Position numbers and translations under genes: made by a program. The notes under the pieces are model-generated. The model did no database searches and was not told where the DNA came from. It saw nothing but the letters and a program-made list of their open reading frames with translations. Source: Lactiplantibacillus songbeiensis (GTDB taxonomy: Bacteria > Bacillota > Bacilli > Lactobacillales > Lactobacillaceae). Taken from it: a stretch of 49,667 nucleotides of DNA. The stretch spans positions 1-49,667 of the forward strand of contig NZ_BJDL01000030.1 of NCBI RefSeq assembly GCF_005405125.1, written 5' to 3'. Within the stretch, counting starts at the first letter, position 1. Each line of letters begins with the position of its first letter. Below, piece after piece: positions 1 through 49,667 of the stretch.

Positions 1-156
1 TGCTCAGCCGTGTCGTTGGCCTTAGTGCGAGTGGTCTGCTCGGACTTAGGCCAAGGTCAGTTTTGAAGACCGGGCTTGAGGGCTTCAAAATGGCCCATGG
101 CGTTCCAGCGTTTTAGGAACCAACCGGCAGACGGCAATTTCAACTAGAACCAAGCG
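1..156 (+). repeat. Family B structured repeat, copy B1, cut by window edge
   Basis: The copy begins inside the element (the left arm of the closing stem lies outside the window). It shows the inner stem (GCCGTG with CATGGC), hairpin P3 (TTGGCCTTAG pairing with CTTAGGCCAA), hairpin P4 (TTTTGAAG with CTTCAAAA) and the right closing arm ending AGCGTTTTAGGAACC. The end GGCAATTTCAACTAG followed by ACCAAGCG is the terminal sequence seen in B2 and B3. The P3 loop is in the orientation opposite to that of B3. Confidence 0.8.
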
Positions 157-166
157 TACCACTACG

Positions 167-1048
167 TTAAACCATTTGATGTTTTTGCCGCACTGCTGCT
201 CGCCATAATGACCGCGCCGTCCATAAACTGACGATCACGATTAGCCAACTGAGCGCGGTTAGCGATAATGATTTAACCACCGTTGCGGCAACAACCACGC
301 CTAACATACCACCGACAATAATGCCGAACAAGCCCCGATAGTCAACGCGATCACGGCGAATAAAATTAACCGCTGAACTTGGCATCAGTAGCGCGCAAGA
401 TAACATCATAATTGGAAAGGCCGCAATTGGCGTTAATCCAAGAAAATAAACCATTACCATACATGGCGCGTACAGACCGACCCCGGCGGCCATTAATAGA
501 CCGAGGATAAAATTACCGCCAATCCCAATCGCTAATGGCCAACCACGTAAACCAGTCGCGTGATTAGCGATACCGAGCAGACTGATCCAGCCTAACAACT
601 TGGCCGCCATCATTAAAGCCGTCACAATTAACGCCACCGCCATAATTAGTTGAATCCGCCGTTGATTCAGCTTGACCATCACTTCACTGCCGATAACCGC
701 ACCAACCGCGGCCGCAACAACTAGACTAATTAGTGTCCACGGTTCCACATTAACCGTCGTTACAAAGAACAACGCTTCAACAGCCGTGGGAATCGCATGA
801 ACCGTATTTAACGTTCCCGGCAGCTGGCGTTCATCTTTTAAATAATGACTCGCTTGAAAAATGGCCGTCGTCGTGACAAAGCTCCCAATACCTAACGTAT
901 CTAAAAAGTCGGTCACCGCCCCAATCGCCACGCCCACCCCAAACTCACGGCCGGTCGTCTGATGATGGTGTTGGCGGGCACCGCGCCATAACAACCCAAA
1001 TAACCCCACGCTACTTAGCGTTAGGAAACTCACAATTGCAATTACCAT
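167..1048 (-). CDS. TauE/SafE family membrane transporter
   Basis: A 293-residue, almost wholly hydrophobic protein of about eight membrane segments in two related halves, which is the TauE/SafE (former DUF81) plan. Family members export sulfite, sulfoacetate or other small organic anions; the substrate here cannot be told. Family-like sequences are GAVTDFLDTLGIGSF near residue 43 and GVGLYAPCMVMVYFLG near residue 188. A loop of basic residues with HHH lies after the first segment. The ATG is preceded by AGAGGAACGAAA, a reasonable ribosome site. The gene stands alone; its 3' side runs straight into repeat B1 with no separate T-rich terminator seen. Confidence 0.8.
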   Translation of the reverse strand: MVIAIVSFLTLSSVGLFGLLWRGARQHHHQTTGREFGVGVAIGAVTDFLDTLGIGSFVTTTAIFQASHYLKDERQLPGTLNTVHAIPTAVEALFFVTTVNVEPWTLISLVVAAAVGAVIGSEVMVKLNQRRIQLIMAVALIVTALMMAAKLLGWISLLGIANHATGLRGWPLAIGIGGNFILGLLMAAGVGLYAPCMVMVYFLGLTPIAAFPIMMLSCALLMPSSAVNFIRRDRVDYRGLFGIIVGGMLGVVVAATVVKSLSLTALSWLIVIVSLWTARSLWRAAVRQKHQMV

Positions 1049-1253
1049 TTTCGTTCCTCTTCTCTCTCACCTTTCAGATTATACCTGACTTTAATTTAGC
1101 TGCCAAAAAATTAGGCATTATTGTTGACCAAACGACCCGAACATTTTAAAACAGTTATAATCCGTATAATTATATTTATCGAACTTTCAACGTCACATTT
1201 TAAAATTAGTTCGTAATTAAGCTTAAAAATACCCCATTTAGCGTGATTTCTAA

Positions 1254-1282
1254 TTGTCACCAACCGTATTATTTGGTATGCT
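1254..1282 (+). promoter_or_regulatory. Sigma-70 type promoter of the SteT-like permease
   Basis: TTGTCA at 1254-1259 and TATGCT at 1277-1282 are separated by 17 bases, upstream of the ATG at 1338. The rest of 1049-1253 is AT-rich with nothing else recognised. Confidence 0.55.
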
Positions 1283-1337
1283 AAATGCATTCAATTATTC
1301 ACGCTGGCTTCTACAGCGAAAGTGAGGTCGTGCAGGC

Positions 1338-2669
1338 ATGTCATCTGAAAAAACAGCACCAACCCTGAATCGCTCGCTCGGATTCTGGTCGGCGTTATCC
1401 TTAGTCGTTGGGACCGTGATTGGGTCCGGGATTTTCTTCAAGCAATCATCCGTTTTAGACAGTGCCGGTTCAACGACTAACGCGCTGTTAGCCTGGTTAC
1501 TCGGTGGCGTTATCACCTTAACCGCCGGGCTGACCATCGCTGAAGTCGGCGCCCAAATGCCGCATACTGGTGGGCTTTATGTTTATATGGAAAAGATTTA
1601 CGGGAAGATTTGGGGCTTCCTATCCGGTTGGATGCAAGTTTCTATCTACGGTCCCGCGATTATCGCCTCAATTGCCTCTTACTTAGGTATCTTATTAGTA
1701 GGATTCTTCCATCTAGCTAGCTGGTGGCAAGCACCACTGGCGATTGGCGTGATCGTCCTCATCGGTATTTTGAATATGTTCGAAAACCGCTGGGGCGCTG
1801 CCTTTCAAATCGTCACCACTTTAGGTAAATTACTACCAATTGCCGCCATCATCATCTTTGGCCTGTTCTTTGGTGACCAAAATGCTTTCGGTCAATCCTT
1901 AAAGACGGTCACCCAATCAACCGGTAGCTTTGGGGTCGCCGTCTTAGCCACTTTATTTGCCTATGACGGTTGGATTTTAGTCGCTAACTTGGGCGGTGAG
2001 ATTAAAGAACCACAAAAAGTCTTGCCCCAAGCGATCATTTTAGGCATTTCACTCGTCTTGATTGCCTATACGTTAGTGACCTATGGGATTTTACACTTTA
2101 TCCCCGCTGCCAAGATTCACGCTTTGGGTCAACAAACGACGGTCTACTTCGCCCAAGCGGCTTTCGGTACGATTGGCGGGCGCCTCTTAAATATCGGCGT
2201 CATTGTGTCGATGGTCGGTTGTCTGAATGGGAAGATTATGACATTCCCTCGTATCATGTATGCCATGGCAGAACGGAATCAATTACCCTTCTCCAAGCAG
2301 CTACGCTATATCAATCGCCAGTCGCATGAACCAATTGTCGCAACGATTGTGATTTTAATCCTAGCCAGCATCATGATCTCATTCTTCAACCCTGACCGGT
2401 TATCTGATTTATGTATCTTTACGGTCTATTGTTTCTACGTTGCAACGTTTGTTGGGGTCTTCCTGCTCCGCAAACGAAATCGCGACCGTGTCCGGCCATT
2501 CTCAACACCGGGCTTTCCAGTAACACCCATTATCGCAATTCTCGGGGCGCTGTTCGTGATTGTCAGTGAGATTGGCTCTGATCTACCGGGCGTTTTATTA
2601 TCGTTCGTGATTGTCCTCGTAGGGATTCCAATTTATTACTTCAAACAACATCAAGATCAAGCCGCTTAA
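1338..2669 (+). CDS. APC family amino acid permease, SteT-like (Ser/Thr exchanger type)
   Basis: A 443-residue membrane protein with about 12 hydrophobic segments. The N-terminal region carries the APC unwound-helix motif GTVIGSGIFF near residue 24, followed by GGLYVYMEKIYG near residue 78. Length and the order of segments match bacterial LAT-type exchangers such as SteT of Bacillus subtilis, which swaps serine for threonine or other neutral amino acids. The exact substrate is not settled. The gene is a single unit with its own promoter (1254-1282) and a terminator at 2682-2711. Confidence 0.8.
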   Translation: MSSEKTAPTLNRSLGFWSALSLVVGTVIGSGIFFKQSSVLDSAGSTTNALLAWLLGGVITLTAGLTIAEVGAQMPHTGGLYVYMEKIYGKIWGFLSGWMQVSIYGPAIIASIASYLGILLVGFFHLASWWQAPLAIGVIVLIGILNMFENRWGAAFQIVTTLGKLLPIAAIIIFGLFFGDQNAFGQSLKTVTQSTGSFGVAVLATLFAYDGWILVANLGGEIKEPQKVLPQAIILGISLVLIAYTLVTYGILHFIPAAKIHALGQQTTVYFAQAAFGTIGGRLLNIGVIVSMVGCLNGKIMTFPRIMYAMAERNQLPFSKQLRYINRQSHEPIVATIVILILASIMISFFNPDRLSDLCIFTVYCFYVATFVGVFLLRKRNRDRVRPFSTPGFPVTPIIAILGALFVIVSEIGSDLPGVLLSFVIVLVGIPIYYFKQHQDQAA

Positions 2670-2681
2670 ACTCGGCACACA

Positions 2682-2711
2682 AAAAGGCCATCCACTCCGG
2701 ATGACCTTTTT
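2682..2711. terminator. Bidirectional Rho-independent terminator
   Basis: AAAAAGGCCATCC and GGATGACCTTTTT form a stem with a 5-base loop and A/T runs on both sides. It sits between the ends of the convergent permease and FNT genes and can serve both. Confidence 0.85.
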
Positions 2712-2717
2712 CTATGC

Positions 2718-3488
2718 TTATTTAGTTGCTTTCGCTTTAAAGCTCAAGTAATAGACCGCACCCACAATAATCCCCCCACCGACGATGTTGCCAAGATAAA
2801 CGGGAATTAAATTGCTAATAAATTGCCCCCAAGTTGCCCCACCTTCAAAAACAGCGGCCGGAATCAAGAAACAATTGGCAATACTATGTTGGAAACCAGC
2901 CGCGACAAAGATCATCGTTGGAAACCAAACGCCCAAAATTTTACCAGCTGCATCTTTAGCGCCAAATGACATCCAGACTGCTAAGCCAACCAGCCAGTTA
3001 CAACCAATGCCAGACACAAAACTCTGCCAAAATGACGCCGTAACTTTGGACTGCGCCATGGTAATCAAGGTCGTTCTAAAGACCCCAATGTGCGTCAACC
3101 CGACAAAGTGTCCGAAAAAATACGCCACTAAGATTGCGCCGACTAAGTTAGCTACGGTAATCTCTAACAGATTAACGACATACTTGCCGATACTAATCCG
3201 CTTCGCATACATCGCCGTACTGATCGTCATCATATTTCCAGTCGCTAATTCCCCTCCAGCTAAACAAATCATCACCAACCCGATGGGAAAGACGGTCGCT
3301 CCAACCAAGGTTGCCACACTTCCCAAACTAGCTGGAATCGACGCCGACACGCGGACGTTAGCCAGAAAGCTGATCCCAATCAGGGCCCCACCAATCATCC
3401 CTAACAGGAACTTAGTGAACAGTGAACGTTGGGTCTTGGCGGTTCCTTTGGCTATACTCTGCGTTAATATTTCTTCTGGACTAAACAT
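2718..3488 (-). CDS. Formate/nitrite transporter (FNT) family channel
   Basis: A 256-residue protein with six hydrophobic segments, the usual FNT length. It has the family's discontinuous-helix sequences: CLAGGELATGNMM near residue 75 (FocA has GSELFTGN) and GFQHSIANCFLIP near residue 199, which contains the conserved pore histidine. FNT proteins form pentamers that pass formate, nitrite or lactate with protons. In a nitrite-poor lactic acid bacterium formate or lactate is the likelier substrate, but this is inference. A near-cre box lies beside the probable promoter. Confidence 0.85.
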   Translation of the reverse strand: MFSPEEILTQSIAKGTAKTQRSLFTKFLLGMIGGALIGISFLANVRVSASIPASLGSVATLVGATVFPIGLVMICLAGGELATGNMMTISTAMYAKRISIGKYVVNLLEITVANLVGAILVAYFFGHFVGLTHIGVFRTTLITMAQSKVTASFWQSFVSGIGCNWLVGLAVWMSFGAKDAAGKILGVWFPTMIFVAAGFQHSIANCFLIPAAVFEGGATWGQFISNLIPVYLGNIVGGGIIVGAVYYLSFKAKATK

Positions 3489-3536
3489 CTTAGCATCCCC
3501 TTAGTAGCTTTTTGCTCAATATGCCACTATTATATA

Positions 3537-3550
3537 TGAAAGCGTTTCCA
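3537..3550. promoter_or_regulatory. Candidate cre (CcpA) site upstream of the FNT gene
   Basis: TGAAAGCGTTTCCA fits the cre consensus TGWNANCGNTNWCA at 13 of 14 positions. On the minus strand a TATAAT (plus strand 3528-3533) lies just downstream, so the site would overlap the core promoter and repress. The stretch 3551-3876 holds no gene that could be recognised. Confidence 0.5.
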
Positions 3551-3876
3551 ATTGGAATAGACAATCATACTAATTTCAACATTTCAGTCAATTAGTCAGG
3601 TTATAAGTCAAAATGATATTTATCCTTTTGCTCGGAATAGCACAATATACTAAGACACACCTTGCTTCGTCCTTGTAAGGCAACTTAACTAAGCTAAACG
3701 TCAGTCATTTTTATGAATTGGGACTAACATTCGTCAAGCTAGTACTGTATTGATTGTCCTTTGTTTTCTTCGGTTACTAGTGATTATGACGCTATGTCGG
3801 ATTATTTATCAGCTCGCTAATAACTAACAATAATTACCTTTCCGCCCAACGCTAGTTAAAATAACCACAATAATGA

Positions 3877-4030
3877 ACGCCGGGCAGACCAGCATGGGCT
3901 CAGTAGTGTCGTTTGACTTGGAGCGGGTGATTTTACCGGTCCTAGTCAAAGCCCGGCTTGTGAGACCGACCTGTGGCTCGCAAGCGCGACTACCACGTTC
4001 CAGCCGATCCTGTACCAACCAGAGTGACAA
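3877..4030 (+). repeat. Family A structured repeat, copy A1 (diverged)
   Basis: Full-length copy, begins ACGCCGGGCAGACC and ends CCAGAGTGACAAG. Hairpin P3 pairs TTTGACT with AGTCAAA and P4 pairs TTGTGAG with CTCGCAA. Both stems differ in sequence from other copies yet stay paired. Confidence 0.85.
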
Positions 4031-4061
4031 GCCACCTCAAACTTAACCTGATGCCAAAACT

Positions 4062-4094
4062 AAAAAACGTCCCAAGGTCATCACCTCAGAACGT
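4062..4094 (-). terminator. Terminator of the amino acid ABC importer operon
   Basis: On the minus strand ACGTTCTGAGG pairs with CCTTGGGACGT (some G-U pairs), followed by TTTTTTAG. It lies 11 bases beyond the last permease stop. Confidence 0.75.
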
Positions 4095-4104
4095 TCACAA
4101 CTAC

Positions 4105-4758
4105 TTATGCTAATTTTTTGTCCAACACCCGTGATAATACGGACAACGCGTAACAGATAATGAAGTACATGACCGCAATCATGACAAACATTGGAATAAT
4201 GTACGCGGAGTTTTGCCCATAAATAATCTGCGCATGATTCAGTAATTCCGGCAACACGATAATCGTAGCCAATGACGTATCCTTAATCAAAGAAATAAAT
4301 TGACTCACAATCGTCGGAATCGTCTTCTTAATCGCTTGTGGAAAGACAATGTGCCAAAGTGCTTGGACGTAAGACATCCCGTTAGCCCGAGCACCTTCCA
4401 TTTGCCCATAGTCGACGGCCAAAATCCCGGAACGAATGATTTCCGCCAACATCGCTGATTCGAAAATTGTCATCGCTAAGACGGCTGCAAAGATAATCCC
4501 CGGTTTAAACCCAAGATGTGGCAGGCCAAAGTAAGTAAAGAAAATGATCAAAATCAACGGTAAGTTCCGCACGATATCGACCACAAAGCCCACAACTCTT
4601 GATAAGTATTTAATCTTAACATAGCGTAAGACACCTAAAATTGAACCAATAATAAAGCTGGCAATAATCGAGATAATCGACACTTCGACAGTCACCCAGA
4701 GGCCTTCCAGCAAGAAACGCATGTTGACCCATGAATAGGCTTCAATAAAGTTTTGCAT
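4105..4758 (-). CDS. Polar amino acid ABC transporter permease (second)
   Basis: A 217-residue HisM/GlnP-type inner-membrane permease. The EAA loop that contacts the ATPase is seen near residues 117-150 (EIIRSGILAVDYGQMEGARA, then SYVQALWHIVFPQA). Five hydrophobic segments. It pairs with the 213-residue permease encoded 17 bases upstream to make a heterodimeric channel. Last gene of the four-gene operon and followed by a terminator. Confidence 0.88.
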   Translation of the reverse strand: MQNFIEAYSWVNMRFLLEGLWVTVEVSIISIIASFIIGSILGVLRYVKIKYLSRVVGFVVDIVRNLPLILIIFFTYFGLPHLGFKPGIIFAAVLAMTIFESAMLAEIIRSGILAVDYGQMEGARANGMSYVQALWHIVFPQAIKKTIPTIVSQFISLIKDTSLATIIVLPELLNHAQIIYGQNSAYIIPMFVMIAVMYFIICYALSVLSRVLDKKLA

Positions 4759-4775
4759 TCAACGCCGCCTCCTTT

Positions 4776-5417
4776 TTAATTAGCTAACCGTTTTTCTAAA
4801 TGCTGCATGTAATAACTGAGTGGTAACGTGATCACTAAGTAGAATAACCCAACAACCACGTAACTATTAATCGTATCGAGTGATAACGACGCAATCGAGT
4901 TTCCTTGATACATCAAGTCGAACCCGGCCACGAAAGCTAACACCGACGAATTCTTCACTAAGTTGATGAACTGGTTACCCAATGGTGGAATGACGATCTT
5001 AAAGGCTTGTGGCAACACGATATAGCGCATCGCTTGCCAGTAAGTCAGCCCGTTAGAACGCGCTCCTTCCATCTGACCATTATCAACTGATTGAATCCCG
5101 GCTCGAACCGTTTCAGCAATAAATGACGAGGTATAGATCGTCAACCCAATCGTCCCAGCCGTAAAACCATCAATCTTAGCCACATACATCGGAATAATCA
5201 CGTAGAAGAACATCGCAATCACTAACAGTGGGATATTCCGAAAAATTTCAATGTAAATCCGACCGATAATCCGCATGGCGTGATTCGGCAAGACTTCAAA
5301 GATCGCAAACATCGTCCCAATAACGGTACTGAAGACCAGTGCAATCACACTGGATAATAAGGTATAGCCAAGCCCCTGAATCAACTCTGACCAGTAGTGC
5401 GTTAGAATATAAACCAT
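4776..5417 (-). CDS. Polar amino acid ABC transporter permease (first)
   Basis: A 213-residue HisM/GlnP-type permease with the EAA motif near residues 105-137 (ETVRAGIQSVDNGQMEGARS, then TYWQAMRYIVLPQA). Its ATG overlaps the stop codon of the binding-protein gene by one base, indicating translational coupling. It forms the membrane channel with the next permease. Confidence 0.88.
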   Translation of the reverse strand: MVYILTHYWSELIQGLGYTLLSSVIALVFSTVIGTMFAIFEVLPNHAMRIIGRIYIEIFRNIPLLVIAMFFYVIIPMYVAKIDGFTAGTIGLTIYTSSFIAETVRAGIQSVDNGQMEGARSNGLTYWQAMRYIVLPQAFKIVIPPLGNQFINLVKNSSVLAFVAGFDLMYQGNSIASLSLDTINSYVVVGLFYLVITLPLSYYMQHLEKRLAN

Positions 5418-6256
5418 TAGCGCGACGCCTCCTTATAATTGAAGCCGGCGACATTACCGAACCATTTCTTCAATAAACGGTTATAAGTCCCATTAGCTTC
5501 GATTTCTTTAAGTGCTGCATTCACTTTATTTTTGAATGGTGCTTGCCCTTTGTTGATGGCAATCCCATAAGGTTCTTTGGTAAACGTGCCACCCACAACT
5601 TCGTAGCCGGGGTTTTCAGTCGCCATCCCATATAAGATCCCATTATCAGTCGTTAGTGCCACCCCTTGACCAGACTTGAGGGCAGTCATCGCTTGCGCGT
5701 AGTCTGATAATTCCAGCACTTTAGCTTTAGGCGCAAACTTTTTAATATTCGCAACCGAGCTAGACCCCGTTACCCCTAAGACCTTAGTGCCAGCTTTATT
5801 CAAATCTTTGACCGACTTCACCTTACTGCCTTTTTTGACTAATAAGGCTTGGCCAGCATCGAAGTATGATTCTGAGAAATCAACTTGCTTCTTCCGTTCC
5901 GGACTAATCGTCATCGTTGCGATAATCGCATCGATATTCCCATTCTTTAATAACGGAATCCGCGTTTGACTCGTAACTTGCACGAACTTCGCTTTCCCAT
6001 TTTTACCTAGGATCTGCTTCGTAATGGCCGTGGCCACATCGGCATCGAACCCTTTGATCGTATTATCCTGAACGTCCATTAATCCAAACAGCTTCGTGTC
6101 GGCTTTGACGCCCCAAGTAATCGTATTGCTGGCCTTATCATTCGTTAAAACATCTTGTTGTGATAACGATTTGCGACCACCGCATGCGGTTAAGACGAGC
6201 GTTAAGACGCCCAACATGCCGAGCACGCCCAGGTAACGTTTTAACTTTTTCATCAA
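5417..6256 (-). CDS. Amino acid ABC transporter substrate-binding lipoprotein
   Basis: A 279-residue SBP_bac_3 family protein. Residues 1-25 are a lipoprotein signal peptide with lipobox LTAC, so the mature protein is anchored at Cys25. Typical family sequences include FDADVATAITKQIL near residue 70, RIPLLKNGNIDAIIATMTIS near residue 103 and the following RKKQVDFSESYFDAGQ. The family binds glutamine, glutamate, aspartate or related amino acids. The operon resembles glutamate/glutamine importers, but the ligand is not proven by sequence. Confidence 0.88.
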   Translation of the reverse strand: MMKKLKRYLGVLGMLGVLTLVLTACGGRKSLSQQDVLTNDKASNTITWGVKADTKLFGLMDVQDNTIKGFDADVATAITKQILGKNGKAKFVQVTSQTRIPLLKNGNIDAIIATMTISPERKKQVDFSESYFDAGQALLVKKGSKVKSVKDLNKAGTKVLGVTGSSSVANIKKFAPKAKVLELSDYAQAMTALKSGQGVALTTDNGILYGMATENPGYEVVGGTFTKEPYGIAINKGQAPFKNKVNAALKEIEANGTYNRLLKKWFGNVAGFNYKEASR

Positions 6257-6274
6257 ATGACCTCCCCTGGCTGC

Positions 6275-7015
6275 TTAGTGTGTAATAATTTTGCTTAAGA
6301 ATTGACGGGCCCGTTCATTGGTCGGTTCGCCGTCAAAGAATTGTTCTTTGCGGTCATCTTCCAAAATCTGACCATCTGCCATGAAGACCACGCGATCGGC
6401 AACTTCACGCGCAAAGCCCATTTCATGGGTGACGACCAACATTGTCATACTGGAGTCAGCCGCAACATTCTTCATCACGTTCAATACATCATCAATCATT
6501 TCTGGATCAAGCGCTGAAGTTGGTTCGTCAAATAACAAACATTTTGGTTTCATTGCCAACGACCGCGCAATCGCGATTCGTTGTGATTGCCCCCCGGAGA
6601 GTTGACTTGGTAAATTACCGGCTTTATCCGCAAGACCGACACTGTCTAGTAAATCCATCGCTAACTTTTTATTCTCAGCTTCTGGCCGCTTTAAGACGAG
6701 TCGTGGTGCAATCATAATATTCTCTAAAACGGTTTTATTCGCATATAAATTAAAATGTTGGAAGACCATGCCGACGTTTTTACGAATCTTGTTCATATCC
6801 GTCTTCTTGTCCGCCAAGTCATAGCCATTGACTAGTAACTGTCCTGATTGAACGCGTTCCAACCCATTGACGGTTCGAATCAAGGTACTCTTTCCGGAAC
6901 CAGACGGCCCGATCAAAACAACCTTTTCACCTTCATTAATCGTTAAATTAATATTCGTGAGGGCGTGAAAATCACCATAATACTTTTCGACGTTGTGAAA
7001 TTCGATCATTGACAT
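6275..7015 (-). CDS. Polar amino acid ABC transporter ATP-binding protein
   Basis: A 246-residue GlnQ-type ATPase. Walker A GPSGSGKST near residue 36, Q-loop VFQHFN, signature LSGGQSQR near residue 135, Walker B CLLFDEPTSALDP and H-loop VVTHEMGFA are all present. The ATG at 7015 was chosen because GAAGGTGA lies seven bases upstream; an in-frame ATG at 7039 has no such site. First gene of the operon: ATPase, binding protein, two permeases. Confidence 0.92.
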   Translation of the reverse strand: MSMIEFHNVEKYYGDFHALTNINLTINEGEKVVLIGPSGSGKSTLIRTVNGLERVQSGQLLVNGYDLADKKTDMNKIRKNVGMVFQHFNLYANKTVLENIMIAPRLVLKRPEAENKKLAMDLLDSVGLADKAGNLPSQLSGGQSQRIAIARSLAMKPKCLLFDEPTSALDPEMIDDVLNVMKNVAADSSMTMLVVTHEMGFAREVADRVVFMADGQILEDDRKEQFFDGEPTNERARQFLSKIITH

Positions 7016-7122
7016 ATAACAGTCACCTTCGCTTTCCAATCAGTTCAAAACTGATGTTTAGAATTATTGCATTAATATTTGATGTTAAAGAATTCTTATT
7101 CTTCGTTAATGCTATTTAAATA

Positions 7123-7151
7123 GTTTAATACACAATTAGTCATTTTGTCAA
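7123..7151 (-). promoter_or_regulatory. Likely promoter of the amino acid ABC importer operon
   Basis: On the minus strand TTGACA (plus 7146-7151) is followed after 17 bases by TTAAAC, or after 15 by TATTAA, about 110-130 bases before the ATPase start. The -35 is perfect and the -10 weak. The rest of 7040-7286 shows nothing recognisable. Confidence 0.4.
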
Positions 7152-7286
7152 AATATAGGCTATTATTGTTCATAATAACTAAAATAGTGCTAATTCACGG
7201 CGAATCTTTCGTTTAAAATAGCTTAAATCAGCGGTCTAGTTGAACAAAGCAAGCAAAATTAAGCTTAATATTCGTTATTTGCAACA

Positions 7287-7333
7287 AAAAAATAGCCGGT
7301 AACCCCATTTTTACCGGGAGTTTACCGACTGTT
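7287..7333 (-). terminator. Terminator of the 50-residue peptide gene
   Basis: On the minus strand a GC-rich hairpin (CGGTAAACTCCC with GGGGTTACCG) is followed by CTATTTTTTTG. It lies 14 bases after the small gene's stop. Confidence 0.75.
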
Positions 7334-7346
7334 TTCTCATTTTATT

Positions 7347-7499
7347 TTAATCTTCATGGTTAATTTTTTGCTTCATCTGATAGATAATCAAGCCCAAATC
7401 GCCGACACCAATCACAACTAAACCATTCCAAACCAATAAGGCATCCCACGGCGCCATTGCTGGCTGTGCCAAGGTATGGCTGATAATACCTAACATCAT
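7347..7499 (-). CDS. Small membrane peptide, 50 residues, unknown function
   Basis: An open frame starting ATGATG, preceded by GAAAGAAAGCGGGGGCG and followed by its own terminator. The product has one hydrophobic segment (about residues 15-38, with LVWNGLVVIGVGDLGLIIY) and a short charged tail KQKINHED. No family was recognised. The dedicated terminator supports a real gene. The stretch 7500-7786 after it holds the promoter of the next gene and a possible broken frame at 7622-7735. Confidence 0.55.
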   Translation of the reverse strand: MMLGIISHTLAQPAMAPWDALLVWNGLVVIGVGDLGLIIYQMKQKINHED

Positions 7500-7786
7500 C
7501 GCCCCCGCTTTCTTTCAGTTAATGGCTTTAGTCTACTGACTACCAATCACTTAAAAAGTGGCTTAAAAGAAAAAAGTTCTGAAATTTTTTCGATTTTCGC
7601 TAATGTTATCCCATCAACTAGCCACTTGATAAATTCTCACGTATTCTTGAATTAGTCCGTGGTCGCTTAGTCACAATTAAGAAACACGGTCACCTGCTGT
7701 TAGCTAATGGCCAGTTAGTCAATTCAGAGATTTAGCGGTACACTAGTTTTTGTAACCGATAACAGTAATGGAAGGAACTTTTAATT

Positions 7787-8455
7787 ATGATTAAAACGAT
7801 TGCTTTTGATTTCAACGGCACCATGTTTTTTGACACAGCGCTACAACGCCAAGCTTGGGGCCAAATGCTCAAACAAACCTTTAACCATCAAATGACCGAA
7901 GCGGAATTCTTCAACGATATCGCTGGTCGTAATAATCAATACACCTTTGACTTATTCGTCGACCAACCGCTCCCCGCTAACAAAGTTGCCACTTTAGCTG
8001 ACGAAAAAGAAGCTTTGTATCGTCAAATTTGTCTAGAACAACCTGAAATTTTCCATTTGGCACCCGGTTTACCCGCCTTTTTAGATCGGTGTCATGACGC
8101 TGGTATTAAAGTGAATATCGCGACAGCCTCACAATTAAAGAATGTCGAGTTTTTCTTTGACCACTTGAACCTCAGTCACTGGTTCGACTTTGACCAAGTG
8201 GTGATTAACGATGACAGCCTGCCTGGTAAGCCAGCCCCAGACATGTATTTACAAGCGCTGAAGCACATTGGCGGCGTACCTGCGACCAGCATGATTCTGG
8301 AAGACTCGCTGTCGGGGATTCAAGCTGCGAATAATGCCAAGGCCGCCCAGACCGTCTTAGTTCATGCACCCGAAGAGGCTATTCCGGCCATGCCCGCTGG
8401 CGTTAAGATTGATCAAACCATTACGGATTATCATCATCTATTTGAAACCCTTTAA
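7787..8455 (+). CDS. HAD superfamily hydrolase, beta-phosphoglucomutase-like subgroup
   Basis: A 222-residue cytosolic HAD-IA protein with an N-terminal cap insert. Motif I is FDFNGT (residues 7-12), motif II TAS near residue 115, motif III GKPAPD near residue 149 and motif IV EDSLSGI near residue 170. The second aspartate of the usual DxD is asparagine (N10), while the nucleophile D8 is kept, which could change the reaction or its rate. GGAAGG lies 8-9 bases before the ATG. The gene is monocistronic, with a perfect terminator behind it. Substrate unknown. Confidence 0.8.
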   Translation: MIKTIAFDFNGTMFFDTALQRQAWGQMLKQTFNHQMTEAEFFNDIAGRNNQYTFDLFVDQPLPANKVATLADEKEALYRQICLEQPEIFHLAPGLPAFLDRCHDAGIKVNIATASQLKNVEFFFDHLNLSHWFDFDQVVINDDSLPGKPAPDMYLQALKHIGGVPATSMILEDSLSGIQAANNAKAAQTVLVHAPEEAIPAMPAGVKIDQTITDYHHLFETL

Positions 8456-8460
8456 CCCAC

Positions 8461-8500
8461 AAACAGCGCGTTACCAATTTCGATTGGTAACGCGCTGTTT
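8461..8500 (+). terminator. Strong Rho-independent terminator after HAD gene
   Basis: AAACAGCGCGTTACCAAT pairs perfectly with ATTGGTAACGCGCTGTTT around a TTCG loop, six bases after the stop. Confidence 0.9.
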
Positions 8501-8598
8501 TGAGTTTAATTTTCGCTTCAGTTGGGCTAGATTGAGGCTGGAACATCATGACACTTTTAAAGCAACTGATCCACTCACTAAACTGTTTCAGTTAATCA

Positions 8599-8747
8599 AC
8601 GCCGGGCGGGCCAGAATTGGCTCAGTGGTGTCGTTTAGCTTAGTCGCGGTTTTCCGACTTAGATAAAGCCCGGCTTTCGAGACCGCCTTGTGGCTCGGAA
8701 ACGTGGCCACCACGTTCCAGCCGATTCTGGACCAACCAGAGTGGCAA
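8599..8747 (+). repeat. Family A structured repeat, copy A2
   Basis: Full-length copy between convergent genes. The closing stem GGGCCAGAATTGGCT pairs with AGCCGATTCTGGACC. P4 pairs TTTCGAG with CTCGGAA. P3 has one mismatch. Confidence 0.85.
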
Positions 8748-8777
8748 GCAAACACTAACTAACCTAAATATCGTTTG

Positions 8778-9773
8778 CTAGAAGGCGTGATCAGTTGAAC
8801 CGCCGTTAATAATCGTTAACACATCGTCCAAGCTAATGTCGACCATGTTCTTAACCGCTAAGTTGGTGTAGAAGCCAACGTGTGGCGTGATAATAACATT
8901 TGGCATTTGCATCAATTGCGCGACTAAGTCATTTTGCAAAGGTTCACCAGAATGATCTTGGTTAAATAACGCCGCTTCGCCTTCAACCGTATCTAAAGCC
9001 GCTCCAGCAATTTCACCAGCTTTTAAGGCCGCAACTAAGGCTTTCGTGACGATAACGGGCCCACGTGACGCATTGATAATGAACGCATCAGACTTCATTA
9101 ATTTCAAGGCTGGTCCATCGATCAAGGCTTGCGACGTTGGATTCAAGTCAACATGTAGGGTCACCACATCAGCCTGCTTCAATAGGTCTTCTTTGGTGTC
9201 GACATACGTCAAAACATCTTCTAATTCAGGCCGCTTTTTCACATCATAAGCGATCACTTTGGCACCTAAGCCATGGAATAAATGCGCCACGGTACCACCA
9301 ATCCGGCCGGCACCAATAATGCCGACGGTTAATGACCGAATTTCGCGGGCTTGTAGACCGGCCCAGCGGAAATCTTGTTGATTAATCCGTTGGTCGAAGA
9401 GTTCCAAATTCCGAATCAGCCGCATCGTCTGGGTTACCGCCATTTCAGCGACTGAGTTAGGCGAGTATGCAGGCACGTTGGTCACCGTTAAGCCGGCCGC
9501 TTTCGCAGCGGCTAGGTCAATCGTATCAACCCCAGCCGTCCGACTAGTTAATTGTTTTAAACCATAGTCGGCCAATTGTTGGTAAACTTTGGGATCATCA
9601 CCAATGGCACTCCGTTGTTGAATGACTAAGCCATCGTACCCTTTTGCCAAATGGGCCGTTTCTGGGTGAAATTCTAAATCATTGGTATCAACTTGAACGT
9701 TATTTTTAGCAGCCCAATCTTTAATCGCCGCTTCTTCATCATCACGAACACTAAACATTAAAATTTTCGTCAT
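8778..9773 (-). CDS. D-2-hydroxyacid dehydrogenase (D-lactate dehydrogenase type)
   Basis: A 331-residue NAD-dependent enzyme that reduces 2-oxo acids to D-2-hydroxy acids. The NAD site GIIGAGRIGG lies near residue 151. The catalytic set is visible: Arg in NASRGPVI near residue 235, Glu in DTVEGEAALF near residue 264 and His in ITPHVGFYT near residue 296. Its ATG overlaps the TAA of the upstream aminotransferase, so the two are co-translated. The pair suggests conversion of amino acids to 2-oxo acids and then to hydroxy acids such as phenyllactate or hydroxyisocaproate. The main cellular D-LDH would be expected elsewhere. Confidence 0.85.
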   Translation of the reverse strand: MTKILMFSVRDDEEAAIKDWAAKNNVQVDTNDLEFHPETAHLAKGYDGLVIQQRSAIGDDPKVYQQLADYGLKQLTSRTAGVDTIDLAAAKAAGLTVTNVPAYSPNSVAEMAVTQTMRLIRNLELFDQRINQQDFRWAGLQAREIRSLTVGIIGAGRIGGTVAHLFHGLGAKVIAYDVKKRPELEDVLTYVDTKEDLLKQADVVTLHVDLNPTSQALIDGPALKLMKSDAFIINASRGPVIVTKALVAALKAGEIAGAALDTVEGEAALFNQDHSGEPLQNDLVAQLMQMPNVIITPHVGFYTNLAVKNMVDISLDDVLTIINGGSTDHAF

Positions 9774-10963
9774 TACTTAACCTCCGCTTTACTTGCCACG
9801 TACGTTGCCATCCGTTCAACCGCCGTTTTAAGGCTGTCCATTGAAGCGGCATAACTAATCCGGACGTAGCCTTCCCCACCAGGACCGAATGAACTACCAG
9901 GAATCAAAGCAACCCGTGCTTCATGCGCTAATTCACGGCAGAAGGCCATACTATCTTGTGGCAAGCCGGCTGGAATCTTACTGAAGAGATAGAAGGCCCC
10001 TTCTGGCTTAGCAGATTTGAAGCCAAGTTTGTTCAAAGCTTCATATAAGTAGTCGCGCCGAGCTTGGTATTCCTGCTTCATCGTTTGAGCATCATCCATC
10101 CCATTACTTAACGCTTCCGCCGCTGCAGCCTGGGCATTAGCCGTCGTTGTGGTGACCGTAAATTGATGAATCTTACCCAGTTGCGCCGTAATGGCCTTTG
10201 GTGCGCACATAATCCCAATTCTCCAGCCAGTCATCGCGTGGGATTTAGAGACCCCATTCAGTAAAATCGTTTGTTCCGGCAAGTATGAAGCGATGGACAC
10301 ATGGGTCTCACCGTAAGTCAATTCACTGTAGATTTCATCGGAAAGCACAAAGATTGGTTTGTCAGCCAATACTGCTGCTAGAGCTTTCAGATCCGCCGCC
10401 CGGTAAGTGACCCCAGTTGGGTTCGATGGGAAGTTCAAGACCACTGCTTTGGCCTTGGGATGATCCGCCAAAGTTTGCTTTAATTGTTCTGGTGAAAGGA
10501 CAAAGCCATTCGCTGACGTATCCATAAAGACTGGTTTGGCGCCAGCCAACTTCGCAATCGCAATGTACAATGGGAAGATTGGCGTTGGAATCAAGACTTC
10601 ATCGCCAGGATTCAAAATCGAGCTCAACGCCGTGTAAATCCCACCAGTCGCACCAGCCGTAATAATGACTTCATTATCAGGGTCGTAGTTAACACCATAC
10701 TTTTTAGATAAGAAGTTCGCCGCGGCTTGTCGTAAAGCTGGGGTCCCGTTTGATGGCGCGTAGTGACTTTCGTTATTGTTAATACTGTCAATGGCGGCTT
10801 GCTTGACATGTTCAGGGGTATTGAAGTCTGGTTCGCCTAATGTTAAACGTACGATTCCAGGAATATTGGCGATTTCAGCATTGAACGCTAAAATATCGGA
10901 TGGTTGGATTTCACTTAAACGGTCATTCATATGTTGCACTAAAGTTGTACTATCAATTGGCAT
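9773..10963 (-). CDS. Class I/II PLP aminotransferase (PatA/AraT-like)
   Basis: A 396-residue fold type I aminotransferase. The PLP lysine lies in LLNGVSKSHAMTGWRIG near residue 236, the NFPSNPTG asparagine near residue 174, and the phosphate arginine in the GWRIG motif. These features match the aromatic/branched-chain aminotransferases of lactobacilli. Start ATG follows TTGGAGGAATCAAT. It overlaps the dehydrogenase gene by the shared ATG/TAA. An upstream strong terminator (11026-11064) separates it from a decayed small gene, so its own promoter or read-through must drive it. Confidence 0.88.
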   Translation of the reverse strand: MPIDSTTLVQHMNDRLSEIQPSDILAFNAEIANIPGIVRLTLGEPDFNTPEHVKQAAIDSINNNESHYAPSNGTPALRQAAANFLSKKYGVNYDPDNEVIITAGATGGIYTALSSILNPGDEVLIPTPIFPLYIAIAKLAGAKPVFMDTSANGFVLSPEQLKQTLADHPKAKAVVLNFPSNPTGVTYRAADLKALAAVLADKPIFVLSDEIYSELTYGETHVSIASYLPEQTILLNGVSKSHAMTGWRIGIMCAPKAITAQLGKIHQFTVTTTTANAQAAAAEALSNGMDDAQTMKQEYQARRDYLYEALNKLGFKSAKPEGAFYLFSKIPAGLPQDSMAFCRELAHEARVALIPGSSFGPGGEGYVRISYAASMDSLKTAVERMATYVASKAEVK

Positions 10964-11025
10964 ATTGATTCCTCCAAGTTTTTTTGGTTGGTTTGGGGTT
11001 GCGGGCTGTTTTGTAAACGGCTAAT

Positions 11026-11064
11026 CAAAAAGCGCATTTCTCAGAAAGTTCCAAGAAATGCGCT
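11026..11064 (-). terminator. Terminator between the decayed peptide gene and the aminotransferase
   Basis: On the minus strand AGCGCATTTCT pairs with AGAAATGCGCT, followed by TTTTTGATT. It lies 63 bases upstream of the aminotransferase start and might act as an attenuator or simply end the upstream unit. Confidence 0.8.
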
Positions 11065-11080
11065 AGTTGAAAAAAGACTT

Positions 11081-11265
11081 CTAATTAGCCACCCTTGGAA
11101 TTTTCAAAACATCCATGGGCGCCGTTGAATCACAAAAAGCTTTTGGCAAGCCGCATCGATGCAAACATCGGATCCGTGTTTGCACCAAAGCAGCTGGCAC
11201 AAACACTAGCGAAAATACCAAAAGTAAAAGCTAGTTTGAGTTTTTTGATTTAACGGTAATGACAT
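11081..11265 (-). pseudogene. Decayed gene for a small exported peptide, two frameshifts
   Basis: An ATG at 11265 sits eight bases after GAGGAG. Its frame breaks at an A6 run; with one A fewer it continues through a signal-peptide-like stretch (NQKLKLAFTFGIFASVCASC). It breaks again at an A4 run; with one A fewer it runs through CDSTAPMDVLKIPRVAN to a stop. The corrected product would be about 60 residues. A consensus promoter and a terminator frame it. Family unknown. Sequencing error, slippage or true decay cannot be told apart from one sequence. Confidence 0.5.
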
Positions 11266-11295
11266 ATCATTAGCTCCTCATCAATTATTAATCTA

Positions 11296-11324
11296 ACTAT
11301 AACAATTCAAATTCTAGCTGTCAA
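11296..11324 (-). promoter_or_regulatory. Near-consensus promoter of the decayed peptide gene
   Basis: On the minus strand TTGACA (plus 11319-11324) and TATAGT (plus 11296-11301) are 17 bases apart, about 30 bases before the ATG at 11265. Confidence 0.8.
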
Positions 11325-11377
11325 CGCTTAATTTGATATACTAGTCTTACATACTGGAATTGATTGGGTTGTTGTAA

Positions 11378-11528
11378 TTGCCACTCTGGTTGGTCCAGCA
11401 TCGGCTGGAACGTGGTGGCCGCGTTTGGAAGCCAAAGAACGGTCTTCCAAGCCGGGCTTTATCTAAGCCGGAAAAACACCGGCAAAGATAAACGACACCA
11501 CTGAGCCAATGCCGGCCCGCCCGGCGTT
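11378..11528 (-). repeat. Family A structured repeat, copy A3
   Basis: Full-length, inverted relative to A2. Read on the minus strand, P3 pairs TTTATCT with AGATAAA and GCCGG with CCGGC; P4 pairs TTGGAAG with CTTCCAA. The closing stem carries GCAT/ATGC in place of GAAT/ATTC. These are paired substitutions relative to other copies. Confidence 0.85.
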
Positions 11529-11688
11529 AAAAAACATTAAAATTGTGACCTATTTCTATTTAAGCTTGGTGTACAAAACGACACATCTGTCTTAAAACAT
11601 ACTGGTCAAAAAAACCAGACGACAAACTAAATCAAACACCCCAGTCAAGCAACTGATACTTAGGATTTGACCGAAAGGAAGATGCCCC

Positions 11689-12312
11689 ATGACTTACCGT
11701 GCTTTAATGTTCGATATTGATGGTACTTTGACTAACAGCCAACCGGCATATGCCCGCGTGATGCGGATTGTTTTAGCAGAATATGGCAAACCATTTACGG
11801 ACGCCGACGCCCAAGCCACTTTCCCAATGGCCGCTGAACAAGCGATGGCCCACTTGGGGATTGCGGCCGACCAATTTGATCACTTTCAAGCTCGCTATGA
11901 AGCCGTAATGGCCGACCATTTTTCAGATATTACCCTCTACGATGGGATGGCCACGGTCTTTGAACAATTACCCGCTGAACTCAAAGTCGGGATTGTAACG
12001 TCACAACGGCGCAACGAAATTGAAGCTGGTATGCGTGACTATCCGATTATGGACCGCATGAACGTTGTGATTGGCGCCGATGACACTGACAAGATCAAGC
12101 CTGATCCATTGCCGCTGTTAACTGCCCTGGAAAAAGTCGGGGTTCAGCCAAGTGACGCGTTATTCGTTGGTGATTCCTTGAGTGATGAACAAACGGCCGC
12201 GGCAGCTGGTGTTGACTTTGGGTTGGCCGTTTGGGGCATGGACCCAAACGCTGAGCATCAGCAGGTCACTTATCGGTTAGCCACACCGTTAGCGATTTTG
12301 GATGTCCTTTAG
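11689..12312 (+). CDS. HAD superfamily hydrolase (PpaX/Gph-like)
   Basis: A 207-residue cytosolic HAD-IA phosphatase. Motif I is FDIDGTL (residues 8-14), motif II VTSQRR near residue 104, motif III KIKPDPLP near residue 137 and motif IV VGDSLSDEQ near residue 161. Length and motifs resemble pyrophosphatase PpaX and phosphoglycolate phosphatase; the substrate cannot be assigned. Start ATG follows GAAAGGAAGATGCCCC. The gene stands alone and ends in a strong terminator. Confidence 0.82.
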   Translation: MTYRALMFDIDGTLTNSQPAYARVMRIVLAEYGKPFTDADAQATFPMAAEQAMAHLGIAADQFDHFQARYEAVMADHFSDITLYDGMATVFEQLPAELKVGIVTSQRRNEIEAGMRDYPIMDRMNVVIGADDTDKIKPDPLPLLTALEKVGVQPSDALFVGDSLSDEQTAAAAGVDFGLAVWGMDPNAEHQQVTYRLATPLAILDVL

Positions 12313-12328
12313 GATTTTAGCATAACTT

Positions 12329-12380
12329 AAAGTCCCACTGGTAGGAACTCGTTATGAGTTGCTGTCAGTGGGACTTTTTT
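12329..12380 (+). terminator. Terminator after HAD gene
   Basis: AAAGTCCCACTG pairs with CAGTGGGACTTT, then TTTTTT; the loop contains a second small hairpin (AACTCGTTATGAGTT). Confidence 0.85.
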
Positions 12381-12387
12381 GCTGATT

Positions 12388-12513
12388 AGCCGAAACGTGT
12401 TCGGCAAGCCTGAGACCTGCGCTTGCTACGCACCTAGCACGACTCGGAAAGTTCACCGAGTCCTACTAGGTACTAGGCAATGCTCAGTCTCACCCCGGCT
12501 TACCTCACACTCT
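12388..12513 (-). repeat. Family C structured repeat, copy C1, covers a gene's stop codon
   Basis: About 126 bp. Nested stems: GCCGAA/TTCGGC, AAGCC/GGCTT, TGAGAC/GTCTCA, CCTAG/CTAGG and ACTCGG/CCGAGT. It overlaps the last codons and TGA of the membrane protein gene 12505-13326. It is about 85% like C2 by eye. Oriented as a 3' UTR element of that gene. Confidence 0.75.
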
Positions 12514-13326
12514 GTCCTCAAACGCCACTTGCGCCGAAATCTGATAATCGCCCGGCTGTTCGATTGTCGACGTTCGCCCAGCGATTTTTTCCATTCCGCC
12601 CGTAATTAGCGTTGATGCCAGGTACAATTTATAATCTTCATGCGCATCATGCACATCGGTCAAGCCAACGCGGGTGATGTGACCAACTGGTAGTTGGTCA
12701 ATCTGGTTAATCCCGGCATAAATCACCAGTTTATGGTTTTCTAATTTCAATTGTGAATACGGAATTTGAATGCCTTGACCGATTGCCTTAACAGGTTCGC
12801 CAGTTGACCGGACTTGCGTCATAATCGCCGCATCACTCATGCCACCATAGTCTAACCGAATAATATTGGCTGCTTGGAGCTGATCAACAATTTGATGGAC
12901 ATTATGCTGTTCCGCATACGAAGTCTTCACCGCAGCGGGTAATAATTCTTGACCGTCAAAGATCCCGTTTGCCGGAATATACGGCTGGTTCTGGTTTTGA
13001 CCAACGCGACTTTGCTTTTCAGCTTCAATGGCTTCTTTCGGTTTACCACCTAATAACTTTTCAATCTTGGGTGACAAGTCAAACTTAGCCTGCCGATTCG
13101 TGAAGTAATAAATGATATTTAAAACTAAAAAGTAAATGATCACTAGGAAAACTAACATGTAGATAATCCCACGCAACCAGCTGCCATTTTGCATTAAGCG
13201 AATCGCCACATAGCCAAGGTAGCAGTTACCGGCTGCCCCTAACAAGGTATAGATTTGGTTTTTTATCTTAACATTGACGTTAACATAACCAAGGGCATGG
13301 TTAATCATATCTAGAATACTAAACAT
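12505..13326 (-). CDS. Membrane-anchored protein of unknown function, lactobacillus-type
   Basis: A 273-residue protein with two or three hydrophobic segments in residues 25-75 (LLGAAGNCYLGYVAIRL, then IIYMLVFLVIIYFLVLNIIY) and a soluble part of about 190 residues. The soluble part is rich in beta-like, Gln/Ile/Val sequence. The family could not be named with certainty. Its ATG overlaps the TAA of the upstream Ser/Asp-rich gene (TAATG), so the two form an operon and probably work together at the membrane. The last codons (Arg-Val-stop) lie in repeat C1. Confidence 0.7.
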   Translation of the reverse strand: MFSILDMINHALGYVNVNVKIKNQIYTLLGAAGNCYLGYVAIRLMQNGSWLRGIIYMLVFLVIIYFLVLNIIYYFTNRQAKFDLSPKIEKLLGGKPKEAIEAEKQSRVGQNQNQPYIPANGIFDGQELLPAAVKTSYAEQHNVHQIVDQLQAANIIRLDYGGMSDAAIMTQVRSTGEPVKAIGQGIQIPYSQLKLENHKLVIYAGINQIDQLPVGHITRVGLTDVHDAHEDYKLYLASTLITGGMEKIAGRTSTIEQPGDYQISAQVAFEDRV

Positions 13327-13838
13327 TAATCATTCGCCCCGCTATCTGTCGTGGTATCGTCCGTCGTAGTATCCGTTGAACTTTCAGTGGTACTTGAATG
13401 CTTCTTCGCGGTAGAAGAAGAACTTGCATCCGTCGTATCATCGTCATTCGTTTCGTCAGCCGTTGAGCTAGACGTCTTCTTGGCACTAGATTGGGCCGTT
13501 GTACTATTCTTCTTAGCCGATGATGAACTTGCTTCGGTTGTGTCATCACTAGAACTGCTTGTACTATCATCAGAACTGCTATCTGATGAACTGTCATCAC
13601 TGGATGAGTCACTACTGCTCTTATCTTTACTACTATCCGAACTACTGCTTTTATCGTCCGGTTTATTTTTGTCGCTACTACTCCCACTGATTGTTGACGT
13701 TTGGACCACACTGGAACTAGCTGGTGCGCCGTTAACCGTCTTGGTCGTTTTGTTGACAACAACGTTAGTGGCACCCAGTGCAAGTACAATCGATACAATT
13801 GCAAATGGTGAAATAAATGGCGGTGTCCGATAAGCCAT
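13326..13838 (-). CDS. Ser/Thr/Asp-rich membrane-anchored protein
   Basis: A 170-residue protein: a short N-terminus (MAYRTPPFISPF), one hydrophobic segment (about residues 10-30), then roughly 130 residues of low complexity, mainly Ser, Asp, Thr and Lys. This looks like an extracellular flexible stalk or linker. The ATG at 13838 was chosen because AGAAGGGA lies nine bases upstream; ATGs at 13847 and 13862 are less well placed. The repetitive serine codons also leave long open frames in other phases, which are not taken as genes. Function unknown; coupled to the next gene. Confidence 0.7.
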   Translation of the reverse strand: MAYRTPPFISPFAIVSIVLALGATNVVVNKTTKTVNGAPASSSVVQTSTISGSSSDKNKPDDKSSSSDSSKDKSSSDSSSDDSSSDSSSDDSTSSSSDDTTEASSSSAKKNSTTAQSSAKKTSSSTADETNDDDTTDASSSSTAKKHSSTTESSTDTTTDDTTTDSGAND

Positions 13839-14013
13839 CGATGTCATTCCCTTCTGAGTCAATTATCCGTTCTTCTTATCTCGAACTTCTATTTAAACAT
13901 GGAACCATTAAAAGTGCATTAATTATTCTCGAAATTAATAAACTCTTTACGCTTAGATTGCCTTAGTCGACAACCATTACCAGTCCACGAAAAAAAGCCG
14001 ACCCGTAGTCAGC

Positions 14014-14460
14014 TTATTTAGTCGCTAATTGTTGCTTGGCTGTACAGTCCGCACACAATCCATAAATTTCAATCCGGTGGCCCGTAATCGTACAACCGGG
14101 TAACTGTGCCACATAGTCATCTAACGGACACTCTTGTAACTCCATCACCCGACCACAATTCGAACAAACAAAATGATGGTGGTGCTGATGCTTAAAGTCA
14201 CATTGATATTTGACCAACGTTTGATTGGCTTCGGCCTTTAATTCCAATAAACCCAACGTTTCAAATTCTTTAATATTACGATAAATAGTATTATGACTCA
14301 TTCCGGCAAATAAGGTTCGCATATGGTCATCGACCGCCGAAATTGCCACGTAATGATGTTGATAAGTCACTAAATAGTCTAACAGGGCTTGGCGTTGCTT
14401 GGTAATCTTTAATTGATTGCGTCGCAAGACCTTAACCGCCTGTTCCAATGTTGCGTCCAT
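14014..14460 (-). CDS. Fur family metal- or peroxide-responsive regulator
   Basis: A 148-residue DNA-binding repressor. The winged helix recognition part SHNTIYRNIKEF lies at residues 55-66. The histidine-rich HQHHHHFVCSNC (91-102) and CADC (136-139) form the metal-binding and structural zinc CxxC sites. PerR peroxide sensors carry an Asp after the first CxxC, where this protein has VMELQE with Glu. That leans toward Fur or Zur type, but the subtype is not settled. A palindrome GTAATCATTAC lies about 50 bases upstream and could be the operator for self-control. Confidence 0.85.
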   Translation of the reverse strand: MDATLEQAVKVLRRNQLKITKQRQALLDYLVTYQHHYVAISAVDDHMRTLFAGMSHNTIYRNIKEFETLGLLELKAEANQTLVKYQCDFKHQHHHHFVCSNCGRVMELQECPLDDYVAQLPGCTITGHRIEIYGLCADCTAKQQLATK

Positions 14461-14509
14461 GTTGGTGGGGCCCCCATTCTTAAAATCCCGATTACACTAA
14501 TCAACAAGC

Positions 14510-14520
14510 GTAATCATTAC
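14510..14520. promoter_or_regulatory. Candidate Fur-family operator (palindrome)
   Basis: GTAATCATTAC is a perfect 5-1-5 palindrome in the promoter region of the Fur-family gene, resembling the core of Fur/Zur/PerR boxes. Confidence 0.4.
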
Positions 14521-14554
14521 TATTTAGTTTAGCATAGTCCACTAATAAAAGATA

Positions 14555-15118
14555 TTACTCAGCTTGATACCGCGTGACTAAGGCTTGTAGTTCTGCTTTC
14601 GTCTGTTCCCAATCGTCGTTAACAATCACGTGGGCATGGCCAACTAGCCCAGCTGGTAATTGTTGATCACGTTCATATTCTTTACTGGCCACCCGTTTTT
14701 GAATCCGACTAGCTTCATCGCCTCGCTTGGTTAACCGGGCAATTAACGCATCCTGTTGCGTCACTTCCAGATAGATCACGACGGCTTGCGCACCCAATTC
14801 CTGCGCATAGGTCACCGCACCAGCAGTATCAAGCACAATGCTAATTAATGGGGCTTTTTCCCAAGCCGCCTGCAAGCCTTCCCGTGAAGACCCATATTGA
14901 TTGCCACTATAAGTGACATGTTCCAAATAATGCTTAGTCGCAAAACTCGTCGGCGTTTCAAAGTAATAATCGACATTATTAACTTCCCCAGACCGGGGTG
15001 CTCGGGTCGTATGGGTGATCACTTGTGGCATATTGAACTGCTCTAATAGGTAACGACAAACCGTCGTTTTCCCACTGCCTGTCGGACCCGTTACTACAAA
15101 AACTCTTGGCGTCGTCAT
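14555..15118 (-). CDS. Guanylate kinase-like P-loop protein
   Basis: A 187-residue protein of the guanylate kinase family. Walker A is GPTGSGKTT (residues 10-18), and the GMP-binding sequence TTRAPRSGEVNNVDYYF near residue 37 matches the family pattern TTRxxRxGEVxGxDYxF. It would convert GMP and ATP to GDP and ADP. Bacteria usually have a main gmk beside rpoZ, so this one, alone between a Fur regulator and a small orphan, may be a second paralogue with a changed role. That is inference. Confidence 0.78.
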   Translation of the reverse strand: MTTPRVFVVTGPTGSGKTTVCRYLLEQFNMPQVITHTTRAPRSGEVNNVDYYFETPTSFATKHYLEHVTYSGNQYGSSREGLQAAWEKAPLISIVLDTAGAVTYAQELGAQAVVIYLEVTQQDALIARLTKRGDEASRIQKRVASKEYERDQQLPAGLVGHAHVIVNDDWEQTKAELQALVTRYQAE

Positions 15119-15171
15119 TTATTTTTCTCCTAAATTAGCTTAAATTTTCACAAAGTTGTAAGGCTTTTCAT

Positions 15172-15200
15172 TTGCTTTATATCAACGAACAGCGTATAGT
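15172..15200 (+). promoter_or_regulatory. Promoter of the 49-residue gene
   Basis: TTGCTT at 15172-15177 and TATAGT at 15195-15200 with 17-base spacing, 80 bases before the ATG. Confidence 0.6.
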
Positions 15201-15279
15201 AAATAAATTGTAAGGTTCATAGATGATTGTAAGCATCTCGTAGCAAGACCGAACAATTTTCAGAGAGGAGTCTTGTCAT

Positions 15280-15429
15280 ATGAAATTTCAAACAACTAAC
15301 AGCTGGTTCAATATCGTACTCGATACGAAACGGCAATTATTTGTGGCGACTGACAAACTTCATCCCGAATTGCGCGCTGAAGGCGTCACAATCGAAGATG
15401 CAGTCGCAAACTTAAAGACGCAAGCCTAA
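15280..15429 (+). CDS. Small soluble protein, 49 residues, unknown
   Basis: ATG at 15280 follows CAGAGAGGAGTCTTGTCAT, a strong ribosome site. The product begins MKFQTTNSWFNIVLDTKRQL and ends in an acidic/hydrophobic helix (TIEDAVANLKTQA). It has no membrane segment. A promoter with 17-base spacing and a terminator at 15483-15526 define a complete monocistronic unit. Family not recognised. Confidence 0.75.
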   Translation: MKFQTTNSWFNIVLDTKRQLFVATDKLHPELRAEGVTIEDAVANLKTQA

Positions 15430-15482
15430 AAATCGTTACTGCTTAACTTAAAAAAATAAGATAATGATTCACTTGGTAGTTT

Positions 15483-15526
15483 AAAATTACCGGTACCGTT
15501 TATGCGACGGACCGGTAATTTTTTTG
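15483..15526 (+). terminator. Terminator after the 49-residue gene
   Basis: AAAATTACCGGT pairs with ACCGGTAATTTTTTT. Confidence 0.88.
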
Positions 15527-15541
15527 TGTCTATGGTGGCAT

Positions 15542-15668
15542 TTGCCGAAACGTGTTCGGCAAGCCTGAGACCTGCGCTTGCTACGCACTTAGCACCACTC
15601 GGAAACCCCACCGAGTAATGCTAAGTACTAGGCAATGCTCAGTCTCAACCCGGCTTACCTCACACTCT
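15542..15668 (-). repeat. Family C structured repeat, copy C2, touches a stop codon
   Basis: About 127 bp, same nested stems as C1. The central stem is CTTAGCA/TGCTAAG, where C1 has CCTAG/CTAGG: a T-A pair replaced by C-G. It ends in CACACTCTA, overlapping the TAG of the NUDIX gene on the minus strand. Confidence 0.75.
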
Positions 15669-16077
15669 ACTTCGTAATATACGCATTAGCCTCATCCAAC
15701 ATCCGCTTCAAATTATCATACGTCAATCGTTCGCGAGCGGCAGCGTAGTCGAACCAGCCGACTGCGCTGATCTCGGCTTTTTGCCGGGTCACAGCCACAC
15801 CGGTTGGGACTTCGCTGACAAATAATGTCACTTGTTTTAGATTGCCATTGGGTAACCCATATTCTGTATACGTTTTAAAGCTCGTATCGACTTGGACATC
15901 GAGTTGGGTTTCTTCTTTAATCTCACGCTTAGCCGTTTCAACTAAAGTCTCATCGCCTTCCAAATGACCTTTAGGGAATCCCCAAAAATCACTGGTGGCA
16001 CTTTGTAATAGTAAATAAGCGGGATGGCCGTCTTTTTGTTGGTAAACAACGGCACCGCTGGCTACTTCTGTACTCAT
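15667..16077 (-). CDS. NUDIX hydrolase, Ap4A-hydrolase-like
   Basis: A 136-residue cytosolic NUDIX protein. The Nudix box lies at about residues 37-59: GHLEGDETLVETAKREI, then KEETQL, fitting GX5EX7REUXEEXGU except that the last Gly is Gln. The preceding FWGFPKGHLEGDE resembles bis(5'-nucleosyl)-tetraphosphatases. It probably clears a nucleotide such as Ap4A. The ATG at 16077 was chosen because GGGAGG lies nine bases upstream; an in-frame TTG at 16083 is too close to the site. Its stop codon lies at the edge of repeat C2. Confidence 0.82.
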   Translation of the reverse strand: MSTEVASGAVVYQQKDGHPAYLLLQSATSDFWGFPKGHLEGDETLVETAKREIKEETQLDVQVDTSFKTYTEYGLPNGNLKQVTLFVSEVPTGVAVTRQKAEISAVGWFDYAAARERLTYDNLKRMLDEANAYITK

Positions 16078-16125
16078 GAACAAAATCCTCCCAAATCTGA
16101 TTAAATACCCATTTAGTATAACATT

Positions 16126-16947
16126 TCAACCTTGATCTAACGCTAAAATTTCTCGCAAGATGCCACTAAGTGCAATCCCCTGCCGCTCACTAGCACGATG
16201 TTGCGCTAAAGTTGCCGCGACCGCCTGATTTAACCACTGGTTCGCTAACCTGATACTCCGTTCAAGCGAATAGCCACGGCCTAACAAACCAGCTAACACT
16301 GCAGCCAAGGTATCCCCGGTACCATTATAATGACCAGGTAAGCGCTGTTGACCACTAAACTGGACTTGGTCATTTGCCAGCCAAGCACAGCCAATCTGAT
16401 CATCCTGAGTGACATCAGTAATGATTGCTTGTGCCCCAGATTTTAACTGTTGTTGCAATTGTTGCAGTAACGGCGCTAGCTCCGGTTGCGACTGGTAAGG
16501 CGTTCCTGTCAATAGGCACGCTTCTGTTACGTTAGGCAAAATGACATCGGCCGGTTTAATCAACTGGCGCATAGCTACCACGTAAGCCGCATCAAAACCA
16601 TCATATAATCGTCCTAAATCCCCTAACACTGGATCGACCACCAAGAGTTCTAATGATTGCTTGGTTAAATAATCCGTTAATAATTGACACAAAGCCACCG
16701 AACCAACATACCCAATTAACGCCTGCTGAAAGTCCAGCTGTGCGGTCGTCCAATGCTTAAACACTTGTGGCAACCATGCCGATAAATCTACAATTGCTGG
16801 CGTGCCATAGCCACTTGTATGCGTCGACAATAAACTCGTCGGTAACGCCGCTACTTGATAATCCATCGCGGTCAATACTGGTACGGCTGCACTCAATGAA
16901 ATCCCGCCGACTGCGGATAAATCTTCTGCTACCAACATCGCTGACAC
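16126..16947 (-). CDS. pdxK: Pyridoxine/pyridoxal kinase (PdxK/PdxY-like)
   Basis: A 273-residue ribokinase-superfamily kinase that would phosphorylate vitamin B6 vitamers to feed PLP enzymes. Recognised sequences: STHTSGYGTP near residue 41, VVDPVLGDLGRLYDGF near residue 98 and the anion-hole/catalytic NGTGDTLAAVLAGLL near residue 209, whose Asp is the general base. The GTG at 16947 is preceded by AAGGGGGAATGTCACC and is taken as start. A thiamin-type (ThiD) activity is the alternative, but the GDxGRLYDGF sequence favours pyridoxal kinase. Single gene; the composite repeat B2/A4 lies upstream. Confidence 0.8.
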   Translation of the reverse strand: MSAMLVAEDLSAVGGISLSAAVPVLTAMDYQVAALPTSLLSTHTSGYGTPAIVDLSAWLPQVFKHWTTAQLDFQQALIGYVGSVALCQLLTDYLTKQSLELLVVDPVLGDLGRLYDGFDAAYVVAMRQLIKPADVILPNVTEACLLTGTPYQSQPELAPLLQQLQQQLKSGAQAIITDVTQDDQIGCAWLANDQVQFSGQQRLPGHYNGTGDTLAAVLAGLLGRGYSLERSIRLANQWLNQAVAATLAQHRASERQGIALSGILREILALDQG

Positions 16948-16976
16948 GGTGACATTCCCCCTTAGTTTTTAAGACT

Positions 16977-16999
16977 ACTTATGTATAACTTCAATACTA
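16977..16999 (+). repeat. Left imperfect direct repeat flanking composite B2-A4
   Basis: ACTTATGTATAACTTCAATA here recurs, with small changes, at 17400-17421 (ACTATGTATAACTTCGGTAC) on the other side of the composite repeat, in the same orientation. It could be an old target-site duplication. Confidence 0.5.
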
Positions 17000-17180
17000 C
17001 GCTTGGTGCTAGTTGAGATTGCCGCGTGCCGGTTGGGTCCTAAAATGCTGGAACGCCATGGGCCATTTCGAAGCCTCAAAACCGGTCTTCAAAACTGACC
17101 TTGGTCTAAGTCCGAGCAGACCACTCGCACTAAGACTAACGACACGGCTGAGCATTTTAGGACCCAACCTCTCGGCTAAA
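16999..17180 (-). repeat. Family B structured repeat, copy B2 (part of composite)
   Basis: Inverted copy. Begins with terminal sequence ACGCTTGGTGCTAGTTGAG, then the closing stem GGTTGGGTCCTAAAATGCT pairing with AGCATTTTAGGACCCAACC. P3 loop orientation is as in B1. It is joined to A4 by a linker with CTCGGCTAAATTTGAGG. Confidence 0.85.
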
Positions 17181-17221
17181 TTTGAGGTCGACAATAGATA
17201 GTCAGTAACTCCTGTTAATTA

Positions 17222-17390
17222 ACGCCGGGCGGGTCAGAATTGGCTCAGTGGTGTCGTTTATCTTGGTCGGTGATTTTCCGACTTAGATAAAGCCCGGCTT
17301 TCGAGACCGCTCTGTGGCTCGAAAACGCGGCCACCACGTTCCAGCCAATTCTGGCCCAACCAGAGTGGCAATTTAAACCAACTAGCACCA
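17222..17390 (+). repeat. Family A structured repeat, copy A4, with terminal inverted repeat
   Basis: Full-length copy, an archetype of the family: P3 TTTATCTTGGTCGG with CCGACTTAGATAAA; P4 TTTCGAG with CTCGAAA. It is followed by AAACCAACTAGCACCAAGC, which is complementary to the outer end of B2, so the pair forms one unit with inverted ends. Confidence 0.88.
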
Positions 17391-17399
17391 AGCATAGGC

Positions 17400-17421
17400 T
17401 ACTATGTATAACTTCGGTACT
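17400..17421 (+). repeat. Right imperfect direct repeat flanking composite B2-A4
   Basis: ACTATGTATAACTTCGGTAC, partner of the sequence at 16977-16999. Confidence 0.5.
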
Positions 17422-17557
17422 GATTCAAACGCCCACCGACTTTAATTAATAATCATCTTATCAGAATTTCCCGCACTTGTAACCCCATTAAAACTCGAAA
17501 ATAAGCTTGTAGAATCAACTAAAATCACGACTTTTAACAATTAATCCGCGTTTCTCA

Positions 17558-17587
17558 TTGACTTTTAATAATCAGTCACGGTATGAT
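17558..17587 (+). promoter_or_regulatory. Promoter of the APC permease
   Basis: TTGACT at 17558-17563 and TATGAT at 17582-17587 with an 18-base spacer, 74 bases before the ATG at 17661. Confidence 0.6.
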
Positions 17588-17660
17588 ATGGCATATCAGT
17601 AAATTTGTCGATTTGTGACAAGTGACTGTTAAAAATAACTAAAAAAGGTGGCTACTATTA

Positions 17661-19055
17661 ATGGGGATTCGTCAACGGATTTTCCAAAAAGAAAATCTAG
17701 ATCGTTATTTAAAGGCGGACGGACATTTTGAACGAACGTTATCAGCGGTGGATCTAATCGCTCTAGGTATCGGTGCGGTCATTGGAACGGGGATTTTTAT
17801 TCTACCAGGGACCGTTGCCGCCACGACAGCTGGACCCGGCATTATCTTATCATTCGTCATTGCCGCCATTGTTTGTGCGGTTGCGGCGATGTGTTACGCT
17901 GAATTTTCATCTGTCTTGCCCGTTGCTGGCTCGGCTTACTCTTACGGTAACATTGTTTATGGTGAATTGGTCGGCTGGATTACCGGTTGGGCGCTGGTCT
18001 TGGAATACGTCTTAGCGGTTGCCACCGTTTCAGTTGGCTGGGCCGCATACTTCAATTCATTTATTGCTGGCTTTGGCTTAAGATTACCCAAAGCAATTAC
18101 CGGTTCATTTGATCCCGCCCACGGTACTTACATCAACCTAGTGGCAATTATCATCGTTTGCCTGATTGCTTGGATTATTGATGAAGGGCTAAAAACCTCG
18201 ATTCGGCTAAATAATATTATTGTTGTCTTGAAATTAGCTATTATTATCATGTTCCTGCTAGTCGGCTCATTTTATGTCAAGCCTAGCAACTGGACACCCT
18301 TTGCACCATTTGGCGTCCACGGCATCTTCAAAGGCGCGGCGGTCGTCTTCTTCGCTTATCTAGGGTTCGATGCCGTTTCCAGTTCTGCCGCTGAAGTCAA
18401 GAACGCCAAGCGCAATATGCCAATTGGGATTATCGGCACGTTGGTTATTTGTACGATCTTCTATATTATGGTCGCCGCAGTTTTGACTGGGATGACTTCT
18501 TACAAATTGTTAAATGTTGATGATGCCGTCACATTCGCCTTGCAATTAGTTCACCAAAACTTCATCGCAGGGATTGTTTCCATCGGCGCCTTAGCCGGCA
18601 TGTTCACGATGATGGTCACGACGATTTATAGTAGTTCGCGCTTACTCTACTCGATTGGTCGCGATGGCTTATTACCGAGCTTCTTAGGTAAGATTGACAA
18701 GAACCACACGCCCAAGCACGCGATGGTGACCGTCACGATTGTCATTTCGATTCTCGGTGGCTTAATTCCACTTGGACAATTGGCTAACTTAGTTAACATC
18801 GGGACTTTGATCGCCTTTACCTTCGTTTCCTTTGGGATTATCTTATTACGTCGCAACCCTAAGTTAAATAAAATCAAGGGATTCCGCGTCCCATTTTATC
18901 CTTACTTACCGATCATTTCCGGCTTACTATGTATCTTCATGATGACCCAATTATCTTTAGAAACTTGGGCCACTTCCTTAATTTGGTTCGTCCTCGGACT
19001 AATCATTTACTTCAGCTATGGGATTCGCCATAGTAAGATGAATCAGCAAAAATAG
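17661..19055 (+). CDS. APC family amino acid permease, CAT/YfnA-like
   Basis: A 464-residue membrane protein with 12 or more hydrophobic segments. The first segment carries IGAVIGTGIFILPG near residue 37, and FFAYLGFDAVSSSAAEVKN near residue 231 is the CAT-type signature (FxGFDxVxTxAEE). Length and motifs match YfnA/metabolite permeases for cationic or branched/neutral amino acids; the substrate is open. A strong ribosome site (AAAAAAGGTGGCTACTATTA) precedes the ATG. Monocistronic with promoter and terminator. Confidence 0.85.
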   Translation: MGIRQRIFQKENLDRYLKADGHFERTLSAVDLIALGIGAVIGTGIFILPGTVAATTAGPGIILSFVIAAIVCAVAAMCYAEFSSVLPVAGSAYSYGNIVYGELVGWITGWALVLEYVLAVATVSVGWAAYFNSFIAGFGLRLPKAITGSFDPAHGTYINLVAIIIVCLIAWIIDEGLKTSIRLNNIIVVLKLAIIIMFLLVGSFYVKPSNWTPFAPFGVHGIFKGAAVVFFAYLGFDAVSSSAAEVKNAKRNMPIGIIGTLVICTIFYIMVAAVLTGMTSYKLLNVDDAVTFALQLVHQNFIAGIVSIGALAGMFTMMVTTIYSSSRLLYSIGRDGLLPSFLGKIDKNHTPKHAMVTVTIVISILGGLIPLGQLANLVNIGTLIAFTFVSFGIILLRRNPKLNKIKGFRVPFYPYLPIISGLLCIFMMTQLSLETWATSLIWFVLGLIIYFSYGIRHSKMNQQK

Positions 19056-19064
19056 TTCTATTAG

Positions 19065-19097
19065 CGGGTCTAAGCCAATGTCTTGGATCCGTTTTTT
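19065..19097 (+). terminator. Terminator after APC permease
   Basis: CGGGTCTAAG pairs with CTTGGATCCG (two or more G-U pairs), then TTTTTT. Confidence 0.75.
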
Positions 19098-19113
19098 GAT
19101 AGCTTGGTTTTAA

Positions 19114-19141
19114 TTGACTTAATATGATCATCAAGTATAAT
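19114..19141 (+). promoter_or_regulatory. Orphan promoter with perfect -10
   Basis: TTGACT at 19114-19119 and TATAAT at 19136-19141, 16 bases apart. No protein gene starts downstream on the plus strand; it points at a candidate RNA ending near 19327. Confidence 0.65.
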
Positions 19142-19147
19142 CAGTGT

Positions 19148-19327
19148 GTAAGGTTGTTTGTGTTTCAACACAAAAAGACCAGCGTGACAGGAATCACGCT
19201 AGTCTTTGGTTTCAATCAATGCTTGCTACGTGCTTGTATTGGTTGTGACGCGACCTAAGAAGTTTCATTGTTGATTGGTACTTTTAAAACCACTTAAGCC
19301 CGTTGGTGTAAACAACGGACTTTTTTT
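19148..19327 (+). ncRNA. Candidate antisense/small RNA of about 180 nt
   Basis: Bounded by the promoter at 19114-19141 and by a terminator (AGCCCGTTG with CAACGGACT, then TTTTTTT, at 19297-19327). It has no plausible ribosome site or conserved-looking frame. Its 3' part overlaps the expected 3' UTR of the convergent 63-residue peptide gene, whose own terminator (19174-19208) lies inside this RNA. The arrangement resembles type I toxin-antitoxin loci. Expression is inferred from signals only. Confidence 0.4.
19174..19208 (-). terminator. Minus-strand terminator for the 63-residue peptide gene
   Basis: On the minus strand AAAGACTAGCGTGA pairs with TCACGCTGGTCTTT, followed by TTTTTGTG. It lies 130 bases past the stop of the peptide gene. 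Confidence 0.7.
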
Positions 19328-19339
19328 GTGGCTGAATCT

Positions 19340-19531
19340 CTAATTAGTCGCGCTTAGCACGATGACAGTACCGACAATTGCAATGGCAATAACCATAGCA
19401 ACGATCAATACTAACTGAACGTCATGTGCTAATTTTCGAAATTCTCTCAACGCTTTTGCGACGTTCAGCTTGATGAAGAACAAACTGAAGACCCGTCTCC
19501 TAACTAAATTGCCAAGCAAATACTCATCCAC
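19340..19531 (-). CDS. Small peptide with C-terminal membrane segment, 63 residues
   Basis: GTG start at 19531 follows GGGAGGTGTTGCCA. The N-terminal half is basic (NLVRRRVFSLFFIKLN and KALREFRKLAHD), and the C-terminal 20 residues are a clean membrane helix (LVLIVAMVIAIAIVGTVIVL). An extended -10 (TGGTACAAT, minus strand, plus 19597-19605) lies about 60 bases upstream. Function unknown. A convergent RNA overlapping its 3' UTR raises the possibility of a type I toxin; an ordinary small membrane protein is equally possible. Confidence 0.5.
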   Translation of the reverse strand: MDEYLLGNLVRRRVFSLFFIKLNVAKALREFRKLAHDVQLVLIVAMVIAIAIVGTVIVLSATN

Positions 19532-19770
19532 TGGCAACACCTCCCATATTTAGGACACGTCACCAGCAATCGCACACAGAAATTGTTGCCAACTTAATTG
19601 TACCATTGCAATCTCTGCTAGCCTAACGTTTCCGGTTTTAAACATGTTCCTAATTATTTTTAATCCTGTCATATCTGATCAACGAAAAACACAACCAATA
19701 CCACACTAAAAAATGACACCGCTTACCAATTAAGGTATGATGAACACAAACTCATAAGGGACGTGATTAA

Positions 19771-20082
19771 ATGTTACCACCAAAAGTAATCCATCAAGCC
19801 ATCAATCAACACCATGCTAAAATGAACGATTTAATTCAAAAAAATCCATGGTTAATTCCGGCAACGTTAGCCTTGAACATCATTCCCGTTGCTATCTCAG
19901 CTCACGGCTTTTGGCAAGCGCGACAATTGCATCTTAAACTCAAAATCGAACGTGAAAAGACTAAACAAGTTGCCGTTGAACAAGTCGGTGCGGTCAAAGC
20001 CAAGATCAAGACCGAACCAGCGCATCACCATTGTCCAGCATTTATCCATCATCATCTTTGCCAACATTTCATGCACCATTAA
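19771..20082 (+). CDS. Small membrane protein with His/Cys-rich tail
   Basis: A 103-residue protein. Residues 1-25 are polar; 26-48 form one membrane segment (PWLIPATLALNIIPVAISAH); then comes a basic coiled-coil-like stretch (LKLKIEREKTKQVAVEQVG). The last 25 residues are crowded with His and Cys (HHHCPAFIHHHLCQHFMHH), which looks like a metal-binding tail. GGGACGTGATTAA precedes the ATG, and TATGAT at 19736 may be its -10. It ends in a terminator. No family recognised. Confidence 0.65.
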   Translation: MLPPKVIHQAINQHHAKMNDLIQKNPWLIPATLALNIIPVAISAHGFWQARQLHLKLKIEREKTKQVAVEQVGAVKAKIKTEPAHHHCPAFIHHHLCQHFMHH

Positions 20083-20090
20083 CCTAAAAC

Positions 20091-20126
20091 GACCAACTGA
20101 CAAAATGCCAGCTGGTCATTTTTTTG
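20091..20126 (+). terminator. Terminator after the His-rich protein gene
   Basis: GACCAACTG pairs with CAGCTGGTC (one mismatch), then ATTTTTTT. Confidence 0.8.
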
Positions 20127-20222
20127 TCTATTGAGCAACAATAGTGTAACGTCCAGTACTAGGGTAAATTGTGTCTGTTAGTTAAAAAAATAAGCCATCA
20201 TTGACAAATACCCAGTTAATTA

Positions 20223-20372
20223 ACGCCGGGCGGGCCAGAATTGGCTCAGTGGTGTCGTTTATCTTGGTCGGTGATTTTCCGACTTAGATAAAGCCCGGCT
20301 TTCGAGACCGCACTTTGGCTCGAAAACGCGGCCACCACGTTCCAGCTGATTCTGGCCCAACCAGAGTGGCAA
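20223..20372 (+). repeat. Family A structured repeat, copy A5
   Basis: Full-length copy nearly identical to A4, between convergent genes. Ends CCAGAGTGGCAAG. Confidence 0.88.
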
Positions 20373-20416
20373 GTTAGCTCCACCTCCCCCCTAGCACACA
20401 ACACTGTTAAGTCAGT

Positions 20417-20824
20417 TTACAAATAAATCGTCACATTGGCACTACCCGCTAGCAACTTAGCAACGGGACAACGTGCCTCGGCCAGTTCCAGCCATGCAGC
20501 GGCGGTCGCCTGATCAACTTCTGGAATGGTCACGGTCGCATCAACGACAAATTGATAGCCTTGCTGATCCCGACTCAGCTTAACGGTCGTCACAACCGTA
20601 CTCTGATGGATAACTTGTTGTTCTTTTTCAATCTGTTCTAACGTCGCATTTAAACAGGTACTCAATGCCAAGCCGATTAATTGCTCCGGATTGGTCCCGG
20701 GCGCCGCACTCAATGGGCTCGACACTGGCACAGTTAAGCCATTCGGCACACAAGATTCACCTTGCAACCCGTCCACATTAATCGCTTGTGTCGTATACAA
20801 ACTGGGATAATCTGCCATGCGCAA
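20417..20824 (-). CDS. OsmC/Ohr family peroxiredoxin
   Basis: A 135-residue OsmC-fold protein that would reduce organic hydroperoxides with its two cysteines: one in LALSTCLNATLEQ near residue 60 and one in EARCPVAKLL near residue 119. NPEQLIGLALSTC is the family signature. Start ATG at 20824 has a modest GGTTGGATTGCGC upstream. It is divergent from pepX, and a perfect palindromic cre-like box lies between the two. Confidence 0.85.
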   Translation of the reverse strand: MRMADYPSLYTTQAINVDGLQGESCVPNGLTVPVSSPLSAAPGTNPEQLIGLALSTCLNATLEQIEKEQQVIHQSTVVTTVKLSRDQQGYQFVVDATVTIPEVDQATAAAWLELAEARCPVAKLLAGSANVTIYL

Positions 20825-20864
20825 TCCAACCTTTACTTTAGAATGGCCTCATTGTCCCATATTT

Positions 20865-20878
20865 TGACAGCGCTGTCA
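20865..20878. promoter_or_regulatory. Perfect palindromic cre-like site between osmC-type gene and pepX
   Basis: TGACAGCGCTGTCA fits TGWNANCGNTNWCA at all 14 positions and is a full palindrome. It lies upstream of the pepX -35 (TTGGTC 20889-20894; TATAAT 20911-20916, spacing 16) and inside the leader/promoter of the divergent osmC-type gene. Confidence 0.65.
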
Positions 20879-20888
20879 GCTTTAGGTG

Positions 20889-20916
20889 TTGGTCTACCAG
20901 CTAATAGGCGTATAAT
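20889..20916 (+). promoter_or_regulatory. pepX promoter
   Basis: TTGGTC and a perfect TATAAT spaced by 16 bases; ATG 38 bases downstream. Confidence 0.6.
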
Positions 20917-20953
20917 ATGAATTAAAACTAGATGAATAAAGGACCTTTTTCCT

Positions 20954-23395
20954 ATGAAAAATAATCAATTTGCAATCGTGCCCACCGACTCGGAAGCGGC
21001 CATTGCGGAACTCACCAAGATTCACTTTATTACTGAAAACATGGCAGCCTTAAAGACAGTACCTGCTGTCTACCAAACCTTACTAGCAAAGAGTTTCCCC
21101 GAAGTTCATTCGGCCGCGGGACTCAAACATAAATTTGCTAATATCATGGCTACCAGCCAACTCACACTAGCTGACTGGTTAACGACCGCCACGGTGGTCA
21201 ATAATCAAGTCTTCTATAACGTCGGCTTGCAGTTGCTCGGTTTCTTACCCGGCCACGACTTTGACCTCGCGGACCCATTATTGGCTATGCGTGACATTCA
21301 ATTACCAATGGTTTCTGACAGTGCTTTTGACCGCGAAGCCCTCTACTATGCGTGGTATTTACTATTGAATACTCGTGGTGTCAAAGGTCAAACGTTAATC
21401 GAATTATTGACGACCCGTGGTTATTTTGTACCGTTTTATCAGTTACCGAACGAACAAAAACCGCTCTTCTTTAATGGCAAAGCCCAAGCAGTCTTCAATA
21501 CTAACGACTTAATTCGTGATGTAGTCTACGTGGAAGCCCCATTAGATACCGATGCCGATGGCCAACGCGACTTACTAAAAGTTGAAATATTACGCCCGGC
21601 CGAAACTGAAACCGGCCTAAAAGTCCCGGTCTTATACACCGCGAGTCCTTATAATCAAGGCATCGACGACGTGGCTGGCAAAGCCACCATGCATAATGTC
21701 GATGTGCCGTTAACAGCTAAGACCCCGGATGAAAAGACGTATGCCGATGTTGAAGCTCAACCAAAAACAACACCGTTACCCGCCGCTCGACCGGTCAATG
21801 CGACAACTAAACAAGCCGAAGAAAGCTTTGGCCGTGAGCAATCTTATACGCTGAACGACTATTTCTTGGCCCGTGGCTTTGCGGTCGTCTATGCAGCCGG
21901 CATCGGGTCAGTTGATTCTGATGGCTTAGCGCCAACTGGTGACGAAGACGAAACCACGTCGACCATTGCCATTATCGAATGGCTCACTGGTAAACGGCCC
22001 GCCTTCACTAATCGTGATGCTGATACGGCCATCGACGCTTGGTGGACTAATGGGTCCGTTGCGATGACCGGGCGCTCCTACTTAGGCACCTTAGCCACGG
22101 CCGCCGCAACTACTGGCGTTGCCGGCTTAAAGACGATCATTTCAGAAGCCGCCATTTCTAGTTGGTACGACTACTACCGCGATAACGGTTTGGTCGTGGC
22201 ACCTGACACCTTCCAAGGTGAAGATACAGATGTTTTAGCCGCCGAAGTCTTCTCGCGGAGTCTTAAAGCCGGTGATGCCCATCGCATTCAAGGTAAATTT
22301 GATCAAAAGCTCGCTGCCCTCACGGCTGGTCAAGACCGCAATACTGGCAGTTATAATCAGTTCTGGGATGAACGAAACTATCTGAAGAACGTCGATAAAA
22401 TCAAAGCTGATATCGTGATGGTTCACGGCTTAAATGACTGGAATGTCAAGCCGCGTAACGTCGCCCATTTATGGGACAAGCTCCAAGACGTCCCCGTCAC
22501 CAAAAAGCTAATTTTGCATCAAGGCCAACACATTTACATTAATAACTTACAGTCACTCGACTTTACCGACATGATGAACATGTGGCTAAGTCACGAACTC
22601 TATGGTTTAAAGAACCATGCCGAAGACTTATTACCTAACGTCTTGGTTCAAGATAACACGGCTGCTCAAACGTGGCATGCCCATGACAACTGGTGGCAAG
22701 ATGTGGATCAAGCCTTAGACTTTAAAGTGCAATATAAAGAACTCGTACCGGCTGATCATCCCGTTGACCAACGTGCCGCCCACTTTACAGATAAGTTACC
22801 CGACAAGTTGTTCGCTCATTATCAACGCCATCTGGATGACTGGCAAGCCGACTTATTACGAGAAGACAAGACTGGACCGCTATACGATCATCGCCTCTTA
22901 TTCAAGAGCTGGCAAGCACCAGCTGACCAACTGCTAGTCGGCCAGCCACACTTATCCGGTTCCGTTGCGGTTAACCAGAACTTTGGGATGCTCAGCTTCA
23001 TGTTGATCGACTTTGGTAAAGCCCAACGCTTAACGGTCAGTCCCCAAATGATTGCCAGCAAAGCGCTTGACCTTGGCTACCACTGGCGTGAAGATGATTT
23101 GAAAGACTTCAAGTTAGCGCCAGCTTCCAATTATAAGATGATCACCAAAGGCCATTTGAACTTACAAAATCGGCACAATCCTTGGCACAATGAAGCGCTG
23201 CACGCCAACGAATTCTACGACTTTGATGTTGATTTGCAGCCACTCTTCCATCACTTGTTAACTGGTCATCAGATTGGCTTAGTCATCTATGCGACTGATA
23301 TGAAGATGACGGTGCGTGGCAATCAAGATTTGCAGTATTCTTTACAATTAAACAAATTAGCGCTGCATATTCCAATGAAACCTTTTAAAGCCTAA
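20954..23395 (+). CDS. pepX: Xaa-Pro dipeptidyl-peptidase PepX
   Basis: An 813-residue cytosolic S15 serine peptidase that releases Xaa-Pro dipeptides from the N-terminus of casein-type peptides. The nucleophile lies in TGRSYLGTLATAAATTG near residue 376, the Asp in VHGLNDWNVKP near residue 491 and the His in LHQGQHIYIN near residue 521. The length equals that of lactobacillus PepX (about 800), with an N-terminal helical domain and a C-terminal jelly-roll. AAAGGA lies 10 bases before the ATG. Monocistronic, ended by a terminator; the cre-like box suggests carbon control. Confidence 0.95.
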   Translation: MKNNQFAIVPTDSEAAIAELTKIHFITENMAALKTVPAVYQTLLAKSFPEVHSAAGLKHKFANIMATSQLTLADWLTTATVVNNQVFYNVGLQLLGFLPGHDFDLADPLLAMRDIQLPMVSDSAFDREALYYAWYLLLNTRGVKGQTLIELLTTRGYFVPFYQLPNEQKPLFFNGKAQAVFNTNDLIRDVVYVEAPLDTDADGQRDLLKVEILRPAETETGLKVPVLYTASPYNQGIDDVAGKATMHNVDVPLTAKTPDEKTYADVEAQPKTTPLPAARPVNATTKQAEESFGREQSYTLNDYFLARGFAVVYAAGIGSVDSDGLAPTGDEDETTSTIAIIEWLTGKRPAFTNRDADTAIDAWWTNGSVAMTGRSYLGTLATAAATTGVAGLKTIISEAAISSWYDYYRDNGLVVAPDTFQGEDTDVLAAEVFSRSLKAGDAHRIQGKFDQKLAALTAGQDRNTGSYNQFWDERNYLKNVDKIKADIVMVHGLNDWNVKPRNVAHLWDKLQDVPVTKKLILHQGQHIYINNLQSLDFTDMMNMWLSHELYGLKNHAEDLLPNVLVQDNTAAQTWHAHDNWWQDVDQALDFKVQYKELVPADHPVDQRAAHFTDKLPDKLFAHYQRHLDDWQADLLREDKTGPLYDHRLLFKSWQAPADQLLVGQPHLSGSVAVNQNFGMLSFMLIDFGKAQRLTVSPQMIASKALDLGYHWREDDLKDFKLAPASNYKMITKGHLNLQNRHNPWHNEALHANEFYDFDVDLQPLFHHLLTGHQIGLVIYATDMKMTVRGNQDLQYSLQLNKLALHIPMKPFKA

Positions 23396-23396
23396 C

Positions 23397-23434
23397 TAAA
23401 AATGCGATCCTCAAAATCTGAGGGTCGCATTTTT
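23397..23434 (+). terminator. pepX terminator
   Basis: AAAAATGCGATCCTCA pairs with TGAGGGTCGCATTTTT, four-base loop AAAT/C. Confidence 0.9.
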
Positions 23435-23471
23435 GAATGCTGCAATAATAGTTGGAATTGATAATAACCTC

Positions 23472-24080
23472 TTACTTTTCAGTTCGCACAATCAAGCACA
23501 AGAACAAGCCTGCACCTCCGAGCACCATCATTGGAATTGCAGCCCACGTTAGAACTTGCTTAATACTACTAACAATACCAATTCCTAAGATAAATCCTGA
23601 GATTAGCGCACCATATAAGCTAAGCCAACGATGCCGTTCACGCAACAATGGCCGTTCATCTAAACCAAAATGCCGATTAAATTTCGTCAAATAATTCAAC
23701 GCTAACAAGCCAACTAGGAAAAATAAGCTCACCACCGGATTCATCAATTTTAGTTGCGGTTTAAAAAAGTTAACCACTACTAAAATCAAGTAACCACTCG
23801 CGAGTATCCGTAAGGTCAACTGAACGGGCCAAATTTGTCGTCGCACATCTTGTCGCCGTAAATAATCTGTCATCCCCGTGTCTTCCCTTAATAAGGTATC
23901 CAAGGACAAGCCGTAAAGATCACTCAGCTGCAACAAACTATCAATATCCGGATAACTATTCTCATTTTCCCAACTAGAAATTGTTTGCCGGGAAACATGC
24001 AATTGTTCAGCCACAGACTTTTGAGTTAGCTGCTGTGCTAGGCGACCTTGTTTTAACCGCTCTCCAAAACGCAATGCCAT
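23472..24080 (-). CDS. XRE-family regulator with C-terminal membrane segments
   Basis: A 202-residue protein. Residues 1-65 are a Cro/CI helix-turn-helix (GRLAQQLTQKSVAEQLHVSR, then TISSWENENSYPDIDSL). The remainder carries four hydrophobic segments, so the DNA-binding domain is tethered to the membrane. Such XRE-membrane fusions are common in lactic acid bacteria, often as sensors of membrane or metabolic state; the signal is unknown here. The ATG at 24080 follows GAAGGAGTTG; an ATG at 24092 overlaps that ribosome site and was not used. Confidence 0.75.
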   Translation of the reverse strand: MALRFGERLKQGRLAQQLTQKSVAEQLHVSRQTISSWENENSYPDIDSLLQLSDLYGLSLDTLLREDTGMTDYLRRQDVRRQIWPVQLTLRILASGYLILVVVNFFKPQLKLMNPVVSLFFLVGLLALNYLTKFNRHFGLDERPLLRERHRWLSLYGALISGFILGIGIVSSIKQVLTWAAIPMMVLGGAGLFLCLIVRTEK

Positions 24081-24178
24081 CAACTCCTTCATAAGTTAGG
24101 TTCATCATAACCTGTTTCACTTATAAGACCCTAGCTTAGAATCTTGGCACCTTGCTCTGGCGGTATTTGTTAGCCTTA

Positions 24179-26164
24179 TTATTTACTTTTGGGTGCATTC
24201 ACCGTTGCAATCCGATTAGCAATCAAAGCCGTTAAATGCTTGTTACCAGTCGTGTTCGGATGCACATTATCATCGCCGAACCAGCTACCTTGCTTTAAAG
24301 CCATGCTGTACCAATCAATCACATGCACATTTGAATACTTTTTCGCCGTCTTATTAATTTGAGTATTCACTTGATTTTGCCAACTACGCGTTGGGACGTG
24401 TGCCGTCACCCAAAAGACTTGATGACCAGGACCAATCGCATGAATAACCTGATCCGCTTGGGCATTGGTAATCGTCCCGTTTGTCCCAATATTCACTAGG
24501 ACATTGGTTGACAATTGCCCTTGCGCCTTCAAGCTACTAATAATCACTGGTACGTCGGTAACTTGTCGCCCGACTTTACCTTGAATGACCGCCCCAGGGA
24601 TGACTCGTTGCAAATCATTGGAAACATCCAACAAGACTGAATCACCAATCGCCGTCAAGTTTGTTTGTCCCATCGCCAGTACCACTTGTGGTTTCAAGTT
24701 ATACGACTTAGCCACCGCTTTTTGCTTAGTATTTAACTTAGCTAACGCTTGCTTCGTCTTTAGCTTTTCAGCGGCAACCTGTTTAGAAGACGCTTTGACG
24801 GCTTCTTTTTGCCGTTTTAAGGCCGTGGCGTTCTGTTTCTTAACCGACTTAGAATTCTTCGTTAGCGTTTTTTGTAAACCAGTCTTTTGGGCTGTAGACG
24901 CTTTACTAGGCTGTTGCACAAAGCCAACCGCTGTGACAACGAACAATACGGCTGCCAAGCTAGCAATCGATCCGGTCACTTTGTTGAACCTAGGGGCCCG
25001 CATAAATGTCCGTAGATCACTGAAGACTTGGCTGTAATTATAGTGCCGCATTGGGTTTTCAATAAACCGATAGCTTAATTCGGTAAACACCATAATCAAC
25101 GCAACTTCAATCACACTGTTCAATAAAGGATGGTCACCGATATTTTGTACGCGGGATTCATAGAAGATCATGACTGGAAATTGATACAAGTAAATGCCGT
25201 AGCTCCGTTGCCCAATATAAGTAAAGACTGGGTTGGTCAAGAGCCGATTCATATGACTGGCCGGATGTGCGACCGTGGCCACCAAGACTCCTGACAACAA
25301 CGTGAACAAGAACATCCCACCATGATACGTGAAGCTGGATTCACCAGACATCTTAAAGAACATCCAGATTAACCCAATTAATGAACCGCCACCGATTAAG
25401 TCTAACGTCAACCGATTGACTGGTGCAAGCGTATCCGGTAAGTGTCGCGATGGCCATGCAAAGGCCAATCCAGAACCAATCAAAATCGCAAACATCCGCG
25501 TATCGGTCCCATAATAAACCCGGTTCGTATTCGCCGGATTATATAAAAGCGCCATTGTGACGGCCGAAATGACCGCCGCCAGCATCATTAATAAGAAGAT
25601 CCGATGCCGCTCTTTCAAAATCAGCATTAAACCAATGACGACCAATGGCCAGAATAAGTAATACTGCCCTTCAATCGAGAGTGACCAAAGATGGGTAAAC
25701 GGCGATTCACCGTTGAACCGATCGAAGTAACTCTGACCGTGCCCAATCTCAAACCAGTTATACACATACAGTAAGTTAGTCACCACCGTGGCCCGAATAT
25801 TGGTCAATAATGATCGCTGAAACAAGGTAATATATGTGGTGGTGCCTAGTAACATCGTGACTAACGCCGGGTATAACCGGCGCAATCGCCGACCATAGAA
25901 ATTCCACAGGCGAATTGACCCGTGGCCTTCCCATTCTTGTAATAAAATGTCCGTAATCAGGTAGCCCGATACCACGAAGAAAATCGGAACCCCTAAATAA
26001 CCGCCTTGTAAGGATGCGGGCATTAAATGATAAATAATGACCCCCAAAACCGCTAACGTCCGAATACCATCGAACCCGGTGATATACCGGCGTGGACGCA
26101 TGCGGTGCCGGTTCATCCGCGACATCGTGCGGCTCATGTTTACGCCCTGTAAATTTTCGTTCAT
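24179..26164 (-). CDS. Membrane O-acyltransferase with SGNH domain (OatA-like)
   Basis: A 661-residue two-domain protein. Residues 28-375 form a 10-11 segment acyltransferase-3 domain (RYITGFDGIRTLAVLGVIIY at its start, then LRRLYPALVT). After one more membrane segment and a Lys/Ala/Gln-rich linker (about 420-480) comes an extracytoplasmic SGNH esterase-fold domain with GDS (TAIGDSVLLDV), NIGTNG and DDNVHPNTTG as catalytic blocks. This plan transfers acetyl groups to peptidoglycan or wall polymers and raises lysozyme resistance. Two possible starts (26164 and an ATG ten codons later) remain. Confidence 0.85.
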   Translation of the reverse strand: MNENLQGVNMSRTMSRMNRHRMRPRRYITGFDGIRTLAVLGVIIYHLMPASLQGGYLGVPIFFVVSGYLITDILLQEWEGHGSIRLWNFYGRRLRRLYPALVTMLLGTTTYITLFQRSLLTNIRATVVTNLLYVYNWFEIGHGQSYFDRFNGESPFTHLWSLSIEGQYYLFWPLVVIGLMLILKERHRIFLLMMLAAVISAVTMALLYNPANTNRVYYGTDTRMFAILIGSGLAFAWPSRHLPDTLAPVNRLTLDLIGGGSLIGLIWMFFKMSGESSFTYHGGMFLFTLLSGVLVATVAHPASHMNRLLTNPVFTYIGQRSYGIYLYQFPVMIFYESRVQNIGDHPLLNSVIEVALIMVFTELSYRFIENPMRHYNYSQVFSDLRTFMRAPRFNKVTGSIASLAAVLFVVTAVGFVQQPSKASTAQKTGLQKTLTKNSKSVKKQNATALKRQKEAVKASSKQVAAEKLKTKQALAKLNTKQKAVAKSYNLKPQVVLAMGQTNLTAIGDSVLLDVSNDLQRVIPGAVIQGKVGRQVTDVPVIISSLKAQGQLSTNVLVNIGTNGTITNAQADQVIHAIGPGHQVFWVTAHVPTRSWQNQVNTQINKTAKKYSNVHVIDWYSMALKQGSWFGDDNVHPNTTGNKHLTALIANRIATVNAPKSK

Positions 26165-26315
26165 TTTCCCATTACCCCTTGAATTGTTACTTCAGTGATT
26201 AGCTATCCATAACTAACGATCTTAATAGTTCTACTATAATATGGCAATCAACGCTTTGACTAGTATTAGTCGGACTTTTTTAGTTATTCTTATTAACCAC
26301 CAAAGTCCTTAATTT

Positions 26316-26516
26316 TTAACGACTCGCGACCCTTGATTTCACAGCAACGACCACTACACTAACCTTGTCACACCCACTACAGCGACTATGGTTACCTTGA
26401 TGATGGTTAGCATCACGACTGGTACTGCCCGATAGTGATTGCGGTGTGCCAGTCGTTAAGGTTAACCAGTACGCACCTGCAAATAATTGACCAACCACAC
26501 TGACCACGTTATTCAT
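26316..26516 (-). CDS. Doubtful small protein, 66 residues
   Basis: An ATG at 26516 has AGGATTAATT upstream, 40 bases after the birA stop. The product starts MNNVVSVVGQLFAGAYW and contains HHQGNHSRCSGCDK. Base composition is less protein-like than in neighbours, and there is no terminator of its own. It may be spurious. Confidence 0.25.
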   Translation of the reverse strand: MNNVVSVVGQLFAGAYWLTLTTGTPQSLSGSTSRDANHHQGNHSRCSGCDKVSVVVVAVKSRVASR

Positions 26517-26559
26517 AATTAATCCTGACGTTTGTTTGGTATATTTACGAAGCCTATGT

Positions 26560-27552
26560 TCACCCACGGTAGTCCCCTGTCAGGAGATTAACCTTGGTAA
26601 TTTCACCAGAACTCAAATGCTGGACCTCTCCAGTTGGCAGTTGTACGACCAGCGCACCGGTAGCATCAATATCATTGACCACCCCGGTAATCGTCGTAGC
26701 GCCCGTCTTTAATTCGACTTGTTGGCCAATCACCATCGACAAGCGTCGATAATCGGCCATGAAATCACCAGTTGTATAAGTTTGATAACTGGTAAAGAAT
26801 TCAGATAACAACGTACTGACTACTTGATTACGCGTCACCGTTAACTCAGTGGTCACGGCCCCAGCCTTTTGTTTTAACTCAACGGGGAAGTCACCCGTTG
26901 GTAGTGTCAAGTTGATGCCAATCCCGACAATAACGGTTGAAATCTGACCACTTTCTAAATCAGTTGTTGCCTCCGACAAGATGCCAACTACCTTATGATG
27001 ATTGACTAACACATCATTGACCCACTTAAGCGCCACCGTGACATCGAACAGTTGGTCCAATGTCTTGGCGACCGCGACCGCTGTCCCCGTCGTTAACAAC
27101 CCGGGATCAAACCGGGCACCGGCTTTGATTGGCAAACCGATACTTAGATACAATCCGGTCGCACTTGGCGAATAAAACGGTCGCCCAAAGCGGCCATAGC
27201 CGCCCGTCTGCGTATCGGCTACTACCACAGTCGGTTCCGTCAGTGGATCAGTAACCGCCAAACGTTTGAGATAGGCATTAGTTGAATCAACCTGATCCAA
27301 CGTTAACAGCTTCGGCCGAACCGGACCCGTTAACCCCGCCATAATGACTGGTGCACTCAATTGATTATTGGCCACGTAACGATAGCCAAGGCCATGACGA
27401 CTTTCAATCGAATAACCGGCCGTCTGCAAACTTTGAATTGCTTTCCAAACTGCAGTCCGACTGACCCCAATCTGTTGCGCTAAACCATCACCAGAATAAT
27501 AATTCGGTGCCGTCTGCATCAAAAACTTTAAAACTTCTGTCTGGGTTGCCAT
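26560..27552 (-). CDS. birA: Biotin--[acetyl-CoA-carboxylase] ligase / biotin repressor BirA
   Basis: A 330-residue bifunctional protein. Residues 1-60 are a winged helix (GDGLAQQIGVSRTAVWKAIQ); the ligase domain has TGGYGRFGRPFYSPSATGLY near residue 117 (the biotinyl-AMP loop, usually GRGRxGR) and ALKWVNDVLV near residue 176. It attaches biotin to the acetyl-CoA carboxylase carrier protein and may repress biotin uptake genes. The ATG at 27552 follows AGGTGGACACGATCG; an upstream in-frame ATG has no site. Monocistronic. Confidence 0.92.
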   Translation of the reverse strand: MATQTEVLKFLMQTAPNYYSGDGLAQQIGVSRTAVWKAIQSLQTAGYSIESRHGLGYRYVANNQLSAPVIMAGLTGPVRPKLLTLDQVDSTNAYLKRLAVTDPLTEPTVVVADTQTGGYGRFGRPFYSPSATGLYLSIGLPIKAGARFDPGLLTTGTAVAVAKTLDQLFDVTVALKWVNDVLVNHHKVVGILSEATTDLESGQISTVIVGIGINLTLPTGDFPVELKQKAGAVTTELTVTRNQVVSTLLSEFFTSYQTYTTGDFMADYRRLSMVIGQQVELKTGATTITGVVNDIDATGALVVQLPTGEVQHLSSGEITKVNLLTGDYRG

Positions 27553-27693
27553 CGATCGTGTCCACCTAACTTTCAAACTTGTTAACCTATTATTTCATAC
27601 CGGTTAACCGACCGCAATTGATTCGAGCATTTGTAATATTACATTTTCATAAAAACTGGTAAAAGAATCGTTATATTTGTTAATTTAGTGTTC

Positions 27694-27844
27694 TTGCCAC
27701 TCTGGTTGGCCCAGAATTGGCTGGAACGTGGTGGCCACGTTTGGAAGCCAAAGTACGGTCTTCCAAGCCGGGCTTTATCTAAGTCGGAGAACCACCGACT
27801 AAGATAAACGACACCACTGAGCCAATTCTGGGCCGCCCGCTGTT
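27694..27844 (-). repeat. Family A structured repeat, copy A6 (part of composite)
   Basis: Full-length inverted copy. P4 is of the TTGGAAG/CTTCCAA type. It is joined to B3 by a linker with TAACTAACAGGA and CATTTAGCCGAGAAG. Confidence 0.87.
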
Positions 27845-27879
27845 AACTAACAGGAATTAAAAACATTGACATCAGTTCG

Positions 27880-28062
27880 GTCATTTAGCCGAGAAGTTGG
27901 TTCCTAAAATGCTCAGCCATGTCGTTGGCCTTAGTCCGAGCAAACCACTCGCACTAAGGCCAAGGTCAGTTTTGAAGACCGGGCTTGGCTTCAAAATGGC
28001 CCATGGCGTTCCAGCGTTTTAGGAACCAACCAGTAGGCGGCAATTTCAACTAGCACCAAGCG
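27880..28062 (+). repeat. Family B structured repeat, copy B3 (part of composite)
   Basis: Full-length copy: closing stem GGTTCCTAAAATGCT with AGCGTTTTAGGAACC, inner stem GCCATG/CATGGC, P3 TTGGCCTTAG/CTAAGGCCAA, P4 TTTTGAAG with CTTCAAAA. The P3 loop is inverted relative to B1 and B2. Ends CAACTAGCACCAAGCG. Confidence 0.87.
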
Positions 28063-28226
28063 TATAGAAACGATAAATTAAGCATTGAACAGTATCGACA
28101 TACCAGACACTACTACAATTATGTCCTACCACTTTAACAGCGTTATCCGTGTAACCGTATACATATGCATTTGATTTGAATCGGGCTAGGCCACTAAAGG
28201 CAACCAAAACAACGGTTTGTCGGTGA

Positions 28227-28256
28227 TTGCCAAACCATTTTTAACAGTGGTATGAT
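28227..28256 (+). promoter_or_regulatory. pepI promoter with extended -10
   Basis: TTGCCA at 28227-28232, 18-base spacer, TGG immediately before TATGAT at 28251-28256. Confidence 0.6.
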
Positions 28257-28288
28257 GGTTAGTAAATATAAGAAATTAGGTGATCATT

Positions 28289-29194
28289 TTGAAACAAGGC
28301 ACAACGATCATTACATTGGATAACGGTTACCATTTATGGACCAATACCCAAGGTGAAGGTGACATTCATTTACTCTGTCTCCATGGTGGCCCTGGTGGCA
28401 ATCATGAATATTGGGAAAACTTCGGTGAAAAGTTAGCTGATTTAGGCGTCCAAGTCACCATGTATGACCAATTAGGCTCATGGTACTCCGATCAACCCGA
28501 CTACTCTGACCCTGAAATTGCTAAGAAATACCTCACTTATGACTACTTCTTGGATGAAGTTGAAGAAGTTCGTCAAAAGTTAGGCATCGACAAGTTCTAC
28601 TTAATCGGTCAATCATGGGGCGGCGCTTTGACAATGCTCTATGCCTTGAAATATGGCCAACACTTAAAAGGTGCCATCATTTCTAGCATGGTCGATAATA
28701 TTGACGAATACGTCGTCAACGTTAACAAATGTCGTGAAGAATGCTTGCCAGCCGATGCGGTTGCCTATATGAAGCAAAAAGAAGCTGAAGGCAATTGGGA
28801 TGATCCCCAATATCAAAAATACGTGGACGTGTTAAACGCTAACTACGTGGACCGCAAACAGCCAACAGCCATCTCGCATTTGATCAACACGATGGCTACC
28901 CCCGTTTACAACGCCTTCCAAGGTGACAACGAATTTGTCATCACTGGTAAGTTAAAGGAATGGGATATCCGGGACCAAATCCACAACATCAAAGTGCCAA
29001 CATTATTGACCTTTGGTGAACATGAAACCATGCCACTCGACTCAGCTCGGCGCATGGCACGTGATATTCCAAACTCACGCTTAGTTACCACGCCAAACGG
29101 TGGTCATCATCATATGATTGATAATGCCCCGGTTTACTTCGACCACTTGGAACAATTTATCAAGGATGTTGAAGACGGCAGCTTTAACAAATAA
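28289..29194 (+). CDS. pepI: Proline iminopeptidase PepI
   Basis: A 301-residue alpha/beta-hydrolase of family S33 that removes N-terminal proline from peptides. The oxyanion motif LHGGPGG lies near residue 33, the nucleophile in IGQSWGGAL near residue 108, and the acid and base follow in FGEHETMP and GGHHH near residues 247 and 274. The TTG at 28289 is taken as start because TTAGGTGATC, a full match to the 16S 3' end, lies five bases upstream. A GTG at 28280 overlaps that site. Together with PepX it handles proline-rich casein peptides. Confidence 0.9.
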   Translation: MKQGTTIITLDNGYHLWTNTQGEGDIHLLCLHGGPGGNHEYWENFGEKLADLGVQVTMYDQLGSWYSDQPDYSDPEIAKKYLTYDYFLDEVEEVRQKLGIDKFYLIGQSWGGALTMLYALKYGQHLKGAIISSMVDNIDEYVVNVNKCREECLPADAVAYMKQKEAEGNWDDPQYQKYVDVLNANYVDRKQPTAISHLINTMATPVYNAFQGDNEFVITGKLKEWDIRDQIHNIKVPTLLTFGEHETMPLDSARRMARDIPNSRLVTTPNGGHHHMIDNAPVYFDHLEQFIKDVEDGSFNK

Positions 29195-29201
29195 TTAGCT
29201 C

Positions 29202-29238
29202 ATACCGCTAACCTACTTTGGGTTGGCGGTATTTTTTT
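29202..29238 (+). terminator. pepI terminator
   Basis: ATACCGCTAACC pairs with GGTTGGCGGTAT (one G-U), then TTTTTT. Confidence 0.87.
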
Positions 29239-29239
29239 C

Positions 29240-29332
29240 AACTTAGATAACCCCGGCTTGTGGAGGACCGCACTTTGGCTCCCAAACGCGGCCACCACGT
29301 TCCAGCCGATTCTGGCCCAACCAGAGTGGCAA
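29240..29332 (+). repeat. Family A structured repeat, copy A7, 3' half only
   Basis: The copy starts within P3 (ACTTAGATAA) directly after the pepI terminator; the closing stem's left arm is missing. P4 reads TTGTGGAG with CTCCCAA, paired with one bulged T. Confidence 0.8.
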
Positions 29333-29340
29333 TTTAATCT

Positions 29341-29373
29341 AAAAAAAGCCGCCCCGGCAATTGCCAAAGCGAC
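29341..29373 (-). terminator. Probable terminator of the purine permease
   Basis: On the minus strand GTCGCTTT pairs with GGGGCGGC (several G-U) around GGCAATTGCC, followed by TTTTTTT. Confidence 0.6.
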
Positions 29374-29387
29374 CCATTAAATTCAAA

Positions 29388-30695
29388 TTAAACGTTTAAG
29401 ATCCAGAGGAAGATAATAAAGATAAAGAAGAGCACATACATTAACGGATGAACATCCTTGCCATGTTTAGTGGCTACCATCGTAATCACGTAACTGATGA
29501 ACCCTAAAGCAATCCCATCTGAGATACTGTAAGTCAATGGCATCCCAATGACCGTCAAGAAGGCTGGCACGGCAATTTCAAAACGTTCCCAATGAATTTG
29601 CTTCAATGATTCAGCCATTAAGACCCCGACAATAATTAACGCCGGCGCTGTCACTTGGTCGGTAACCACGTTCAATAATGGTGAGAAGAATAACCCGAAA
29701 ATGAATAAGATCCCCGTTACCACGGCACTAAAACCAGAGCGGCCACCAACGGCAATCCCAGCTGATGATTCAACATAAGCGGAAGTTGGTGACGTCCCTA
29801 AGACTGAGCCCACCAACATTGACGTGGAATCGGCCATTAAGGCTTTTCCAACTCGCGGCATCTTGTTGTCTTTCATAAACCCAGCTTGTTCAGCCAAACC
29901 AACTAACGTCCCTGCCGTATCAAAGAACGTGACTAATAAGAATGTTAGCACTACGATGACTAATTGCAGACTATTGATGTCACCAATATGTGATAGTGCG
30001 ACCCCAAATGTTGGTTTTAGTGACGGCGCTGCTGACACAACGGTCGTTGGCATCTTAATTAAGCCAGTCACTAGGCCCAAGATCGAGGTTAAGACCATCC
30101 CAATGAAAATCCCACCAGGAACTTTACGTGCCATCAAAATCAACGTAACGATTAATCCAAAAATTGTTAACCAAGTCGTCCCAACACTTAATGAGCCTAA
30201 ACCGACCACGGTTGACTTGTTGGCCACAATCAAGCCACCACCATGTAACCCGATAAACGCAATAAAGAAGCCGATCCCGGCCGAGATGGCCAACTTCATA
30301 TCACGCGGAATCGCATCAATAATCATTTCGCGTAACTTAAAGATCGTGATAATCATGAAAATCACTGAAGCAACGAATACCCCGGCTAAAGCGGTCTCCC
30401 ACTTCACACCCATCCCAATCACGACGGAATACGTGAAGAAGGCGTTGACCCCTAATCCTGGTGCAATCGCAATCGGATACTTCGCAACTAATCCCATTAA
30501 CAAGCAACCTAATGCTGACGCTAACGCAGTGGCGGTAAAGACAGCCCCTTTACTCATCCCGGAAGCCCCTAACACGCTAGGGTTAACAAACAGGATATAA
30601 GCCATCGAAACAAACGTGGTGAGGCCAGCCAAACTTTCCGTTCGGACATTGGTCTTGAGTTCTGAAAAATTAAAATATGCCGCTATTTTATTCAT
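29388..30695 (-). CDS. NCS2/AzgA family purine permease (PbuG-like)
   Basis: A 435-residue membrane protein with 12-14 segments. Family signatures are TFVSMAYILFVNP near residue 20, APGLGVNAFFTY near residue 80, FFDTAGTLVGLAEQAGF near residue 256 and TSPTSAYVESSAGIAVGGR near residue 304. AzgA-type proteins import hypoxanthine, guanine or adenine with protons. The ATG at 30695 follows TTTTGGAGGAAATC; an in-frame ATG 13 codons earlier lacks such a site. A PurBox-like sequence upstream supports purine regulation. Confidence 0.88.
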   Translation of the reverse strand: MNKIAAYFNFSELKTNVRTESLAGLTTFVSMAYILFVNPSVLGASGMSKGAVFTATALASALGCLLMGLVAKYPIAIAPGLGVNAFFTYSVVIGMGVKWETALAGVFVASVIFMIITIFKLREMIIDAIPRDMKLAISAGIGFFIAFIGLHGGGLIVANKSTVVGLGSLSVGTTWLTIFGLIVTLILMARKVPGGIFIGMVLTSILGLVTGLIKMPTTVVSAAPSLKPTFGVALSHIGDINSLQLVIVVLTFLLVTFFDTAGTLVGLAEQAGFMKDNKMPRVGKALMADSTSMLVGSVLGTSPTSAYVESSAGIAVGGRSGFSAVVTGILFIFGLFFSPLLNVVTDQVTAPALIIVGVLMAESLKQIHWERFEIAVPAFLTVIGMPLTYSISDGIALGFISYVITMVATKHGKDVHPLMYVLFFIFIIFLWILNV

Positions 30696-30801
30696 GATTT
30701 CCTCCAAAAAATTATAATTGCAGAAATTGCACATTTGTAAACGTTCGTGTTTTACTAATCTTTAACACTAATTATCTTATCATTGTTCATCATTAAAAAC
30801 A

Positions 30802-30814
30802 ATATCCGAACACT
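30802..30814. promoter_or_regulatory. Candidate PurBox for the purine permease
   Basis: ATATCCGAACACT matches the lactic/Bacillus PurBox AWWWCCGAACWWT at 12 of 13 positions. A weaker inverted partner (AACGTTCGTGTTT) lies at 30740-30752. PurR binding is inferred. Confidence 0.5.
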
Positions 30815-30920
30815 AATTAATTATCATTAGTTTTATTTTCATTTTTAAATTGACCAAACGTGTATTACAATGTAAGTGATTACATGCTAAGTTTAATCAT
30901 TTTTTGAGGGAGTGAGTCTT

Positions 30921-31085
30921 ATGGCTAGTTCCAAGTTCAGTGCAATTTTCTTTTTAATTCTATACGCGGTCCTGCTATTTCTCGTCTTCACGATGCATAA
31001 TATGGCCGCCATGTACTTGATGGCAATTGGGATGTTTTTAGAAGCCTGCGAAGGTGTTTATTGTAACTTCTTCCATAAAGAATAA
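30921..31085 (+). CDS. Small two-segment membrane protein, 54 residues
   Basis: ATG at 30921 follows TTTGAGGGAGTGAGTCTT. The product has two hydrophobic segments (about residues 7-23 and 28-44) and a C-terminal CEGVYCNFFHKE with two cysteines. A terminator starts at the stop codon. Unknown family, but signals and composition indicate a real gene. Confidence 0.7.
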   Translation: MASSKFSAIFFLILYAVLLFLVFTMHNMAAMYLMAIGMFLEACEGVYCNFFHKE

Positions 31086-31132
31086 AAAATCAGATGGCGC
31101 TGGAAAAATGCTTCCGCCCCATCTGATTTTTT
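31085..31132. terminator. Bidirectional terminator
   Basis: AAAAATCAGATGG pairs with CCATCTGATTTTT, between the 54-residue gene and the convergent marR-type gene, whose stop it touches. Confidence 0.85.
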
Positions 31133-31628
31133 AATGATGATAATGCAATTGACTGGTATCGCTATGCTCCCCGAGCTTTGCGACTTGATTGGTAATCGTC
31201 TGCATCATCTCAAGTACTTGATTAATCTGCGGGACACCTAGCTGTTTGACCCAAGCTTCAAAATGTTCGGTAATGGCTTGGTCAACTTGAGCCTCGACCC
31301 GTTGACCGCCTTCGGTTAAGTGTAAGTATAACCTGCGTCTGTCAGTTGGATCTGGCACTTGAAAAACATAATGTTGAGACAATAAAGCTTTGATTTGCCG
31401 TGAAATGGCACTCCGAGTGACTTTACGTTGCACTGCAATATCATTCAACGTCACTTCATCTGCCGTAGCAATTCGGCGAAGAATCAAAAATTGTTCAAAG
31501 GAAAGATTATTTTGACTTAACGGCCATGCCACTAAATCCGCCATAATTTTCGTGGCATTTTGATAGGCCTCAAAATAATTATTTAATAAATCCGTTAAAT
31601 CCGTATCGTTAGTCATTACCATCACCAT
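31131..31628 (-). CDS. MarR family transcriptional regulator
   Basis: A 165-residue winged-helix regulator. The recognition region is NDIAVQRKVTRSAISRQIKA near residue 75, and the wing is VPDPTDRRRLYLHLTEGG near residue 100, with the usual DxRRR. Targets unknown; LicD is divergent 175 bases away and the regulator may also control itself. Start taken at 31628, eight bases after GAGG; two further ATGs follow within five codons. The protein ends in a His-containing tail (HYHH). Confidence 0.85.
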   Translation of the reverse strand: MVMVMTNDTDLTDLLNNYFEAYQNATKIMADLVAWPLSQNNLSFEQFLILRRIATADEVTLNDIAVQRKVTRSAISRQIKALLSQHYVFQVPDPTDRRRLYLHLTEGGQRVEAQVDQAITEHFEAWVKQLGVPQINQVLEMMQTITNQVAKLGEHSDTSQLHYHH

Positions 31629-31803
31629 CGTTCCATCCTCAAGATTTGCTATTTTCTAAAATATAACACGCCTTTAACCAATTTGCACAGATTCACCAAC
31701 ACAATTTGGTTAATTCCTCTGGTAAAGCATCCTGCCTAACATTTCAATTTCAAAACGTGTATGATTGAGATATGAATTAAACCGCTTACGAGGAGATGTT
31801 TAA

Positions 31804-32613
31804 ATGTCATTAACCCCCTTGCACCAAGTTGAATTGAACTTAATGCAACGCGTTATTAACATTTGTGACGCTGAAGCTATCGATTACTTTTTAATCGGCG
31901 GCTCACTACTCGGTGCGATTCGTCATCACGGCTTCATTCCGTGGGATGACGACATCGACATCGGCATGCGCCGCGATGAATACCAACGCTTCATTACAGT
32001 CGCCAATCACTATCTGGACCCTAACCAGACCTTTTTACAGACTGGTGCGAGTGACCCAGATTACGGACTCAGTTATATGAAGCTACTGGATGCCACCACG
32101 TACATCGAAGAAAAGAATAACGTCAATAATGCCTTTAAAGGCGTCTTTGTTGATATCTTTCCGTTCGATAAGATTCCTGATGATACTGACTTACGCCGGT
32201 CACAAATGATGCACTACAAGTTGGAGGACGCCGCCATTTTGCTGCGCCTCAACTATAACTTCGTTAAGACCCCGTTGCGCAACCTCATCACTAAGAAAAC
32301 ACCGCAACAGTTGGCAGAAGTTAACGACCATAAACAACAGCGTGAAGATTACATGCGGTTATACGAACATTCTGATTCACGGACCTACAAGAATCTTGCA
32401 TCGCAATATGATTACGATAAGGAAATTCTCAGCTATGATGAGCTAACTGAGTTACAAACGGCACCGTTTGAATCCTTACAGGTCAAGATTCCAAAAGCTT
32501 ACGATGCCATTTTGACCCGGATGTATGGTGACTATATGCAACTACCGCCAGCTGATAAACGCGTTGAAAAACATTTGAACAAACTAATCATTAATAATCG
32601 CGAAATCTTGTAA
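31804..32613 (+). CDS. LicD family phosphotransferase
   Basis: A 269-residue LicD protein of the nucleotidyltransferase fold. The signature GGSLLGAIRHHGFIPWDDD lies near residue 32, followed by IDIGMRRDEYQRF with the metal-binding acids. LicD proteins transfer phosphocholine or a similar group to cell-surface polysaccharide or teichoic acid. The acceptor here is unknown; no choline uptake genes are in the window. ACGAGGAGATGTTTAA precedes the ATG. Monocistronic with terminator. Confidence 0.85.
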   Translation: MSLTPLHQVELNLMQRVINICDAEAIDYFLIGGSLLGAIRHHGFIPWDDDIDIGMRRDEYQRFITVANHYLDPNQTFLQTGASDPDYGLSYMKLLDATTYIEEKNNVNNAFKGVFVDIFPFDKIPDDTDLRRSQMMHYKLEDAAILLRLNYNFVKTPLRNLITKKTPQQLAEVNDHKQQREDYMRLYEHSDSRTYKNLASQYDYDKEILSYDELTELQTAPFESLQVKIPKAYDAILTRMYGDYMQLPPADKRVEKHLNKLIINNREIL

Positions 32614-32621
32614 TTGCGACT

Positions 32622-32666
32622 AAGGTAGTTCCGAAACCAGTAACGGCTTCCGAGCTACCTTTTTTA
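32622..32666 (+). terminator. licD-type gene terminator
   Basis: AAGGTAGTTC pairs with GAGCTACCTT (one G-U), then TTTTT. Confidence 0.75.
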
Positions 32667-32795
32667 GAAATTTCATATTATTAGCTGACTTAAAGCTGCT
32701 ACTCTGAAAAATATTTGATTAACCTATTGATGCTAGTCACAACCACTAACTACCAGTGAAAAATTATCGGTTATTTTATAAATACTTGGTCATTA

Positions 32796-32975
32796 ACGCC
32801 GGGCGGGCCAGAATTGGCTCAGTGGTGTCGTTTCACTTAGTCGGTGGTTTCCCCGCTTAGTGAAAGCCCGGCTTTCGAGACCGCACTATGGCTCGAAAAC
32901 GTGGCCACCACGTTCCAGCCGATTCTAGGCCAACCAGAGTGGTAACTTAAACCGACTAATACCAAACAGCCACTC
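32796..32975 (+). repeat. Family A structured repeat, copy A8
   Basis: Full-length copy upstream of the polyphosphate operon. P3 is TTTCACT with AGTGAAA, different from the TTTATCT/AGATAAA of A4 but still paired. It is followed by TTAAACCGACTAATACCAAA, a diverged terminal sequence like that of A4. Confidence 0.87.
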
Positions 32976-33116
32976 ATGAAAAACTAATTTATTTTTTTAA
33001 CAGTAATCACCCTTAATTTGCGTATGTTAAAATTGAGGGTGTAAAGAAACCGATTTAAAGCGCGATAAATCAACTTTAACCATCAGCCACATCAATTAAA
33101 CAAATGGGGGATAACC

Positions 33117-34646
33117 ATGGCAGCAAAACTTTTTGGCATTATGATGATCAATGTACAAAGCATCGAGCTTTCCATCGTTAACTTGCGAACGCTAAAGCAA
33201 GTTGAACGAGTGCGCTCGGATGTGTCCCTCGGGGAAGATATCTATGATCAACACACAATTGATTATGATTCAGTCGAACAAGCGACCCAAGCCCTGACTG
33301 GTTTTATTCAGATCATTCATGATTATGGCGTTGAAGACTATCATCTATGGGGATCGTGGTCACTGTCAACAGCCGACAATGCCGATTACATTCAAGATCA
33401 ATTACTCGTCCGAACGGGGCTCAAGATTGACTGGTTATCCAACAGTCAAGAGACCTACTTGCGGTCAGCGGCCGTTGCGGTTAACTTTCCAAAGTTCAAA
33501 CAAGTCATTCAACAACCTACCTACTTATTAGGGATTAACTCTGGGAGCGTTGGCATTTCACATTACAATCACGGCAATTTTAGCTTTTCACGGAGCCTGC
33601 GCTTAGGCCCCGTTCGCATCGCCGAAGTCTTGGAAGACCTCCAATCAACGGTACCTAATTATGTCGAAGTCTTAGATGATTATATTTCTAGCGAAATTGC
33701 GGACTTTGGTCGCTTCTTGCCGGCCACTAACCACCAGCCAAGCAACGTCGTCATGTTAGGGGTTGCCCCATTTTCAAACCTCTTTCAGCAACAAACAACC
33801 AAAGCTGGCGTGACTGAAATGACCAAGACTGACTTTCAAGCCCTCTACAATGATGTCATCAATGCCTCCGATCAGTACTTAATGGATAAATACGAAGTTG
33901 ATGAGAACGATGTCCACTTTATTGTGCCCGAACTCTTGTTAATCAACGAACTATTACAACTGACCAACGCTGAAACGATTTGGCTGGGGAACGTCACCGT
34001 TTTAGATGGCTTAATCATTCAAGAGGCCGTCAAGTTAGGTTATAAGAAGTATAACTTCAACGACCAGATTGTGACAGCAGCAACCAACTTGGCCAACCGC
34101 TACAATGTTGAACCCAAACATCGCGACTTGGTCACCAAATTCTCACTACATTTATTCGACCAACTCAAACCACTGCATCACTTAGGCAAGCGTGACCGAC
34201 TCCTCTTACAAGTCGCCGCCATTGTCCATGATGTCGGTAGTTATATCGACCCGCATCAACATTATATGCATTCAGATTATATCTTACGGGCAACGGAAAT
34301 CACGGGTCTGACGAACGACGAAAAACAAATTATCGCCACAATTGCCCGCTATCACAGTGCGCAGACGCCATCTAAAGATATCAAGCATTTTGAGCATATG
34401 ACGCTTGAACAACGCCTCGTTATCTCAAAATTGTCCGCAATTTTGCGGATTGCGGACGCTTTAGATGATGGTCGCCAACAAAAGATTACTAAAATCTCTG
34501 TCTCTATAAAAAATCCAAAAGTCATCATTACGTGTTACTCACATGATGACCTGTTTCTAGAAAACTGGGTGTTCTCGCAAAAAGCCGAATTTTTCAAGGA
34601 GGTTTTTGGCCTGACACCGGTAATTAAACGTCGGGGGGTACGTTAA
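33117..34646 (+). CDS. Ppx/GppA-like protein fused to an HD-type phosphohydrolase domain
   Basis: A 509-residue protein. Residues 1-290 have the Ppx/GppA (actin-like) layout but with weak phosphate motifs (LGINSGSVGISHYNHGNFSF in place of DTGGGSTE). Residues 320-500 form an HD-like domain (AAIVHDVGSYIDPHQHYMHS near residue 376), as in the C-terminal part of large exopolyphosphatases. It is probably an exopolyphosphatase or a regulator of polyphosphate length. GGGGGATAACC precedes the ATG, and its TAA overlaps the ppk ATG, so the two are coupled. Confidence 0.8.
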   Translation: MAAKLFGIMMINVQSIELSIVNLRTLKQVERVRSDVSLGEDIYDQHTIDYDSVEQATQALTGFIQIIHDYGVEDYHLWGSWSLSTADNADYIQDQLLVRTGLKIDWLSNSQETYLRSAAVAVNFPKFKQVIQQPTYLLGINSGSVGISHYNHGNFSFSRSLRLGPVRIAEVLEDLQSTVPNYVEVLDDYISSEIADFGRFLPATNHQPSNVVMLGVAPFSNLFQQQTTKAGVTEMTKTDFQALYNDVINASDQYLMDKYEVDENDVHFIVPELLLINELLQLTNAETIWLGNVTVLDGLIIQEAVKLGYKKYNFNDQIVTAATNLANRYNVEPKHRDLVTKFSLHLFDQLKPLHHLGKRDRLLLQVAAIVHDVGSYIDPHQHYMHSDYILRATEITGLTNDEKQIIATIARYHSAQTPSKDIKHFEHMTLEQRLVISKLSAILRIADALDDGRQQKITKISVSIKNPKVIITCYSHDDLFLENWVFSQKAEFFKEVFGLTPVIKRRGVR

Positions 34647-36805
34647 TGATGAATTATCATAAGGAAAGTTATTACACCAATCGAGAACTCAGTTGGATGG
34701 ACTTCAACTATCGTGTCTTGGAAGAAGCTCGCGATAAAGAGAATCCATTATTGGAACGTGTTCGCTTCTTAGGGATTACGCAAAGTAATCTTGATGAATT
34801 CTTCACCGTCCGGGTCGCTTCACTTCGCAAGTTGATGTCCGTCAACTACACCAAGCCAGACCCAGCCGGCCTAACACCGAGTGACCAAGTCGCCGCTATC
34901 AGTGCCGAAGCGCACGAAATGGTCAAGCGACAATATAACACTTTGAATCGCTCACTGTTGCCGTTACTTGAACAACACGATATTCGCTTATTAACCATGG
35001 CAGATTTAACAAGTGAACAATATACGTTCGTTAAGAACTACTTTGACGATGAACTCTATCCAGCCTTAACCCCGATGGCGGACGATTCATCGCGGCCGTT
35101 CCCATTCATCGGTAACAATACGTTGAATATTGCGTTACGCATTTATAAAAATGGCAATAAAAAAGACCGCAAATTTGCGACCGTGCAAGTTCCCGATGTT
35201 TTCCCACGAGTCGTGGTTTTACCTGGGGCTGAAAATCGGTTTATCTTAATCGAAGATATCATCAAAGCCTTTGTCGGTTCCCTCTTCATTAACTACACCG
35301 TTAAAGAGACCAGTGCCTATCGGGTCATTCGTGACTTGGACTTAGATGTGGCTGAAGAAGATACGTCCGATTTATTGAAAGAAGTCCAAAAGCAACTCAA
35401 AATGCGGGAACGCGGGAAGGTTATGCGCCTAGAAGTTGAAAAGAGCATGAGCAAACACCAGCGGACCCGGCTATCCAAAGCATTAGGCAGTACTGAAAGC
35501 GCACTTTACGTGGTTAATGGGCCACTGAACTTGACGTTCTTATCTAAGCTTGTCAAAGCCGTGACCGGCCATGATGATTTGAATTATCCGAAGTATCACG
35601 CTTACTACCCGGCTGTTTACCGGGAAAAGTCAATTTTCGACTTAATCAAAGACCATGATATTCTCATGCAATATCCTTACGATGATTTCCAGCCCGTCGT
35701 GGACTTTATTCATGAAGCCGCCGAAGATAAAAATGTCTTAGCCATTAAGATGACCCTCTACCGGGTTTCTGCCGACTCCCCCATTATTAAATACTTGGGC
35801 CAAGCCGCCCAGAACGGAAAGCAAGTCACTGTTTTGGTCGAAGTTAAAGCCCGTTTCGATGAAGAGAATAACGTCCATTGGGCTAAAAAGCTGGAAGAAA
35901 TGGGTTGCCATGTCATTTATGGCCTCATCGGCTTGAAGACTCATTGTAAATTAGCGTTAGTCGTGCGGCGTGAAAATGAAGGCATCAAGCGCTACATGCA
36001 CATGGGGACTGGGAACTACAACGATGTGACCGCCCACTTCTATACCGACCTCGGCTTATTTACCGCTGATACTGATATGGGGATCGATGCGTCCAACATT
36101 TTCAATATGTTGTCCGGTTATTCCGAACCGCCTTATTTCCACAAATTGCATATTTCTCCCGACGGTATTCGCGACTTCATTAATGAAAAGCTGGACGCGG
36201 AGATTGCCATTGCCAAGGCTGGTCGGCCAGCCTTGGTCAAGATGAAGATGAACTCGCTTTCTGATCCGCAAATTATCAGCAAACTCTATGAAGCTTCCCA
36301 CGCTGGCGTTAAGATCCAATTAATCGTGCGCGGTATTTGCTGCTTAAAGACGGGCATCAAGGGGATTTCCGATAACATTGAGTTACATTCAATCATCGGG
36401 CGCTTATTGGAACATAGCCGGATCTACTACTTCAGTAACGATGGCGAGCCACAAATCTACTTGTCGAGTGCCGATATGATGACCCGGAACTTAAATCGCC
36501 GGGTTGAATTGCTCTTCCCACTCTTACAGCCTGAAATCAGCAAACGGGCTATGGAAATTTTTGAGACGATGTGGCACGATACGGTCAAGACACGGATCTT
36601 ACAACCAGACGACACCTTCTTGAAGTGTGACCGTCGCGGCTTACCGAACTTGGATTCACAAGCTACCTTTATTAAGCAGGCTGAAGACCGGGTTGCGGCT
36701 GATCATGCCACCCCGACGCCAACGAGTACAGCCCATCAATTTATTCCAATGATGAGTCCGAAAAATGAACCAGATCCGTTACATGATGATGGAGGTGATC
36801 AATAA
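34646..36805 (+). CDS. ppk: Polyphosphate kinase 1
   Basis: A 719-residue PPK1 that makes polyphosphate from ATP reversibly at the membrane. All four domains are present. The autophosphorylated histidine lies in RYMHMGTGNYNDVTAHFYTD near residue 452 and the second histidine in LEHSRIYYFSN near residue 590. N-terminal RELSWMDFNYRVLEEARD is the family start. Usual length about 690-720. It sits between two Ppx-type genes with a one-base overlap before and a two-base gap after. Confidence 0.95.
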   Translation: MMNYHKESYYTNRELSWMDFNYRVLEEARDKENPLLERVRFLGITQSNLDEFFTVRVASLRKLMSVNYTKPDPAGLTPSDQVAAISAEAHEMVKRQYNTLNRSLLPLLEQHDIRLLTMADLTSEQYTFVKNYFDDELYPALTPMADDSSRPFPFIGNNTLNIALRIYKNGNKKDRKFATVQVPDVFPRVVVLPGAENRFILIEDIIKAFVGSLFINYTVKETSAYRVIRDLDLDVAEEDTSDLLKEVQKQLKMRERGKVMRLEVEKSMSKHQRTRLSKALGSTESALYVVNGPLNLTFLSKLVKAVTGHDDLNYPKYHAYYPAVYREKSIFDLIKDHDILMQYPYDDFQPVVDFIHEAAEDKNVLAIKMTLYRVSADSPIIKYLGQAAQNGKQVTVLVEVKARFDEENNVHWAKKLEEMGCHVIYGLIGLKTHCKLALVVRRENEGIKRYMHMGTGNYNDVTAHFYTDLGLFTADTDMGIDASNIFNMLSGYSEPPYFHKLHISPDGIRDFINEKLDAEIAIAKAGRPALVKMKMNSLSDPQIISKLYEASHAGVKIQLIVRGICCLKTGIKGISDNIELHSIIGRLLEHSRIYYFSNDGEPQIYLSSADMMTRNLNRRVELLFPLLQPEISKRAMEIFETMWHDTVKTRILQPDDTFLKCDRRGLPNLDSQATFIKQAEDRVAADHATPTPTSTAHQFIPMMSPKNEPDPLHDDGGDQ

Positions 36806-36807
36806 GT

Positions 36808-37761
36808 ATGGAAAATTTTGCAGTAATTGATCTAGGATCCAACTCGTGTCGCATGACTGTGACCCAGATTCATGACGATGGCGGCTATACAGTCACGCAT
36901 CGGCTTAAAGAGATGGTGCGTTTATCTGAAAATGAAAACGTGACGGAGCTACCAACTTTACAACCAGCCGCCATCGAACGGACCATTGCGGCTTTGAAAT
37001 CCTTTAAAACCATCTATGATCAATTGCCTAACCTGACGCTAAAAGCGTTAGCGACTGCGGCGACGCGTAAAGCCACTAATCAGAAGAAATTCTTGAAACA
37101 AGTCAAGACGGAACTCGGCTTAGACATCGAAGTCATTCCCGGGACGACTGAGGCCTATTATGATTACTTAGGCGTCGTTAACACCTTACCGACCACTAAC
37201 TGTGTCATGATGGATACCGGCGGCGGTAGTTGTGAATTGGTGCTAATGATCAACGGCCAAGCTAAACATTTAGTGAGCTTACCGATTGGTGCTGTCAGTT
37301 TATCCGAAAAGTTTCAACTAGGCGACGCTATTCCGGCCAATGCCCTGTTTAAGGCTATGACCTTCGTTGATAAATTATTCAACAGCGTTTGGTGGCTGCG
37401 CAATGGTCTCAATCTCCCTTTAGTTTGTTTAGGGGGCAGTAATCGGACCTTAGCTAAAATCAATCGCCGCCAGAATAACTTTCTCGACTTTGAAGATATT
37501 CACGGTTACCGGTTGAAAGATACGGCAATTTACAAGACTTTCGATGATGTCCTCACTCAAGATGCTGTTGGCCGCGCAAAAATTCCGGGTCTAGCCAAGG
37601 ATCGCGCCGATATCATCGTCGGTGGGATGGTGCCAGCCATTACCTTAATGCGTTATTTGGATTCTGACCGCATGATTTTCTCACAAAATGGCTTACGCGA
37701 AGGCGTTCTCTTTGAACACCTGACTGCGTTAGCAGAACAAAATAGTAAGGTCAGTGAATAA
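36808..37761 (+). CDS. ppx: Exopolyphosphatase, Ppx/GppA family
   Basis: A 317-residue single-domain (two actin-like lobes) Ppx/GppA protein. Phosphate 1 motif VIDLGSNSCRMTV lies at residues 6-18, the phosphate 2 motif MDTGGGSCELVLM near residue 132, and the catalytic Glu in PGTTEAYYDYLG near residue 112. It degrades polyphosphate from the end, or hydrolyses pppGpp. The start ATG follows GGAGGTGATCAATAAGT, whose ribosome site is inside the ppk 3' end. The operon thus codes for synthesis and two different breakdown or control proteins. Confidence 0.9.
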   Translation: MENFAVIDLGSNSCRMTVTQIHDDGGYTVTHRLKEMVRLSENENVTELPTLQPAAIERTIAALKSFKTIYDQLPNLTLKALATAATRKATNQKKFLKQVKTELGLDIEVIPGTTEAYYDYLGVVNTLPTTNCVMMDTGGGSCELVLMINGQAKHLVSLPIGAVSLSEKFQLGDAIPANALFKAMTFVDKLFNSVWWLRNGLNLPLVCLGGSNRTLAKINRRQNNFLDFEDIHGYRLKDTAIYKTFDDVLTQDAVGRAKIPGLAKDRADIIVGGMVPAITLMRYLDSDRMIFSQNGLREGVLFEHLTALAEQNSKVSE

Positions 37762-37799
37762 TCCACTGATTCCAGATCAACAAATGAGTTAACTTGGAA

Positions 37800-37838
37800 T
37801 TGCCACTCTGGTTGGACCAGCATCGGCTGGAACGTGGC
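37800..37838 (-). repeat. Family A remnant, copy A9
   Basis: Only one arm (TTGCCACTCTGGTTGG, then CATCGGCTGGAACGTGG) is left; it is followed by TAACTAACGCCG, which resembles the other end of the element. The internal hairpins are deleted. Confidence 0.7.
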
Positions 37839-37870
37839 AGTTTTAACTAACGCCGTATCAACAAAACAAT

Positions 37871-37927
37871 AAAAAGCAGTCGTCAGTAAAGGCCCCATTA
37901 GAAGGGACTTACTGACGACTGCTTTTA
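37871..37927. terminator. Bidirectional terminator of the polyphosphate operon
   Basis: AAAAGCAGTCGTCAGTAA pairs with TTACTGACGACTGCTTTT around an 18-base loop, with A and T runs on both sides. Confidence 0.88.
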
Positions 37928-37938
37928 TCTAATCTGCT

Positions 37939-38142
37939 TTAATGCTTATGCTGGTCTTGTTGATCCTGATGCCAACTCGTCGGACTCCATAATTGGCCCT
38001 CCATCGAGCCACGTAAACTTTCAATCTCGGCTTGTTGGTCATCGATTGTTTTAATAATGCCTGCAATTATGGCTTGATTTGCTGGTGTCTGTAACTTTTT
38101 TAACTCTTGGATCGCCCATGTCGCTTGATCGGCTTCACTCAT
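37939..38142 (-). CDS. Small soluble protein, 67 residues, unknown
   Basis: ATG at 38142 follows GAAGGGCGGGGTAACC. The product MSEADQATWAIQELKKLQ, with helical TIDDQQAEIESLRG, ends in a Gln/His-rich tail (HQDQQDQHKH). A longer frame to 38244 exists but has no ribosome site and poor composition. Adjacent to the spx-type gene and on the same strand, so perhaps co-transcribed. Confidence 0.65.
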   Translation of the reverse strand: MSEADQATWAIQELKKLQTPANQAIIAGIIKTIDDQQAEIESLRGSMEGQLWSPTSWHQDQQDQHKH

Positions 38143-38262
38143 GGTTACCCCGCCCTTCATCTTTGCTGATATCAATTGTACGCAATTTAAGACTATCTGC
38201 CAAACTTTTCGCTTGTAACAAAAAAGGATCGCGCTTATGCACAATCCTCTCGCTCTCGGTGC

Positions 38263-38685
38263 CTACCCAACTGCTTGTTGGTCGTCATCATATAGCTTTT
38301 GTTGAATCTCACGTAATTCTGACTTACGCACTGAACGTGGCAAAAATGCCCGAATATCTTCTTCGTTATAACCGATTTGTAAACGACGCCCATCATAGAT
38401 GATTGGCCGTTTTAAGAGTTGTGGTTTTTCGACTAATAAATCTAACAGCTGATTAAAGCCTAATTCTGACAAGTCGATGTGCAATGCCTTGAAAGCCTTG
38501 GACCGCGTTGAAACAATGTCCTCGAAGCCGTTTTCCGTTAGCCGGAGGATCTGTTTCAATTCATCGCGATCTAGCGGGTTCGCAATAATGTCGCGTTCAT
38601 TGAAGGGAATGCCATTAGCAACCAACCATGCCCGTGCACTACGGCTTGACTTGCTAGATGTTGAATAATATAAATTTACTGTCAC
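38263..38685 (-). CDS. Spx/ArsC-family protein lacking the CXXC redox switch
   Basis: A 140-residue Spx-type protein. Spx binds the RNA polymerase alpha C-terminal domain and switches disulfide-stress genes through Cys10/Cys13. Here the same positions read YSTSSKSSRSARAWL: both cysteines are serine (S11, S14). The rest of the fold (GIPFNERDI, LLKRPIIYDGRRLQIGYNE) is kept, so it is a paralogue that likely works without redox control. GTG start at 38685 with GGAGGAATTCATC upstream. Lactobacilli carry several Spx paralogues; which one this is cannot be told. Confidence 0.85.
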   Translation of the reverse strand: MTVNLYYSTSSKSSRSARAWLVANGIPFNERDIIANPLDRDELKQILRLTENGFEDIVSTRSKAFKALHIDLSELGFNQLLDLLVEKPQLLKRPIIYDGRRLQIGYNEEDIRAFLPRSVRKSELREIQQKLYDDDQQAVG

Positions 38686-38845
38686 GATGAATTCCTCCTA
38701 AGTTTACAGTAAGTGGTTTTAACACTTACTTTTATATAGTAAGTATACGTTGTTAGTCAATAATAGTCAAGGTTTGTCAGGAAACTTTTTCATATTGATT
38801 TAATGAAGAAAGTTTGATGGTTTTGCGAACCACGTCACTGGCCAC

Positions 38846-38874
38846 AAAAGCGGTATCTCAATTGTGAGATACCG
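38846..38874 (-). terminator. Terminator of the tRNA-Asn gene
   Basis: On the minus strand GCGGTATCTCA pairs with TGAGATACCGC around a 3-base loop, then TTTTG. Confidence 0.8.
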
Positions 38875-38897
38875 CCAAACCAACTAATATTGACTGA

Positions 38898-38969
38898 CTG
38901 CCCGGGCTGGGATCGAACCAGCGACCTCTTGATTAACAGTCAATTATTCTACCGCTGAACTACCGGGCA
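38898..38969 (-). tRNA. tRNA-Asn (anticodon GTT)
   Basis: 72 nt cloverleaf: acceptor TGCCCGG/CCGGGCA, D arm GTTC/GAAT with GG in the loop, anticodon loop CTGTTAA, T arm GCTGG/CCAGC with loop TTCGATC, discriminator G. The CCA end is not encoded. The first pair of the anticodon stem is A-G (mispaired). A promoter and a terminator frame it as a single tRNA gene. Confidence 0.92.
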
Positions 38970-38985
38970 ATTTTGCTACTCAATA

Positions 38986-39015
38986 GTTATAACACATTGT
39001 GCCATTGAAATACAA
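38986..39015 (-). promoter_or_regulatory. tRNA-Asn promoter
   Basis: On the minus strand TTGTAT (plus 39010-39015) and TATAAC (plus 38986-38991), 18 bases apart. Confidence 0.55.
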
Positions 39016-39136
39016 TCTTTTTTTAATTTTTCACCATTTTTTCTCATTGTAGTTCAGCTTAAAACGTAAAAGCACCTGATAATTAGCAAGCCATTCACAG
39101 GTTGCGCAAAATATTTTCGCAACTAACTTATAACAA

Positions 39137-39931
39137 TTACTTAACCGGCGTTAATAATCCCAGCCATGACATCACCGTAAAGTCTTGATCGTGCAATTGT
39201 TTTTGCAATTCATTGCGGATTTCAATCGGACTTAAGGTCGTGCGCAAATCAAAATAATAATCACCACGCTGATTGTGCATCGTTGGCAACCACTTGCCTA
39301 ACTTTGTTAAGCCACTGACATCTGGGGCTTGGGTCTGATGGTGAAATTGGATATGCAAGGTCGGCTGCCAAGTCGCTTGCCGGTCACCCGTCCGTTGTAT
39401 CAACTGGCAGACTTGCCGATGATAGCGTAAGGCTAAGCGGCCCCCCATAATCATGCCAACTAACATTAATCCGCCACCAAGTCCCAGCGCACCTAATAAT
39501 AAGTTTGTTAAGACCGCATTTGCGTTACCCTGTGCGCTCCCGAAAACGGCGGCACACATTAGTAACCATAACCCAATGACCCACGCATTCATCGAGTTAA
39601 TCGCTAAATCGCGTGCCCAACGCGTGACTTTTAAGCGTTCTTTGTCATCAGCCGTGACGACTCGCCGCCCAATAACCGGTTGTCCAGTATACACGACACC
39701 AACACCCAGCCGTTCATAGGTATAGCTCGTTAACGGCTTAAATTGCGCCGCTAATGGTTTTAATGCGACAACTGGTACATATTCAGTCATCACCGTTACA
39801 ACGTGCTCAGCAGGCTTAAACTGATAATGACAGCCCTTGACAGCTGTCAACTGCCAACCATGATGGGCCTGACGATTCAACCAACGACTTTCGGCTAATG
39901 ACCCTTTCAAAAAGAAACGTCTTTTTTGCAT
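39137..39931 (-). CDS. DUF2812-like membrane protein
   Basis: A 264-residue protein. The N-terminal 100 residues (RRFFLKGSLAESRWLNRQAH, then GWQLTAVKGCHYQFKP) match the DUF2812 pattern of an aromatic-rich cytosolic domain. Two membrane segments follow (about residues 108-130 and 140-160) and a soluble tail. In Firmicutes such proteins often lie beside PadR regulators; none is seen here. The ATG at 39931 was chosen because GGAGG lies eight bases upstream of it. Confidence 0.6.
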   Translation of the reverse strand: MQKRRFFLKGSLAESRWLNRQAHHGWQLTAVKGCHYQFKPAEHVVTVMTEYVPVVALKPLAAQFKPLTSYTYERLGVGVVYTGQPVIGRRVVTADDKERLKVTRWARDLAINSMNAWVIGLWLLMCAAVFGSAQGNANAVLTNLLLGALGLGGGLMLVGMIMGGRLALRYHRQVCQLIQRTGDRQATWQPTLHIQFHHQTQAPDVSGLTKLGKWLPTMHNQRGDYYFDLRTTLSPIEIRNELQKQLHDQDFTVMSWLGLLTPVK

Positions 39932-40193
39932 GCGCATCGCCTCCATTATGTGACCTGAAGCCTATCCAATAATTAGTTAAGGCCTTATTATATTCATATT
40001 GGTCTATTTTTCAATTATTTGATCACACGCTGATGATCCGGACAGAAAGCTTGATAATCAATAAAGTGTGTTTTGTTGACAATGGCAGCCCTTTCCTAAA
40101 GATTTGATTGGTCTAGGTTACCAACTTCATGAAGACCCCACTAATTGCTAGTTAATTGCTGTTAGACCTTATTTATTAAATTTCTTATATTTA

Positions 40194-40222
40194 TTCACAA
40201 ATCTAACAAATCATGCTAATCT
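40194..40222 (+). promoter_or_regulatory. glpK promoter with extended -10
   Basis: TTCACA at 40194-40199, 17 bases, TAATCT at 40217-40222 preceded by TGC. The rest of 39947-40193 holds nothing recognised. Confidence 0.6.
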
Positions 40223-40243
40223 TAAGCATAAATAGCGTTCAAT

Positions 40244-40257
40244 TAAAAGCGCTTTCA
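40244..40257. promoter_or_regulatory. cre (CcpA) site in the glpK leader
   Basis: TAAAAGCGCTTTCA fits the cre consensus at 13 of 14 positions. It lies about 15 bases after the expected transcription start, a position that blocks elongation. Confidence 0.7.
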
Positions 40258-40279
40258 ATACGACTAAAATAACTCATGA

Positions 40280-41809
<1,530 letters not shown>

Positions 41810-41815
41810 ATCAAA

Positions 41816-41863
41816 AAAGCCTAATAACGTGGACTTTCTAAGTTCATATTATTAGGCTTTTAT
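41816..41863 (+). terminator. glpK terminator
   Basis: AAAAGCCTAATAA pairs with TTATTAGGCTTTT around a loop of about 20 bases. Confidence 0.85.
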
Positions 41864-41891
41864 ATTTATAATTTTTAGCAGGAAAATACGA

Positions 41892-41981
41892 TTACCAGTA
41901 AAAGTAAATTAACCCTAAACAAATTAACAAGATAAAAATTAGTACAACCACTATAAATAGTTGCTTAATAAATTTATCCAT
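41892..41981 (-). CDS. Hydrophobic single-segment peptide, 29 residues
   Basis: Minus-strand ATG at 41981 follows AAGGAAGTTTTAG. The product starts MDKFIKQL, has one membrane segment of about 18 residues made of Ile, Val and Leu, and ends IYFYW. Its size and shape recall type I toxins and small regulatory membrane peptides, but there is no clear family match. It lies beyond the glpK terminator on the opposite strand. No terminator of its own was seen apart from the glpK hairpin. Confidence 0.5.
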   Translation of the reverse strand: MDKFIKQLFIVVVLIFILLICLGLIYFYW

Positions 41982-42077
41982 CTAAAACTTCCTTAATTTT
42001 ATTATTAATCAAGTGCACTCGCCACGTAGATAGTACAATGCAATTGCACGTAATTAAACTAGATGCATTTATCATTT

Positions 42078-44852
42078 TTAACGGGCCAGCCACCAAGTCT
42101 TAATGCCCGAGATCACTAGTACTGGCACTGCCGGCAACAAGATTACCATTACATACACGCCATTGCTCAACCGGGCTGTGCCCATCACGTCATTAAAGAA
42201 TGGCGACAACGTTACGAGCAATGAACTAACTGCCGAGAACGCCACAGCCATAACCAGTTTAGAATTACTAAACGGATTGCGATGGAACAATGTTTTAGAG
42301 CTCCGGGCATCGAATACGTGCCATAGCTGGCCAAAGACTAAGGTTAAAAAAGCCACGGTTTGCGTCGCTTCCACTGACAGACCACTACTGGCTGCCCAGA
42401 TAAAGGCGATAAAGACCACGGCCCCCATCACGATCCCCCGTAACAAGACGCGGCCTAAGAGACCATCGGCTAAAATTGACGCTTGGCTATTCCGCGGTGG
42501 GACTTGCATCAGATCACCTTCCGGCACGTCGTAACCCAAGGCAAACGATGGTAAGGCATCGCTGACCATATTGACCCACAGGACCATTAACGCCGTCAAC
42601 GTCGGTGTATTACTGCTGACCTGACCAATATCATGGGTGATCAGTAACAATCCTAGTAATAGCGACAAGACTTCGGCCACATTGGTCGTCAATTCGTGAC
42701 GCATAAAGTTTTTAATATTGGTGAAAATCGTCCGGCCAGCTTCAACGGAATGTTCAATCGTGGTGAATTTATCATCCATCAAAATTAGATCCGCCGATTC
42801 TTTGGTTACGTCCGTTCCGTTTATCCCCATCGCCACACCAATATCCGCTACTCGTAACGCTGGTGCATCGTTCACACCATCCCCGGTCATCGCCACCACT
42901 TCACCTTGGCGTTGCAGTTGTCGCACAATTCGTTGCTTGTGTGCTGGTGAGACGCGCGCATAGACGCGGACATCAGGGACCCGCGCAAACAACTCATCAT
43001 CGCTCAGTTGGTCGATTTCACGACCTTCTAACACTTGGTTAGCCGTAGCCGTTTGGTCCAACATTCCTAGTTTAGCCGCAATCGCTTGGGCCGTTTTGGC
43101 GTGGTCTCCGGTGATCATGACCACCTTAATCGCCGCTGCTTGCAAGGTCGCCACCGAATGCCGAACTTCTTCACGTGGCGGATCAATAATCCCAGCTAGA
43201 CCAAGCAGCGTCAAGTGTTGTTCCAAGTCAGCCATCGGTAAATGCAACGCTTCGTCCGCCGTAATGACCCGTTCACTCACTGCCAACGTTCGCAACGCCT
43301 CAGCTGCAAAGGCTTCAATCTTCGCCATAAACGTCGCACGTCCAGTTTCGATTGGAACTAACTGATCAGCTATCGCTAAATAATCAGCATGTTGTAACAA
43401 GACATCGGGTGCACCTTTTGTGATGACCTTGTACTGATCCCCCTGCTTAATCACGACACTCATCATCTTCCGAGTACTATCAAACGGAAATAGTCGCAAG
43501 ATATCAACATCATTTGCCCCAGACTGATCAAGCAAAGTTGCTCGCTCTAAACCAGCTTTCTGGCCTAATACGACTAAAGCGACATCGGTCGGGTTACCAA
43601 ACGGCACGTAACTGCCTTGCTCATTTTTTGCCACCGTTGCTTCATTATCCAAGATACTCGCCGTTATAAAAGCTTGTGCTACTCCCAACTGATCAGCTGG
43701 GGCCAGCTCACCCAATGGTTCATAACCGCGACCTTCGACTTCAAAATCCTGTCCATTAGCAAAAAAGCGTGTTACGGTCATTTCATTCTTCGTTAACGTC
43801 CCGGTCTTATCTGAGGCAATAAACGTCGTCGCCCCCAAAGTTTCGACACTGTTTAATGACTTGATCAAGCCATTGCTCTTTGACAAGACAGTCGCGCCAA
43901 TCGTTAAGACAATTGAGAGCACCGCTGGCAAAGCATCGGGAATTGCGGCAACCGCTAATGCAATTGCCGTAGATAATAAAGCCGCAAAGCTCGCAACTGA
44001 GAAGCTCCCGGTCGTCAACCAAGTCTTCACGGTTCCAGCAATCAAGGTGAATAAAACGATACCGCCCGCCACCAACATCAGCTTGTGCGTCAAGCCGTTG
44101 ACGGTCTTTTCAATAGGCGTTAGTTGAGTCGGTGTATCCTTTAGTAACCCAGCAATCTTCCCCAATTCCGTCTGCACACCGGTTGCCACCACAACTGCAT
44201 AACCGTTGCCACTCGTCACGGTCGATCCCGAATAACCCATATTCTTGCGATCACCCAAGTCAGTATCGGCTGGAACCGCGTCAACCTGCTTCGCAATCGG
44301 CAACGATTCGCCAGTTAAATGGGCCTCCAAAACCGCTAACTCCGAAACTTTGAGCCAGCGCACATCGGCTTCAATAAAATCGCCAGTCTTCACGCTGATA
44401 ATATCGCCGGGTACTAATAAATTCGCCGCGACTTTATCCCAATTGTCATCCCGTAAGACTGCAACTTGATGATTGTTCATCGCTTTTAAACTCGCTAACG
44501 ATTTGCGAGCATTCGCTGTCTGCCAGACTGATAAACCACTATTGATTAAGATCAAAATCATAATTGCAATCGCTTCATAGAAGGACGACCAAGCATGTTG
44601 CACATCACCAGTCTGAACTAAGTCATAACCGCCACTGACTAATGACAGTGTGACCGCTAACAGTAAGATAATCACGAGCGGTTCTTTAAAGCTGCGCAAA
44701 AAAACGAGCCAAATCGGGGTCGGCGGCACGACTGGCAATTCATTCTTGCCAGTGGTCACTAATCGTTGTTGCACGTCCGTACTCGTTAAACCGGTCTGCC
44801 GGTCGGTTTTTAAATCCGCTAAGACGGTTGCTTTAGATTGGTCATAAAACAT
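42078..44852 (-). CDS. P-type (P2A-like) cation-transporting ATPase
   Basis: A 924-residue pump with 10 membrane segments. TGES lies near residue 180, the phosphorylation site SDKTGTLT near residue 346, KGAPD near residue 504 and the hinge TGDGVNDAPALRVADIGVAM near residue 632. The layout is that of Ca2+ pumps (SERCA/PMCA type), but the M4 motif is AIPDALPAV instead of PEGLP and M6 has NMVSDALP. The ion is therefore uncertain (calcium, sodium or other). ATG at 44852 chosen from AAAGGAGGACCACTT; an earlier frame start lacks a site. Single gene. Confidence 0.88.
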   Translation of the reverse strand: MFYDQSKATVLADLKTDRQTGLTSTDVQQRLVTTGKNELPVVPPTPIWLVFLRSFKEPLVIILLLAVTLSLVSGGYDLVQTGDVQHAWSSFYEAIAIMILILINSGLSVWQTANARKSLASLKAMNNHQVAVLRDDNWDKVAANLLVPGDIISVKTGDFIEADVRWLKVSELAVLEAHLTGESLPIAKQVDAVPADTDLGDRKNMGYSGSTVTSGNGYAVVVATGVQTELGKIAGLLKDTPTQLTPIEKTVNGLTHKLMLVAGGIVLFTLIAGTVKTWLTTGSFSVASFAALLSTAIALAVAAIPDALPAVLSIVLTIGATVLSKSNGLIKSLNSVETLGATTFIASDKTGTLTKNEMTVTRFFANGQDFEVEGRGYEPLGELAPADQLGVAQAFITASILDNEATVAKNEQGSYVPFGNPTDVALVVLGQKAGLERATLLDQSGANDVDILRLFPFDSTRKMMSVVIKQGDQYKVITKGAPDVLLQHADYLAIADQLVPIETGRATFMAKIEAFAAEALRTLAVSERVITADEALHLPMADLEQHLTLLGLAGIIDPPREEVRHSVATLQAAAIKVVMITGDHAKTAQAIAAKLGMLDQTATANQVLEGREIDQLSDDELFARVPDVRVYARVSPAHKQRIVRQLQRQGEVVAMTGDGVNDAPALRVADIGVAMGINGTDVTKESADLILMDDKFTTIEHSVEAGRTIFTNIKNFMRHELTTNVAEVLSLLLGLLLITHDIGQVSSNTPTLTALMVLWVNMVSDALPSFALGYDVPEGDLMQVPPRNSQASILADGLLGRVLLRGIVMGAVVFIAFIWAASSGLSVEATQTVAFLTLVFGQLWHVFDARSSKTLFHRNPFSNSKLVMAVAFSAVSSLLVTLSPFFNDVMGTARLSNGVYVMVILLPAVPVLVISGIKTWWLAR

Positions 44853-45066
44853 AAGTGGTCCTCCTTTATTGGGCTTCAGTAACAAGTTAAGCTTAACAAA
44901 TCGTTTAATTCGTGCCAACTATAAGCCACTTATACCGATATTGTTCATTACTTGAAGACGACGATCTAAATAAACTTAATATGAAGGAATTTACCCTAAA
45001 CCGCCAGCTGAAATTTCATCATTTTCTAATCTTGGAACAGCCGTTTACAGTAAACTACGCTCAGCG

Positions 45067-45165
45067 CTAGGTGAACTTGCTGCCTGCCGGTTGGTTCCTA
45101 AAACGCTGGAACGCCAACGACACGGCTAATCATTTTAGGAATCAACGGCTCGGCTAAATTTGTGG
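45067..45165 (-). repeat. Family B repeat, copy B4, internally deleted
   Basis: The closing arms remain (GGTTGGTTCCTAAAACGCTG and ATTTTAGGAATCAAC), but the two hairpins between them are gone: GGAACGCC is joined directly to AACGACACGGCT. Linked to A10 by the same linker (CTCGGCTAAATTTGTGG) as B2-A4. Confidence 0.8.
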
Positions 45166-45199
45166 TCAACAAGAGATAATCATTAATCCCCGTTAGTTA

Positions 45200-45372
45200 A
45201 CGTCGGGCGGACCAGAATTGGCTCAGTGGTGTCGTTTATCTTAGTCGGTGATTTTCCGACTTAGATAAAGCCCGGCTTGGAAGACCGCACTTCGGCTTCC
45301 AAACGCGGCCACCACATTCCAGCCAATTCTGGTCCAACCAGAGTGGCAATTTAAACCAACCAGTACCAAGAA
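45200..45372 (+). repeat. Family A structured repeat, copy A10 (composite with B4)
   Basis: Full-length copy, P3 TTTATCT/AGATAAA, P4 TTGGAAG/CTTCCAA; followed by TTTAAACCAACCAGTACCAA, the terminal sequence. The other gene-free sequence from 44853 to 45452 is the composite plus AT-rich DNA. Confidence 0.87.
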
Positions 45373-45452
45373 GCGTAGTCAGCACAAAAAAACTCACTGA
45401 AAGTCAATTCAGTGAGCAGGTCCCTAACTTTATTTAATTGACAAACTGGCAA

Positions 45453-46205
45453 CTAATCGCCAATCTCCGGTAGAAAGCCTTGCCGTTGCGCAATCTTCAA
45501 AAAGTCACGCCGTTTAGCCGCAGTCCCTAAGGCTTCTCGCGTCATATCAGCTAAATGTTCATCCCGGGCGCCACTACTGCGGTGCTGGTAATAGGCGTGC
45601 AAGGTTTGGTCAAACTTTGTCAACTCAGCTTGATAACTCGCCGGCTGCACATAGTGATCCTTAAACAAGATGGCATCCAATCCCAACCGTGGTTTCTTTT
45701 CTGGCTGTGTCGCTGGATACCCAATTTGAAACCCAAAGACTGGTAACGTCAAAGCCGGTAACTGTAATAAGTCAATCACAGCTTGCGTGTCATTATTGAT
45801 AGAGCCCAAGACGACGCTGCCAAGCCCCAAACTTTCAGTGACCATCACCATCGCTTCAGTCATTAGCGTTGCATCTTCCACACTGCCCATAAACCGGTCT
45901 AATTCGGTTAAGGCGCGCTTAGCCGCCGGGGTAGCGGCTAACTGGACGTTACGTTGTTGATCAGCTAAGACCACCAATAAACGGCCTTGTGTGGCGACTG
46001 TTGCCCGCGTCGTCAACGTTGCCAATTGTTGACGGATATGAGGATCGGTCACTTCAATTAAGCTATACGCTTGTAAATACTGACTCGTTGGGGCTTGTTG
46101 GGCACTAGTGATAATCTGGGCCAACGTGGCATCACTGACCGGCTGATCAGTAAAGTTCCGCTGGGTCCGATGCTGGTTTAACAACTCAATAATGGCATTA
46201 CTCAA
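45453..46205 (-). CDS. FMN-dependent NAD(P)H nitroreductase (NfsA/FRP type)
   Basis: A 250-residue flavoprotein. The N-terminal RTQRNFTDQPVSDATLAQII, then AQQAPTSQYLQAYSLIEV, is the NfsA/Frp FMN-binding pattern, and GLGSVVLGSI near residue 133 completes the site. It reduces nitro compounds, quinones or flavin with NADPH; the native substrate is unknown. Weak ribosome site (GGAGCCTTTATTTTGAGT) before the ATG. The unknown gene 46217-46627 ends 11 bases upstream, so they are likely one operon. Confidence 0.85.
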   Translation of the reverse strand: MSNAIIELLNQHRTQRNFTDQPVSDATLAQIITSAQQAPTSQYLQAYSLIEVTDPHIRQQLATLTTRATVATQGRLLVVLADQQRNVQLAATPAAKRALTELDRFMGSVEDATLMTEAMVMVTESLGLGSVVLGSINNDTQAVIDLLQLPALTLPVFGFQIGYPATQPEKKPRLGLDAILFKDHYVQPASYQAELTKFDQTLHAYYQHRSSGARDEHLADMTREALGTAAKRRDFLKIAQRQGFLPEIGD

Positions 46206-46216
46206 AATAAAGGCTC

Positions 46217-46627
46217 CTATCCTTGGACTAATTCAGTTGACCACACGTTTAGTTGGGGCAACACGTCGACATTCAAATTAAACACGATCCGTTCACAGAC
46301 TTGGTCAATCTGAATACTGTGAAATAAGGGGTAGCGAACCCGCCCCACTGACTGTTGAACGATGACACTCAAGGTACTCAAATTATCGAGCGCCGTTTCG
46401 AGTAACGTCATCGACCGTTGCGGGAAGTATTCCCGTTGTAGTGCCGGATCATCTAGTGCTTGACCGACCATCGTTTCGACATCGTGTTTCGTTAACAACA
46501 AACTTTCGGGGTGTTCATTAATCAGTCGCAGTAAAATCTTTAAGGTTAACACGGTTTCAAACTCATTGCGAAACCGAAACTTCGTTTGAAACCGCGTCTG
46601 GATAAATTGTAACAATTCTTTCCTCAC
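46217..46627 (-). CDS. Unknown soluble protein, 136 residues
   Basis: A mainly helical, Leu-rich protein without membrane segments (start MRKELLQFIQTRFQTKFRF). It ends 11 bases before the nitroreductase gene, same strand, and has TAGTGAGGAAAGAATT-like ribosome sequence at its start. Could be a small regulator or partner; no DNA-binding motif is obvious. Family not recognised. Confidence 0.65.
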   Translation of the reverse strand: MRKELLQFIQTRFQTKFRFRNEFETVLTLKILLRLINEHPESLLLTKHDVETMVGQALDDPALQREYFPQRSMTLLETALDNLSTLSVIVQQSVGRVRYPLFHSIQIDQVCERIVFNLNVDVLPQLNVWSTELVQG

Positions 46628-46709
46628 TAGCTTGGTCCTCTCTTCAAGAAACTTGGTCTACATTACCATATTTCTGCGAATTTGTAAGGCAATGACCTCA
46701 GCCACCCAG

Positions 46710-46739
46710 AAAAAAACGTCATCCCCAATAGGATAACGT
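46710..46739 (-). terminator. Terminator of the 102-residue protein gene
   Basis: On the minus strand ACGTTATCC pairs with GGATGACGT around TATTGG, then TTTTTTT. Confidence 0.85.
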
Positions 46740-46749
46740 CTAACCACCT

Positions 46750-47058
46750 TTAACCAATATGATTTTCCTTTAAAACCGTATCAACTTCCGTCTGCATCTC
46801 CGGCGTCTTCGTCCATTCTTCCCAATGATCCATCGCTTCAGTCGGAATTTCAAAATTCTCGTTGATGTATTGTTGATAAGCGGCGACGTGCACAGAATGT
46901 GGAATATTTAGCTGCAAGATCCGCACTTGCTTGATAAAGCCACGTTCAGCCGCTAACTCAGCGCGGCCGTTCATCAACATATTGCCAAGCTCCATATAAG
47001 TTGTCCCGTCATTGCGGGTAATTTCTTGAATCAAATCTAACGTTTCATGATTTTTCAA
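46750..47058 (-). CDS. Unknown acidic soluble protein, 102 residues
   Basis: A soluble acidic protein (MKNHETLDLIQEITRNDGTT; C-terminus with DHWEEWTKTPEMQTEVDTV). Ribosome site AAGTGAGGGATTAATTTG. Own terminator 10 bases past the stop. No family recognised; signals and composition favour a real gene. Confidence 0.7.
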   Translation of the reverse strand: MKNHETLDLIQEITRNDGTTYMELGNMLMNGRAELAAERGFIKQVRILQLNIPHSVHVAAYQQYINENFEIPTEAMDHWEEWTKTPEMQTEVDTVLKENHIG

Positions 47059-47196
47059 ATTAATCCCTCACTTCAAGTTTTAGTATAGCGGGCAACTTTT
47101 TACGTGTCAAAAAAGTCATGATGGGCTATTAAGTCGGAAACCCCTCCTAAATACCTGTTTTTTGACCATTATATTACCAACATTGTCGCAAATTAA

Positions 47197-47225
47197 TTGC
47201 AGGCTAGTTTCATTTATCATACAAT
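47197..47225 (+). promoter_or_regulatory. Promoter of the EAL-domain gene
   Basis: TTGCAG at 47197-47202, 17 bases, TACAAT at 47220-47225. Confidence 0.65.
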
Positions 47226-47286
47226 AAGGTTAAATAAATTAACGAACCTGGAAATTGTATTAAACAGGCGTTAGGAGGAGAGCATT

Positions 47287-47961
47287 ATTTTTAAATTTTT
47301 TGTGCAACCACAAATTGATGTCCGGAAACATCAGGTTTATGGTTACGAAACCTTATTACGTAAATCTGAACCTGAGGGCTGGCGGGTGCCAACTAATTTT
47401 CTAGCGCTGTCTATCGCTGAACAAGCTCAATTAATTGAACAAGCCGTTCATGAACTAGGCACCAACCTATCACATCAATTCCTCGCTTTTAACCTCAATC
47501 GCGCGCAATTTGAACAAACAGATACTTTGGACACCCTACTCAAACTAAAATCACGGATTGAACCCGTTCGCTTAGCCATTGAATTAACCGAAGCACCAAC
47601 ATTGGCACAGATGCAACATTATAGTGAGGTTCTCCATCAACACGAGATGAAACTTGACCTCGATGATGTTGGCACTGGCTCTAATACCTATGCCAACATC
47701 AAAGACTTTCTACCATACGCGGATAAAATCAAGTTTGCGATGCAAAATCTACGAATGAGCGGCATTCCTGAAAAGATTCCATCACAGTTAGACTTTTGGG
47801 CTAAACAAGCCCATCAGCATCACTTGACTATGATCTTAGAAGGTATCGAGGACGAGCAAGACCAAGCGCTAGCCGCCAAATACGGGGTACATATTCATCA
47901 AGGTTACCTTTACAGTAAACCGGTGATGCCGACTGAACTTACTGAAAACCTAACCTTTTAA
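47287..47961 (+). CDS. EAL-domain protein, probable ATT start
   Basis: A 224-residue stand-alone EAL (c-di-GMP phosphodiesterase fold) protein. VYGYETLLRK near residue 17 holds the first metal Glu; further family blocks are FNLNRAQFE, IELTEAP, LDLDDVGTGSNTY and LEGIEDEQDQ, ending in HQGYLYSKP. The usual KID Asp is missing (IKFAMQN), so activity is doubtful. The AGGAGGAG site at 47273-47280 is six bases before ATT at 47287, while the first ordinary start (GTG 47302) is 21 bases away and would cut off FKFFV, part of the family's first strand. Confidence 0.75.
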   Translation: MFKFFVQPQIDVRKHQVYGYETLLRKSEPEGWRVPTNFLALSIAEQAQLIEQAVHELGTNLSHQFLAFNLNRAQFEQTDTLDTLLKLKSRIEPVRLAIELTEAPTLAQMQHYSEVLHQHEMKLDLDDVGTGSNTYANIKDFLPYADKIKFAMQNLRMSGIPEKIPSQLDFWAKQAHQHHLTMILEGIEDEQDQALAAKYGVHIHQGYLYSKPVMPTELTENLTF

Positions 47962-47967
47962 TAACGA

Positions 47968-48007
47968 AACGATTGTTGCTATAGCTGGCACAACCGTTTT
48001 TTTGTTA
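47968..48007 (+). terminator. Terminator of the EAL gene
   Basis: AACGATTGT pairs with ACAACCGTT (with mismatch or G-U), then TTTTTTT. Confidence 0.7.
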
Positions 48008-48010
48008 CAC

Positions 48011-48087
48011 AAAAAAACCACTATCCAAAGATAGTGGTCGGCATAAGAGAGAAAGAGAATTGATTAGAAGGTAACTAAATACCTTAC
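48011..48087 (-). ncRNA. Candidate cre-controlled small RNA of about 77 nt
   Basis: On the minus strand a consensus promoter (48094-48122) starts a short transcript: a 5' hairpin (AAGGTA, loop, TACCTT), a single-stranded UC-rich stretch (TTCTCTTTCTCTCTTATG) and a terminator (ACCACTATC with GATAGTGGT, then TTTTTTT, plus 48011-48038). There is no open frame of note. The UC-rich part is complementary to GA-rich ribosome sites. This is the standard plan of a trans-acting bacterial sRNA. Confidence 0.6.
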
Positions 48088-48093
48088 ATGCTT

Positions 48094-48122
48094 AGAATAA
48101 GCGATATTGAAAGCGTTGTCAA
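48094..48122 (-). promoter_or_regulatory. Consensus promoter of the candidate sRNA
   Basis: On the minus strand TTGACA (plus 48117-48122), exactly 17 bases, TATTCT (plus 48094-48099). Confidence 0.75.
48108..48121. promoter_or_regulatory. cre (CcpA) site over the sRNA promoter
   Basis: TGAAAGCGTTGTCA fits TGWNANCGNTNWCA at all 14 positions. It covers the -35 and the spacer, so CcpA binding would repress. The stretch 48123-48306 holds nothing recognised. Confidence 0.75.
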
Positions 48123-48306
48123 TGGTTAGTGAAAATAAATAGAAAAATTATCAAAAATTGATAGATAAATTGATATTTAAGCACCATCAATTAATTCATC
48201 GCCTCTATGAAAGCGATTTACCCGTGACTGTAACTGGATTAGCGGTTAGTCCGTTAAATTAGTTCAACTAATAAATCATGATAACTATTTTAATACTACA
48301 GTAACA

Positions 48307-48342
48307 AAAGAATCTCGACTACCATCGTAATCGAGATTCTTT
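48307..48342 (-). terminator. tagH terminator
   Basis: AAAGAATCTCGA pairs with TCGAGATTCTTT around a 12-base loop, eight bases past the tagH stop. Confidence 0.82.
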
Positions 48343-48349
48343 CAAATTG

Positions 48350-49435
48350 CTATTTAACTGACTTAGTAACCCCAGGACCAACTAAAGTCGTCGTTGGGTG
48401 CAAGATTGATGATGGATTAGCCACCACACTCTTAAGCGAGTGACCGGAAACATTAACCAACATCAAGAAGACCAATACGATTAACAGTGCCCATGAAAAG
48501 AGTTTCGTTGGAATCGGCATCGTTTCTGAAATCACACTGCTGTAAAAGTCATGTTGTACATCACGCGCGACATGCCGATTATCTGGTTCAGCTTGTTGGC
48601 GTTCTGCCGTGACCTTTTCTTGATACGCTTTAATATCAAAATTCTTTTGCTTTTCTTTAGCATCCTTTTGATATTTACGCTTATCTTTCTTCGATAAGGC
48701 TTTGAACATCTTAATGAAGGCCCGATATTCTTTTACGACTGGTTCAGTCGCCCCGATCTGCTTTAAATCACCGTATTGAATCCAAGCGACACGGTCACAG
48801 ATCATTTCAATTTGTTTTAAAGAATGACTGACGAAGATAATCGTCTTGCCTTCTTCTTTAAATTCTTTAATTTTTTCCACACACTTTTGATAGAACGTAT
48901 CATCACCAACCGATAACGCTTCATCAATAATCAAGATATCTGGATTAATGTGCACAGCAATGGCAAAGCCTAGCCGTGACTTCATCCCGGATGAATAACT
49001 TTTAACCGGTTGATACAAGAAATCACCGATATCCGCAAAAGCCACGATATCATCAAGCATCTCATCGATTTCTTGATTCGTGAGTCCCATCATCAACGCT
49101 TTCAAACGAATGTTTTCAAGCCCCGTCAATTGACCACGTAACCCAGACTTAATGGCAACGATCGAGGTATCCCCACGAACATCGACAACCCCGGTCGTTT
49201 GTGGAATCACGCCTGAAATAATATTCGATAACGTTGACTTACCAGAACCGTTGACCCCAATTAGGCCCAAGGTTTCACCTGCATGGACTTCTAGCGAGAT
49301 CCCTTTTAAGGCCCAGAATTCGGGAATTTTTTGGTTGGAAAGTGAAAAGAACGCCTTTAATTGATCAGAACGCGTTTTAAATAAGTCGAATTCCTTCGTC
49401 ACATTTTGCACTTTAATTTTGTAATCAGTTGTCAT
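48350..49435 (-). CDS. tagH: Teichoic acid export ATP-binding protein TagH
   Basis: A 361-residue ABC ATPase. Walker [10 protein letters not shown] lies near residue 62, the signature [13 protein letters not shown] near residue 146, Walker [13 protein letters not shown] near residue 168 and the H-loop VSHS near residue 202. A basic/Gln-rich linker and one membrane segment (about 316-338, [20 protein letters not shown]) follow; the remainder would be outside. This plan is TagH, the partner of permease TagG in exporting wall teichoic acid. Bacillus TagH is longer (about 530). No tagG is next to it in this window. Confidence 0.85.
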
Positions 49436-49564
49436 TTTAAATACTTCCTAATTATAAGCGATTCACGACACGCTATTTCTTTCGATATTACTAACTGCTT
49501 CATGTTACTAGAGAACCCGATTAGCGTCAAGCATCCGCCTGAAGCTTAAAACTAAATTAACCGC

Positions 49565-49632
49565 TAATTGGATTGCCGCCTGCCGGTTGCTTCCTAAAAC
49601 GCTGGAACGCCATGGGCCATTTTGAAGCCAAA
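49565..49632 (-). repeat. Family B repeat, copy B5, cut by an IS end
   Basis: Begins GATTGCCGCCTGCCGGTTGC and keeps the closing and inner stem arms (AACGCTGGAACGCCATGGGC) and GAAGCC of P4. It then breaks off where the IS-like sequence begins. Confidence 0.8.
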
Positions 49633-49634
49633 GT

Positions 49635-49667
49635 TGAGGTGTACCCCAAAAGTTGGAACACAATCTG
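49635..49667 (+). mobile_element. Left end of an IS3-family-like element
   Basis: GAGGTGTACCCCAAAAGTTG at the window edge resembles the terminal inverted repeats of IS3-family (IS150 group) elements, which often read TGTACCCCAAAAGTTGGAC. The element would continue outside. It appears to have jumped into a family B repeat. No transposase sequence is visible, so the call rests on the end only. Confidence 0.5.

Follow-up and report, generated by a model that had tools for sequence, protein, structure and literature searches.

A folded intergenic repeat of Lactobacillaceae forms the paired arms of a probable MITE-like mobile element

The window analysed here, a stretch of 49,667 nucleotides, is contig 30 of the 3.03-Mb genome of Lactiplantibacillus songbeiensis (the source genome), and its intergenic regions carry two related repeat families, A and B (Table 1). 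The sequence-only reading had described family A, as eight full and two partial copies lying between genes in both orientations. All eight full copies were recovered, both by detection of direct and inverted repeats and by the covariance model at 122-161 bits, scores that are high by construction because the model alignment includes those copies. One of the partial copies, at 29240, stands as a weak match, whereas the other, at 37800, reduces to a 44-bp arm end with a non-significant model match. Both orientations occur, and the placement between genes extends to a 450-kb sample of the source genome, where 437 of 13,352 element bases (3.3%) fall inside open reading frames (ORFs) of at least 100 amino acids, against 82% at random places. 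The compensatory variants reported for the stems of hairpins P3 and P4 are likewise present as described.

Table 1. Arms, paired units, terminal repeats and remnants of the element in the window.
Feature	Position	Strand	Evidence
B arm cut by contig start	1..158	+	100.7 bits; terminal repeat 142-158, 1 mismatch
A arm, single	3877..4024	+	cmsearch 122.0 bits; repeat families D2/D3
A arm, single	8599..8741	+	cmsearch 150.4 bits
A arm, single	11384..11527	-	cmsearch 156.6 bits
Complete paired unit, 399 bp	16998..17396	.	terminal repeat, B arm (-), 47-bp spacer, A arm (+), terminal repeat
Terminal inverted repeat TACGCTTGGTGCTAGTT	16998..17014	+	exact match
B arm of complete unit	17027..17174	-	cmsearch 126.2 bits
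A arm of complete unit	17222..17365	+	cmsearch 156.9 bits
Terminal inverted repeat, opposite end of complete unit	17380..17396	-	1 mismatch
A arm, single	20223..20366	+	cmsearch 157.1 bits
A arm of second paired unit	27700..27843	-	cmsearch 161.3 bits
B arm of second paired unit	27890..28035	+	cmsearch 125.8 bits
Terminal inverted repeat of second paired unit	28048..28064	-	exact match
Damaged A arm	29172..29326	+	33.6 bits; D2 member, 70%; good only from ~29235
A arm, single	32796..32939	+	cmsearch 151.9 bits
Arm end remnant	37794..37868	-	95% identity to 11372-11415 over 44 nt; model E=1
B arm, internally deleted, partner of 45200	45085..45152	-	24.9 bits; BLAST remnant
A arm	45200..45343	+	cmsearch 161.4 bits
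B arm cut by contig end	49581..49667	-	19.0 bits; repeat family D7

Family B, which the earlier reading had missed, lies at 1-129, 17027-17174 and 27890-28035, with remnants at 45085-45152 and 49581-49667. By the covariance model its fold is that of family A, with mostly different stem sequences. The two families align at about 70% identity over some 156 bases (BLAST); the loops CTCAG, GTGTCG, GACCG and CGTTCCAGC are equal in both, and P1 to P4 differ by changes that are complementary. A 5' core motif common to A and B copies, GCTCAGNNGTGTCGTT, has 12 occurrences in the window when two mismatches are allowed, compared with 0.21 expected. A and B together make up one mobile unit, and the window repeats are arms of this small element, of which many copies exist in the genome and in other lactobacilli.

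Another intergenic repeat, with an apparent fold of its own, is found at 12385-12513 and 15540-15668 (+). Its inner hairpin pairs ACCTAG with CTAGGT in one copy and ACTTAG with CTAAGT in the other, as judged by eye; it has 44 match places in the source genome at 69-100% identity, some of them partial, and no Rfam match above chance. A 124-bp stretch of one relative, on source contig C10 near 37.4 kb, is missing in Lactiplantibacillus dongliensis. Beside the repeat in the window lies a DUF6681 gene (12505-13326, minus strand), a member of a family of unknown function.

The paired layout prevails among close neighbours in the source genome. In a sample of 449,667 bases, comprising the window and parts of three contigs and searched at E≤1e-4, 36 of the 39 sets of neighbouring matches no more than 1 kb apart form divergent inverted pairs, and one of the three exceptions is a copy cut by a stretch boundary. 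At 30 loci of other genomes, leaving out one overlapping antisense match, 14 of 18 neighbours are divergent and four lie on the same strand, with spacers of 58-381 bp. Spacers in the source genome measure 39-563 bp (26 of 36 are at most 100 bp) and their longest complete ORF has 53 amino acids; the longest in 15 spacers of other genomes, present in one spacer, has 86. At 563 bp, the longest spacer of the source genome leads into an ORF of about 160 amino acids that extends into an arm, and some spacers may therefore have a coding role. Across nine orthologous pairs, spacer identity is 85%, with numerous gaps. The 39 paired units listed within the size range considered (300-650 bp) span 313-422 bp. 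Ends of the TACGCTTGGTGCTAGTT type gave 52 exact matches of an extended pattern in the source genome (27 forward, 25 reverse), and the backward control of that pattern gave none. In two other genomes looked at, the terminal inverted repeats differ from these.

Among the 39 paired units with both ends, 24 have duplication-like borders, counted at a direct-repeat score of at least 6, whereas 200 permutations gave 3.1 such units on average and 7 at most. The repeated strings have 6 to 13 letters and some include element end bases; the remaining 15 units are without a clear duplication. The complete unit of the window scores 5, under the threshold used, and by eye it has an imperfect direct repeat of about 25 bp on both flanks. 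Over five contig pairs we compared the source genome with L. dongliensis, the closest named relative met (88-94% DNA identity in aligned pieces of a 20-kb query). One pair of about 380 bp in L. dongliensis is absent from the source genome, where the site is clean; at its borders in L. dongliensis a 13-bp sequence is duplicated that the source genome has once. Elsewhere single arms or pair middles are missing on one side, mostly by what look by eye like deletions. At one site a whole unit lies in opposite orientations in the source genome (C1:52471-52808) and in L. dongliensis (C8:52110-52445), through either inversion or independent insertion. Two larger differences between these genomes contain ORFs that by eye resemble a surface protein, a reductase and a regulator; both were considered as cargo-bearing pairs and rejected. 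No transposase was found: none of the 52 end matches lie inverted 1-4 kb apart, and neither the source genome nor the 450-kb sample gave a larger element with the same exact ends; a transposon with diverged ends would escape this list, because it holds exact ends only.

The 99 matches in the sample occupy about 3.0% of its bases and extrapolate to about 660 copies in the genome, in which the model search gave at least 150 matches, all 150 scored candidates being among them. With coding DNA taken as ORFs of at least 100 amino acids (82.3% of the sample), arms account for about 16% of the non-coding DNA by our own arithmetic. In Lactobacillaceae, the first covariance model matched at least 83 of 301 genomes in 13 of 40 genera (E≤0.01), and a broader one at least 97 of 301 in 14 of 40 (E≤0.001). 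Absence from a given genome is uncertain, because at most 7-10 candidates per genome were scored, under strict filters. In a sample of the order, 24 of 395 genomes matched, all of them Lactobacillaceae, and in a sample of the class (398 genomes) only the source genome did; neither sample, with the family's share in them uncounted, gave a match outside Lactobacillaceae. Two genomes of the source genus (G071 and G211) had none among their scored candidates with either model, and neither model found one in 188 kb of a third, which has matches elsewhere. The pattern, along with model matches, was found in Lactiplantibacillus dongliensis, L. nangangensis, L. daoliensis and L. pingfangensis, and in Levilactobacillus zymae, L. 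humaensis and L. lindianensis.

A phage or plasmid origin was rejected, since 50,697 phage records and 72,556 plasmid records yielded nothing that matched the window unit. A related arm is carried by 22 plasmids, 16 from Lactiplantibacillus (L. plantarum, L. pentosus and L. paraplantarum among them) and six from Ligilactobacillus (L. salivarius among them; match over 54% of the query), and the model confirmed two plasmid arms as single arms; arms of two other groups had no plasmid match. On one plasmid IS30 genes lie 2.2 and 0.6 kb from the arm, which we take as unrelated. An L. plantarum plasmid has a single arm (L383:3494-3666) before a heavy-metal P-type ATPase gene on the same strand, and 15 Lactiplantibacillus plasmid records have a match of identity equal to this arm. 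Hits of a 14-base pattern in viral contigs (at least 120 stretches) are likely due to chance, and a single hit in a Halioglobus metagenome-assembled genome lacks the second motif.

Each arm, of about 170 nt, is predicted to fold into a basal stem (P0/P1), an internal loop in which CA faces GUUCC, a stem P2, and a three-way junction that bears two hairpins: P3, which is long and contains a fixed U·U mismatch, and P4, which has a bulged A. An initial alignment, covering 34 copies, was made without structure and gave 44 RNAalifold pairs, 26 of them with double changes; it was the basis of the covariance model used to collect copies elsewhere. The key alignment, also structure-blind (MAFFT), holds 39 copies, two from the window and one from each of 37 other genomes, with the fetched loci L233, L258 and L355 left out; its 37 outside copies were collected with a model from the source genome and its relatives, which favours copies sharing that model's loops. 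Here 47 of the 52 predicted pairs changed on both sides, compared with 33.4 in shuffles, 94.2% of the cells are paired (69.4% shuffled), the covariation score is 0.606 (0.167 shuffled), and none of 500 shuffles reached any of five measures. Sliding the partners by one to three columns lowered the paired cells from 94% to 31-50%. These comparisons strongly support the earlier claim that conservation acts on the fold rather than on the sequence, and evolution appears to hold the arm to one elaborate fold. The claimed near constancy of unpaired parts is borne out as well: GUUCC is unpaired and constant in 39 of 39 copies, the CA facing it, the U·U mismatch and the bulged A are each kept in 38, and a number of unpaired sites vary less than most positions in the stems. 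One junction strand varies, reading UCG in 22 copies and AAA or AAG in 15. This constancy hints at a candidate role of the loops as a binding or catalytic core.

Maintenance of the fold after insertion was assessed on orthologous arms, with 71 source and 53 L. dongliensis matches giving 34 arms that could be matched up between the two. Five arms were left out (four from two sites with swapped arms, one mis-mated), and the remaining 29 were aligned by the covariance model, which leans towards the fold; expectations assume an equal number of substitutions scattered randomly over paired positions. These arms show 34 compensated pairs (3.3 expected), 30 broken pairs (80.7 expected) and 28 pairs changed on one side but still paired (36.0 expected); for the 26 arms of at least 85% identity the numbers are 21 versus 1.8, 23 versus 57.9 and 25 versus 27.9. 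Five sites have 3-7 changed pairs each, and seven have one isolated compensated pair. The blocks of 3-7 pairs point to gene conversion among copies, a process that could look like selection in place. The fold thus persists after insertion, whether through selection, through conversion from working copies or through a combination of the two. Arms in two other genomes look as if homogenised one by one: at L362, L364, L365 and L367 (G128) and at L369-L371 (G049), one arm is nearly identical among loci whose spacers and outer flanks have diverged, while the other arm in G128 is 86-90% identical.

Because of the paired layout, the terminal repeats, the duplication-like borders and the empty site, we consider the element to be, with a probability of roughly 0.7, a non-autonomous MITE-like mobile element of Lactobacillaceae built of a divergent pair of folded arms. 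The unit would be a head-to-head inverted pair around a mostly short, apparently non-coding spacer, closed by terminal inverted repeats; it would insert between genes, duplicating about 7-13 bp of the target, and would presumably be moved by an enzyme acting in trans. At least some single arms would be units whose partner was deleted. The fold may be used single-stranded on the CTCAG strand, most likely as RNA, and could serve in recognition or protection, a function for which each of the two arms would have to retain it.

Whether the fold acts on one strand can be judged from its imperfect pairs, since symmetric action in double-stranded DNA should make G·U and A·C pairs equally frequent. In the structure-blind alignment G·U cells outnumber A·C cells by 66 to 25 (23 versus 6 columns, p=0.002), and by 37 to 13 in P2-P4 alone; model-fitted alignments gave 99 to 20 and 182 to 43, in part through one loop-closing column. 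Against single-strand action stand the rare one-sided changes inside young subfamilies, where neither strand is favoured (G·U 37, A·C 29). We take these counts to mean that one strand, as RNA or as single-stranded DNA, has long been under selection, and that the comparison has little power where copies are recent. The fold might matter as DNA, with arms exposed single-stranded in replication or transfer serving as recombinase or transposase substrate in the manner of attC sites or IS200-type ends, an alternative that we regard as possible but rather doubtful. Arm deletions, some of them between short repeats, and the unit inverted relative to L. dongliensis would suit it. The conserved loops, however, lie on opposite strands, so that no single strand shows both ends alike, and target duplications are present, which to our knowledge are not expected from IS200-type transposition. 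A Y1 transposase partner was rejected, as none of the three IS200-type (Y1_Tnp) genes of the source genome has an arm within 1.5 kb. The resemblance of the inverted doublets to REPINs, as these are characterised in the consulted part of their description (PMC3116915), speaks for the DNA alternative.

It is also conceivable, but unlikely, that the arms are RNA of use to the host, which would keep them because the fold insulates, stabilises, processes or terminates transcripts that cross it. The preservation of the fold at orthologous places fits this explanation, as do the near identity of one arm type amid diverging flanks and spacers in two other genomes and the state of single arms, which are preserved about as well as paired ones: identity to consensus is 0.900 for single A arms (n=15) and 0.921 for paired ones (n=30; p=0.26). 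A decay of singlets as in REPINs is therefore not apparent, and a small difference in the expected direction is possible. For the mobile-pair reading, under which single arms should be immobile, this is a point against, as is the count of partner remnants, seen upstream of only six of the 15 single A arms, one of the six being a neighbouring unit. Against a use to the host, no clear preference for a gene arrangement was seen, with 61 of 63 units (two are without a neighbour) lying in 37 co-directional, 13 convergent and 11 divergent gaps, compared with a background of 121, 26 and 46 intergenic gaps (chi-square p=0.28), and single arms being sense to co-directional neighbours in six cases and antisense in eight. 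Since neither gene arrangement nor orientation stands out, a leader or gene-bound function was rejected, and a terminator was rejected for want, by eye in the alignments, of a consistent T-run after the 3' ends. Arms or pairs are, moreover, often missing on one side between sister species, and the two source-genus genomes noted above (G071 and G211) had none among scored candidates.

That the divergent pair of complex folded RNAs, with its shared invariant internal loop, itself spreads the element to hundreds of places, as binding platform, ribozyme or template, seems improbable to us; RNA as the driver of spread is nevertheless an open and more exciting possibility, under which, if true, about a sixth of the non-coding DNA of the source genome would consist of the element. 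Rfam found only a tRNA in the window and had no match to the window unit at E≤5; on eight diverse loci its hits were T-box leaders and two matches ascribed to chance, all of them away from the arms. Thus neither a ribozyme nor any other Rfam family matches an arm of the window unit or these loci, in agreement with the earlier remark that the repeat was not recognised as a named RNA family; the Rfam match named there as a refuting outcome did not arise, and a known RNA family was rejected. A resemblance of the CUCA loop to the twister-sister ribozyme was considered and finds no support in Rfam. The T-box leaders near element copies (L362:1495-1739 and L094:5177-5395, one above and one below the gathering score) are ordinary. 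That the covariation is an artefact of palindromic origin, model-fitted alignment or gene conversion around an unselected fold is highly improbable, for although copies are related by descent, conversion-like block replacements occur and the orthologue test used a model-fitted alignment, the key alignment was structure-blind, sliding and shuffling do not reproduce the signal, some unpaired sites vary less than the majority of stem positions, and broken pairs in orthologues stand at 37% of random expectation.

The MITE-like element of two folded arms is a folded repeat that is genuine, mobile and widely distributed. It has no match in Rfam 15, and no description of it was found among the open literature matches listed, as titles and abstract starts, with subscription papers mostly outside. 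In our judgement, a copy number of 99 in 450 kb combined with a branched fold across 14 genera is rare. Hundreds of natural variants per genome are available for structure-function work in cultivable food bacteria, and the role of a folded arm in a mobile element is directly testable.

REPINs offer the nearest working model by analogy. According to the consulted part of their description, they are inverted REP doublets moved by RAYT transposases that also occur as singlets and show compensatory stem changes, and they share with the element an inverted doublet as unit (here 36 of 39 neighbours divergent), an extragenic location, hundreds of copies, singlets and compensatory stems (PMC3116915). 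The element differs in its arms, which measure about 170 nt and have fixed loops and a three-way junction where a REPIN has a short palindrome, in its terminal inverted repeats and target duplications, and in its single arms, which are not measurably more decayed. A RAYT (Y1) transposase flanked by repeats was not found, the arms lying more than 1.5 kb from all three Y1_Tnp matches.

The bcr1 repeats of the Bacillus cereus group, as far as the consulted part of their description goes, have 147-167 bp, dozens of copies, a conserved secondary structure and traits of mobile elements, and thus resemble the element in size range, occurrence in many copies, conserved fold and traits of mobility (PMC2267715). 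Compared by description only, the element is set apart by its inverted pair and its different bacterial family. The covarying motif MRSC-65-2, for which an RNA or DNA form was left open, likewise occurs in many copies per genome; from the consulted part of its description it is a single long stem from diverse phyla, whereas the element is branched, has an invariant internal loop and was found only in Lactobacillaceae (PMC11109978). Classical MITEs such as RUP, NEMIS, ERIC and EFAR appear in the consulted part of one account as small, non-coding and bounded by terminal inverted repeats (PMC3733652). The element shares their small size, their apparent lack of coding sequence and their terminal inverted repeats, and unlike them has an interior conserved as two folds across 14 genera, with different ends in the other genomes looked at. 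We know of no description of bcr1 as an inverted pair of two folds, and classical bacterial MITEs, like the element, carry a target duplication.
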